From Taxawa tesnikishii (nom. ined.) (Eukaryota; Ascomycota; Dothideomycetes; Dothideales): a DNA stretch of 64,000 bases. Positions 1 to 64,000 of this stretch are shown here, one piece after another. The stretch is from contig JAPDRO010000007.1 in the NCBI GenBank assembly GCA_030247885.1, forward strand, positions 1,264,101-1,328,100. Reading direction: 5' to 3'. The notes below the pieces were generated by a model that searched no databases, was not told the origin of the DNA, and saw nothing but the letters and a program-made list of their open reading frames with translations. The position numbers were made by a program, and so were the translations under genes. Position 1 is the first letter of the stretch, and the number at the start of each line of letters is the position of its first letter.

Positions 1-3000
1 ACCAAGCCAAGTTCGAGCAGCTGTTCAAGTCGGCAGTAGGCAATGACCAAGCACTTTCGGGCGACAAGGCCAAGGATCTGCTCCTGCGCTCCAAGCTCCC
101 AGGCGATGCTTTGTCGCAAATATGGTAGGCATTTCATGGTCTAGAACACGAGCATCGCTGAACTGGCATAGGACACTCTCAGACACCACAAAGTCCGGCC
201 AATTGCTCTTCCCCGAGTTTGCCTTATCTATGTACCTATGCAACCTCAAACTCTCGGGCAAGGACCTACCACCTAGCTTGCCAGAAAGAGTCAGGAACGA
301 GGTATCGAGCATGGTTGACATTATATCTTTTGGCGTACCTGATGACCGCACACAAGAACCAGCGCGGACCAACGCGCCCAACTTCAACGAGCCTGCACGC
401 CAGAGCACTCCCGTAATCCAACAGCCGCAACCACAAGCCTCCAACAGTCAGCTTCTCTCACAACTCACTGCACAGCCTACGGGGTATGGCTTCCAGTCCC
501 AACCTACGGGTCTGCAACCGCAACCTACTGGTTTCCAGAGCATGCCACAGGCTACAGGATACAACGGACCGAGGCCTCCCATGCCACCAATGCCGACAGG
601 TTTTGGACAAGGCTTGTCTCCCCAACCGACTGGCTTTGCAGCCGCTCCCTGAACGCACAGCCTACTGGGCGCCCTGGACAATGGGGCCTCGTCAACGCTC
701 CGGCTTCTGGTCTGCCGAACCTGCATGCTCTGCAGCAGCAGATGATGCCTCAGCCAGGACGTGAAGCTGGTTTCACTACCACTGGCCTTCGCGGCAATGC
801 TACCGTTCCTTGGGCTGTCACGAAAGACGAGAAGAAGATCTACGACGAGATGTTCAAGGCTTGGGATGGGTTTGGCAAGGGTTTCATCACAGGCAACCAG
901 GCGATTGAGATCTTTGGACAGAGCGGGCTTGATAAACCTGATCTGGAGCGCATCTGGACCCTGTCTGATCCGCACAACAAGGGCAGACTGAACTTGGACG
1001 AATTTGCGGTTGCCATGCATCTGATTTACCGCAGACTGAACGGATACCCTGTCCCTGCTCAGCTCCCCCGAGCTTGTTCCGCCGTCAACCAGGAACCTGA
1101 CCGATTCGATCGGAACCATGAAATCGCTTCTCTCGGAAGATGCGCAAGCGAGAAAGAGCAGCGGTGCCTTCCTGCAACCACAGAAGACGGGTGTGAGCTA
1201 CCTCAAGAATCATTCTTTCCGAAGTGGAGGCAACGGTCCCGGAGCAGGTCGCAAGGATGCCACCGTTTTCAAGAACAACGACGACGACTTCGGATACCGC
1301 TCTAGTGCGCGTCGGCGAATGGGCGCCGATGGTCGTTCGCCTTCTCCTGCGCAGCCGGCTTCTCCCGTGTCTGAGCGGTCCGCTGATGAAATGAGTATTG
1401 ATCAATTGAAGAAGGCAATTCGCGAAAAGAAAGTTCTGCTCGATGCAATGGATTTCCAGGATGAGAACGAGGCCGACCAAGAAGATGCGCTGGATATCAA
1501 AGACCGACGGGACGCTGATGACCTCTTCCGGCGCATCAGGCGCATCCAGGAGGACATCGACGGTCATCCAAACTCTGGATTCCGGACAGGCGATTCGGAT
1601 GCGGAGCGTAGAGCCATGCGCAGGCAGCTGCAGGGCCTTAGCGATCGTCTGCCCGAGTTGGCGTCCCACGTCCGACGCTGCGAAAGAGCCATCGCCGACG
1701 CCCAACTCGAGCTCTTCAGACTTAAGGATGCTAAAGCCCATCCAAATGCTGCTCCAAGCATCGTCGGTACTGGCCCTGGTGGCGCCGTCACCGAGTCTGA
1801 TCGCCTCAAGGCTCGTGCCAAGGCGATGATGCAGCAACGCTCAGCTGCCTTGACCGGAAGGCCGGCTCCCTCGACCGGGGGTGACGACGGTAGCGCAGCT
1901 GCTAAACGACTTGAGGAAGAAAACACTCGTGTCCGAAAGGAGCGCGAAGACAACGAGCGCATGGTTCGTGATGTCGAGGAAAGTGTCACTGAGTACAGCA
2001 AGAGCCTCGAGCAAGGCCTCAAGGAGGGCGCTGAAGATGCCACTACCGAGCATGAGCGCAGGAGATGGGAAGACGGTCTTGGTGTCGAGGATGAGGTCAA
2101 GGATTTTATCTTCGACCTCCAGAGAAGCAGCAGGGCTGCCAAGATTAGGAAGGAAGAGTGAGTGACAGATTATCACTGGCTGTATGTCTCTTCTTGCTGA
2201 CGAACACTAGGGGTGACCGCCCAAGGGACCGAACTGCATCCACACGCGCCGACGACACCAGTCGTACAAGCAGTACGTCTCGCTATGAGAGTCCCGCTCG
2301 AACAGACACAACCCGCAGCGCTGTGTCTCCAGCCACGACTGGCACATCTTACTCGTCTTACAAGACTGCTGAGGACCGTGCTGCCTTCATCAAACAACAA
2401 GCCGAAGCAAGAATGGCCGAACGTCTTGCTGCGCTTGGTCTTAGAGCGCCAACCAAAGCCGGTGAAACTGCGCAGCAAAGACAAGAACGCGAACGCAAGG
2501 AGCGGGAAGACCGCCTTAGGCAGGCGGAAGAGGAGGACTCCCGGCGAGAAAAAGAAAGGCAGCAAAGACTTGCAGGGGAGCAGATTGCACCCCCATCGGC
2601 GGCGAAGCCGGCAGCCAAGAAGCCTCCCCACCTCCATCTAGAAAGGGTGGAGCAGACTCGCTACAGAAGGACCAGGAACAGCAGGCGCAAGCGGAGGCCA
2701 GACGGGTCGACCACAGCATTGCTGAGCAAGCGCTCAAAGAACAGCAACAGGCCCAGGCTGCCGAGACGAGGGACCTTGAGTAAGTTTAGAAGATCTCCAC
2801 ATGTAGCAATGTCTATTCTAACGCCACCTACAGGGACGAAGAGCGCCGTCAAGAGGAAGAGATCAGGAGACAACAGGAAGAAGCGCAGGCCAATCTTCGT
2901 GCGCTCGAGGAACAAGTACGTCAGGGCAAACTCAAGAAAGCAGAGGAGAAGGCTAGAAAGCAGGCTGCCCAGCGGGAAACGAAGGAAAGAGAAGCTCGCC

Positions 3001-3930
3001 TTGCCGCACAGCGTGCAGAGGTCGAGGCAGCCAAGGAAAAGGAGCGTCAACTGAGGCTTCAGCTGGAGAGCCTTGACGATGAGGACTCATCTGATGAGGA
3101 GAACCCACAAGAGGTTACTCCGCAGGAGAACACTCCAACCGCAAGCCAGGAGCTCCCAAGGGACGCCCCGGCCGAGGCTGCTATTCCCTTGCCACCTCCG
3201 ACCCCAGCAGAACCAGCTGCTGCACCCTCCGTCGCCAGCCCGCCTGCGCAGTCGAACAATCCCTTCTTCAGGAGCATGGGTCAGCCTGCTCCCACTTCTT
3301 CAGTCACGTCGCCTGCTCCTGCGCCTGCGGACACCAACCCCTTCCACCGTATGACCCAGCAGGACACGGCCAAGACCACGCTCCCAGAGCCAGCTGCACC
3401 ATCAGCTCGCCGTACTGCGAAACCCGCCGAAGACGACGACTGGTCCGTCGTCGAAGACACATCATCCGACGAGGACGACGATGATGGCCGCCCCACCGGC
3501 GGCAGCGCCAAACAACTTGCCTCCATTCTCTTCGGCACCATGGCGCCTCCGCGCCCATTGTCCAGCATGGATAACGCCAACGCATCCCCAGCACCCGGTT
3601 CACCCGCCCCACCATCTGCTGGCGGCATCTCTTCTCCCCTCCAGCTCCTCCAGCTCCGCCTATGCCGACCGGTGGGGCTCCGCCACCGCCACCAATGCCC
3701 AGCGGTAGCGCCCTCCACCTCCTCCTATGCCTACCGGCGGCGCGCCACCGCCGCCTCCCATGCCGAGCGGTGGCGCTCCTCCTCCGCCGCCTATGCCTGC
3801 GCTGGGTGGCGGTGCGGGTAGTGCGCCGGACAGGTCTGGGCTGTTGCAGCAGATTCAAGCGGGCAAGGGGCTCAGGAAGACGGCGACAAAGGATAGGAGT
3901 CAGGCTGCTACTGCGGGACGGGTGTTGTAG
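1..3930 (+). CDS. PAN1: PAN1-like actin cytoskeleton regulatory protein (5' partial, several frameshifts)
   Basis: Endocytic scaffold that couples clathrin adaptors to Arp2/3 actin assembly. The window opens inside the first visible EH domain; a second EH domain follows at about 830-1050 ([18 protein letters not shown]). Next come a charged coiled coil (about 1390-2160, 2380-3060), a proline-rich tract ([11 protein letters not shown] repeats, 3660-3800) and a terminal WH2-like segment ([14 protein letters not shown]). Between the EH domains lies a QPTG repeat tract; LTAQPTG and LNAQPTG fit the LxxQxTG motif phosphorylated by Ark/Prk kinases in yeast Pan1. Introns: 125-171, 2158-2210, 2780-2833. 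The frame breaks five times, at C runs 647-649, 1065-1069, 2626-2629, 3636-3639 and 3711-3713; one extra C at each restores a continuous protein. The identity is firm. Whether the frameshifts are real cannot be settled here. Confidence 0.93.
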
Positions 3931-4489
3931 AGGCACCGATAATATGGAGGGCACGTCCGTAGGTAGCTTTCAGTCTTGCGTTTAGCGAACAGAAGCATAT
4001 GTGCCTGCGATTGTAAACGATCCTCTTCGCGTTGCTTCTTCAATCATCTGTCACAGTCATGGTGGTTGCGAAATGCAAGGGCGCCGAGGAGGCGAGGGCT
4101 ACGATGATGTATTTAGATGGGAAGATGTATATGGAACGGCAGTTGAGGGTCACTGTTCCCATGCCGTCTTCGCTCTGCAGTTGTCGCTGTGTCTCGTTAG
4201 TGGGATGTGACAGAACACTGTCCGCCATGGTGCCCTACATTCATCCCTGGATTGCCTCTTTGAGTACTTCTCTCGACACAGTCGACGTCACAGCGAGGGG
4301 TTGCCCTTGGTGGGAGATGCCACCGTCCGTTCTGCGCCGAACCTGCTTTAACCCAACATCACTTGTTCTTGAGGTCCGGCTTCTACCGAAATAATCAAGC
4401 AAGCTCTGCTGTAGAGATGCGCCATGGTAATAGCCATCTCGAGCCGACCGGGCATCAGCACAGGCGTCATGACATAGTCCTCAACCCCA
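3931..4489. other. Intergenic region between convergent PAN1 and ankyrin gene
   Basis: This is 559 bases between two convergent stop codons. It holds the 3' UTRs of both genes. Short open frames here show no recognisable motif and no splice structure, so I call no gene. Confidence 0.6.
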
Positions 4490-5212
4490 TCATTCAACCC
4501 TCCTCCTAGCAGCACTTCCTTGCCCCAGCCCAGTCCCGGACAGCGCATCCTGCACCAATGCCCTCAACTCCCTCTGTCCCTCCTCGGTCTGGAAATCCTC
4601 CCTCGCGGCCAACTCCTCAATCCTCCTCCTGAACTCCGGATCCGGCGCCCCCGCCTCCTCTGCCGGCTCATCCATCGTACCCACATTGACCTTGAAATCC
4701 AGCCCCTGAGGCACGGGCGGCGGATGCCCGACCCCGTCCGCGGTCGTCCCCGCCTGTGAGGTCTCGGCGCCGTTGGCACCACCCGTCTGCGCGACCACGG
4801 ACGCGGCGGCCCCGGCACCGCGCCGCGTCACTTCCCGCACGTAGGCGGCGACCTGCGGCCATTCGTCCTCGGCCTCGAGCTTCTCGTCTACCGTCTGACC
4901 GTCGTCGTTTCTGGCGTCCGCATCGGCGCCGAGCTCCTCGACGAGCACGCGCGCGACGGCCATGTCCTCGGCCGCAAAGAGAGGCGTTTCGCCGTCCTCG
5001 TCGCGCAGGTTCGGTGAGGCGGCGTAGTCTTGCACCAGGGCGCGCAGGAGGTCCGGGTGGTTGTAGGATGTGGCGGCGTGTAGGAGGGAGTAGCCGTGGC
5101 GGTCTTGGGCGGAGGCGAGATGTGGGTTGGAGGCGAGGTGGGAGAGGACGGTGCTGGGCGAGTCCGGGACGAGGTTGAGGAGGCGGTCGATGGTGATGTT
5201 TTGCTGCGCCAT
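4490..5212 (-). CDS. Small ankyrin-repeat protein (YAR1-like)
   Basis: An intronless 240-residue protein. The start is the ATG at 5212, giving MAQQNITIDRLL; the longer upstream open frame is low-complexity and lies in the leader. Two to three ankyrin repeats are visible near residues 35-110 (GYSLLHAATSYNHPDLLRAL, GETPLFAAEDMAVARVLVEE). A Gly/Ala-rich linker follows, then a conserved acidic C-terminal block (DPEFRRRIEELAARE). The architecture resembles fungal YAR1-type ankyrin proteins, which in yeast chaperone ribosomal protein Rps3. That function is inferred from domain layout and size only. It is divergent with TRL1, sharing a roughly 500-bp promoter region. No frameshift is seen. Confidence 0.82.
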   Translation of the reverse strand: MAQQNITIDRLLNLVPDSPSTVLSHLASNPHLASAQDRHGYSLLHAATSYNHPDLLRALVQDYAASPNLRDEDGETPLFAAEDMAVARVLVEELGADADARNDDGQTVDEKLEAEDEWPQVAAYVREVTRRGAGAAASVVAQTGGANGAETSQAGTTADGVGHPPPVPQGLDFKVNVGTMDEPAEEAGAPDPEFRRRIEELAAREDFQTEEGQRELRALVQDALSGTGLGQGSAARRRVE

Positions 5213-5301
5213 GCTGTCTCCTTGTTGGAAGGATGTATGACTGGGTGGTGCAAGGGCTGTGAGAGCAGAGTAGTCGGTCAGAGGCAGACGAGTGAGAGAA
5301 G

Positions 5302-5336
5302 AGGTATGAGAGGTATGAAAGGTATGAGAGGTATGA
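5302..5336. repeat. Short tandem repeat, about 10-bp unit, in the ankyrin gene leader
   Basis: The unit aggtatgaga/aggtatgaaa recurs about 3.5 times, upstream of the minus-strand ankyrin start codon. Confidence 0.8.
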
Positions 5337-5720
5337 TGGAAGTGGGATAGCCGTTGCCAAGCATGCTGGACCCTTGAACATTTTCTGGAGTCATGCGTGT
5401 GTGACTGCAGGATTGAATCATCCTGTGGCTGTGAGGTAGAGCGTGCCTTCCACAAGCAAACACCGCACCCGACGGTTTCTTGACTGATGCCTACTGTTCT
5501 GATATCTTCTTAAACAATCGTCTTCCGTTCTTCCTCCTTCTTCTCTTTGTTCTGCAACTATCACAACACCCTTCTTGCCACGCTCACAGCTCGTCTTTAG
5601 ATTCGAGCAGGTAGAGGCAGGCTAGGCTTCACGGGCACGAGACCACCAACCGAAACACATCGGATTACCGTTTCTGGGAACTCGTTCCATTTCTGTCCTC
5701 AACCTTCACATCTTCCAATC

Positions 5721-8206
5721 ATGGCTCACCGTGAGCAAGCTCCTTACCGGGCACAGGATGTCCACGAGATCTCGGAGATGCTCCGCGGCTTGGAGGCTCA
5801 CCAGAAGAAAAAGGGCGGCAAAGGCGGCTTCTCCTGCAAAAAGGCGACGTTTTCAATTGCAGGCACTGACACAACTGTCGATTCGTGGCGCATGCAGGAC
5901 TGGGACTACAAGAAGCCCAATCTCCCAACTTACGCGAGAGGTCTCTTCACCACCAAGAACTCCAAGGAAATCCCGAGATCGTTGTTCGTGGATACGACAA
6001 GTTCTTCAACCACGGTGAGGTCAGAAAGACCGAATGGCGCAATGTCGAGCAGAACACGAGAGGTCCCTACGAACTCAGCGTGAAGGAGAACGGTTGCATC
6101 ATCTTCATCTCTGGTCTCGAGGACGGGACGCTACTGGTGTGCAGCAAGCATTCGACCGGTGCCCGTGAGGACGCCGAAACGAGCCATGCTATTGCCGGAG
6201 AGCGCTGGGTTGACAAGCACCTTGCCACTGTCGGCAAGAACCGAAAGGATCTGGCTCTCAAGCTGCGAGAGATGAACGCTACAGCCGTTGCAGAACTCTG
6301 CGATGATGAGTTTGAGGAGCACGTCCTTGCCTACAACCCGGAGACGGCAGGTCTGTATCTTCATGGCATCAACCTCAACCTCCCCGAATTTGTCACTTAC
6401 CCTGGTCACCTCGTGGATCGCTTTGCCACCGAGTGGGGTTTCAAGAAGACCATGTATGTCATGGAGGATGACATCAAGAAGGTCAAGTCGTTCCTTGACA
6501 AGGTCGCCGAGACTGGCAACTACGCTGGCAGAGACACGGAGGGCTTTGTCATCCGTTGCCAGGCCAGGGAGACTGCGGACAGCCCATGGGAGGATTGGTT
6601 CTTCAAGTACAAGTTCGAGGAGCCCTATCTCATGTACAGACAATGGCGCGAGTGCACAAAGGCCGTCATAGCTGGACGTCCGCCCAAGTACAAGAAACAC
6701 AAGGATATCACCGAGCAGTATCTCCTCTACGCACGGAAGCGGCTACATGCGGATCCATCGCTTGGCAAGGCTTACAATCAGAATCACGGCATCATCAAGA
6801 TGAGAGACGACTTCCTTGCTGAGCGCGGCTTGAAGGGTTCCGATATCATCAAGCAGGAGATTGAGCGTGGCGAAGTCAGCGGATCTGCCATCACCAAGGA
6901 TGTTGTCATTGCCACAGTCGCGACCATTGGGTGTGGCAAGACCACTGTTGCGCTTGCACTTGCGAAGCTCTTCAACTGGGGCCACATCCAGAACGATAAC
7001 ATTCAAGGCAAAGGACGACCTGCACGGTTCGCTCAGTTGGTCTGCGACACTCTTCTGAAACACCCAGTCACGATTGCGGACCGAAACAACCATCAACGTC
7101 GTGAGCGTAAGCAACTCATTGAAGACGTTCAGAAGGTTATTCCTCAGGCCCACTTTATCGCTCTTCATTACGTACATGAAGGTCCCAACTACGATCAGAT
7201 CCGCGAGAAGACGCGTGAGCGTGTCCTTGGCCGCGGCGACAACCACCAAACCATTCAAGCCGGCTCGAAAGGCCAGGGCGAGATTATCGAGATCATGGAA
7301 GGTTTCATGCACCGCTTCGAACCTGTCAACCCAGAGAGCGATCCAGACGATGGCTTTGACCTAGTGATTGACCTGGATCCGACCGCTTCCTCGCGCGAGA
7401 ATCTCGAGACTGTCCTTGCTCAGCTGAATTCAGAGTTTCCACGTCTGTTCGGCAAGATGCCTACTGGCGAGGACCTTGACAACGCCATTGAAGCTGCGCT
7501 GAACGATTACAAGCCGGACATCCACCACGAGGTGGGCGGTAAGGGCGGAAGCAAGCAGAATGCCAGACGCCAGCACCAGCAGCAGCGCCGCATGGACGAT
7601 CAGCAAAACGGCGTCATGGGCAACACAGTCCATGCCAATGGCACCAACGGCGCTCAAGCGAAGCCCAAGGAGCGCAAGATCGAGTACTTTGGTGTTACCC
7701 TCCCCGCCGCACGTATCAACGCCATCCTGGACGCCGTGTTCCGCGATCAAGATGCAAACACGGCACGCATGTACCGGCAACTGCAGCAGCAGCGGCGCAT
7801 CCAGTCAGAATTCCACGTCACGCTCATGCACCGGGCCTCCGCGTCGCAGAACCAGGAGTACTGGAACCACCTGTCGGACCTGCACGCCGCCGCGTCGGAC
7901 GGCCAGTCCGACACTGAAGTCGGGAAGTGCAAGGTCATGCTTGAGCGCCTAGTCTGGGACAACAGGCTCATGTGCATCGTGGCGCGCCTCGCGCCGGCCG
8001 AGGAAGGGAAGGAGTGGCGCACGGTGAACGACACGGCGCACGTCACGGTAGGCACGGCAGATCAGAGTGTTAAGCCGAAGGAGAGTAATGATTTGCTGAA
8101 GAGGTGGTTGAAGGAGGGCAGTCAGGGAAGTGGAATTCAGGAGCTGGCGATCAGGGGCCATGTCGAGCTGACAGGCACGGTTAAGGGCATGGTGCAGAAG
8201 CATTGA
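5721..8206 (+). CDS. TRL1: tRNA ligase, trifunctional (one frameshift)
   Basis: Joins tRNA half-molecules after intron removal, and splices HAC1-type mRNA in the unfolded protein response. The three enzyme domains appear in order. The N-terminal adenylyltransferase carries the active-site lysine in VKENGCIIF (about residue 120). The central polynucleotide kinase has a P-loop, ATIGCGKTT (about residue 395). The C-terminal cyclic phosphodiesterase has two H-x-T motifs, FHVTLMHR and AHVTVGT. The start at 5721 (MAHREQAPYRAQDV) gives about 829 residues, the usual fungal length. The frame breaks once near 5966 at a short G run (aaggaaat); one added G gives the expected continuous reading through STKN-SKGNPEIVVRGYDKF. 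Intronless. Confidence 0.95.
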
Positions 8207-8923
8207 TGACGATGATGATGATGATGCTGATGCATGGCACCGTTGTCGTGCAGGTCCATAGCGGGCCTTGCTGGAAGTGGTGGTGTGGTATTCACGCCAC
8301 AGGCCGGCTTGCGCTCTGAAGTTGTGACAGTAGATGGAAGGAAGCATTTACGGCATTATTGAGATCGAGATGGCACACCGACACGTGATGGCGGACGCCT
8401 GCTGTAGGGAGGTTGAGGCAGCCTCTGTTTCGGGCACTCGATTCACATGAAGGCGAGAAGCTTACGATGTTACGAACACATTCAGCTGGCAACGGCGCGG
8501 AAAAGTTTGGCTCAGGAAAGTTGGGGTTTACGATAGCCTGTCTATCTGACGCATGTATATAGACTAGGTATTGGAGAGTATTCTGTGCGTGGCTTCATGT
8601 CCGCTTGGCTTGCCGTCACCGCTCAAGGATTGAGGTGGAAGAGTTGACGATGTTGATGCATCTATGTATTGCTCGCACCTGGTACGATGGTACGACGTTG
8701 GAGTCGCGAATGCAATCCCTTGTTTAGGCAGGTCAATCACTGTCAATCACGTTCCTCAATCGGTGTGTAGCGTGGTGTTCCGAGATGGAGGAGAGCGGAA
8801 CAGAGCCGCAGACGTAATTGAGTAACCATGTCAGAAGGTCTATCATGAGTCAAGACTGTGTGCCATCCCATATGTTTCTTTCGTCCTTGTCGTTGCTAAA
8901 GGCTCCCAGAACTCGCATCGACT
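8207..8923. other. Intergenic region with GAT microsatellite
   Basis: A (GAT/GAC)n tract of about 27 bases sits at the TRL1 stop codon (8204-8230). The rest holds no supported gene. Confidence 0.6.
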
Positions 8924-10422
8924 ATGATGGCACAAGAGGGGCAACAAGAATCTTACTTACTCGACGGACAACCGTCACCTGAGCGCGCATCTCAGGTTGG
9001 AGATGAGTCGCGTGACCTCCAAAATCAGACCCCTCATGGAAGACAGCGTGAGATGACCAAGGAGAAAATCTGCGTGCTGATAGCTTGTTCGCTCCTACAG
9101 CTCCCAATTTGGGGTATGCGGCTCCTCTCCCTTGCTGGCAGTTGTACTGCCCCGCTCACTTGATCGCAGGCTTCGCCATGAGCTATGGTGTATTCCAAGA
9201 GTACTATTCTGAGAGCCGGTTCCTGAAGGGCAATCCCTCTCTTACCGGCATTGTCGGAACGACTTTCAATGGTGTGATCTACATCTCTATGCCTTTCCTC
9301 TTTGCGGCTTTCACGCAGCGATGGGCGCGCTTCCGTCGACTGGTTTCGCTTTGTGGTGTTGCCCTCACCGCGCTGAGCTATCTTCTGTCGTCGTGGAGTA
9401 CCAACGTTTCGCACGTCGTAGTCACGCAGGGAGTACTGGCTTCCCTGGGTGGCACACTGATCTACAGCCCTACGACTCTCTCGCTTGGGGAATGGTGGGA
9501 GACCAGCAACCGCGCGGTGGCATACGGCATCGTTCTATCGAGTAAGAACGTCACTGGATCTGTATGTCCCTTCATCCTCCGCGCCCTGCTCGACCGCTAT
9601 GGATTCGGCCTCACGATGCGCATCTGGGCCGCAATCGTGGCCGGATGCAGTCTCGCCGCCATCTTCCTGATCCCAACTCAACACCACCCATTCAGCATCG
9701 CACCGTCCGAACGCCGGTCCCGGCAAACACCATGGCACTTCCTTAAACACCGCGCCTTCTACATCTGGAGCGTGGCCATCCTCCTACAGTCCGTCGGCTA
9801 TGGAATCCCCCAGACCTACCTAACAACCTACGCACGCTCATCCGCCTCACTATCCCAAACCTCCGCCACCCTCCTCCTCACCTTCTTCAACCTCCCCGGC
9901 ATCCTCTCCAGCTCCTTCTTCGGCTACCTGAGCGACAACAAACACCACCCTTTCACCGCGACCACGACGACCCTCATCTCCGCCCTCAGCTCTACGCTGA
10001 GCGTGTTCCTGCTCTGGGGCCTCGCATCCCCCGCGTCGGGATCCCGCAGCAGCATGCCCCTGCTGACCCTCTTCGCCATCATCTTCGGCTTCTTCGCCGG
10101 CGGGTACAGCGCCACGTGGGGCGGCATCGTCAACGAGATGGAGCGCGAGGCCCGCGATCGGAACGAGGCCATCGACTCGGGCGTGCTGTACGGCCTCCTG
10201 AACGGCGCGAGGGGGTTGGGCTACGTCAGTGGCGGCTTGGCTAGTGTGCCTTTGCTCAAGGCGGGGAGCAAGGGCACGGTGGGCGGGTTTGCGTATGAAA
10301 CGGAGTATATGCCGTTGATTGTGTTTACCGGGTTGAGTTCGTTGTTTGGGGCGTGGAGCGTGCTGTGGAAGGGGAGGAAGTTGCTGGGGAGGCATGTGCT
10401 GTCGGGGAATTGTTGCGTGTAG
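8924..10422 (+). CDS. MFS transporter, monocarboxylate-porter-like
   Basis: A polytopic membrane protein of 480 residues in two exons: 8924-9113 and 9170-10422, with a 56-nt intron. Translation starts at MMAQEGQQ and a soluble N-terminus ends at about residue 45. Twelve hydrophobic segments follow. Motifs such as GFAMSYGVFQEYY, GGTLIYSPTTLSLGEWW and a membrane-embedded SKNVTGSVCPF helix match the fungal monocarboxylate porter (MCT/MCH) branch of the major facilitator superfamily. The substrate cannot be read from sequence; many members of this branch in fungi do not carry monocarboxylates. The reading frame is intact. Confidence 0.88.
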
Positions 10423-11084
10423 GTTGTGTATGGATTGGTGAGTATCCGGATCTATCGTTTTCGTTGACAGGGTTACGGAGCCGCTCATTGGCTGGATATT
10501 GTGAGGTTGTATGATGTGTTAGGCTGTCAGTAAGGATCTCTCGTCGTACACGTGATCGTCTGCAACCGCATCGGCAAGCAATTTGGGTCCGTCATAACTA
10601 CGTTTCTCACAGGGTTCACAAACAGAAAATGATGTCGCCCTCGGGGTAATGAATCTTGTTCATGTGTGATAGAGTGGAGAGTTTGTACATCCAATTCGAC
10701 TCGTTGACCAAATCGGGTTAGATGCATCGAGCAGTCTCAGGGTTAAGCCGCTTCCGAGACTACCCGAAAGATGATCTTCCCATACTCGTGTACCTTTCCC
10801 ATACAATGGCAAACAGTGTCAGCAGATTTCTGTCCAAAATCGAGGTCGAGTATTGGGGGAACGTGGCAATTCTACCGCTGCAAGATGCTGTGTTGTTCGA
10901 TGCTGATTGCGATGAGGTTCAGTGTTGAGCATGGATGACGATGCGGTTCCGTGTGCCCAAGTACCTGAGTGCCTGAGTGCCTGGGTGCCCAGGTTCCCCA
11001 GCGCTTACCATTATCTGCCCATCGTTGTTGAGTGCAACTACCGACAAACAGCTGAGTTCACAGTGTTTCGATCGGGGAATCTTT
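10423..11084. other. Intergenic region
   Basis: Holds the 3' UTR of the transporter and upstream DNA of the zinc-finger gene. A degenerate short repeat of gagtgcct/gggtgccc lies near 10966-10996. Nothing else is supported. Confidence 0.5.
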
Positions 11085-12614
11085 GTTGCCTACTACAACC
11101 AGACCTCAAGCGTTCTGTACAATCCCAGGATGGACAAGAATGCGCATCTTTCGGAGAGCATGCGATCCCATGGAGATTCCGGTATAGTACAGCTGGACAT
11201 CTTCAACGAATTTCCGCCCAGAACAGTAGACCCCAGCATTCTTTACAACACTTCGAGGGGACCTGAAGAGAACCTTTCCGGGGTCATTTCAAGCGTCCGT
11301 ATCAGTTCTCCAGCAATCCCGAGCAAGCGGCGAAGTATTTCAACCTAGACAGAATGACTTTACCCACATACTGACTTCTTTCAGGTACCGGAAGACAGGC
11401 AACCGATTTTCTGGGTATCCGGGACGAGCACAACCGTTTATCGACACGATCAAGGCAAATATGTTGCATTCGTGGCTGCGTCACACCGGACTGCCGCCAA
11501 ATGCAGGCCAGGCTGGTTTTCTTGGCGGGGTTTTGGAGGTTACTCCTGCGCCATTTTGAGCTGGTTCGACGGCTGTCAAGTCAACGATTCACCCTATAGC
11601 TCTGGCTCGTCCTCCGAATTCGCAGAGTCTCAATCCTTCATTCCACAGGCCCAACCGGCTGAAATTGGGTTTTCGGCCGACATGGGTGTAATTAATACCA
11701 CTCGAACACCATATGACTTCACTGGCATTCAAGACATCAACCAAATCCCTGTGGCGCAACGCATCTCCTCTGATGAGCTCAGAAAACACTATCGGCTGCG
11801 CTGCAAGAATCACCCATCCAGGACCAAACCTGAGCAGCTTGAACGGCACATGAGGGAGATTTATCAATGTACACGGAGTTGTGGCTTCAGAACGGACAAC
11901 GTTGCTCACTGGAAGCGCCACGAGGAGAGGCAATGCCTACAGGCTCTGTGGTCATGCCCGATGTGCTTTGAAAATCCGAAACGCAAGTCTCACGCACGCC
12001 ACGTCTTTCATCGTGAGGATCAATTCATTGGTCACCTCAAGAAAACCCACAAGAAGAGCCCAGGAGAATCCCTGGCCATGGCCAAATCCAATCGATTTAG
12101 CACTGGCTTTGCAATACCTTCTTGGTGTGGCTTTTGCTGCGGATGCCACAGATCTGAGAGCCTCGAAGACCGTCTTGATCATCTGGCTGAACACTTCAAG
12201 GATGGCAAGTGCATGAGAGACTGGATACCTGTGCCGGTTATTGAAGGCATCAGCATTGAAGATGGTGAGGACGAGGGCCATGGCGACGGCGACAGCGACA
12301 TCGGCGGCTCGCCGACCGGGCCAGGGAGCGGCGGCGCTCACAACGACGGTTCATCCTCAGGATCCGGAAATAGCGGTGATCCCTCTTCGGAGCCTGATGA
12401 GCGTGACGACTTCTGGGTCGGTTCCAACAGTGGCAGCGGGCCATCTGTTTGGCAGGGCTGGACACGTGCTTCAACGCCAGTATCGGATCTCGTACGTGCA
12501 ATGTTTGCCCTATGTTCCAACATTCGGCAAGTCTTGTACAAGATGGGTATCGTCCGTTCTCTGCTCTTCTGGATAGCCCAGGCATGGAAACCTACCAAAC
12601 CTGACACGTGGTAG
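11085..12614 (+). CDS. C2H2-type zinc-finger protein, function unknown (5' end uncertain)
   Basis: The firm part is the exon 11385-12614, entered through an acceptor preceded by a CTGAC branch point (TACTGACTTCTTTCAG). It begins VPEDRQPIFWVSG. The central region has irregular Cys/His clusters: CTRSCGFRTDNVAHWKRH, CPMCFENPKRKSHARHVFH and WCGFCCGCHRSE with a downstream HLAEH. These resemble fungal-specific tandem C2H2 fingers. An acidic Gly/Ser-rich stretch and a hydrophobic C-terminus (SLLFWIAQAW) follow. An upstream open segment from about 11085 (NEFPPRTVDPSILYNTSR) probably belongs to the same gene, but the donor site and frame are unclear. I do not recognise a named family. Confidence 0.55.
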
Positions 12615-12658
12615 CGCAAGTGCAAAGACCCGATCCATCGCAAATACCACGAGTCTAC

Positions 12659-13300
12659 ATGGTGGGATCAGGAGCCTCCGCGAAACTTGCCGCTCGCAAT
12701 CTCTTTAGCGCAATCAATAATCATAATCTTGTCTGTTTGTGTCCCCGGGACTTGTCGACGGTTGAGTGGTTACAACCTTATCTGGTCTCAATAGTCACTG
12801 TCGCATATGGAACCCTATCCTGGTGCTACCTGCTGGCGATGATCTGGATTATCTTGCAACTTTCCAAAGCAATCGTTTCGCAACCTCGGGTGGTTCAGCA
12901 GCTTCCGGCGCGTCAAGAATGCGGATATGACCGATTCATGATGTGGACTCGATTGATCCTCCTGTCATCGCTCGCAGTTCTGCTCACTGGGTCTGTTCTG
13001 GTTGTGTCTACTTACCTGCAAATTGGCGGAGGGTCATGTGTGAATCGTGTCTCCTTATTATTGCCACGCCATCTGGGCGAACACCTGCCGGAAGGGATTC
13101 ATGCTTTTGTCCCACCAAACTTCATATTTGTTTTCCTTACGAGCGTTCTTACGGTCTTTGTTGCGAACCTCCATCTGGATGGAAGGCAGCTCCAGAGTGT
13201 TGAGGATATATTCACGGACCACTCGGACATAACGCTGCCAAGGAAACTGATATCCATAAACTGGGATTATCTAGCTTCTGGACCTCAAGGCCGCGTCTGA
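12659..13300 (+). CDS. Hypothetical polytopic membrane protein
   Basis: An open frame of 213 residues from the ATG at 12659, starting 44 bases after the zinc-finger stop codon. At least three strong hydrophobic segments are visible: YLVSIVTVAYGTLSWCYLLA, LILLSSLAVLLTGSVLVV and FIFVFLTSVLTVFVA. No family is recognised. It could be a separate small gene or a 3' exon group of the preceding gene. Expression evidence would decide. Confidence 0.4.
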   Translation: MVGSGASAKLAARNLFSAINNHNLVCLCPRDLSTVEWLQPYLVSIVTVAYGTLSWCYLLAMIWIILQLSKAIVSQPRVVQQLPARQECGYDRFMMWTRLILLSSLAVLLTGSVLVVSTYLQIGGGSCVNRVSLLLPRHLGEHLPEGIHAFVPPNFIFVFLTSVLTVFVANLHLDGRQLQSVEDIFTDHSDITLPRKLISINWDYLASGPQGRV

Positions 13301-13573
13301 TGGTCTTTTTGCTGCCTTTACCACTTCCGTAATTAAACATTCTAAATTACCCTCAACAGCTACACCACGATCGTGGCGCTTAATCCTTGGATGATCCATG
13401 GATTCCGTGGACTGAATTCACTTTCTGAGGCCAGTCTTGGCATGAACTATTCATTGCCAGCCCTACTCGCAATCACCACTCCGGAATGTTACGGGAACAA
13501 CAGAGCTCTGCAGTTCTTTTCGAGGGTTGACTCCACTAGTGCGCCTGGAGAATTCCTTCTTCGTATCGCCGCT

Positions 13574-13800
13574 AGGAGATGTGACGAGCCCTGAAGCATC
13601 TGCTACCGGACGAAGATCCACATCTTGAGACTCGAAATTTTAGCTATGACGCCGATGTCTGGACGTTAGGATGTGTCGTGCTGGAAACACTCACCGTGGC
13701 TCACCACCATAAGTTGGAAGACTTGCGTAGCTTCATGGGCGAGCAAATATATGGTCAAATCCCCGAGCGAGTGCTCACTCCTTGTCACTTGTCGCCGCGC
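13574..13800 (+). pseudogene. Protein-kinase C-lobe fragment
   Basis: A short stretch reads SYDADVWTLGCVVLE, the subdomain IX signature (DVWSLGC) of Ser/Thr kinases. Just upstream in another frame is DVTSPEASATG, which looks like the APE-type subdomain VIII motif. No ATP-binding lobe, HRD or DFG motif is found nearby, and the two pieces are in different frames. I take it as the remnant of a fungal kinase gene. A badly broken live gene is less likely. Confidence 0.5.
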
Positions 13801-14394
13801 TTTCTCACTCTTCGGTATTGGTTTCGTGTTCATGGGTTTCTAATTGGACTTTTGTGCGCGACAACCGGCTGCTGAATAACACCTCGAGGCTGTGCAGGTG
13901 GCAAAGAAACTAAGTTCTTTCGTTCGGTGAACGCATCATCTCAATGTATAGATTCATATTTGTTAACCCGGACAACTCACTAGGAGCTCGATTTGCATAA
14001 CGAGAGTCTGACATTGTTCATGAAGTCTCATCAAACCGACAGTCATGACCTGATAACTGTGTCAACATAGTGTTTCGCAAGGTCTACGAAAAGGCGTCTT
14101 GCTTGACTCTGCCGAGGGATTTTTCCCGAGCCAGATGTTCCATCCCCTTGTAGGCACATCTGGGTACACGAGGCACCCCATCCCTCTCCAGGTACGTTGG
14201 GCATAAGCATGTCATGTGCCCACATGCCCACTGTGCCTCAAGAGCAGAAGGCATAATGGGCACTTCCTTAGTATATCTTTGTCCTCTTCACACATCTTTG
14301 TTCCCACGCAACTTTCCTTCAAACACCACAGCAAGCTCTGCCTTCACCATTCGAGTACCTACTGCCGAAGGACCACTAGCAACCGCCTCACACC

Positions 14395-14610
14395 ATGACA
14401 ACGGCGATCGACGCTACCAATGACGGCTGGAGCTTCGACCTGAATGCTCTGCTAGACCTCATCGGAATCCTCGTCGCCGTCGTCATCGGCGGAATCCAGA
14501 TCCGTCTGATCCGTCAAGAGATCACTCGTAAGAAGCTATGTCCCCTTGCCGAAAACTTCACCATTGACGTGTTGCTTGCAGGCTCCCATCGGGCTAACCC
14601 ACGTGGCTGA
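14395..14610 (+). CDS. Tiny single-pass membrane protein
   Basis: Two exons, 14395-14527 and 14582-14610, separated by a 54-nt intron (GTAAGAAG...TTGCAG), encode 53 residues. The protein is MTTAIDATNDGWSFDLNALL followed by a hydrophobic helix (LIGILVAVVIGGIQI) and a basic tail (RLIRQEITRSHR). This is the layout of a single-pass membrane micropeptide. No family is recognised. Support comes from the clean splice signals and the well-formed helix. Confidence 0.4.
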   Translation: MTTAIDATNDGWSFDLNALLDLIGILVAVVIGGIQIRLIRQEITRKKLCPLAENFTIDVLLAGSHRANPRG

Positions 14611-16143
14611 AAGTCATCATTCTTTGCGTGCACGATGCATCCAACCCAGTAGGTCCTTCTGTCCTGCGTCCTGCAATGCTGTGCTGATGTATATGAGTCC
14701 GAGTGGAAATCAGGACGTACCATCATGGTCTGGAGGGAGGCCGTAGGATGTGTAAGACTTGCGGATATGGGAACGATTTGACGGCTGTTGACTATGTTGC
14801 TGCCGGTGTTTGGGTTGTGCTAGACGCTTCTTCATCTTATTGTTTTCTTGAATGATCGTGATCTCCGGGGCAGCGATGCTCTCAGTAGGCATTCCAATTG
14901 ACTGCTTGCCGCGACAAACCGACGGCATTGTTAGCCAATATCGCGCGTTAACGTGAGCCAGATAGTCATCGAAGTGTTGTCCGAGATGTACTGAAGAACA
15001 CCTCAACAGTATATTTCATTGAGTTCATTCGAGATGGATCCACGGGATTGTATGATAAGCCGGCGGTGTTACTGAGAAAGGGAAGAGGTAGAAGAGGATT
15101 GAACTCGGCAGGGCGTCCTGGGGAGACGCGAGAAAGACGCGTCTTATATAGAACGCTTGTCGTGACTTCCTGTTTCTTTCCTCGGCGTTTGCCATCAGCC
15201 AGTTCAAGCCATGCATGTATTGACTGTCGACAGCTACCTGACTGAGAGCCATGCTTGTCATTAGATTGATGTCACAGAGCGCGGTACCCGCCACCGTCAG
15301 CAACGCGATAGCACCTGTCAAACAGTGGCCAGGTACGTGTTCTATAGCTCCCGATGGCGCTGTTGCACGTCAGGCACCCGAAGAGTCCAACGAAAATAGC
15401 AGGCAGGCAGGCAGGCCCTCAGCAACCGACAACAGCGCTGAGAACCAAGCTCTACAGCCCGGGTCCGTCAACCCCTGGACAGCAGACTCTCACGCATGTC
15501 ACAAAGACCACATCTTCTTGGCTGAGCAAACACAATCTCAATACGCCTGTCTTGGTACGCCTCGAGTGTGGCGGAGACGGACAACAAGATGGTCTATGAC
15601 TGGATGAATCACGGAGCCCTAAACGGGCAAGCGGCTCTTCGGCCCGACGCCTGTCCGACAGCAACACCTGCCCTCTGTCTCAGCAACCATCACCACAACA
15701 CAGAAAGACAGTACGTGATAGCATTGCTGTGAACACTAAGGCTTGATATGTTCACGGCAGCTTTGTGATTCTCTGCCTGAAAAGCATTGGCGCTGGCTTG
15801 GCCATTGCACTGAAACGCTCCAAGAGCAACCTCACTGCATCCCGCACCGACAACAGATTGAGAATCTGATATTCCATCACTAATTGAGAACACATATCAG
15901 GGATTCTCCATTAATTGGCGCTCTGGTGTCCATCAGTAATGGCTGAATCCATGGCCTATGGTGCCAACGTGAGCAGGCTCCACTACTGGCCTACATATCA
16001 CTTCACTCCACACTCTCCACTGCATCTGGCCGGTTTCAACCGCGTTCGGCTCCCGATTTGCGTACCTGAAGATGCCCAGATCCGCTCACCTTCCTGTTCC
16101 GATCCATGAAGTCGGAAGTCTATCTCTAGCTTACAAGTGGGTA
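14611..16143. other. Long intergenic stretch without a supported gene
   Basis: About 1.5 kb. Two minus-strand open frames (14710-15006 and 15025-15321) show no domain or convincing splice structure. A GCAG microsatellite lies at 15399-15415. Confidence 0.4.
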
Positions 16144-16199
16144 GAGGCCGGAAGGGTTCCGGCCTCTTGTGGGTAACGAGGCCGGCACCATTTCCGGCC
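16144..16199. promoter_or_regulatory. GC-rich palindromes upstream of the IDO gene
   Basis: A perfect 10-bp inverted repeat (GAGGCCGGAA, 3-nt spacer, TTCCGGCCTC) occupies 16144-16166. A second, looser pair (GAGGCCGG at 16178, TTCCGGCC at 16192) follows. They lie about 110-160 bp before the start codon, just upstream of a TATA-like atatataat at 16205. A regulator-binding role is inference. Confidence 0.55.
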
Positions 16200-16305
16200 A
16201 CGAAATATATAATCCTTCTCATTCCTCCGCGTTTCTTCCAGCTTCTCAACATTCTCAGTAAATACATCTGACTTCTCCACATCAAGATTTGCAATCCCCC
16301 AAACC

Positions 16306-17877
16306 ATGTCGGCGATACACGAACAGTTCCCTTACCTCAACGGCGATCCCTCCAAGCTTCCTCCAGGCGCCGACCCCTTCACCATCACTACACGGACCGG
16401 ATATCTACCGTCTCAGCTTCCGCTCAAGAAGTTGCCACCCGCGTTCAATGCTCTGAGCGACATCCTCGACGATATGCCTATCCTCAAAGAGGACGGCACT
16501 GCAGGGCTACTTGCTACCTTCAAACTTGGTCCTCTCATTGACTCAGGTGCCCTCCCTGACCTGACCGCCGAGATCAACACCCTGGTCGTTTCCGGTAGCG
16601 AGGAGGTCGACATGTCTGCGGTCGCCGCAGCGTTCCGTGATTACAGCTTCGTGGCTTCCTCCTACCTCCTGGAACCGTGCTGGGAGATGTACAGTGTAAA
16701 CCCAGGAAATGGGTACGGGCTCGGCCGTCAGAAGTTGCCGAAGTGCATCGCTGGCCCACTGGTCAAATGTGCAAAGATGTGAGTCGTGCCGCCTCATGTG
16801 TGTTGCTCCGTTAGGGATGCTGATCGACGAATAGTCTTGACATCCCTGCATTCATGTCCTACGCCTACTCCTATGCGCTCTACAACTACTACCTTGTTGA
16901 TCCCGCAAAGGGTCACGATGACTATGCCAACCTGCGTCTGATCCGCGCCTTCGAAAAGGGACTGGACCCCAAGTCCTCCGAAGCCGGATTCATCCTCACG
17001 CACATCCACATGGTCGCACAGACCGGCGGACTCATCAAAGGAACCACCGGCCTCCTTTCCGCCATCTCCGAGTCCGCTTCAAACTCATCTCTCGACCGCA
17101 TCGCCGCCGCCAAAGCCAGCTTGGTGTGCATGCTCTCCTCCATGTCCGTCATCGAAGCCAACATGGAAAAAATGTGGACGCACTCCTTGCCTAAGGAGTA
17201 CATGACCTATCGCACTTTCATCTACGGCATCACGTCACAATCCATGTTCCCCGACGGCGTCATCTACGAGGGCCAATACGACAACCTCCCGCAATTCTTC
17301 CGCGGCGAGTCCGGCGCCAACGACGCCATCATCCCCTCCTCGACCACCTCTGCGAGATCCCCATGCCGGCGAACCCACTCACGGATATCCTGGTCGAATT
17401 CAGAGAATACAGACCCAAGCCGCATCGCGAATTCCTCGCATTTGTTAGGGAGACGAGCAAGAGCATCGGCGTGCGCCAGTTCCTCACAAACTCTGGCGAC
17501 CTGAGTCTCGCGGTCCTGTATCTTAGGATCCTGGATCATGTCAGGAGCTTCAGGTGGCGCCACTGGATGTTTACGCGTGAGTACATCATCAAGCGCACAC
17601 GTCACCCGACGGCTACAGGGGCAGTCCTATTATCACCTGGTTGCCAAATCAGCTCAGCGCGGTTATGGATATGATGGAGGATGTGTGCAAGGGCTCGGGG
17701 TTGTGGGCCATCTTGGAGGAGGGCGTGTGGAACGGCGGTGGTGATGCCGCTTCCCCATCGTCAGCCTTGACTAAGGAGGAGTATGAAACTGTCAAGGAGA
17801 TGATGGAGAATGCGGTGAGCCAGAGGGAGAAGCTGCGCAAGGAGGTGGCGAAGTATTGCCAGGATAGGGGCATCTGA
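16306..17877 (+). CDS. Indoleamine 2,3-dioxygenase (two frameshifts)
   Basis: Heme enzyme that opens the indole ring of L-tryptophan to N-formylkynurenine, the first step of the kynurenine/NAD route. Exons are 16306-16778 and 16835-17877 (56-nt intron), about 505 residues. Family signatures: LLEPCWEMYSVNP, YRTFIYGITSQSMFP, FRGESGAND, YRPKPHREFL and FRWRHWMFTREYI. The histidine of RWRHW aligns with the proximal heme ligand. The frame breaks near 17333-17339 (C/T run in atcccctcct) and at G run 17618-17621. One added base at each gives the expected conserved sequence, including the final PNQLSAVMDMMED block. Filamentous fungi usually carry several IDO paralogues; I cannot say which this is. Confidence 0.93.
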
Positions 17878-18051
17878 GTGTGTTTGGGGGATATGGGGTT
17901 TAACACTCGGTGAGTGCAAGTGAGATCGCCTCAACACTGACTGGCACCTGAGGTTGAATGGGTGACTTCAACAGTCTGCCCAGGGGCCGAATGCGACTTC
18001 AGCGGCTACCATTCTCTTGTTTGGCTTGCGATTGTATCAACTTTTCCTGCT

Positions 18052-18216
18052 TTACTCATACGATTCTGCTCTGCACGGCCTCCCATCCACGGGATCCGGC
18101 ATCCAGGCCTCCGAGCCCACAGCCGTCGCAGCCCAAAACATGTCGTTAGGATCGTATTTCTTCCTGATCTCTTCCAATCTATCGTGATTCCGCCCATAGA
18201 AACCGTACGCACGAGA
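18052..18216 (-). pseudogene. Terminal exon of a FAD-linked (BBE-like) oxidoreductase, orphaned
   Basis: Read leftwards from an acceptor-like GTAACAG, 54 codons to a TAA give GFYGRNHDRLEEIRKKYDP and then NDMFWAATAVGSEAW. This is the C-terminal signature of berberine-bridge-type FAD oxidases (YDPxxxF). The FAD-binding PP-loop domain and the substrate domain that should lie upstream (towards 20 kb) are absent; that space holds the hydroxyacid dehydrogenase gene. I therefore call it a relic of a deleted gene. Confidence 0.7.
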
Positions 18217-18545
18217 CTGTTACTATCTTTTCAGGGCAGAGTAGCAAACACACACAAAACACGCTTAGGCTAAGCTTTTTCGGACGGACGGCATGACGCG
18301 TGATCTCGGCATCTCTTCCCCAGACTTTACTTTTCTGGAGAGCCTCGGTCCATCTGGGTATCTGCATCTCCAATCAAACTCCAGTGGTGTACGGTAAAGA
18401 TGCAGCGTCATTGACTCTGTTGCCGTCCACCCCCAGCGCCTTTTTCTTTTCCGTTTCCTTTTGCTGTGCTCTTGTATATACTCACATAGGTCTACTACTC
18501 TTCCATCCGTAGCATCTCCCGTATTCACTATCAAAATCTCTCACA

Positions 18546-19938
18546 ATGGCACCCCCAACGCCCCACGACCTAAACTGCCTCACCATCGACGAACTTCAGA
18601 AGCTCGCCGCCCCGCGCATGGACAAGCAGACCCGAGACTACTACAATGAAGGTGCCGACTCCGGATCTACGGTCCTCGAAAACATCACTGCGTACAACAA
18701 ATACCGGATCCGACCTCGCGTGCTCCGAGACGTCTCCCGCATCGACACCTCCGTCTCCGTGCTCGGGCAGAAGAACAGCATACCGCTAGGCGTCGCACCG
18801 ACCGCCATGCAGTGTCTTGCGCACGAGGACGGCGAGCTGGCGACAGCTAGGGCGTGCAAGAAGGCTGGCGTAGTCATGGGCTTGAGCAGTTTCTCAACCA
18901 GCAGCTTGGAGGACGTGGCCAAGGAGAGCGGGGACAACGCACACGCGCTGCAACTCTACCTGTTCGAAGAGCGCGAGCACAGCCGGAAACTGATCGCGCG
19001 CGCGAAGAAGGCCGGGTACAAGGCCGTGTTCCTGACCGTCGATACGCCCCTGCTGGGCCGCAGGAATCTGGAGATCAGGAACCAGTTCAAGCTGCCGAAG
19101 CACTTTCGCGTTGCCAACTTCGTTGAAGAGGAGGAAGTGCCGTCGAAGGGCGAGGAGGGCGGCGAGGAGGGCGTGGAGGGGAGAAGAAAGAGATGGATCG
19201 GCCGGCGATGAAGCGTACCACCAGCGCAGCAGGTTACATGGATGGTGAGAAGCGTGTGCCTCCTTCGGGGCCCATAACTTTCCACTCGCACGCCGCGAAC
19301 CCGACGTTGTGTTGGGAGCGCGACATTGACTGGCTGAAGCAAGAGTGTGGACCCGAGATGCAGGTCTGGGTCAAGGGGATTGCAACAGCAGAAGATGCGC
19401 TGTTGGCCGTGCATCACGGTGTTGATGGGATTGTGGTGTCGAACCACGGTGGACGACAACTAAGTACGCGCAGTCACCCTCTCCTCTCCTCTCCTCTCCT
19501 CTCCTACCCCGCAAGCCTCTCAGTTACCGCTTATCCATCTCCTCCCTCCTTTGATCTTCTTGCACAGGCATGTCGACATGACGAGAGTGCAACAAGTGCT
19601 AACACTTCCCTGCAGACGGTGCCCTCGCAACCCTAGACGCGCTCCCCGAAGTCGCCGCCGCCGTGCAGAAGAAGATCCCTGTGCACGTCGACGGGGGCAT
19701 CCGGCACGGAACCGACGTTTTCAAAGCGCTGGCTCTGGGTGCAGATTTCGTCTGGATCGGTCGTCCCGTCCTCTGGGGACTCGCCTACAAGGGCCAGGAG
19801 GGCGTCGAGCTGTGTCTGCGGCTGCTCGCGGATGAGATACGCCTTTGCATGGGTCTGGCGGGCGTTGTGAAGGTTGAGGACATCTCAAAGGATTATTTGG
19901 TCAAGATGGACCGCAGTGGGTTCGTTAGTAAGTTGTAG
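18546..19938 (+). CDS. FMN-dependent 2-hydroxyacid (lactate/glycolate-type) dehydrogenase
   Basis: Oxidises an L-2-hydroxyacid to the 2-oxoacid through FMN. Exons are 18546-19463 and 19616-19938, about 413 residues. Motifs: a substrate/FMN loop near residues 75-90 (GVAPTAMQCLAHEDGE), FLTVDTPLLGRR, WVKGI (flavin-contacting Lys), VSNHGGRQL (catalytic His with substrate Arg) and VDGGIRHGTDVFKALALGA. There is no cytochrome b5 domain, so it is not the mitochondrial CYB2 type. The 152-nt intron carries a CTCCT microsatellite. The frame breaks at G run 19178-19181, in a variable Glu/Gly-rich loop; one G restores it. Substrate is not certain. Confidence 0.9.
19478..19505. repeat. CTCCT microsatellite inside the dehydrogenase intron
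   Basis: Five tandem copies of CTCCT near the 5' end of the intron. Confidence 0.85.
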
Positions 19939-21137
19939 ATAGGAGGCAAGGGAAGTGGTATGTGTAGAAAGTGGTATGTGTAGGACAAGGCTAACGGGGT
20001 GGGATGTTTTCTTTGGAAGGGGGTCGCGGCGCTTCGCATATCGTGCATATTGTTATAGTGCGCTGTTAGGCATGTCAGTGTACGATACTGTCGTGGTGTT
20101 TCGCGTCGGAGCTCGCAAGACTACTAGCTCTTTTGGCAGGTGGCAGGGCCTTGTTGCACTGCACCTAGACTACCCCGGAGAAGTTCTCTGCAAGCGAACC
20201 AAGCCCAATCTAAACAGCAGCTTTGCGTGTTTGCGTCAGTCCACTCCTGTAAGAAGATTTAGATGTACAGCTTTATGGTATGGCCTACCTCGCTGCCTTT
20301 GTCTTTGTCTCCACTCATTGTCCGGTAAGTTGTCGATCGCGCTCGGGAATCAGCCCAGCCCAGCCCAGCCCATGGGGAATCACTGGATGACACCTGGGGG
20401 TCTGTCTTCGCTCGCCGACGCCATCACCGTCAGTGTTTCCTGGTCACAGCTCTCTCGGCGGACATTTTGATTACCTAATCCGGCAGCCAAGCGACAGTCC
20501 CCATTCCATCCTACTGTCTTCCCTTCCTCGGCTCCATCCCACGAAGGCGTGCACGAGACGACTGCTTGCAGGTCGGTCGAAGACAGACGCTCATGTTATC
20601 ACGGCCGTTGTTGTTGAGTTCGAGTTCCCTGGAGATGGAGCCGTCCGGCTACCCCGAGGTCGGTAGTCGCGTCTATCTCCTCTGCCATGGAACATTCCAA
20701 TGCCCAGCGCCTGGGCGGCCTTGTCCCCGTTAGCGGATGGGCCAGTCGACAAGGATATTACACACGACAACGCAAACACATGTCGTAACGCCTTCCTTGG
20801 CTCATTGCACCCATCCGCCCAGATAATTGGCGCTTTCAGCGCATGAGGCAGGTAACTGTCTCTCCCAAGCAAGCCTTTGCTTTCTTCTGCCGCTACGGGG
20901 GCCTCCTGGTTGGCCAGACCGCATCCTTGATAGACAAGTAGTATAGCTTTTCGCCTAGCATAGCATAGCATAGCATCTGAGGGTTACACCTCTCTAGCGC
21001 TCGATAACGATTCCATGTGGGCGCAAGCCTAGTAGTAGGTACAAATCAATGCCCGTTCCCTCTTCCTGCGCACTTGTCCACTGCAGCAATCGTGCATCAT
21101 CTTTCCGCATTTCTGCTTCACACTCATCCTCCGCAGT
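19939..21137. other. Intergenic region with two pentanucleotide repeats
   Basis: About 1.2 kb with no supported gene. It contains (CAGCC)4 at 20351-20372 and (TAGCA)4 at 20956-20976. Open frames on both strands lack motifs. Confidence 0.55.
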
Positions 21138-23277
21138 ATGGCGGCGACGGCTTACGACAAGGACCTGGGCAAGGAAGTCCACACCGATGCCCTCACGAAA
21201 AGCCAAACCTCTGAAGAAGGCCAAATCGTCACGCAGTACGATGATGGCATGCGTCCTGGGCTCATGACCCGCTTGGGCTTGACGCCCGACTCTTTCAGGA
21301 AGAGAACACTGGCGGACAAACACAACCAGTTAAACAAGACCCTCAAGGGCCGTCACTTGTCGATGATTGCGATTGGCGGATCGATTGGGTATGCGCTGTG
21401 CCATCTCTGCACCACAGTTATGCGGTAGCGCAGCGACACGACCGAGTTAACGCGAATCTGCAGTGCCGGTTTGTTCGTCGGTTCGGGAGGTGCGCTTCAT
21501 AACGGAGGACCGGGTGCACTTCTTCTTGATTTCGGCATCATCGGCATTGTTCGTCTCCAGATGCCCCCGTCCCGCACGCAAGCCCCAGAATATTGCTGAT
21601 AGCAGCCCAGATGATGTTCAACGTCGTCTACGCTCTCGGAGAGTTGGCCATCATGTTCCCGATCTCCGGAGGCTTTTACACTTACTCCACTCGCTTCATT
21701 GATCCCTCTTGGGGATTTGCCATGGGGTGGAATTACGTGTTCCAGTGGGCCATTGTGCTGCCGCTCGAGCTGACTGTCGCCGGCCTCACCGTCAACTACT
21801 GGCCGAACAACGTCAATCTTGCAGTCTGGATAACGTTGTTCTGGGCTGCCATCATCATCATCAATGTCTTCGGCGTGCTTGGATACGCCGAAGAGGAGTT
21901 CTGGGTCGCTTTGCTGAAGCTTAGTACTATTGTTATCGTAAGCTTGGCCCTGCTGTTGAATGCAGTGTGCGTGGTCGTGGCGCGAGCTGATCGTCTACAC
22001 AGTTCATGATTATGGCCGTGATCTTTGTGTGTGGTGGCGGACCCTCTAATGGCCTGTACAGCGAGTACTGGGGAGCCAGGACATGGTACGATCCGGGCGC
22101 GCTGTCCAATGGATTCTACGGCATCTGCTCTGTCTTCGTCACCGCCGCCTTCTCCTTCTCAGGCACAGAGCTGGTCGGCCTCGCCGCCGCCGAGTCTGAG
22201 ACGCCGCAGAAATCATTGCCCAGTGCCATCAAACAGGTCTTTTGGCGCATTACACTGTGAGCTCTTCCCGTCCTCCACGGCCGGTCACTGGCGCTCCTTG
22301 GCTGACCACGTACACCCAGCTTCTACATCCTCGCGCTGTTCTTCGTCGGCCTCCTCGTCCCGCACGACGACGAACGCCTCCTGGGCGCCGGACTGATCGA
22401 TGTCTCCGCCTCGCCTTTCGTCATCGCCGCCGTCGACGCAGGCATTCCGGCCTTTGGCGACTTCGTCAACGTCGTCATCCTCTTCTCCGTCGTCTCGATT
22501 GGCCTCTCCGGTGTTTACGGCGGCTCGCGCACCCTCACCGCGCTCGCAGAACAGGGCTACGCCCCCAAGATCTTCGCCTACGTTGATCGTGCCGGACGAC
22601 CTCTGTGGTCCACGCTCGCCATCATCGCCTTCGGCCCGCTGGCGTACATTTCGCTTGCCAGCAGCGGCATCATCGTCTTCGCCTGGCTGCAGGCGTTGTC
22701 TGGTCTCGCGGCGCTGTTCACCTGGGGCTCCATCTGTCTCGCGCACATCCGCTTCCGGGCCGCGTGGAAACACCACGGCCACACCACCGACGAGCTACCG
22801 TTCAAGGCCATCGCCGGCGTGTATGGATCCTGGCTCGGGCTCATCCTGGTCCTCCTCGTACTCATCGCTCAGGTAAGTCTTCCCCTTCCCCCCTCCCCTT
22901 TCCTCCTCCATCTCAATCCTCCCCTGCTTTCCCTTTCCGGTAAAACAGCAAAGCCCGATCATCGCTTCTGCACCGCCCCACACCCTGCACTTACCCCCCA
23001 TCCATACGCTAGAGCTAACATGTGAAAAAAAATGCAGTTCTACACCGCCATCAAGCCAATGAGCGCGGAAGCTTTCTTCCAGTCCTACCTCGCCCTGCCC
23101 GTCGTCATCTTCTTCTACATCTGCGGCTGGGTCTGGAAGCGCGAGGGCTGGCGCAAGCTGGCCGACATCGACATCGACAGCGGCCGCCGAGAGCTGGATT
23201 GGGAAGCGTACGAGAAGGTGAAGCGGGAGAAGCAGAGTTGGCCCGCGTGGAAGAGGATTCTGGATAAGATGTTCTAG
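21138..23277 (+). CDS. Amino-acid permease, YAT family
   Basis: Plasma-membrane amino-acid/proton symporter of the yeast amino-acid transporter family, 569 residues. Six exons: 21138-21388, 21464-21548, 21611-21937, 22003-22256, 22320-22872 and 23038-23277. A cytosolic N-terminus leads into HLSMIAIGGSIGAGLFVGSG, the helix-1 unwound substrate site typical of APC transporters. PISGGFYTYSTRFIDPSWGF and GWNYVFQWAIVLPLEL are further family blocks. Twelve transmembrane segments are predicted by eye. The exon junctions keep phase throughout and no frameshift is needed. The second intron has an unusual GTTCGT donor. Substrate range unknown. Confidence 0.93.
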
Positions 23278-23688
23278 TGACGGCGGCGCGTGCCGGGCTT
23301 GTTAGTTCTGGACCAATTCCCCTGCTAGGATAGGAGGTGGCGAGATGGGATTGGCTTTAATTGAGGTTGTAAACGGAGGCTTTGTAACCTGTCAAATCTG
23401 TGCCCGTGAGTCGTTGCTATGGCATAACTTTCTGCTCACAGTTACGCAAGCGCCTGTTGTTTGGAACCATGCCAGTAGAGTGGTGATAGCACATCGAACT
23501 GTCGGCTATCATGCCTCTCCGCTGTAGATAGCCTTCCTACGTGGCATGAGATCTCGGCTGGTGTAAGACGCAGCAAACAATATTGTGAACCTGTGTCCTC
23601 AACACGCCATGAACCAGTCCCTTGCCGCTGCATCCGTCCGCATGCACAACACCCAACGCCAACCGCCAGCGAAAAGTCCCCCGGGTAT
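23278..23688. other. Short region between convergent permease and NPR3
   Basis: Shared 3' region of 411 bases. No gene or clear repeat is seen. Confidence 0.6.
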
Positions 23689-26378
23689 CTACCAATGCCT
23701 GACAACATAAAGCACGCCTTCGCCTTCCAACCCCTTCAACAAAGCAGCAACTTTCTTCTTCTTCCAGCCCTCCCTGGCCGCAATCTCCTCCAACGCCCGC
23801 TTGCCATCGAGATACTTCAGCAACAAGCTCCAGTGCTCCCGTAGCTCCTGGTCCTCGAATCCTTTGCCCACTTCTGCCAGCCAGCGGCTCTCTTCCTCAT
23901 TGGCCTCGTGCGGCGATAGAACGACGCTCTGCTCGAACGCCGCAGTGAGATTCGCGTTGCCGGCGCCGTTCGGTTGAGGATCCAGCCCCGGCCCGTTGTG
24001 GAGCACGGAGATGGCGTCGTCGTCGACTGCTCCTCCTGCGTTTGCTGCACCAGTGCTCGCACCGTTCAGCGGCATGGACGGCGGACTCGACGGCCCCGCA
24101 TTGTCGACCGCGCTCAGCGGGGACGGGCGCAGCGCGGGACTGGGCGCGGTCAGCGGAATGGCTGTGCGCCCCGAACTCGCGCTTCCGGCATCGCTCGACG
24201 GCTTCGGCGGCGGTGGGCTCAGCAGACCCGTCAACCTGGGGCTCGCGATGACGGAGGATTTCCTTCGTCCGCTGCTGGCGTCGCTGGCGTTGTCGTTTCC
24301 GCCGATGGCAATCTCGTCGCTGCCGGCTGCGAGGCTGCGGCGGACGGAAGCCGCGGGCGCGGCATCGCTGCCTACGCTGCCTTTCTCTCTGCGCTGAGCC
24401 CCGCGCGCTAGTTTGACTTTCTCGCGTTTCATGTCGGCCGCGCAGCGCGCGATGTCTGGCGCCACTTTGACCCAGGCGAATGTGCGAAGTTGCGTCACCC
24501 AGCCGCCGCGGAGCAGCCAGGCGAGCATGTCGAGGTAGACTTGCTTGTGGTCGTGACTCGGGATGTGGCGGCCGTAGGGACGGGGCTCACCGGACAATAA
24601 CTGCAGCATCTTGGGGAGGGAGGGAGAGCGCTGAAGGATCGGCCGAATGCGGGGATCGCTTGGGCGAGCTGGCGCATGTCGGCGTTGGGGGAGACGATGT
24701 AGGTGTCGCGGATGTGAAGGGGAGGGATGGCACGGGCGCGACGCCAGTAAATGAGGTGCCGGGCTAGGAACTGCATGTCGGAGAGGGAGAGTTGGATCCG
24801 CAAGGAGAGTTTCTGGAGGGACTTTGTGGGCTTGATTTCCCGGATGAAGTAGGCAAGCGGTCCTGCTAGCTCTTTAGCATCCGATTCGATCTCCTTGAGT
24901 AAGGTCTCCTTGTCTTCGAGGAGCAGAAGGGCGGCGTGCGGCGACAGAGCTGTGTCCGACTCATCGTCCACGATCATCGAGGCGGTCGTTAACCACAAAC
25001 CCGGCATCTGTGGCTCGCACGGAGTTGGAACATAAGGTGTGGAGATTGCCTGGGGGATCTGCAAAGACGTGTTGAAGGAAGAATTAACGTCGACATGAGC
25101 GATCTTGGACGCGGATATGCTGGTGTATACCGTAGCCAGAGACTTTGCTAGCAGCGATTCGGTGATGATCTTTGGCCAGAGAACGGACATCGGAGTTTCT
25201 GCGACCACTCAGTCAGAAACACGCCACCCTTGCTTCACCACTCGAAGATCAACATACTGTTCTCTTTGCCCTGGGATACCATGGCCAATATTTGCTTCGC
25301 CTGCTTCCATACGTATCCGGATCTGGCTTGCTCATACTTGAGTGCTTTGGAAAGTTTTTGACCACGTTGTCGTACATCTCCTGGATCCTGATATGGTACT
25401 CCAACGCGGGTGGGTTCATGACAAAAACGACGTTGAACATGGTCATCTCCTCGGCGTCATTACTCGATGCACTTTTCGCCTCAGAGTTGACTTCGGATAT
25501 GCCGCCTTGCGAGCTGTAACTCTGCGAGACGGGATTGGGGTCGAGCATTGCATCCAGGCTCATGATGTTTGTTCCCTTCGCCTCCGGCTCATCTTTCTGC
25601 GGCTGTGTGCTTGGGCTTTCCGTGACGTCCTCGTGCAAGATAGTCTCCTCGTGCATGCCGTTCTCTCCCCCTCTTCCTCTCCCTCGCCATCACTATCATT
25701 ACCTTCCCTATCTCCCTTCTTCCACCTCCTCTTCCTCCACCTCCCATCCTCTCTCACAAAAACCGGATAGCCAAGAAACACCATATCATCCAACTGGACC
25801 TCGAACCTTTTCTTCGCCAAGCCCCTAGGCGGACAGAGCCATTTCTCGAGCCCTTCCACAGAATACCCCAACACGCGTTCCCACTCAGGCCTCTCCTCCT
25901 CTTTCGCCCTACCATCAGGGTCCCCTTCGTTCCCACTCCCACTCCGCTCCCGCCCTGAACCACTCAGGTCAAGCACGGAAGAAGCCAACAGCTCATCCTC
26001 CTCCTCTTCCTCATCCTCTGGCCCATCTTCCCTCAGCGTCTGCGTCGTCACAGTTCCCGTACTCCTCCCTTTGCTGGCCGCCGTAATCGCCGTCCTGATC
26101 GTGCCAGCATCTGTCCTTGCGCCAGTGCTTCCCCTACTCCCGATGGCAGTGACGTTCTGACCGGATCTTGTGTCTGACGAGAGGACCGTGCCCGTTTCGG
26201 TGCTCGAGTCAGAATCAGTGTCTGAGTCGGAGGTGTGCGAGTGCCAGGCGCTGGAGGGAGGATCCGGCACCGGAGATGATGGGTAGTGGAAGACGGAACG
26301 TGGGCCGCTGCGCGTGCGGATGACAAGTAGTAGAGCGACCAAAGAGGGGTTAGGTGGGAGGGTGGGTACTGTAGGCAT
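23689..26378 (-). CDS. NPR3: Nitrogen permease regulator 3 homologue (three frameshifts)
   Basis: Subunit of the SEACIT/GATOR1 complex that restrains TORC1 when amino acids are short. Exons 26378-25258 and 25198-23689 (59-nt intron) give about 877 residues. The N-terminus (LVALLLVIRTRSGPRSVFHY) is the Npr3 longin-type start, followed by an acidic Ser-rich insert. The middle (LQKLSLRIQLSLSDMQFLAR, HLIYWRRARAIPPLH) and the C-terminal winged-helix block (YLDGKRALEEIAAREGWKKK) are also Npr3-like. Frameshifts lie at the C run 25667-25671, the T run 25355-25359 and within 24611-24630; one added base at each rejoins the conserved blocks. It converges on an amino-acid permease gene. Confidence 0.9.
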
Positions 26379-26685
26379 TGGTGTGTGCTTAAACGACTAG
26401 CGCGGACATTGTACTCTGGTGGGAAGATATGGTGTAAATATAAGGTATGAAGTTGCTTGGCGGATCACATGTCAAAAGCGAAAGTAGCAGTTGTAGATAC
26501 GAAGATAGCTCGAGTAAAATGGCTCATCTCAGCCTGTTGGTATCATGTGGCATGCACTTGGGTTAAATCGAGCAGAAACCGTCTTGAAATTGTCTCTAGA
26601 TCTGTATGCCTGGTCACAATATCCGTCGCAAATTGGTCCGCATGCACTGTTTAATATACAAAAGTAGATCGCTTTCCCCACACTC

Positions 26686-27879
26686 CTACGCGTCTCCACG
26701 CATCTTCCTGAAAAAGTCCATGACACCCGTGAAAACAACGAGCAGAATACCACCACCGGGACCGAGACGGAGCACCTTGGGGATGAAACCCTTGTAGAGG
26801 GCGCCGAAGCCTTCTTCCTTCATGACGGTGCCAACGGCAGGCCAGGCCCAGTTGTACTTGGGCACAGTTCCGGCGATCTTCGGGGAGTTTTGTATCCTAC
26901 TCTTGACGACGTCCATAGGAGTGTTCAGAATTGTACCCACGGTACCACCAATTGCACCACTGGTCAGGTCATTCAAAATCTGAGCCTTCTTTGTCTCGGC
27001 CTTGGGCAGCAACGACCTAACCTGGAAAATACAGCCAAAGTATCCGGCGTTCCACAGCACGTGTCGCCAGATGGTGCTTTCCAGACCCTGGTATAGCGTG
27101 AGCGGACCCTCCGTCCGGATGATCTTTTGCACGCAGTCGATCATGCCGTTGTACTTGCTCGCTTGTGCCTTGTCTTGCAGCCGGATCTTGACGAGTTCGA
27201 ATGGTACGACGACGAAAGCTTCGGTTGCGCCGGCAGTTGCGCCAGTCAGCACGGAGAGCGATTGATTCATTTTGGCTACGCCGAACATGTTGCGGTAGAC
27301 CTTGCCCCACTCGTCATTCGCTGCGAATTTGGTGGCTCTGTAGGTTGGTCAGTCAGAATCGCGATGTGTACGCGGTTGATGGGGTGCATACCTCTTTGGG
27401 GCCTCCATGAGGATCGGTGCGTTGATACCACGGTACAGACGTCCGAAACTGGACCGTGTGAGCAGTACATCCCAGGTTCCCAGGACCAAGCATTCACATA
27501 CCCTTCATTCTTGATGATCTTCCTGAAGCAATCTACCATGCTGTTGTAGCGTTCCTCACCGATCTCCTTTCCAGTCTGCAGCTGCCTGTATGCAAAGTTA
27601 CCACACGCGTCCCCATGATTCGATTGCGATGAGGGTTTGGGCCTACACTCTGGTCTTGACCACGTCCAGTGGATACATGACCAAGATCTGAACAACACAT
27701 TGTTAGACCTTGTAGTCTCACAGCAGTACCATTGGTAGCCATTGGGCCATGCGCACCTCAGAAACACCGGCCACCGCACCTGACAGCTAATGAGTAAGAC
27801 ATTCCACTGTGACTCGGGCGCGCATCGACATACCGGCGGCGAACTGGTAGACGAATGGGAGCGGCTTGTCTGTCGACAT
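26686..27879 (-). CDS. ODC1: Mitochondrial 2-oxodicarboxylate carrier
   Basis: Inner-membrane carrier exchanging 2-oxoadipate and 2-oxoglutarate, linking cytosolic lysine metabolism to mitochondria. Six exons read from the right: 27879-27834, 27779-27757, 27687-27647, 27585-27502, 27448-27392 and 27337-26686, giving exactly 300 residues. Three mitochondrial-carrier signatures are present: YPLDVVKTRVQ, VPFELVKIRLQ and TPMDVVKSRIQ. FAAGAVAGVSEILVMYPLD at the N-terminus and SALRIL-free KMRGDA at the C-terminus match the ODC group. All five introns are 53-69 nt with canonical ends. No frameshift. The ODC assignment is by motif similarity; closely related carriers cannot be fully excluded. Confidence 0.88.
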
Positions 27880-28385
27880 CTTGATGCGTTGTCCGAAGCG
27901 GTGGTAAAGCGGTGGAGAGTAGAGTGGAAAGCAGCGCGCGTTGAGTCGAGAATGATGACTGATAGACTCCGTCAGTGAGTTCGCGGGCACTCGAGTGGAT
28001 TGAGAACCATCAACACACCTGCTACGAATGCACAAGCCGTGCGATAGCAAGGATCAGAAAGACACGGTCGGAAAGCGAAGGAATGGGACCAGGACTGGGT
28101 ATCTGTTTCGGTGAATATCAACTATCAACTGTTTCTCCACGATATCGGCAGCATGGCTCTGGGCCGTGCTTTTGGGGCCGGAATCGCAAAGCCCGAAGGA
28201 AGCTCGCGCGAGTCATGCCACAGCCACAGCGCGTCCGGGACACGCTAACTTATCGCATATCAAGGGTTCGCGTCCCAGCAGTCGTAGCAGTCGCGTCGTT
28301 CTTCACTTCCCTCGTACTCTTCCACACCACGCGCATACTGCTGTATGAGACGTTCGGACATCAGTCGTTGTGCTTGCTTGCCTCC
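27880..28385. promoter_or_regulatory. Divergent promoter region, ODC carrier / DNA2
   Basis: 506 bases between two divergent start codons. No specific binding site is recognised. Confidence 0.6.
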
Positions 28386-31300
28386 ATGTCTATACGTCAG
28401 AAATCCTTCTTCGATCAGGATCATCGTCCAAAGGTACTATACCAGCCCTCGTTGCGCCACCCGTATCTGACTCGGACACGTACAGGCAAAATCGAACTGG
28501 CAGAAAGCTCGCAGCTATCCAGATGGGCGCCCAACAATAACCGAATCTGCAATCAAGGTGGCTCCAAGATCCCCGATCAAGGCTTCAACCCAGACAAGGT
28601 CCAAACTCGAGGCATTCCATTTCGTCGAGGGAACATCGGGCAGCCAAGAGCAAAACAAGGAAAATGCTAGGGTCGCGCAGAGGGGTGCCTTGAGTGAGCC
28701 TGAGAACAAGCAAGGACCCGCGAATGAGACGACGGACACAAGCATGGAGAAGACGCCTGTGCTGGCCCAATCGAAGACGTGTCCTCCCTCTACACCTGGC
28801 ATGAGACTTCCGTTGGCGGACTTGGTAGGTAACGCTGAGGAGCTGGGACGGAGGCCACTACCGAAAGAACAATCGCCAGAGGAGCACATTGGTTGGATTC
28901 CGAACAGCTCCAACTCAGTCTTCACACCGGGTCAACGGAGGAAACGTACCGTTAGCTCTTCACCAACGACTTCATCCCAGCAGGAGACATCGACGCATCT
29001 TTGTGCCAAAGAGCCTTTGGACCTGCAAAACTTGCAACAGTCATTGAAGACGCCGCATGCAGACCCTGCAGCAGACCTTTGGAGTCGGTATGCCACCGGG
29101 AGAAATGCTGACGAAACACCACTCGGGATAAAGATGCCGAATTTCGCACATTTGATCAACGACTCATCACCGCATGCTGTACCTCGCACTCCCGGTGGAA
29201 GCGTCAACGGTCTACGGCGGTGGCAAAGCTGTGGCTTAGAGTGGCCAACGTCGAATGCCAAACGAAGGAGAACGAATGGTGTTTTCAGAGATCACCAGGA
29301 CGATGTCTTTGTGGATGAGCGACAAGCAGCCACGGAGCTACCCAAGCAGACCTCGAGAGTGGGTATGCTGGTCGACAAAGTTCAAGAAACTCTTGCCCAG
29401 CCTGCTTCAAGACTGAAACATGATTGTCCTTCGAGTTCATCTCCTTTCCCCGAAAAGGGAGATTTGATGGGTGGTATTGGGGTTTCCCCGTTACGACGAC
29501 GACCGAAAACAGCGGAAGCCGATCCTGAATCTCGGGTCTCTAGCCAGAACGGGATCGGTCCACCCCAACGATCGTTTTCTTCGGATGAATTCGGTGATGA
29601 TGAGATTGATATGGATGCCATTGACAACCCCAACAATCTTGGTGGACACCCAGCTCCTGTTGACATGACTAGCAAGGGCCATGATGAGGCGAATGGCCAA
29701 TATCAAGAGAACTTGAGCCATCAGGATCAGAGGCATGTTGATTCTGTGAGACGGCTTGACACTATTGATGAGGATTCGGACGAGTTTGGAGATGACCTGG
29801 ATATCACTGCTGAAGATCTGGAGAACGCCGTTCCGCTCTTCGACACCAGATCTGATATCCCACAACAGCCAAATAATTCTTCCTACAACAACCACGGAAC
29901 AACAGAACCTCATTTGCCTGTCGTGCAACAACCTGTCACGAACGCATTTGCTAGATTTGATTTACCGGATGAGCTTGCGGATGATTCGGAGGATGAATTT
30001 GGCGGCTCAGACCTCGATGACGAGCAATTTGCTGCGGCGGAGATTGCGGCAACGCAGGCCTACCAAACATGTTCTGCAACTCAAAACCCTGTACGTATAT
30101 CGAGTTTACCACGGAAGTAGGGTAGCTAAGTTGTACAAGCCATCAAAAGATCTCGTGCAATCCAACGTTATCTTGTGAAAGAGGTGATTGTAGGCCAATA
30201 TACCGATGAAAGAGGTAGGGTGACGGACGAAAAGGTATAGTCTTTACTTTCGTGCAAGTACAAGTCCCTCTTACGTGATGAGTTGCTAACAATGTGTAAA
30301 GGTTCTACTGGTCGAGGACGAAAACACACATCTCAACAAAGCCATCACTCTTCGCCAATCATGGTTCGACACTCATTGTACATCCGGGAATTACGTGCAT
30401 GTCGTCGGCCAATTTACAAGAACAGGTCAGATTACTATCAATGACGCCGATAACTCGATCATCGTCCACCCTGATCATCTCATATCTGCGACCACGGTAG
30501 CTGACTCATTCGACTGTATGCGGAAAGCTGTCTTACAAAATCGAGTGAAAGCGACTAGTCAGACCAGCAAACCTTTGGTTTACGGTACCGTTCTCCACGA
30601 GATTTTCCAAGAAGCGATGAAAGCCAACAGATGGGACGATGAATGGCTTGGCGGAGTGGTAGAGTCGATCGTGTTGAAGCACATTGAGTTGTTCTTCGAA
30701 CTCGGACTCACCAACACTAACGGAGCGCTGGAAGAACTGAAAGGCAAGATACCGGAGATGCGAGCTTGGGCATCTGCGTTTGTCAAACCGAAGCCTGGCG
30801 TAAGTATACGGCGCTTGTTCAACGAGCGAACACTGACTGTCTTCTAGCCCGACGCGCTTGTCGATGACCGTAACGGGTCCAAAATTAAGCTCAGCATCAC
30901 CAAGCTGCTTGACGTTGAAGAGCACGTCTGGTCCCCCACCTTCGGCTTGAAGGGTAACATCGATGCCACTGTTGAGGTTTTGATGGAGGACGAGCAAGGT
31001 GAAAGAATACTGGCCGTTCCGTTCGAGGTGAAGACTGGAAGAAATTCCACCAATGCTTCTCACCGGGCGCAGACAGCTCTGTATACATTGCTGCTTTCGG
31101 ACAGATACGGTGCGTCTCTACGAAGGAATCCTGTTATCTCTTCAGCCGCTAACGCACTGCAGATGTTGATGTCGTTTATGGGGTTCTCTACTATCTGGAG
31201 TCATCCTCCATGACCCGCATTCCGGCCATCCGCAACGAGCTGCGACACATGGTTATGCAGCGGAACGAGCTGGCTTCTTATGTACGAGAACGCCTGCAGC

Positions 31301-33764
31301 TTCCTCCCATGCTACAAAACCCGTTCAAGTGTGGTCGGTGCTATGCCAGAACGTCTTGTTTCCTGTACCACAAGTTATCCGAGGACGGCACCACCGAATC
31401 TGCAGGTGTGAAGGAGAAATTCAACGAGATCGTCGGCAAGCTCAAGCCCGACCATCATGTCTTTTTCAAGAAGTGGGATGACCTGTTGACCAAAGAGGAG
31501 TCCGAATTACTGAAGTTCCGGCGTGAACTCTGGACGATGCTCAGCTATGAGCGTGAAAAACTCGGGCGCTGCTTTTCAGAAGTCATTATCGAGCCAGGCT
31601 CCGCGCAGGAACAAAAGATGCGCAAAAGATCAACCGCTTCACATACACACTTATCAAGAAAGAACCAGCACCAGGTTTCTCGTTCACAGAGAGCCAAATC
31701 ACTCTCGGAGAGCCCATCGTCATCTCGAGCGAGAAGGGTCATTTTGCTCTTGCCAACGGATACATCACTAGGGTGTCCGCCAGACGTATCAGCGTAGCCG
31801 TAGATCGCCGACTGCACAACGCTAGGAGGAAACAGGCGGGCTTCAACTCGCAGACCAGCCAAGTGTTTACCGGAATCATGGAAGTGGGCAAGGAAGACCA
31901 TCAAGAGGAGATTGTGGCCGCGACCGACTCAGTGAAGGAAGAGGAAACCGTGTACCGGCTCGACAAAGATGAGTTCAGTAACGGCATGGCTACAGTCCGC
32001 AACAACTTGCTCGCCATCATGGATGATTGCGTCTACCGCTCGTACGAGCTGCGACGTCTCATCGTGGAGAACTGCGCACCAGCCTTCAAGCCGAGTCCCA
32101 CCGCTTACACGCTGTCGGGGCCAGCAAGCCAGCTGCAGGTGAACGCTGACCAACGCGCAGCAATCGACAAAGTCATGTCCGCGCAGGACTATGCGCTCGT
32201 GCTTGGAATGCCTGGTACGGGCAAGACGACCACAATTGCACACATCATCCGCGCGCTTGTCGCGAACGGCAAGAGCGTGCTGCTCACTTCATACACGCAC
32301 ACCGCGGTCGACAACATCCTGCTCAAACTCCGAGAAGACAACATCTCCATCCTGCGGCTCGGCGTTCTTGCCAAAATCCATCCGGAAGTCCAGGCTTTTG
32401 CGGGCTTGGCTGCTGTTCCGAAGACTAGTATCGAAGAGCTTGAGGACACCTACATGAGGCCGCAGGTGGTGGCGACCACCTGTCTGGGAATCACGCACCA
32501 GCTCTTCCAACGTCGAGTCTTTGATTACTGCATCGTGGATGAGGCGTCGCAGATCACGCTTCCCGTTTGTCTGGGACCCATACGAATGGCCAGGACGTTC
32601 GTGCTGGTAGGAGACCACTACCAATTACCACCTCTTGTGCAGAACCGCGAAGCACAGGAGGGCGGGCTGGACGTGAGCTTGTTCAAGCTGCTCTCGGACC
32701 GACAACCCGAAAGCGTGGTCAATCTGGAACACCAATACCGCATGTGCGAGGACGTTATGCTGCTATCGAACACGCTCATCTACTCGGGACGACTCAAATG
32801 TGGCAACGACGCCGTAGCCAAGCGCGTGCTTCGCGTACCCGACCCCGAAGGCCTGCAGCGTCTGCACGTCGCGATGCCCTCATCCCACCCGCAACTCGTA
32901 TCCACACTTTCAAACGCCTGCTCGAGTGCGAGGGACGCAACCTGCTGGCTGTCCACCCTCCTCACCCCAGCCCGCCGCGTCGTCTTTGCAAATACCGACA
33001 CCCTCTCCCCAGCCGCTCGGGAGACCCTTTCCGGCTCCCGCATCACGAACGCGGTCGAAGTCACCTTAACCACAACCCTCGTCCTCGGTCTACTGGCCCA
33101 GGGCGTTCCCGCCCGCGACATCGGCGTCATAACCTTCTACCGTAGCCAACTCGCACTCCTGCGCGCCGCGCTGAAAACCCCCACTCTCACGCCTGCGGAG
33201 CCGGCGCCGCCGCCGCCGGCGAGGTGGAGTTGCACACGGCCGATAAGTTTCAAGGACGGGACAAGGAAATCATCATCGTGTCGTGCGTGCGCAGTAACGA
33301 GGCGGGGAACGTGGGCGACTTGCTCAAGGACTGGAGGCGCGTGAATGTGGCGCTGACGCGCGCGAGGAGCAAGCTCATCGTGCTCGGGAGCAAGGCCACA
33401 TTGTCACACAACGAGCTGCTGGATAGGTTTGTCCGGCTCGTGGATGAGAAGAAGTGGAGTGTGGATTTGCCATCCTCTGCGGCCGAGGACCATGTCGGCG
33501 TTTTCGCGGACATGCCGACACAAACGCAGAGGACGCCGGCGAAGGAGGGGCTAGTCCTGCCAGGAAGAACAGGGGAGTCCTAGGAAAGTTCTGGGTGAGG
33601 GCGTGGGGGTGGGCAATCGGAGTCCCATTGGGAAGGGCGGAAAGATGAAGAGTCCGCTGAAGCGTGCGAGGATGGGTTCGAAGGTGCTGGTGGGGAAAAC
33701 GAGGGCGAATCCGATCTTGTTGGATATTGTCAACGAAGCGCTCGGGACGGAGTTCGTGGAATAA
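28386..33764 (+). CDS. DNA2: DNA2 replication helicase/nuclease (four frameshifts)
   Basis: Processes Okazaki flaps and resects DNA ends. Six exons: 28386-28433, 28486-30094, 30140-30234, 30302-30799, 30848-31109 and 31163-33764, about 1705 residues. The start MSIRQKSFFDQDHRPK is the conserved fungal N-terminus. The RecB-type nuclease carries VPFEVKTGR, and the cysteines of CMRKAVLQ and CGRCYARTSC are the iron-sulfur ligands. Helicase motifs: GMPGTGKTTT, SYTHTAVDN, VDEASQI, GDHYQLPP, LEHQYRM, ADKFQGRDKE and VALTRARSK. Frameshifts: A run 31613-31616, within 33180-33222, G run 33547-33550 and G run 33605-33609. Reading through the last two extends the C-terminus to ANPILLDIVNEALG, a block typical of fungal Dna2. 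The donor at 30095 is my least certain junction. Confidence 0.94.
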
Positions 33765-34139
33765 GTGAAGGGTTGCGTGAGCAGTAGGATAAGAACCTCA
33801 GTATATTGGGCGCACCCCAACCACGTGTCTGGACCGAATGAAATGAACCAATTAGGCCTCCGACATTGCTCGCGCAAGGAAAACTGTAGATGTGATAACT
33901 ATTGAAGGAAAAGCATTAGATCCATATGGATGGGAATAGGAAAAATCTTCGTCCCCGATCACCATCTACAACCTCGGTTGGGCATGTCTGGACACAACAA
34001 GAGAGAATGAAAGAAGGGAGAAAAGGAAGACAAAAGAAGGGAAAGGAAAATCTTAACGGTATTGAATGAAAGGCGGGAATCATTTGCAGGGCAGAAATAA
34101 AAGCAGAACATCGACCTGTCTTGCCGGAAGGCGAGAGCA
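33765..34139. other. Region between convergent DNA2 and the acidic protein gene
   Basis: 375 bases, purine-rich around 34000-34060. No gene. Confidence 0.6.
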
Positions 34140-35002
34140 CTAGAAAATCCCTTCTTGATCGTCGTCCTCTTGATCTTCCTCATCTTCCTCGTCCTCGTCT
34201 TCGTCTTCGTCTTCCTCTTCGTCATCCGCCATATGTTCAATTTCCCGGAAGACCTGGACGTATGCAGCCGGTGCACGGAGACGTTCAAGGCGGTCAGTGA
34301 TCCCGTCGATCTGGTCCTCGAAAAGGCGAACATCGTCGGCATTGATGATAATTCTAAGAACCCCGACAGCGAAAAGGGGGTCCAGGTTGGCAGGCGGGTT
34401 GCCAATGAGCTGAAGATACAAATTGTTGTGCTCCGGCCGGTTGACGTAGTTGGGAGCCCGCCACCGTGCTGTGGCATACACATCGATGTTGTACTCCAAG
34501 ACGCGCGTGATGACACTGAGAAGGATGCGACAGACGTGTTGCCGGATATTGTCGGGGACGCGTCGTTCCGGATATCGACTAAGGAAGATGTTGACTTGCT
34601 CGACCAGTCCGCGTAGCGTTGCGGCGGCCTGGATAGGGTTCATATTGCCTTCGCCGCTGAGGCGGAATCGTTCGAATGACGCGAACACTGCTTCAACTTG
34701 CTGGCGAATGGCCTCGAGAAATCTGATGGTCCATCAGTCAGTCTTGACTCGTAACAATCAGTCGTATTGGCTGAGTGGGAAACAAGTGCAAGACATGTGA
34801 AATGGCCTGTGTGTACGGCTGTACACACTGGCTCCTCATTTGTAGGTCTTGGACGGATAACATGAATAGGGATTATATATGAGAATGACCACTCACCTCA
34901 AGATCCGGCTTGCGCTCGGGTTGTTGGTGACATTTCGGCTGCCATCCTTCTCGTAAAATCCTTCCGTCAAGGGCACGGTGTATAAGTCAGATGCCAATCG
35001 AG
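34140..35002 (-). CDS. Conserved-looking hypothetical protein with acidic tail (5' end open)
   Basis: Two exons are well supported: 35002-34897 (LASDLYTVPLTEGFYEKDGS) and 34722-34140, joined by a GTGAGT...CATCAG intron of 174 nt. The product continues FLEAIRQQVEAVFASFERF, then a helical domain with RVPDNIRQHVCRILLSVITR, and ends in an Asp/Glu run of about 25 residues followed by DQEGIF. At least one more 5' exon probably lies to the right (35003-35160), but its donor does not fit a GT. No family is recognised. An acidic tail of this kind is common in nuclear or histone/ribosome-associated proteins, which is only a hint. Confidence 0.55.
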
Positions 35003-36600
35003 CTGAGTACACAAGAGTATAGGGAAGTCAGAGCAACAGCGGTCGAAGGAAAGCTACTTATCCTTCAACAAGAAACCTTGCCGCACCACCAGCCTGGTGC
35101 CGGTGTATGCGCTCGGTAGACGTCGTCTATAGAGAAGCAGCACTCCGATGCAGTGGTTGAGCATTGTACAGAGCGTTCACCGCCAACGAAATCTGCTGAG
35201 CAAACAAGACACGGCCCTCGCAGCCCTTGTCAATGAAGAGTAGGTGCCATGTTGGTGACGGCGAAACAGGCTTCATACACCGACAGAGCGGGCTTGACAC
35301 CATCGACCACGGAGTGCGTGTTGGTCGCGGGATGGTTCACGGGTTTGTGTGGAATAGTTCATGCGCAGAGATGCCTGCGCCACAAGTTGGTCTTTCGATG
35401 AGGAGAGGAACCGAGCACCTCGCAAGCAGTCACCTCAGGCAGCCTTCTGGTCTGGAGTCAGAAGACAGCATGTGTGGCACAGCTTGCACGTCCAAGCGAG
35501 CCTTAGTCTGGAGATGGACCAGTATAAGGCGGATTGACGGCAGCCCACCATTTGATGCGGGAGACGATGGCTTGCTGTGCCTCACGCGGTAATGCCGTAC
35601 ACAGTGCGATGGCAGTTGCGACTGCCCGTTCTCCACGGCGTGCAATCGTGCCATACCGTGGCACGGTCCCGTAGAGCACCGAGAGACAATGGCGGCTCCG
35701 TGATACCCACATGCCTGTGTTGTCGCGTGGTCTGGCGAAAGAAGTGCTGTCGGCTTGACGGACGAGGTTCAGCCGAGCCAAAGTGGAGATAGAAGCGAGG
35801 CTGAGGGCAGCGCTCTCCCGCCAAGACCAAGCAACCGACACCGATGCTGATGATAGCGACTTCGGACAGCGACTTCGGACAGCATTTCAGGCCGTTCCTC
35901 ACCAACAAACGACCCCTTCGACCAACGCAGACCGCCGACAACGTCTGCAGCGCCGCAAAGCACAACACCAACATCAATTGCGGAGCCTCTGCGGCATGGA
36001 AGTGTGCCTCTCAACTCCCCACCTATGACGAGCAGCCATCTAGCCGCCCAGGGCGGAACCGTGATTTCGTCAGCCGCCATCTACCCGTCTCACTCATCCA
36101 GGACCTCGAAGCCTCGTGGCTGCTATTCCTAGCCGCCACAGTTGCGAGGCTTCTGCCACTTGGGCATGGCCAGAAGCTTTAGGCCAACACTCGTGACGCT
36201 TCTGCCGGGATCTAAAGCCCAAAGCCGATGGAACATTGTCAGGTTCGTTGGTTGATGATGCTAGCGACAGTGTCCGTGGTACCAAGAGAAAGCACACCGT
36301 ACTCCAAGAAATGCACAGAGAAGCAAACATGCAGTCTATCGCCGATTGAACACCCTCGAGCAAAACCACGCAAAACCCAGGATCCGTGATCCAATGTACC
36401 TAATAAACGTGGTATCGAACGCCAGACAAGACTGCTCCTTACAGCTTGCGATGCATATACATTATCCGTTGTCGGCCTTAGAATGCCGAGCTCTCTTCAT
36501 CAGCCTGAACTGTCATTGAGGCGCAAGCCTGCACCGCGGAGGGATCAGCATCCTGCTACACCCACGGGAAAGGCAGTTACTCACATGGTGCAGGTGTCCT
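35003..36600. other. 1.6-kb stretch without a firm gene
   Basis: It may contain the missing first exon of the acidic-protein gene. A 13-bp direct duplication (agcgacttcggac) lies at about 35858-35884. A plus-strand open segment at 35760-36028 (EARLRAALSRQDQ) has no start codon and no recognised domain. Confidence 0.4.
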
Positions 36601-37085
36601 CTATCGTGAAGTCGATTGGTTCTTCGCAGATTCCTCCTTGGAAAATGTATCACTCGACCCTTGCGACGCCCGCTCTTTTCTTTTCCTGCGGACACTGCCC
36701 GGCGTAAGGGCAAGGAGCCCCAAGGCAGGCCTGTCAGATTGTCGGCTGGATCCAGTGATTCCGGATCGGGAGAGGTGTATGCAGCGCCGGCATGCTTCTT
36801 GTTCTGGGCGGTGCGCGCCGCTTCCTCTTTTCCTGCTTTGTCTTCTCTCCTGTTGCGCCAGTCAGTTAGCGTCGCTGCTAGAGTTGTTCGTCCGTTCGGA
36901 CACACGCACGGAATTTGCGCTGTGCGAGTTTGTTCTGGATCTTTCGGCGCTCGTTCGGGTCCTGTTAAGAGAAGTCAGAACCAAAATTTTATGAGAACAT
37001 CGAACGAGGCGACCTCAACGGAGGCCCAGTCATCCTCCGGACGCTGAGCTTGCCCTGAACCTTTCTGCGATGAGCTTCCAGACAT
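36601..37085 (-). CDS. Small bZIP transcription factor (one frameshift)
   Basis: Three exons: 37085-37014, 36961-36906 and 36849-36601, about 125 residues. Exon 1 starts MSGSSSQKGSG and ends DDWASVE. Exon 2 carries the basic region DPNERRKIQNKLAQRKFR, the fungal AP-1-like pattern (N-x-x-A-Q-x-x-F/Y-R). Exon 3 gives a charged helix, AYTSPDPESLDP and GLPWGSLPLRRAV, a pattern I associate with short Pezizomycotina bZIP proteins. The leucine zipper is weak or absent. The frame breaks at the T run 36676-36679 (A run in the gene); one base extends the reading to a SSDTFSKEESAKNQSTSR end and TAG at 36601. The choice between two nearby donors for intron 2 was made by phase. Confidence 0.78.
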
Positions 37086-38891
37086 CTCAGCGGTGATGCA
37101 AGGTAAAAGAAGAAGACAAAGTGAGATGTATAGGATCTATCGCAGCTGCTAAGGGATGCGCGATGGTGGAGGGGAGTATATACCGATATCCGAGATCTGT
37201 CTGGCGCTTTTAGGCATAATATCTTTGCTTCGAGCTGCGATGTCCACTGATTGTATACCGGCCGTCTTACTGACCTGGACACCGATGATAGTGATGATAT
37301 CGTAAAGGGAACAGTAAGAGACCGCAGGAGCGACTCAGCCATTGTTCAAGTAAACAGAGCGGCTTGATGCAATGATACCGGGGTGCAGTGCAAATCATGC
37401 AGGTCCAGGGCGGGTCAACTTTCGCCGTTGTGGAGAGCTGTCACACCGTCTTGATTGCGAGCAGTGACTCCAAGCTAAAGAGCACGATTACCAAGGACAA
37501 AGCTTTGGGATAGGATGTTCTGCGCCTCAGGACGTCATGCGTAAGGCTAGCCAGGTAGGAGAAAATTGAGAGAGTGGATTCAATGGCTGTAGGGAATAGC
37601 AGTTCGTGACGAGCGAGGCGCAAAAGCGGATAGCAGAGCCATGGGCCGGGGAGAAGCTGAAAGCGTGCAATTGTCCAATCTAGATATGAGAAGACATGAA
37701 CGGGTTGCTAGCCGCCCTGTAGGGCTGCGTAGCTGCGATTGGAAGGCGGCGGGTTTCTTGCCGTAGAGTGGAAAGGCGCGAGGAGTACCAACATAGTGAC
37801 TGCATCATGCTGCGGTTTGCATTGCCTGTGTGGGTGCTTTGGCCGCCAGCTGAAGACGGTCAAAGAGCTGCAATGCTCGTATTGCAGCGAGTCCAATGCA
37901 TGTAGAGCCGAAGGCACGGGTCGAATCGACCAAGGGTGGTATAGGTACGGTGAAGACAGTACTGATTCAAGATGAATCGAGGCAGGTAATCTCCGGAGCA
38001 AGATGTTCGCGTGCATGCAGCGACATGGCAAGTGTGAGTGAAGCGTACACACCGTCAACAAAGCTAGCCCGCAAACAGTCGGGTCGTGGTAGAAAAAGAG
38101 TAGCGGGCTGATCTAGACAAGGCGACCAATGCAACCATACCGCGCCGTGCTCCACGTGAAGGCCGCCAGAAGCAAATCACCTCACCGATGGGGTATTCTG
38201 CATCAGCGTTGTATAGAGGGTAGCGGATGAACATTAGGTGTCAGTGTGTGCTCGGGCAGGATGGAAGGATCATTAAGCTTTGTAGCCCTGACCAGCCCTA
38301 GCCATGACAAGGTAGGAAGGATCTTGGATCGAAAAAGGCGACGATCACGTGAGGCTCTGCGCGCTTGAGCTGCTCCATCTATTAATATGCCCGGCCGCGA
38401 ATGCCCGAGGGTGATCCAACCGTCGCATGCATGTGAACTTAACTGGCAGCTGCACCTCTACACTCTTCAGCTCTGCACGCCATCTACACAGTCATCCATG
38501 TAGGGAACAAAGCCATTTCGTCTTAGCGCAGCACGAACAAAGGGACGAGATCAACCGTGTCATCCGTCTGAAACATCTACGTATGCACGATGCACTGCAA
38601 CCTTCCGACTTTTCGATGCCATCCGAGTCGTCGTCGCGCACGCCGACAGATTTGATGCGACAACCTGGTTCTGGAAGGTTCGTTTTCGCCGTTCCCCTCC
38701 CGAATTCGCGACGAAGCAGTGACGAGGAAAGAAACCAACGCATCCGACAGCAGATCGTCTGGTGGGAAAGCTAGCACCCTAAAAAGACAACGCATCGGGC
38801 AGGCAAACGTTCGAGTGTTGAGACACGGTTGGTCGTCTCTGTCCCTGCCATGAGCATCGCATCAGGGGAGAGAAAAGAGGCTAGGGGAGAA
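37086..38891. other. Long upstream/intergenic stretch
   Basis: 1.8 kb upstream of the bZIP gene and beyond the BTB gene stop. A plus-strand open frame at 38427-38774 lacks any domain. No other feature is supported. Confidence 0.45.
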
Positions 38892-40453
38892 TCAGACACC
38901 AGGCATGTCCCTGTCGTTGATTCCAAGCCGACGAAGTTGCGCAAACAGTGGCTTGTCGCGCGGTTCGTTGTGAGAAGCAGTACGATTGCCATCGACCGCA
39001 CGCAGGCTTCTACCGAACTTACGCGCGTAGGACGAGAAGTGTTCGGTCGGCTGGTCGTGCGGGATCCTGCAGTGCGCGCTTGCTGTGGCCTTTACATCTT
39101 CGTCTCCGTCTTCCTGGTCCTGCACCGGGTCGGCACGGTCCAAACAGTCGAGGCATAGTCCGTCGAAGTAGTCCAGTGTTGCGTCGCAGGCCTGCTTGAC
39201 GATGTTCTCGTATCCATTCCGGCAGAAACGCGAGCATAGTGTGTGATCTTTGACGAGTTCTTTGAACACCTTGGGGAAGCCGGCCAGAGCATTGACGTGT
39301 TGCATGACGGAGGTAGTGAGGGGACCATACTGGGGACGCCAAGCTCCCAGCAGGCGAAGGGCTTTCTGATACGCGAAGTATGTCTTCTCCTTGCAATTGC
39401 AATCCGCTTTCGTAAGCAGAGTGTCTACGGGTCCCTCAAGCTCGCGATCAAGCTCAATGCGAAGGTGGCCACGAGCGGCGTTGAGCTGCTCTTTACGCAG
39501 TTAGCGTGAGTCAAGCTACTCACAGAAGTAAGGGCTTACGAAGGATGCGTGGAGGTAAGCGGAATTGAAGCTCGGTCAATGGGTTGTTCTCTTTGATCTC
39601 GCCGACTTCGTGGTAAGCCAGTTCTTTTGTGGCGAACGCAAAGCCCTGAGCGTGATCGAAGACCCAACATGGGTAGAGGAGTTGCTGGAATCAAGATGCT
39701 CTTTCTTGTGTCCCTTCAGCCAGTCCGCGAACCACAGGCCCATATCCTGGCATGGAATGCCCCACATATCACACAGAATGATGACATCGAAGACAGTCTG
39801 GATAGGCAGCTTGAATGTCCATCTTCTCTCCACTCGATGGAAGAAGCGGAAAATGATCTCTGCAGCTAAATTGTTGACTTCCTTGATTTCGACCAGCTGC
39901 TTTCCCGCCTCGGCGAAACGATCCTTTGCAACGAGCGTTCTGAAGTACGGCGAGATCGCGGCAATTGTCTCGCGTCTCACTTCAAGGTCGGTGATGCACC
40001 TGTCAGAGGTCAGCACATTATCGGGTTTCTTGGCGTAACTCAAAAGTGTTTCAGGTGCCGATGCTCCACTCAGGGCCGTCTGATGGATGGAGGTTCCTAT
40101 GAAAGATGTTTAGCTAGAGAAGGACAGTGCGTCCAACAGCCCTCTGCGCACTGCCTTGTACAATCGTCGTATGGAGATATTGCAGCAAGCGGTCGTTCGG
40201 ACGGCCTGCTGAGAACACCGGCGTTCGATGTTATGTTCTTGGATACCACATACTTCACTTTGCCTCTCATTTCCGGAGCGAAAGCAGTATTAGATAGAGC
40301 GGAGCTCTGACGCGTACTGTACTCGACACATCTGACAGTCAAGTCGGAGGCTTCGGAGATGGTTACGGTCTTATTGTGTTCAGTATCGGTCGGGGTAGGA
40401 TGAGGCGAAACAACAGCCTCTGACTTCGACTGAGCGACCGGCGGTACGGACAT
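38892..40453 (-). CDS. Fungal BTB/POZ-domain protein (one frameshift)
   Basis: Proposed exons 40453-40219, 40096-39540 and 39490-38892, about 463 residues. The BTB fold is seen at DLEVRRETIAAISPYFRTL and QLVEIKEVNNLAAEIIFRFF. A long C-terminal region typical of Pezizomycotina BTB proteins follows: LLYPCWVFDHAQGFAFATKE, QLNAARGHLRIELDREL, KADCNCKEKTYFAYQKAL and FDGLCLDCLD, with paired cysteines that may bind metal. The frame breaks near 39681-39690 (tccagcaact in the gene); one added base joins the BTB to the C-terminal region. The first intron (40218-40097) is the weakest junction. BTB proteins of this type often act as adaptors, but no partner can be inferred. Confidence 0.78.
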
Positions 40454-40885
40454 GGTGTATTGGGGGATGAGAGAGAAGAGTGATGACGAAAGCGCAAGAT
40501 GGGACGTTTGAAGAACGGAGAGAAGAGAAGTGAGGGCAGAGATGAGAATGATGGAGCGGATTCTGCCGGTGTTGGAAGACGAGAAAGTAAAGGATGCAGT
40601 GATGATCAATCGCCGTCGTTTATCCGGCTTTCTCAACCAGGTGAAGTGAAGTCTGGGCCAAGAAAGCAGAACCACGTGCTACTTTCAATGTCGGGCATGA
40701 TACAACGAAGAGTTACCAGAAAAGTGACAAACAAGGCTCTTCTATACCGCTGTGGTATAGCTGCTGCGTTTGCATAAGCGTCGTTCCATATTAATACAAA
40801 AGCAAAGAAGATCGATGCCATGCCTGTAATGCTATCTGAGCACTCATCTCAACGCCAGACTCCAGCCATGCTGAAACGCCGGTTT
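40454..40885. other. Intergenic region upstream of BTB, downstream of PRE1
   Basis: 432 bases. Nothing beyond promoter and 3' UTR sequence is supported. Confidence 0.5.
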
Positions 40886-41600
40886 TTATGGTGCATGCAC
40901 CGGCTTGTCGTCTACGTATTCCTCTTCCCGTATTCCGTCCTTCGTGACCACCTTCACCATGACGCCCTTGAAGTCAATCGGCAACCTCCTCTTCAGCTCA
41001 TCCGTGCACATTCTCAGAATCTTCATTCCCTGCTCGAAGCTGATGTCCGGGTGGTGATGCTTGTCGAGGATGGATAAGCAGTAGTACTGCGCGTATCCGT
41101 GCGCGGCGTATGGGAGAGGAGCGGCGGATGCCAGGTAATCGATCCAGTAGAGCGTAGGCTTGTCGTGTACGGAGTCGTAGCCGCCGAGAAGCAGGTTGAC
41201 GTTGTAGGGCTTGCGCGAGCGAAGGGCCTTGGCGAGCTCATTTCTTACGAAAGATGCCACAGCGGAGGGGCAAGATCAGTCCCGTTCCGCATGCTGTCCA
41301 GTTGTACGTTGGCCTGCACGTATTCTGCGAATTGAACTAGACGACGCCGTCAGCGTTGGTGTCACAGGTTGGCACATGGGTGTCAGTACCGGTGTCTCCA
41401 GCTTCGCCGCTGAAAGCCATGAGATTGTGCTTGTTCAGTTGTCGCGTCTTGTCATCCGAAGCCTTGAGGATGGTCGCGCCGCGCATGACAGCCTTGGATG
41501 CAGCGATAATGGTAAAGTCTTTGCCTTTGATTCCGAGAAGCACCTCCCTGCGTTCCAGGTCAGTGTTGAACATACAAGTAGGCTAAGAGTTTGCTCACAT
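40886..41600 (-). CDS. PRE1: Proteasome subunit beta type-4, start codon split by intron (one frameshift)
   Basis: Non-catalytic beta-ring subunit of the 20S proteasome. Exons 41600-41599, 41547-41390 and 41336-40886, about 203 residues (yeast Pre1 has 198). The first coding exon holds only AT of the ATG; the G comes from exon 2 after a 51-nt intron (GTGAGC...CGCAG). Exon 2 then reads EVLLGIKGKDFTIIAASKA, the family's N-terminus, which begins directly at Met. Other blocks: NLMAFSGEAGDTVQFAEYVQ, NVNLLLGGYD and LYWIDYLASAAPLPYAAHGY. The frame breaks at 41267-41270; one extra G (C in the gene) gives DLAPSAVASFVRNE. Divergent with UTP13. Confidence 0.93.
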
Positions 41601-41978
41601 GTTGGCGACGGGATCTGTAGTCGACTGGGTGGTCTACGAAGGGAACGAGAAGCGCTGTAGTGGCTGTAGATGGAGTTGTATGCGGATGGCGTCTAATGAA
41701 GCTGTCTGTCTGTCTGTCTGTGTCTGTACAAGTGCTCTGAGTGACGACGACGCGGTCGTGCCTGGAATGTCGCAGCTCCAACCGCGCTAGAATCGGATCT
41801 AATCTTATCAGCAATCTCCGGCGCAAGATTATTCTGCAATGGCAATCCCGCCAACACTTTATATCACTACGTTATTCGTCTGACTTTACTCTCGATCGTT
41901 CCTCTGCACCTTTAGTACTGTCATCGCCGTTCATTATAGTTTGTTCTTGCACTTGGGCGCATTCCTGCTGCACCAGTC
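41601..41978. promoter_or_regulatory. Divergent promoter region, PRE1 / UTP13, with CTGT repeat
   Basis: 378 bases between two housekeeping genes. A (CTGT)n tract lies at 41702-41727. Confidence 0.6.
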
Positions 41979-44910
41979 ATGGCCTACAAGGCCGAGTTTA
42001 AGACCACCTTCGAACCAAGCAAAATTATACAGCCCATCTATACCGGCGGCAGTGTCGCGCTCAGCCAAGACGGTAGAGTGCTTGCGGCATGTGTGGGCGA
42101 GGATGTGCTGCTGAGCGACCTATCGACCGGCGCACATCTCGCCAGAATCGAGGGCGTAAGTAGCTGGCGCATCCGTACGTCTGGTTGCAAGACTGACGGG
42201 TTGACAAAGTACGCAGGATGGCGAAGCTATAACCATCTTAGCACTGGCACCTGACGCATCCTTTGTGACACTATGTTCCCGATCGCTTTCTATGCGCATA
42301 TTCGCGCTCAGCCCCTCGGAAGACGCCATTGAGACCCAGCTGGTCCGGAGTCTCAAACCTCATACAGCGCCTGTCGTTACCGCGACTGTCGATTCGACGG
42401 GGACCTTACTGGCCACTGGAGGAGCAGATGGAGTCGTCAAGGTTTGGGATGTTCGGGAGGCTACGCGACGCATACTTTCCACGGACACAGTGGCGTCATA
42501 TCAGCGCTGCACTTTTTCCAGGTAGAGATATCAGCCTCCGACCCCAAGCACAAGAGCCGGAAGCGCAAGAGCAGGAGCGGCAGCGAAGACACAATAGACG
42601 GACTTCCTACGGAGACAACCGTTGGCTTCCGTCTTGCTTCAGGTGGTGAAGATGGAAGAATCAGGGTATGGGATCTCCACAAGAGCAAGAGCATCGCGGT
42701 GCTTGAGTCGCACGTGTCAGTTGTACGGAGCCTGGATTTTTCAAGCGAACAGAACGTGCTGTTGTCGGCCAGCCGGGACAAGACAGCAATTGCTTGGGAT
42801 GCGAAGAGCTGGCAGGTCAGGAGCACTGTTCCTGTTCTGGAGGAGCTCGAGAGCGCGGGTTTTGTCGCAAACGGAGAATACTTCTACACCGGCGGAGAAA
42901 CTGCGCGGATAAGAATATGGGATCTGGGCGGCAACGAAAGGACACGGGAGCAAGAAGCTGGTGTGGAGACTGAAGCAATTCTAGACGTTCTTCACTATCC
43001 GAGCCTTTCCTTCCTTCTGTCTGTTCATGCAGATCAGACGCTGGTCTTGCACTCACTGGGCCCCCTTGATGAAGGCTTAGAGGCTGGTGTGTTATCTCCT
43101 TTGCCGGTCATGCGTCGTATCTCTGGTACACACGACGAGGTTATCGACCTTGCATATGTTGGAACCGACAAATCTCTTCTGGCACTGGCGACCAACCTCG
43201 AAGACATTCGACTCATCAGCCTGGACTCTGCGGAGGGCGCGACCGAAGATGCCACAAGAGCTCCCTACTTTGGCGCGGACGTCGGTCTGCTGAAAGGACA
43301 TACGGACATTGTCATTACTCTCGACACCGACTGGTCAGGTCACTGGCTGGCTACGGGCGCGAAAGACAATAATGCGAAACTGTGGCGGTTGGATCCCGCC
43401 AACTCATCTTATACATGTTATGCTACCTTCACAGGACATGCAGAGTCTATCAGCGCGGTTGCTCTTCCCCATGCTATTCCTACGGCTGGCTCGCAAGCGT
43501 ACAACAAACCACTGGAGCATCCCCCGCCTTCCTCCTAACAGGCAGTCAGGACAAGACCATCAAGCGCTGGGATGTCAGCGCACGCAGAGGCGATGTTGCC
43601 AGTTCGGAGGCTAAATCAGTCCGGGCGACGTATACTCGGAAAGCGCACGAGAAGGACATTAACGCTCTGGATACGTCATACTCTTCAACATCCACTTTGT
43701 TCGCGTCCGCCTCGCAAGATCGGACAGTAAAGATTTGGGATCTCGAGTCCGGAGAATCCATCGGTGTGCTGCGCGGGCACAAGCGAGGCGTGTGGTCCGT
43801 CGCTTTCGCCCCCGTCTATACCTACCATCTCAGGCGAAAGCGGCGCGAGCAGCGGCAACCGAGGCATGGCGGTCACTGGCAGCGGAGACAAGACGGTACG
43901 AATCTGGAGCCTGAACGACTACAGTTGTCTACGCACGTTTGAAGGACACACCAACAGCGTGTTGAAGGTGCTGTGGCTGCCTATACCCAAAGACGCCGAC
44001 AAGAAACGCAACACCAGAGGCGTTCAGGTCGCCAGTGCTGCAGGCGATGGCCTCGTTAAGATATGGGATGCGCAGAGCGGTGAATGTGCGGCTACACTCG
44101 ACAATCACATCGATCGTGTCTGGGCCCTTGCAGTGAAGCCCCCAGTGCCTGCGCTCCAGCGACGCAGGATCCAGGACACAGATGCCATGGAGGATGACGA
44201 GGAGAGCGAGGCAGAATCGCAACTCGAACTCGTGTCCGGCTCCGCTGACTCAACCCTCACTTTCTGGAAAGACACGACACTTCTCACATCCGAGCAGTCC
44301 GCATCCCGGGCCACGGCACGCGTGGAGCAGGATCAAGAACTCCAGAATCACATCCACGCGCAAAACTACCGGGAAGCCATTGTCCTAGCACTGCAGCTGA
44401 ACCATCCGAAACGACTACTAGACCTCTTCACCCGCGTGCTGGACTCGCAGGAGAAGGACGAGGAAGCCTTACGGGCAAGACAGGCGTGGATGAAGTCCTG
44501 GGTAGCTTGGCCGACGAACAGCTCTGGCGACTTATGCTGCGACTGCGAGACTGGAATGCCAATGCACGCACTGCAAGAGTGGCGCAGAGAGTCATGTTTG
44601 CTCTTTTCCGACTTTATCCCAAAGAGAAGTTCGTGCAATTTCGCAAACGGAGGGGAGAAAGGAGGAGCAGCAGCAGGCGGAGGGCATGCTGCCTGCTGAA
44701 GGTGGGAGGAACACTGGCAGGAACGAAAATGTCAAGGATGTCCTTGACGGCTTGAAGGCGTATACTGATAAACACTATGTGCGGTTGGAGAAGATGGCTG
44801 AGGAGCGCTGGGTGCTGCTGTGGACGCTGCAGCAGATGTACGAGACGGCTGGTGATGGCCTGGACGGGCTGGAGGGTGTTAGTGAGGGTTTCATGGCTAA
44901 CGGAGCGTAA
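41979..44910 (+). CDS. UTP13: U3 snoRNP WD40 protein UTP13 (five frameshifts)
   Basis: Component of the small-subunit processome needed for 18S rRNA maturation in the nucleolus. Exons 41979-42155 and 42217-44910, about 957 residues. Tandem WD40 repeats run from about residue 25 to 690: LLATGGADGVVKVWDVR, LASGGEDGRIRVWDLH, FLLTGSQDKTIKRWDV, SASQDRTVKIWDLESG and VTGSGDKTVRIWSL. The C-terminal Utp13 domain follows (EAIVLALQLNHPKRLLDLF, LADEQLWRLMLRLRDW, VKDVLDGLKAYTDKHYVRLE). Frame breaks: G run 42455-42457, C run 43521-43525, C run 43809-43813 (here one base too many), about 44471-44480, and 44648-44649. Together they restore a length divisible by three and a continuous propeller. Confidence 0.94.
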
Positions 44911-45751
44911 TCTGCTGCTCGTTCAATGTGTCAGATATTGTCAAGTCTTCATTGTACAGATTTTTCCGACGCTGCTTTGATGGAGTGGGCGTGATCTCTT
45001 CACACATGACATGGTGCGATCAAGATTGCCGTTCAATTCCTAATTAGCCGGTCAGCAGCCTTTCGTGCCTGAATTATTGCATGGGTCTGCACGTGGATCT
45101 GCCTTTCGTGCCTGAACCTTGGAACAATATCCCCATACCCCGCCTTCCACTTCTCCGCATGAAAATGAAGATGCACGCCGTACCGGCTATATCGACATGC
45201 AAGCTCATGCAAGCTCTTCCAAGGATGTTTGTGGCTCTGGGAGCTTCGAGCTTCGAGCTTCGGCCTCCAGCTTGGGCTTTCAAGAGCTGTTCTTATACAT
45301 CGACCGACAACCACTGCACCCGCCATCTCTATCCGGTACCCTGCGGGTCGACCTTGATGCAAGCTTGTCAGTTCCTCCAGCTTCTTTACGGATCGACCAC
45401 AGCTAGCAGGCATGTCGGCGCTGCGTGAACTACTCGAGCTTCTACATGCCGCAAGCACGACAGACGGACAGGCTATACTCGAAGAGCACCTCCCCGATCC
45501 GTCAAGCCACAGCGACCCAGACTTCCAATTTGAGGGCCCCTGCTGCTTGCTAAGACGGATACAATGTGATAAATCGATGCATTGATCGTCACCATGCATA
45601 ATCGTGGGAGGGGTAGACATGGGCAAATCAACCGGAACGAAGGACCTGCAATACATAATGCAGGTACGGAGCTTCGAGTTTTTCTCGATTCTCCAGACAT
45701 CACTCGTCCGTCGAGGAAAGGACTAAAGGACTACCGTCGCTCAACTTCACT
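44911..45751. other. Intergenic region with heptamer repeat and a possible small ORF
   Basis: A (GCTTCGA)3 repeat lies at about 45235-45256. An ATG at 45412 opens a 57-codon frame to 45585 (MSALRELLELLHAAST) of reasonable composition but unknown kind. The longer antisense frame across this area has no domain. Confidence 0.35.
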
Positions 45752-47428
<1,677 letters not shown>

Positions 47429-48665
47429 AGGCGGTGATTAGGAAAATCAAGTGGCAGGGACGAGCAGAGCCTTCAGAGGTGGTGAAGGGAGTGTGGCTGA
47501 CACCGAGAGGCGAAAAGTGTCTTATAGTCAAATGCAATAGGGCCAACGGTGTTCGGTTCCGTACCATGGTACGTGCTTTCGCTGCGTCAGTCCCAGAACT
47601 ATCGTCTCAAAGCATGTTTCGTCTTCGAGCATGTTTCGTCTTCGAGCAACCGGGGAAGTTGTAGATCAGAGGGAAAAACATGCGTAGTTTCGGCTGTTTT
47701 GGCTCCCGACCTCGTCTGTTTGTACAAATGCGATGCTGCTTCAGTTGCTTCTAAAAGCACACTAATTCCCTCGCACGACATCCGCGAGCTCGTGATTCGG
47801 CACCGGATACGGATGGAACTAGATTCCTTACCCAGCTACACTGCGCGTATACATGCGCGTATGAGCTCAAACTACGACCACTTCTTGCCAAAGAAGCTAT
47901 AAGAGACCGAACGGAATTCTTAGCGCCTGCGTTGACCTCTGCGGCAGATTGTTTACGAGCCCATTGGGTATGACCGACAGCGCTGATCGATTGAGGTTGT
48001 GGTAGCGTGCGAGGGTTTACCGGCGAGCCTCTTCGCGCTCCTAGGCTAAGACTACTGAGCTCTTGCCTCGGAGCTTCTCGCTGGCCTGAGCCGTTCAGAA
48101 ACTCACTATATAGAGAAAGGTCCGCGCCATCAATTCGATTCCGCGCTAACGCGACAACTGATCACTACTCAACGTAACTTGTTTGTGGTTTAATCTTCTT
48201 TTCCTCTTCTTTGTCGTGACTCAGTTCCGTGATCTGTCAAATGACATCACGTCCTTGGTCCGAGTGCAGGAGTCCCGCTACCCATATACAAGTCGCTGGA
48301 GCCCCTTTCCTTGCTGCACGTTGAAGAAGGCGAAGTTATTCGGCAAAGATGTGATAGGGTATCCAGGGCCGAGACTCAAGTTGGTCTCGTGAAATGCGTA
48401 GTCAACCGCACATGGCTTGCGATTTCCGCACGCAGGCCTCTTACTGGTGCAGCCATGGAGAACGGGTGTAAAGACGGTCATGGAACCGCACTTCTCGCTT
48501 TCCCCGTGTCCTTCACCATTAAATCCCACCGTCGTTCAGAGCTCGATATCAGATCTACCACATCTCTGCGCTGCCAAGGGTTTTATGCCTACGTGGCAGA
48601 CAACTCCAGAACCGCATACATGACGCCACTCTGGATCTCGGTTACTGCTATGCACGACATGAAGC
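47429..48665. other. Intergenic stretch without a supported gene
   Basis: 1.2 kb. A short tandem repeat of catgtttcgtcttcgag lies at 47612-47647. Open frames on both strands between 48180 and 48670 show no motif. Confidence 0.45.
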
Positions 48666-49723
48666 ATGGATGAACAAGTTGCGGGGCAATAAACAGCGAT
48701 GATGATGATGCCGGCAAGCGGATCATCAACCGGATCAACCACAAGCTGAGGAAAGAGGGTGTCGATTTCGAGGTCGAACAACTCGGATGCGAAGAGAGTA
48801 ACGAAGACCGTACCGACACGCGATGGAGACTCATCGCCGGATTGGAGAAGACACTCTCCCCTCGCACGCTGCGTACTTCCTCATCGGACTCGCCGCTGGA
48901 AGACAAGCGTACAATTTCAGTATCGAGGACGTCAGAGCGTCGCTACAAAGGGTCACCATCTCATTCACAGAGCTCACTTCCAGTCTCAGCCGTTTGCATG
49001 AGGCGCCCAAGTCGCATCAGTTTCCTGCCTTCGATGTTGCTCCTCAGGTAGTGAAGAAACGGCTGCCTGTCTTGATTGGTCGAAGGACCGTTCTCTTTCG
49101 TGGCGTTGTATATGACTGGCAAAGAAACGGAAAGGTACGCTCATCCTGCGCAAAGGACATACAACAGAGTCAAACAAGCTTTCGATAGCAGCAAACTTCG
49201 AGATGCTAGAAAAATCGAAGAGTCCCTGGGTTGTGAGCCAACGAATTTGCTAAAGAACACTGCAGGATACAAGCCAAGCATCATCCATTTCACGGGTCAT
49301 GGTGCAGAGGATGCACCTGGGTTCCAAGTTGAGTATGGCTGAATTTGGGCGATCACGCACGATCAGTTTTCCAGGACGTCGGCAGTAGCGGATGAGCTTG
49401 ATCGTTGGGTCATCGTTTTCGAGGCCTGCCACTCCGCAAACGCAAGCCAGAGATGGGCCGATGAGATTATGATGGCGACTGGGAAGCGTAGGGAATCGAG
49501 TGAGTACGAAGCCGTTACGTTGTCCGAGGAATTCTACATGGACCTCGCAGATGGGCTGAGCTCTGGAAATGCATTGACAAACGCACGCGTCTCGGCTGGG
49601 CCATCCGATGGAGGCCTTTACCAGCCCACCCTGTTTGTCAGGCTAGTAGTGCAAGCCGCTCGGTCGTCGTTCCATGATGACTGGGAGGTCAAACTAAGGA
49701 TTCCGCAGGTGTCCTGCGTCTAA
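48666..49723 (+). CDS. CHAT-like caspase-fold protein (frameshifts, one in-frame stop or mini-intron)
   Basis: A divergent CHAT/caspase-like peptidase. The catalytic histidine motif is IIHFTGHG (about 49280-49303) and the cysteine motif VIVFEACHSA (about 49408-49437). A CHAT-type tail follows, FYMDLADGLSSGNALTNARV then YQPTLFVR. Upstream is a helical region (AAYFLIGLAAGRQAYNFSIE, VTISFTELTSSLSRLHEA). The ATG at 48666 is proposed. Frame changes lie at G run 48683-48686, C run 48858-48861 and near 49091-49102. A TGA at 49340 interrupts the frame; it sits inside a 42-nt GT-AG segment (49333-49374) that could be a very short intron. It may be a live gene or an early pseudogene. Substrates and partners are unknown. 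Confidence 0.6.
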
Positions 49724-50052
49724 GAACTGCGCTGTTACCGAGTATCGATCCATTCCCCCATCTGACCCTATTCATAGATCAGTTTGTCGTATATCCATCC
49801 CTGTATAGCGTTGACCTAAGTTGAGACACACCTAGACAGACGGACAAGACAGAGACGAAGGTCACCAGCAAAATGATTCATATCTAGTACGCAGGTGAGT
49901 TTTCATTAGCTAAAGTGACGTTGCGCGGAGAAGAAGCAGAGCAAAACGTATAGCATCAAGTCACGAGCATCGACGCAGCCCACTACGTGAGATATAAGAG
50001 TACCATTGAGTGATCACATTCAGGCAACCCAAAGAACGTGATCTTCTGGCAC
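49724..50052. other. Region between convergent CHAT-like and carboxylesterase genes
   Basis: 329 bases with no supported feature. Confidence 0.55.
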
Positions 50053-51744
50053 TCATGGTGTGGTGTTGTATACTGCGCCCGGAAGATGACAAGCTCCTTC
50101 AACAAGATCGCCATCAATGATTTGCACGGTCCGACCGTCAGCGCCGAATCGAGCGAGGCTTCCGCCGCCAGTCTGCCAGACGTTGTAAGCGGGCCACCCA
50201 TTCGCTGGCAGCGACTTCGGGTCGCTGATGAAGTCGTAGAAGTATTGCTGCATCTGCAACGACGTCTGGACCTCTAGATCGGTGACGACTCCTGGTGCAA
50301 TGACGTAAGTCCCAAACAACATGTACAAGTCCGAGTAGTGGTATGCACCCAACCAGGGAACGGGAGCGATGTTGCTGAAATTTCCGGCCCACTCATAACG
50401 GTAGGTGAGGAGGCCGATATCGTTGCGATACAAGCTTGTATTATGAGCAGGGCAAACGAACCCAAGTGTTATGCTGACCACTGTCTGTTCTGAAGGACCG
50501 GCAGGATTGTACGGAGCGAGTGGGGAGCCTTCTCGTGCTGTCGTGCCGATGATCTCTGGAACCTTCGCAATCTTACCGTCAAAGAATCGTTCAGTGTAAT
50601 TCGAAAAGACGTATGTGTTGTCGACTGTCTCTGTTAGCTCTAGTGTCTTTCCTGTCCACAAGCAGCCTCATACCTTGATGTGTGAACTTTATCGCAGGTT
50701 GCGAAGTATTGACCAGCGTCGAATTGTCTTGGTACTGCCCGACAAAGTTTTCAATACGCTGCATCGGTACATGACGCATGCATTCAAGCTCGAACTTGGG
50801 GTCACTGAAGTCACATCCCAGTGACTTTGCGACAAAGGTGAAGTTTGTACCCGCGGAGTCGAAATCGGTTTCACCGAGGACGTCACTTGCAAGCGCAGTA
50901 CCCGAACTGGCAATGGCGGCGTGGATGATAGGATCTTCGTAATATGCGAAGAGGTACATGTCTGCAGCGATAGCTCCTGCGGATTGTCCCCAGAGAGTGA
51001 TCCTTGACGCATCGCCGCCAAAAGCTGCGATGTTTTCCGCAACCCACTCAACAGCCATACGTTGATCTTGGAGCCCGAAGTTGTCGCTGCCATTCAAGCC
51101 ACGGGCATGGGGATATGCAAAGATATTCACGCGGTAGTTCGTGGTGACTACGATGTGCTTCTGCGAATTGTGTACCCAGTTGGCTGGTAATTGTGTTGGA
51201 ATGTTGATGCCGCCAGTAACGTCGCCTCCACCGGTGAGGTATACGATGACAGGCAGCTTCGAGTCTGGCGTGGCGTCCGCAGGCGTCCAAACAGCAAGAG
51301 TCAAACAGTCCTCGGCAGAGTTCCATGCCACATCACCAGCCAGTAAGCTCTCGCCGTAGTTGACGATCATGTTGCCCGTTATATTGAGCGCCCAAGCAGA
51401 AGGGACGGATGAAACGTATTGCGGACACGCTGGGCCAAAGACAGTGGATTCGTAGGTCTCAGAAGAGTTGTCAAGACGCTCTGGTGGCGCCCATCGTAGG
51501 GGGCCCACTGGAGGCTGCAATGATGATGAGAGACCTGATACAAAATCGAAGCAAGTACACATACCTTCGCGTATGGGACGTACTTGAACTGACGCACGTC
51601 CGGATATGTGTCATTCAAATCCCCAATGAAGGTGCCGGTACGAGTATGTATTGTCAAGTTGACGGGCGTCACTCCAGCGTAGCTGGTGCCTCCTACCAAG
51701 GCAAAGCTTGCAACGCCGAAAAGGATGGATGAGACTTTGTACAT
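50053..51744 (-). CDS. Secreted type-B carboxylesterase
   Basis: Alpha/beta-hydrolase of the cholinesterase/lipase type B family. Exons 51744-51565, 51514-50674 and 50624-50053 give 530 residues with an intact frame. A signal peptide starts MYKVSSILFGVASFALVGG. Then come the N-terminal block FKYVPYAKPPVGPLRW, the EDCLTLAVW segment, a GGG oxyanion region (VIVYLTGGGDVTGG), the nucleophile elbow ITLWGQSAGA and a His-containing YHYSDLYMLFGTY block. Many NxT/S sites fit secretion. The natural ester substrate cannot be deduced. Confidence 0.9.
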
Positions 51745-52424
51745 ATCGACGAGCCACTGGCACAGTAGTTGGGTTGCAGATAACTCCTCCCGCCCACTCT
51801 GATATGCTGCGTGAGAAGTTGAGTACCACGTTAATGACCGCTCTAAGCAAAGAGAGAGAAAGAGATAAAGAAAGAGGGTCACCGTACATCGTAGCATGGA
51901 TGCTGGACTATATACTATCGTACGACTTGGTACCCCTTGCCGACGTCGCGGGGTAGCAGCAGTGCATACCAAGGGAGCAATAGGATCGTCCGAAGACCGG
52001 TGACGCACATCGTCCATACCAGCAGGTTCTCGTGAATGCACTGTGCCGCAAGCGCAAGTTTGCGCGGCGTTTTGGCCGACGCGGCACGATCAAGATGTGT
52101 TTCCGTAACATAGCCTTTGAACAGCTTCTAAGGACAATCAAGAGCATAGGTCACACTGCTCAGCATAGAACCTTCAACTCCGTCACTTCTGGCGCTGGTC
52201 CAATCCAGAAATGCGAGTTCGTCTCTAGAGCGGGGCTTCGTAGTATCCCGGATTAGCGAAGACCGAAGTGCAGTGCATCACAGGCATGCACCGTATGGCG
52301 CCTCGTGCGGAGTAGGAAACTAATAGTCGGAAAATATACGCCGGTCACTTAGGGCTGCGAAATATATAGTAATAAACTAGAGTGACAAGTCAATTCTCCT
52401 GGTTGTAGCTCGCTTAAATTCCTA
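51745..52424. other. Intergenic region upstream of the carboxylesterase
   Basis: No gene is supported. Sequence becomes AT-richer towards the MITE. Confidence 0.5.
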
Positions 52425-52426
52425 TA

Positions 52427-52575
52427 ACGTAAACCGCGGGAAGCCGACCAGGTGGGGAAGCCGACCATTTAACTCACATAGGCAGTTACGAGCGAAGTAA
52501 GACTTCTTCGCTAGCTCTTTTCAAGTCAGACTAAACTTTATTGAGGCTACTGGTCGGCTTCCCCGCGGTTTACGT
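52427..52575. mobile_element. Tc1/mariner-type (pogo-like) MITE, 149 bp
   Basis: Terminal inverted repeats of 24/25 bp start ACGTAAACCGCGGG and end at GAAGCCGACCA; the right copy is 52551-52575 in reverse complement. Both ends are flanked by TA (52425-52426 and 52576-52577), the target-site duplication of Tc1/mariner elements. A third GGGGAAGCCGACCA copy lies just inside the left end (52454-52467), and the centre contains a small hairpin (AGCGAAG...CTTCTTCGCT). There is no coding capacity. The arms differ by one G in the G run. Confidence 0.85.
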
Positions 52576-52577
52576 TA

Positions 52578-52910
52578 TTAGAATAAGATATGAATATGTT
52601 AGTCCATATGAATATTTTAGAAAGAATACATAAATCTTTATGTAAGGATGACTCTGCTCGTCCTACAAATTGAATTCATTACTTTACGCCTCTATGTCTA
52701 ATGGTGAGCTTGGGCCGCTCTTAGAGCGTAGCCGGTATTATACTAAATGTCCGTTAAACGAGAACTTCTGAACTTTCAAGTTGAATTCGACGGTAGACTA
52801 TAGTGGGACAAGCTTGAATCCGGGTATCTAACGCCACTAAGCCGCCGTTCTATGTTCTCTTCATCTCTTTCTGTCGGGGAGGAAGTGGACTATCGGCACA
52901 AGCGTGATGT
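52578..52910. other. AT-rich intergenic DNA between MITE and MFS gene
   Basis: 333 bases with no supported gene. Confidence 0.5.
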
Positions 52911-54808
52911 CTAGAACATCTGTCGGTTCCTCATTTCGACGGGAAGGAACACCATCATCAAGGCAGAGAGCCAGATACCGCCAGCACCGAGCCACAAGAT
53001 TCCCGAACTACTGCTAGCAAGATAATGCGCGCCTATAGCGGTTACAAGATTAGCTCGAGTACAAGGACGAAGCAGATGTCGGATAAAGCTTACCGGCAAA
53101 CGGCGCAACTATGCCAGCGATACGACCCAAGCATGACAGCATCCCGCTGGCACTACCGCGATACGCAGTGTCGAAAAGCTCGGGCGCGGAGGCGTAGAGA
53201 ACGGCATTGAAATACTGCGCGAGCGTCTTGTCAGCCTACAACGATACTGACCTGATTGAGAGAACACTTACAGTCTGCATAATATACTCAAGAGCATTCA
53301 GCCCGACGTAGCCAGCCGTTGTCTTGACTTGGGTATACATTGCCATTGAAAGGCCTTGGCATGCCGCCGAAAATACGAGTGACCACTTGCGGCCCAGCAA
53401 AGGCAGTTGAACGGATAACATGGCTAGTGCCGCACCTAAGATGCCGGGAAGGTAGATGTAAACGTACTGTCTGTACGTCTCAGTCACCGTGCCGGCGCCG
53501 GAATCGACGTTGTTGCGTAATAGGATGATAGGCAAGAACGAGCCTGCCAAGTTAAAGGACCAATAATCGCCCTTGTTGCACACAAGCGTGTCAGTCACCC
53601 TCGATGTCGGCGAGAGGTTTGTTGGCTTACCATGTACGCGAGTGCTAAGAGTATGAAGATGAACATCTGTAGCTTGTTCGCGAAAAGACCCTTCAAGTGC
53701 TTGAAGCTGTTCACCAAATTCTTAAGGACATGCTTGGTGGTCTCGACAGTCGACTTCGGTGCATTGGTGGCGTCTAGTTCGCTTGTGGATCGCGAGCTCA
53801 CCTCGTCGATCGCCGCAAAATGTTCCAGTGTCAGAGCAGGAAGCGGCGCTCTATTGAATTTGGCGATCCGATGCAAAACCTCAATCGCCTCTGCTTCCTT
53901 GCCTTTGCTGAGGAGGAATTTGGGAGACTCTTGAAAGTGAAAGACAAAAAGCGCATGAAGAAGACGAAGAGAGTTACACAGCCAAGGATTATGACTTCGT
54001 AGCGCCAGCCCATGTTACTTGACACTGTGCAGCATGGTCTCTCTCCAGTACTGCAGGAGGGTAGCGTGGGATCGCACCGCCACTTTGCGGCAGTACCGTA
54101 GGCAACGGCCGAAGCGACGACTACACCGATGGGCTGCCACAATGAAAGGAGGGCAACCAGAAAACGGCGATTCTGAGGCAGGAACTCGAGAGTGATGGTT
54201 GCGTCGATAGGAATGTTGCCCCCTAGACCCAGCGAGGCAAGGAAGTAGATGCCGCATATAGCGCCGTAGTTGAATTTGGGAGCAGCCTAGCAGGAGGACA
54301 CCAATGTTTAGCTCTGGAAGCAGTTTAAGATGATTCGAAGAGCGGCGCGTACCAAAAGAAGTCCGAAGACTGATGTGATCAGGCACGTGAGATTGAACGC
54401 CCATCGTCTGCCAATAACGTCGACCAGTATCCCGAACGAGAACGCGCCGATCGCAAGGCCCGCGTTCGCACAAGACCAGATGTTGCCAGTGTCAGCGTCC
54501 GGAACGTTCATCTCCTGGTAGACGGCGGTAGCGATCAGACCAACGCCTTGCGACCAAGCTAGATCAAGGAAATAGCCGAATCCGCACAGGAACCAGATGC
54601 ACCACTGGTACCTGCCCATGCCAAACCTGTCCAGCTCGGCATTGATGAGCGCAGCTTTCTTCTCAAAGGTCGAGAGAGGGTTGGCCGCGGTTCCTTTGAG
54701 GATGTTGCCAATAGACAGGCCTGCTTCGGGAGCTAACGCGACCGTGGATTGAGGCACGTCTTGATCGTGCGGGTAGCCGACGCCCTTGAATTCGGTGTGT
54801 GGGTCCAT
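52911..54808 (-). CDS. MFS transporter, SV2/general-substrate type (one frameshift)
   Basis: Polytopic transporter of about 551 residues in five exons: 54808-54353, 54286-53631, 53571-53272, 53214-53094 and 53032-52911. The start is MDPHTEFKGVGYPHDQDV. Typical blocks are FGMGRYQWCIWFLCGFGYF, the loop 2-3 motif GILVDVIGRRWAF, GGNIPIDATITLEFLP and YFNAVLYASAPELFDTAYRG. This set matches the fungal sugar-porter-like group with synaptic-vesicle-2 type helices. The frame breaks at A run 53946-53950 (T run in the gene); one base gives FHFQESPKFLLSKGKEAEA. For intron 3 a 62-nt intron using a CTGAC branch point was preferred over a 36-nt one. Substrate unknown. Confidence 0.88.
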
Positions 54809-57029
54809 TGAGCGGGCTGATTACCACTGAAAGATTTGGCAACGTTTGGGGGTTCAAGGTCGCGTGTGAAGAGAGATGACGCTCGTGAAACGCAAACAGC
54901 GGGACGCTCAATCTTATTTACTCCAGGCCCCGCAGAACGTGCAGCTTGTGGCGTTTCGATAAGCAAAATGCGGTGGCTGATCATGATCTCACAACGCAGC
55001 CACTAGTTGGTATAGAGGTGCGATAGTACCTTGGCGAGAGTTGTTAGCGGAACTCGATCGGCATGAGGCGTACTCCAGCAGCTACTGTACAGCGATGTCG
55101 AGCTGCTTTTTCTGGTTTGGCGCGGGCGGTCTCGCCTTACACGGGCCCTGCGAAAATCGAAAATCTGAAGTGGGCGTTTCTAGCTTCCGACCAACGCACC
55201 TAGCCTGTCCGATCGACCGTTTATGCGCAAGTGGCGGCTACACGCGCGTGATGGGAAAAGGAAGGCGATTGGATCGGAGCGTAGAGATTGCATTAGCGTT
55301 AGGCCCACTTCCTGAGCCAGCCCTACATCGATCTTATCCCCATCGCACTACCATGGAAAAAATTGAATCGCCTTCTCCGAAAACGTGTAGCCCGGCCCGG
55401 CCCGCGTGTGCCATACACCTCGACCTGTCAACATTCTAACGAAAGAAACATCTACTTCGTCTCGGTACCTTGTCCCGCTAAGAGGTGTTGCACCTGCTGC
55501 AATTATTACATAGTAGTAGCTGCATACGTCTAATAGCGCCTGCTCCGTGCTCCCTATGCATTGCGATCCATCGTGTGTACTGCAACGATGAGAGTGCAGA
55601 GCTGCACTCTCGGTACGTTGCCGTGTGTATGCCGTCAGCCTTACCGTTCTCGTACACCACTTAGGCTATGCGCGAATACTCGAGGCCGCCGGCAACTTGG
55701 TCCACATCGTGGAGCTTGACGCGAGCTACGCCGCTCACCGTTACCCAACGTCACCTTGTGACCAACGTGACTCCTGCTCCCACTTCGCGTTGAGATCCAA
55801 GAGTCATGCCTTCACCGTGATGTTGTCGGTGGCAAGGGCTCGAGAAAACTTGACCCGTTAGATGCAACCAGGAAGGAAATTGATTTAGTGGAGCTCGAGG
55901 TTGTCCCGGGCTTTCATCCCTGGAGTGACCACCGTTGAGACGCGGCTGGGGTTCCGGCCGCCCTCATTTTCATGAGTCCTCCAGCTGGATTATACGCGAT
56001 TGCGCAGTTAGGAGGGGACGACGAACCAGCTCCGCTTCGAGTCGAGACTTCCACTTTCTTATTGCGCTTCTCCCAATCTTGGTAGGCTTTGGGCGTATCG
56101 CCTACATTCAACTTGGTGGCAATCCTGCCCGGTCCGCGATCGAAATCGAGGAGTGCGATGCCGACTTGGCTGTCGCTCTTGTTGACATGTAGACAGGATT
56201 GAGGTCGGAATCAGCATAATGAGAGAATGTTTATAGTGTTATGCTAAGTAACGCACAGGTAGGGTTGTCAACAGATTAAGCGCTCTATGGACTCTATAAA
56301 GCGGATCTATGGAATGCTAGGTAGATTAGAGTCTATTGACTCTAAATGAACTTTATGTTAAGCCTAAAGTAGCTGAAGGAAGCATGTGCATGCGAGATAA
56401 TACGTGATCTAGCTAGTTCTAAGAAGGGCTATGCATAGAAGTCTATCAAGTCTACAAGTAGATAAACTAAAGTAGCCTAAATTCCAATTTTTGAACCATA
56501 ATAGTACTTCTAGGCTATAAAGTAGCTGAAGCGGCACCCATATTCTACTCCACTCCAACCATCGACAGCCCTGCGCATAGGCGGCCATGGCGTGTGTGAA
56601 ACTGGCGACCGAGGGGAGGATAGTGGTGAGCCGGGATGTGGAGTGTCGTTAGCAGCGTGCTACGAGCAGACGCTGAGTGAGATGGTTTCGACTTTCAGTG
56701 AGGAAAGCATGGTCGTGATCGTCGTTTGTGTGGGTAAATTCACGGTTTTATCTTTCGTGGGACAGGAAGAGACATGTAAGATGGCCGTTCTGCAAGGATG
56801 AGCATGCCCTCGGACGGACAAGGAAGATATCGCTAGCTTCTGCATCTTGCAGGGAGTAATGTCTGTATAGACATGTTGATTGAGCATCAGAGGCAGTATA
56901 GAGAGCAAAAGCTAGTACAAGTATGAGAACAAAGAAAACAGTTCTAGTGTTCTGTTCAAATGATAATAGCGTGATACGCCGGACAGATGTGGCTGCACAA
57001 GATTTCCGGTGCTATTGCGCAAATGACTT
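54809..57029. other. Gene-poor region with AT-rich island
   Basis: 2.2 kb. At 55914-56190 a minus-strand open stretch (KLNVGDTPKAYQDWEKRN) is of unknown origin. From 56200 to 56540 the sequence is AT-rich and repeats aaagtagctgaag at about 56366 and 56519. No gene is called. Confidence 0.4.
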
Positions 57030-57122
57030 CACGAGATATAGGATTTAGGACCAAGGTTATCTGCAATACTTAAGAATGAAGTGATTAAGCTATACGGGGC
57101 TCTGATAAGCTTACGGACTTAC

Positions 57123-58128
57123 TCCTTCCGATGCACGTCCTGGCCCCAGAACCAAAGGCAAAGAAAAATCGCTCTATGCACCATAAGTTTCCCTGTCAAC
57201 AGTTTTGGGAAGGAAGACAACGTACGCATGTCACCTTTTTTGTTTTTCAACCAACGTTCAGGAATAAACGTATCAGCATTTTGGCCATACACGCTCTTGT
57301 TTGAATGGATGGCCCATGCATTGGCACCGATGACAGTCTATACATTGGGTGTTAGCTCCTCAGGATCGTTGACATTCGTTTAGCAGAGTGAAGGGTTGAG
57401 CTTACTCCGGCTGGCAGGAGGCGACCTGCAATTTCCGCTCCTTCTGCCGCTACGACATGGGGAGACTCATACCCGTCGCTGGATGGCAAAGAAGGGCTTC
57501 ATCGGATATTGGAATTTCACCAATACCATCCGGCGGCCTAATCGTTAGAACTCCCGATCCAACAATGACACAAGTGAGATTTATCAATGGCGAAAAGCTG
57601 AACTCACTCCCCTAGGTCAATGCTGTGTTCCGATTGCTCCTTCATCTTCGTCATAAAAATTCGATAGCACTGTTCACATATAGCTGAAGATCTTCCAATG
57701 TTCCCATTGCATACGCTCGACTGACCAGCCTTCTTCGTGAGCCATGAAGTTTCTCGTCGCGTTCTGGGAAGAAATCAAACTTGCGATGACCTTGGCACAC
57801 ATGTACCTGTCCGACTTGCGGAACGTCGAGCCGGCACCTGCGTAGTCTTTGTAAACCACTGCTTCCTAATTTGATGAGATCGAGCGGTTGACTAAATATA
57901 TATATATGGTCGAATGGAGATCTGACACGCTCCTGCGGTCAAGGTTAGGACTCGACAACTTACAATCAACATCACAACTTACACTTCATTGGGACCCGTC
58001 CATACAAGCTTGCCATGCTTCTCACGTAGATTGATCATGATTCTGTTCATGTCACCTTGCCAGGAGTGCTTGATCATCCAGAATTGGGATACGCTTGCCC
58101 AGAAAGGACCGGGTATATCCGAAGGCAG
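57123..58128 (-). pseudogene. Cytochrome P450 pseudogene with internal deletion
   Basis: From the right, recognisable blocks are an N-terminal IPGPFWASVSQFW (58128-57983), then KFDFFPERDEKLHGSRRRLV and SRAYAMGTLEDLQLYV (57865-57608). Next are a K-helix-like segment ending HPATGMSLP and AEGAEIAGRLLPAG, the meander IHSNKSVYGQNADTFIPERW, and the heme loop FAFGSGARTCIG. About 150-200 residues between helix C/D and helix K are missing, including the I-helix AGxxT oxygen-binding site. Only about 110 bases separate these parts. Frames also shift at 57459-57462 and 57655-57659. The N-terminal membrane anchor is not found. Loss of the I-helix makes a working enzyme implausible. Confidence 0.78.
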
Positions 58129-58491
58129 TCACGCTAGGGGTATCTGTAGAACACAACAGACGCGCCGAACGTGATTATGTATTCGCAGGAGGCGGTCGGC
58201 TTCTCCACCTGGTTGACTTTCCCGCAGTCTACGTTACCGGTGTTCCCATAACTCCTCCACAGTCGATCTTCGCTCTTTACCCCGTAAGCACGTCTGAGAG
58301 AAGTACAGAAATCCCCAGCCACGACGTTTCCTCACTCTGCCATTCAAATAGGATGCTGTCGATCTGGTGGGCGAGCATCTTCCTTGGGAACACGCTCTGA
58401 TTGCACGGTTCCGCCGTCCTATATGAAGTAGATGTGCGCAGCTCTCGTACTATCTGATATCCTGCTTTTCCTTCCGCTGTCTTTTGTAAAG

Positions 58492-58963
58492 ATGAACACA
58501 TCCAAGCACGAACAGGACCTGTCGGTCGACCGGTTGTCGAATCTCGAAATTGGTATTGCCGTTGAAGAATGCAAAAACTTCTTGGACAATCACTTTGTTC
58601 TGCGACCACTTCGTAGTAAAGACCCTAACGACCCCTTGAATTGGCCAGCGATTGAGAAATACGCGACGTATCTGAGTGTCTGCATATTCGCATTCCTCGC
58701 GACAACCAACGCTAGCAACCTCATCCCGGCCGTTGTGCCTCTCACCAAAGCTTTTCACAAAGACTTAACTGGGACTGGCCATCTCGTCTGCTTCAAAGGC
58801 TCTTTCTTGACGTTGGAAGCCTTGTGTAGCTTTCGCGTTTTTGGCATCTTGACAAAAGGCCCACATGTGTGATCGCCCTCGTAGTGTTATGTGCGAGCAA
58901 CGTCTGGAGCCTTAAAGCAAAGACATGTAACTCACTCCTAGCTTCGCGGATGGTCTCATAACT
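58492..58963 (+). pseudogene. N-terminal fragment of an MFS transporter
   Basis: The ATG at 58492 opens MNTSKHEQDLSVDRLSNLE and DPNDPLNWPAIEKYATYLSV, then helices CIFAFLATTNASNLIPAVVP and CFKGSFLTLE. In a shifted frame follow CVIALVVLCASNVWSL and SLLASRMVS, the third and fourth segments of fungal DHA1-type transporters. The similarity stops at a TAA (58961-58963) where the 3' end of the ferric reductase gene begins. At least eight helices are missing, so this is a truncated gene. Confidence 0.75.
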
Positions 58964-61144
58964 ACAACGAGAAAGCATCGACTTCCAATTCGAATATCGT
59001 CTTTCCTGCTCTTCCGTGTGCGCTCACTTTGGCGCGAACGACGTCACACATTTCTGCCGGTCCACAGACGACAACGCCAACTTTGCCATACCCAGCCTGC
59101 GCTTCACTCTTCAGAAGCGCATCTATGTCCAAGCGCTCTCCAACTACTACTTGCTTGTCTGCCACCCCCTAGCGCGACATCCATCTCCTCCACCAGCGCT
59201 TCCGAGCCCGACGAGACGCTCCAGGCCAGTCTTATATTTGGATGTGCATGAATCCAGCCTAAAAGGCCGGTGATACCAACACCGCCACCGATCAAGATGA
59301 TACGGTCAGATTCCATTACATCTCTTGAAGACTGATTTGCATAAGGGCCATCGACTAATGTCAACATCCGATCATGCGACTTCAATTGTTTCGTGACACC
59401 CGTGTTCTTCTTGATGACAAGGGTCAGACCATTTCCCCCAGCCGGGAGTTCGAGAGAAGCGTTGGCCGCAGCGAGATGGGCCACGCCAGTTGTCGGGACC
59501 TTGCTCATTGGCTTGATGTCGCCTCGAGCGTCGTCCGATGAACACAGATTCTGCGATGACGCAGATCCGTGCGTAGGAAGTAGCTCATGCTTGTAGTTGT
59601 GGAACAAGGCCATCGAGTTTGCAGAAAACGGATGGTTCTCCCACGGTCTCATAGGGGTGAGCATTGGGAAATGCACATACACCACATGGCCCGGCTTGCT
59701 GGCCCACCGGATCCCTGGGATGTCAACGCGCACATAACCAGAGCCGATCTCCTGACGGTGGCATGACGAATCCCGTTTTTGGCAACGCGGATGAACCGTA
59801 ACAGGCGGTCGAAAAACCAAACCGCACAGGCGGCGAATAACCAGTCGGTATAGAAATTCATTCCCCACATCAAGACGACATGATACCAACAACCAACGAT
59901 GACAAGGATCGAGAGGACGATGTGCAGGGCGAGGAAGACTTCGTACGAGCGGCGACGGAACCTCAGATGGCTGAGAACAAGCATGGCGCACGTGAGCACA
60001 GTAGCAACAATGCCCCACAGCCAGTAGGCTTTCTTGGACTCGACTAGATAACTGCCTGTTCCCTGATAGGTGAGTAGCAAGGTGATACTGTGAACGATGG
60101 CCTGCACGGCAAAGATGCGGGCTACCCAACGATGCAGAACAATGAAGGTCGAGTGTGACCAGTTGGTTACCCAGAGAAGGAAGTTGTTCCGGCCTGAGAA
60201 AAGGATCAATAGGGGAAGAAGGGCATAAGCAATGTGGCCAGTGCGATAGCCTATATACGCCAACCTCTCCTCTTTAGGTGGAAAGCCCCAGGGGTGAGGC
60301 TGCTGACTCCTATAGTTGACAGCACTGAGGACAAGATTGAGGAAGAAGAACATGGCTATGTAAAGTGCTTGACCGATTGTTGGAGCGTTCCCTGAGAGCC
60401 ATGGTAAAGGGCGTATATGGTAGGTGCCGAAGACGGAAGGATAGACCAAATACGGCTTTGCCTTGCCTATAGCAGCTGACAGGAGGCTCAGGCGGGCAAG
60501 GAGAGTGAACAAAATGGGCGTGCCGAAGCCGACTGTGACAAGAACGAAGCTGCCCAAGATTCATCAGTCATTGAGAGGGAGAGTCTTGGGGGCGCTACTC
60601 CTCACCAGTATCGAGCCTGGAGCGATTCTATGTAGTCGAACATGATGTTGAATTTGTATTGCTCGTCATAATTTGCTTCTGGCACCAGCATGGTCTGATT
60701 CATGGGCGTTGTCGAGCTTGAATTGTACTCGACCGACGGGGTTCCCTTGATCCTCTCAAGGGCTTCCAGATAGTACCATTTTGGCGCGAGGGAGGAATCA
60801 CCCGTGACCTGGGAAGCCCAGAACCTCTCCCTCTGCCAGGTGGGCACAGCAGCTGGATCGCAGTGGGCATTGATGCAGTAAGCCAGGGTCGTCAAGTAGG
60901 CGGTGTTGCTGGCAAGGCACTCTGGTGACGTGGTTGCCGACACGGACATGGACATGCCAGACAGGGTTTCTGCCGTAGTTGTACACGACAGTGTCGCACC
61001 GGAGATGGCATTGCTACACGCGAAAGCGCAAGCCGGATCATACCAGAGGAAGCCATAGCCTGGGAACTTCAGGGACACCAAATGCGCAACGGAGAGACGC
61101 AGAAGGCGGGAGACAAGGACGAGGAGGGCTGACGGCAGCTTCAT
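58962..61144 (-). CDS. Ferric/cupric reductase, FRE family (two compensating frameshifts)
   Basis: Plasma-membrane metalloreductase moving electrons from NADPH through FAD and heme b to extracellular Fe3+/Cu2+. Exons 61144-60606 and 60549-58962, about 708 residues. A signal peptide starts MKLPSALLVLVSRLL; a Cys-containing extracellular domain follows (CAFACSNAISGATLSC). The ferric-reductase core has heme histidines in GYRTGHIAYALLP, VLHRWVARIFAVQAIVH and ALHIVLSILVIVGCWYH. The FAD motif is NHPFS; NADPH motifs are ILIGGGVGITGLL and VVVCGPAEM. The frame breaks at 59751-59752 (one base missing) and 59165-59169 (one base too many), which cancel out. Its 3' end abuts the truncated MFS gene. Confidence 0.91.
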
Positions 61145-62100
61145 CGTGGCTTTTAGTCGACGCAAGAGTCTCTAAAAAGGCGATGATAATAGAGTTAGCG
61201 GTTAACTGTCACATGGACACACGCGTCTTTATGTGTAGGATAGTAGTGAAGACTCTTGATAGCAGGCTCATCTCGACTCATCCTGGTCTAGGTTTTTCTT
61301 AGAACTGGCCTGGCTTCACCATCGAAGAAGCTAAGAGTTTTGGCTGCGGGTTTGAGCATATTAGAGCATGTTTGACCTCCGGCTAAAGCGACTTCATCCT
61401 CTCGGGCGATCGTAAACTACCCCACATGCCTCCTCGCGACGTACATCTCCTGTATTGAAAACTTGGCCTCTCATACTATGCCAAAGTATTCGAGTATGGC
61501 TGACTTGTTCGCCCATCCTACCTGAGACGTCACGAAGTCAATCGCCATCATGTCGTAGCTTGTGTAGGTTGGTCTGAGCCCAATAGCGTGATGCCGTCGA
61601 CAGAACCTCCGACAGAGCCCCCGACAAGCATGGGGTTCTGGCATGCGCTATGCCAGTTCTGACACACTAAGCACATGCCAATTCTCAAGCGGATCCTCTG
61701 CCACCACCACCGCAAATGAGCAAGTATTAGCTGGCCAACAATAGACTTGCTGTGGGTGATGCAAAGGCTCGTGTTTATAGCAAGCGAGCCATGTGGTATC
61801 AAGGTAGTTCGCGTCTGTTTTAGCTTGATTGAGTGCATAATCCAAACTCGGCTATGGAGAGAAAGAAGCTAACCTATTAGCATTGTCGACATGCATGATT
61901 CCTCGACCGAACGGACAGGTACTTACGGTACACATAGAAAGCAAAATATTATTCCAACAAGTTAGGCTTAGGGCTAGGAACGGTTCCGACATATCGGGGA
62001 CGTCGAGCTCGTCCGACTTATTAAACAAGACGATATAGCAAATAATAATAGTAATTAATCTCGAATTAAAATCGGTAGGGAAAATTCACATTTTCCCCGT
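61145..62100. other. Region between ferric reductase and transposon
   Basis: Two overlapping minus-strand open frames at 61548-61845 have no recognised family. A short inverted repeat (GGGAAAAT tcac ATTTTCCC) lies at 62078-62097, near the edge of the AT-rich element. Confidence 0.4.
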
Positions 62101-62109
62101 AGCTTGACT

Positions 62110-64000
62110 TTTAAGATAAATAAGTTTTATTAAATTTTAGAATCTTTCCGACTATTTTACGTAACTAAATAACATGTTTTATTACCGAGTAGTTTACTAT
62201 TACTAAGTAGTCCGCCCTTACTAACATCGTAACTATTATAGACTATTATAATAATACCTTTATAACGTAACGCGTAATTAACTTATAATAAAGGTATATT
62301 ATACTTTATTATTAAGGCTACTTAAGTAACCTTTTCTAATAGTTAAAGATACGCGTCTAAGGTATTTAACGTCCCTTAAATAACCCTAAAATAATGACGC
62401 GATAAAAAGCTTATATAACGTAACTATAAGCCTAACTTAAAGAAGCTATAAAAGATAGAAGAAAAGGTAATAATAGTATGTATACTTAAGTTAAACTTAC
62501 GAGAAATAAGCGCTATAAAAACTATAGTAAAAGAAATAACTAATAATCTACTAGCTACGCGTAGTAAAGGACCTATTAGTAAGTACTAGGTAAATAGGTT
62601 TAGGACGCGTACTAAGGAAATTAAGCTTCGACGTAGTCGTCTATATAATCGTTAGTAAGCCTTAAATAAAGACGTACGTATTATAACGCTCTAGTTCGAG
62701 CTAGTTAAAAAGACAAAGGAAAAGTATAATATCCTAGACGAAGATATATATAACTTTAATAAGACAGGCTTTATAATAAGTATAATTAATACTTAAATAG
62801 TCTTTATAAGCTCTAAGAAACGAAGTAATTCTAAAAAGGTATAACTAAGTAACTAGGAGTAAGTTATAATTATCTAAAGTATTTACGCTACTAGGTAAGT
62901 TATCTTACCCTTCGTTATCTTTAATAGTAAAGTCCTTATATCGAGCTAGTACGTAGACTTACCTCGCAACTAAGTACTTAAGACTAGCGCTAATAGCTAG
63001 ACGATAAATAAGCTTACTCTAAAGTAGTTAAAGTACTTTAACGCGCATATAAAGGCGCGTTAAGTAAGTATATACTACCTACTAATTATAGATAGTTACG
63101 AGAGCTATAATAGTTATAACTTTTATAACTACTATAAAGAATAAAAGATTATTATTCTTTATATACCCTTATACTTATTATACTTATTATAGTTACTTAA
63201 CGTAGGCTATTTTGCCCCCTTAAAGTGAGTATATAATACGGAGATTAATAGCTAGTTATAGTACTTTATTACGTAAGTTAAGAAAGAGGCCTTTCTACTA
63301 GCCTTTCGTATTACTTTCGATAAGGTAATTATAAAGGATAATATTTAGGTAAGCTTTAGAGGCGCTAGATTAGTTCCCTATAACTTAGAGTAAGTACTAT
63401 CGAAGCTTAACGTAGTACTTCGTACGCTAATACTCGTACTATTAAAAGTTACTTTATAGGAGTCTAAAATACTAGCTAATTTAAAGGAAATAAAGGCGTA
63501 AATAATGCTAGTCTACGAGCGTATATAACTATATAAGGATTCGCTTATCTCGCCTCTTTTATAGGCTATAAATTCGCTTACTAAAGGTATAGTTATTATA
63601 AGTTATAAATTAGAGTTATAAACAAGGGAAATTATAAGTCTTCGAAAGTTAATTAAAGTATTAATAAAATAGCGTAGTTATAAAAGAAAGTATATTCGAA
63701 TAGAAGAGAGTCTTATAGTAAGTAACGTATAGGATTTAATAGCTAATAAGGACGATAGTAGTAACGAGGGTACTAAATAGCCTATAAAGAAAGTACGTAC
63801 GTAAAAGTACTATAGATATTATAGTAAAACTAACTATAATACGCGTACTTATACTATAGAAATAGTAAATCTAAATAATAGCGATACTTCTAAATAGTAC
63901 TATAGACTAGAGTATATTTTTATATAGTATTATAGTATAAAGGTAATAGTTTATAATAGTCGCGATATTAGTAAGGGCGAACTACTTAGTAATAGTAGAC
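62110..64000 (+). mobile_element. Fot1/pogo-family DNA transposon, apparently RIP-degraded, 3' truncated by window end
   Basis: Very AT-rich DNA in which CA and TG dinucleotides are nearly absent while TA is abundant, the pattern left by repeat-induced point mutation. Read on the plus strand with stops ignored, a DDE transposase appears in order: DIYNFNKTGF (D/N-E-TGF motif, about 62745), LPFVIFNSKVLISS, NKLTLK-LKYFNAHIKAR, LLIIDSYESYNSYNF (second catalytic Asp, about 63090), LLNVGYFAPLK, FRGARLVPYN and a degraded zinc knuckle near 63810 (YYRYYSKTNYNTRTY, where cysteines have become tyrosines). Many stops lie where Gln, Trp or Arg is expected. The element is inactive. Its left boundary is approximate. 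Confidence 0.85.

What the first reader, a model, noticed from the sequence alone, without database searches (positions are those of the whole stretch)
1..61144. Window-wide single-base losses in homopolymers break about 15 genes
About 30 frameshifts were located in PAN1, TRL1, IDO, the hydroxyacid dehydrogenase, NPR3, DNA2, bZIP, BTB, PRE1, UTP13, GH30, CHAT-like, MFS and FRE genes. Almost all are repaired by adding one base to a run of identical bases, mostly C or G; two (43809-43813 and 59165-59169) need one base removed. Essential genes such as PRE1, DNA2 and UTP13 cannot all be dead, so a homopolymer-biased sequencing error is the simplest reading. The two MITE arms differ by one G in the same way.
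Basis: partly seen in the sequence, partly recalled or inferred. Interest (0 to 1): 0.7.

Follow-up and report, generated by a model that had tools for sequence, protein, structure and literature searches.

The report
Nanopore-type homopolymer errors, assembly-wide
The broken genes in this stretch of a fungal genome are most likely not broken in the organism: the assembly miscounts runs of identical letters, above all C and G, in every part that was sampled, so the finding is an ordinary sequencing artefact.

Summary
The frame breaks are in the sequence as given, but they are not special to this window and most likely not biological. The window is the last 64 kb of a contig in a 29.37-Mb, 34-contig assembly. 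A frameshift model with no prior on runs finds missing-base breaks in 14.3% of coding G/C runs of five, 4.5% of fours, 0.32% of threes; 32 rotated controls reached at most 2.6% for fives and 0.84% for fours. The window and 19 other loci behave alike. Run lengths fall sharply after five, inside and outside genes: G/C runs of six number 2 in the window and 1 in 200 kb of controls, 747 genome-wide. Solved-structure relatives place breaks in PRE1 and UTP13 to within a few codons; neither has a second copy here. This fits published nanopore errors (passages). No raw reads were available.

The parts
41246..41275 (-). PRE1 (proteasome beta-4): frame switch at a run of four, downstream of a 53-nt intron (41337-41389)
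   Evidence: yeast beta-4 residues 2-53, 54-75 and 75-192 match three frames in turn: the first change is the intron, the second is at the run; posterior (where the cluster 41246-41352 sums to 1.66)
42451..42510 (+). UTP13 frame switch a; no run of four or more inside
   Evidence: Chaetomium Utp13 (5oql_J) residues 103-140 in one frame, ending at 42453, and 141 onwards in another, starting at 42453; posterior 0.82; runs
43491..43526 (+). UTP13 frame switch b at C5 (43521)
   Evidence: 5oql_J residues 506-508 reached in both frames, 1 nt apart; posterior 0.86
43800..43837 (+). UTP13 frame switch c at C5 (43809); extra-base class, better read as two bases lost
   Evidence: 5oql_J residue 595 reached in both frames, about 2 nt apart; no gap against the homologue if two were lost (by eye); posterior 0.74
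44454..44489 (+). UTP13 frame switch d; no run of four or more inside
   Evidence: Pfam Utp13 positions 42-47 in two frames, about 5 nt apart; three-frame view; found only by the class-rate model, posterior 0.60
44622..44663 (+). UTP13: possible further switch near G4 (44652), unresolved
   Evidence: posterior 0.57; Pfam Utp13 position 103 in two frames about 83 nt apart, so an intron or insertion is possible
24613..24663 (-). NPR3 frame switch; interval holds two runs of four
   Evidence: Pfam NPR3 positions 394-399 in two frames, about 1 nt apart; posterior 0.94; runs
33177..33218 (+). DNA2 helicase frame switch; interval holds C5 (33178)
   Evidence: Pfam AAA_12 positions 131 and 137 in two frames with 23 nt more than expected, too short for an intron; posterior 0.92 at 33186-33212, which lies just beside the C5
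614..3806 (+). PAN1: switch intervals 614-652 (C4), 1042-1077 (C5, extra-base class), 2581-2601 (C5) and 3723-3806 (no run of four, extra-base class)
   Evidence: posteriors 0.85, 0.92, 0.87, 0.67; EH, WH2 and DUF1720 matches in three frames, though two introns are also predicted
5907..5990 (+). TRL1 N-terminal frame switch, no run of four inside; the three TRL1 domains after it are all in one frame
   Evidence: posterior 0.79; Pfam
17328..17629 (+). IDO-like gene: switches 17328-17366 (C4) and 17588-17629 (G4)
   Evidence: posterior 0.95 and 0.92; weak IDO domain pieces in two frames
19170..19193 (+). FMN-dependent dehydrogenase: switch at G4 (19178)
   Evidence: posterior 0.95; domain pieces in different frames, about 77 nt apart, so Pfam alone does not exclude an intron
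25337..25677 (-). NPR3 N-terminal half: switches 25337-25366 (T5) and 25660-25677 (C5)
   Evidence: posterior 0.91 and 0.93
31594..31632 (+). DNA2 middle: switch, two A4 runs inside
   Evidence: posterior 0.92
50623..50655 (-). Carboxylesterase-like gene: extra-base-class switch, no run of four inside
   Evidence: posterior 0.89; COesterase pieces in two frames
52418..52584 (.).

Best explanation
The window belongs to a long-read assembly (most likely Oxford Nanopore with an R9-type pore and little or no short-read polishing) whose consensus under-counts runs of identical bases. Shown: breaks depend on run length and base, are nearly all losses at runs of three or more, occur elsewhere in the assembly at similar rates, and go with a scarcity of G/C runs longer than five inside and outside genes. 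Inferred: the platform, and that in the organism the runs are longer and the genes open. Arithmetic on the counts suggests that a true run of five C/G is read as four about a quarter of the time, that most true sixes are read as five, and that A/T fives and sixes are under-read about 5% and 17% of the time. A run of seven read as five loses two bases and mimics one extra base.
For: Missing-base breaks per coding run (window plus 19 loci of 10 kb): G/C five 9.75 of 68 (14.3%), four 18.75 of 415 (4.5%), three 6.34 of 1955 (0.32%), two 6.37 of 8700 (0.07%); A/T five 1.69 of 68 (2.5%), four 3.53 of 331 (1.1%). At G/C runs of three to five, 34.8 losses against 2.7 gains. 32 class-rotated nulls: best log-likelihood 4401.2 against 4419.0 observed; G/C five at most 2.6%, four at most 0.84%. 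Window alone 8.9% and 2.2%, the 19 controls alone 11.9% and 3.9% (all). G/C runs of 3, 4, 5, 6: 1035, 215, 41, 2 in the window and 3173, 669, 110, 1 in 20 control loci; a first-order Markov model of the window expects about 19 of six or more. Genome-wide exact G/C sixes 747 and sevens 136, A/T sixes 3839 and sevens 1229. G/C runs of 4, 5, 6 in predicted genes 384, 67, 2 and elsewhere 494, 84, 1. The PRE1 piece matches only itself in the assembly; the UTP13 piece matches itself plus 20 weak matches at 22-38% identity; the proteasome search's 24 matches fall into 14 places by my grouping, the number of 20S core subunits (recalled). Passages read: R9.4.1 reads under-estimate homopolymer length and A/T runs are read better than C/G (PMC8486125); in nanopore-only assemblies of a fungus fewer than one-sixth of 305 conserved genes were at first predicted full length, mostly because of homopolymer errors (PMC7500977).
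Against: No raw reads, RNA-seq or platform record could be seen. No other fungal genome was at hand as a yardstick, so the drop after five is judged against a Markov model, extrapolation and non-genic sequence of the same assembly. The model also puts about 27 missing-base and 20 extra-base events on single G/C bases: noise of the model or another kind of error. 5 of the 18 window clusters hold no run of four, and UTP13 sites a and d, though confirmed by homologues, hold none. A/T fours do not exceed the rotated nulls (1.1% against a maximum of 1.7%). G tracts up to 22 long exist, which a plain cap at five does not predict, although over-long calls are also described for nanopore reads.
Confidence: 0.96

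Rival explanations
1. The strain is a real mismatch-repair-defective mutator (or its genes are decaying) and has lost bases at runs by replication slippage.
For: Slippage loss also rises with run length (recalled); losses dominate here.
Against: PRE1 and UTP13 have no second copy here and are essential in yeast (recalled); UTP13 alone has four confirmed breaks. A slippage mutator would not be expected to leave G/C fives abundant while sixes nearly vanish, in and out of genes alike.
Confidence: 0.015
2. The genes are expressed through programmed ribosomal frameshifting or polymerase slippage at the runs.
For: Both sides of the breaks are conserved protein.
Against: The sites are short runs of different bases, or no run at all, in unrelated housekeeping genes; the slippage cases I recall use long A/T runs.
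Confidence: 0.005
3. The splits are ordinary introns misread as frameshifts.
For: True for some: offsets of 59 nt in NPR3, 152 in FMN_dh and about 62 and 65 in the amino acid permease, and one intron in PRE1.
Against: At six confirmed sites homologous positions in the two frames lie about 1 (UTP13 a), 1 (UTP13 b), 2 (UTP13 c), 5 (UTP13 d), 1 (NPR3) and 23 (DNA2) nt apart, below the 46-nt shortest intron that the model allows (a setting of mine).
Confidence: 0.01
4. Homopolymer error from another platform (454, Ion Torrent, low-coverage PacBio CLR).
For: These also miscount runs (recalled).
Against: Contigs up to 2.83 Mb suggest long reads; PMC7500977 says PacBio-only fungal assemblies are not hindered by this error; C/G worse than A/T is described for R9.4.1.
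Confidence: 0.06

Closest known systems
Nanopore-only Drechmeria coniospora assemblies (PMC7500977; passages read)
   Same: Fungal genome in long contigs with frameshifts in conserved single-copy genes, put down to homopolymer errors.
   Different: There polishing introduced more insertions than deletions; here losses dominate at runs.
R9.4.1 read error profile (PMC8486125; passages read)
   Same: Deletions grow with run length; A/T runs read better than C/G; some lengths greatly over-estimated.
   Different: That is measured on reads; here consensus error is inferred from the assembly alone.
Gene-fragmenting errors in nanopore bacterial assemblies (Kastor, PMC12007338; passages read)
   Same: Deletion errors most numerous after runs of four to five.
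   Different: A/T errors outnumbered C/G there; here C/G is worse.

Membership tests
Nanopore-type homopolymer consensus error | Break rate rises with run length | tested here: met
   G/C 2, 3, 4, 5: 0.07%, 0.32%, 4.5%, 14.3%, with rotated nulls for four and five
Nanopore-type homopolymer consensus error | Losses outnumber gains | tested here: met
   34.8 to 2.7 at G/C runs of three to five; 40 to 9 of 49 clusters in window plus controls
Nanopore-type homopolymer consensus error | C/G runs worse than A/T | tested here: met
   14.3% v 2.5% at five, 4.5% v 1.1% at four; published trend
Nanopore-type homopolymer consensus error | Found across the assembly, in and out of genes | tested here: met
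   20 control loci and whole-genome counts
Nanopore-type homopolymer consensus error | Raw reads or platform record show it | not testable with these tools
   no reads and no assembly name were available
Pseudogenes or mutator strain | An intact second copy elsewhere, for the essential genes | tested here: not met
   PRE1 and UTP13 only; other genes not tested
Introns | GT-AG gap of intron size between the two frames | tested here: not met
   offsets of about 1 to 23 nt at six confirmed sites; met at other splits

The most novel reading that the evidence does not exclude
The genome really is short of C/G runs longer than five, and its broken frames are read through by slippage or frameshifting at short runs.
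Probability: 0.005. Interest if true: 0.9.

Novelty: not a real feature. Interest (0 to 1): 0.08.

Why it matters
Gene models, pseudogene calls and protein comparisons from this assembly are unsafe until it is polished with accurate reads. The run-length drop plus the break rate by run length is also a check that works from the sequence file alone, without reads.

Tried and rejected
A first gene model on codons alone placed breaks poorly; it was replaced by a position-specific model with forward-backward and EM. The per-run rates printed are three times too high (wrong divisor); one search has the right one. The window-only EM fit put 18.55 losses on single G/C bases, so I rely on the pooled fit and on the interval test. 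The MITE arms as evidence of error were rejected. Two paper searches for the assembly by size (29.37 Mb; 29.4 Mb with 34 contigs) held 0 papers each. Pfam scans of further stretches (not the whole window on both strands) gave no further confirmed breaks. Per-contig counts read from the pattern listings are not safe: the listing lacks some reverse-strand sevens on C1 that one search lists.

One search replaces a comparison that I had first made with yeast residues from memory.

Full report
What was checked. The window is G000:C32:1264101-1328100, the last 64 kb of a 1,328,100-base contig in an assembly of 29,367,862 bases and 34 contigs.

Frame breaks are there. With a coding model trained on the assembly itself and one uniform frameshift rate, 19 clusters in the window have posterior 0.5 or more, 18 of them within predicted genes. 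13 of the 18 intervals hold a run of at least four; random intervals of the same lengths in the same genes average 5.2 and none of 1000 draws reached 13. In the 19 control loci the figures are 24 of 31 against 9.6, again 0 of 1000. A second fit with run-class rates gives 25 clusters in the window. Locus L020, a 23% G+C block, was left out of the coding model but is in the run counts.

Homologues. PRE1: beta-4 residues 2-53, 54-75 and 75-192 match three frames in turn; the first change is a 53-nt intron, the second falls at a run of four. UTP13: Chaetomium Utp13 (5oql_J) residues 103-140, 141-508, 506-600 and 595-791 lie in successive frames; at the joins the frames meet within about 1, 1 and 2 nt, and the Utp13 Pfam domain changes frame again near 44454-44489 with about 5 nt between equal positions. 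NPR3 positions 394-399 appear in two frames about one nt apart. DNA2 AAA_12 changes frame between positions 131 and 137 with 23 nt to spare. These offsets are my arithmetic on the printed coordinates and assume no gap at the very ends of a match. Introns look different: 59 nt in NPR3, 152 in FMN_dh, about 62 and 65 in the amino acid permease.

Dose response. EM with separate rates per base class and run length, started from equal rates, ends with missing-base breaks in 9.75 of 68 coding G/C fives, 18.75 of 415 fours, 6.34 of 1955 threes and 6.37 of 8700 twos; A/T 1.69 of 68, 3.53 of 331, 3.10 of 1383 and 4.39 of 8624. Rotating the run track in each sequence, 32 times, never gave more than 2.6% for G/C fives, 0.84% for G/C fours, or a likelihood above 4401.2 (observed 4419.0). 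For A/T the maxima were 1.7% (four) and 0.7% (five), so A/T fives (2.5%) exceed the null and A/T fours (1.1%) do not. Against a pure run model: about 27 losses and 20 gains fall on single G/C bases (all).

Run-length drop. Window plus 20 control loci give G/C threes, fours and fives of 4208, 884 and 151 in 264 kb (sums), so about 16,800 fives are expected genome-wide (extrapolated). Exact sixes are 747 and sevens 136. The ratio to the next shorter run goes from 0.21 (four) and 0.17 (five) to about 0.04 (six). If it had stayed near 0.2, roughly 2,600 to 3,100 longer runs are missing, some 15 to 19% of the fives, close to the 14% of coding fives found broken. This is arithmetic. A/T runs drop less: sixes 3839, sevens 1229. 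Outside predicted genes the G/C drop (494, 84, 1) is as sharp as inside (384, 67, 2), so selection on reading frames is not its cause.

Single copies. The PRE1 C-terminal piece matches only itself. The UTP13 piece matches itself at 100% and 20 other places at 22 to 38% identity. The proteasome family search gives 24 matches in 14 places by my grouping. Other broken genes were not tested for second copies.

The 'remove one base' sites. At 43809-43813 the switch is of the class of one base gained or two lost. By eye, the stretch aligns to Chaetomium Utp13 without a gap only if two were lost, which a seven read as five would give. At 59165-59169 the same class is seen but no homologue was aligned.

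MITE arms. The element at 52418-52584 has arms with G3 and G4. A 99% identical copy on contig C2 has the same asymmetry in the same orientation. The letters next to the run are alike in both arms, so a context-driven error should hit both; inheritance is likelier. The arm pattern was found 20 times in 17 of the 20 loci: 13 G4 and 7 G3, with L030/L039 and L032/L044 covering the same places.

Literature. Passages of PMC8486125, PMC7500977 and PMC12007338 were read; other papers were seen in listings only. They describe this error type, so nothing here is new.

Verdict. The platform is inferred.

Noticed in passing
62192-64000: Inverted arms (62192-62264, 63928-64000) around a DDE_1 (PF03184) transposase remnant; 62100-64000 has 28% G+C, TpA/ApT 2.02 and (CpA+TpG)/(ApC+GpT) 0.06: a DNA transposon with a strong RIP-like signature. 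The contig ends in its right arm.
   Followed up: partly
52418-52584: MITE-like hairpin with many relatives in the assembly: 61 matches, separate arms included; 10 of the 20 loci returned lie on contig C2, about 4% of the genome (two of the 10 are the same place).
   Followed up: partly
contig C2 (1,163,921 bases), e.g. L021, L030: Besides holding many of those MITEs, C2 shows only 6 G/C sixes in the listing, against 69 for C1 (2.83 Mb) and 22 for C3 (1.03 Mb), and no seven in that. The listings may be incomplete. C2 could be an accessory or compositionally distinct chromosome.
   Followed up: no
L020 (C1:100000-109999): 10 kb at 23% G+C with RIP-like dinucleotide indices (1.79 and 0.03).
   Followed up: no
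G000:C1:2192281-2192302 and other places on C1: In the (incomplete) listing, G tracts of 9 to 22 on C1 outnumber tracts of eight, 14 to 1: a possible second hump that a plain cap at five does not predict.
   Followed up: no
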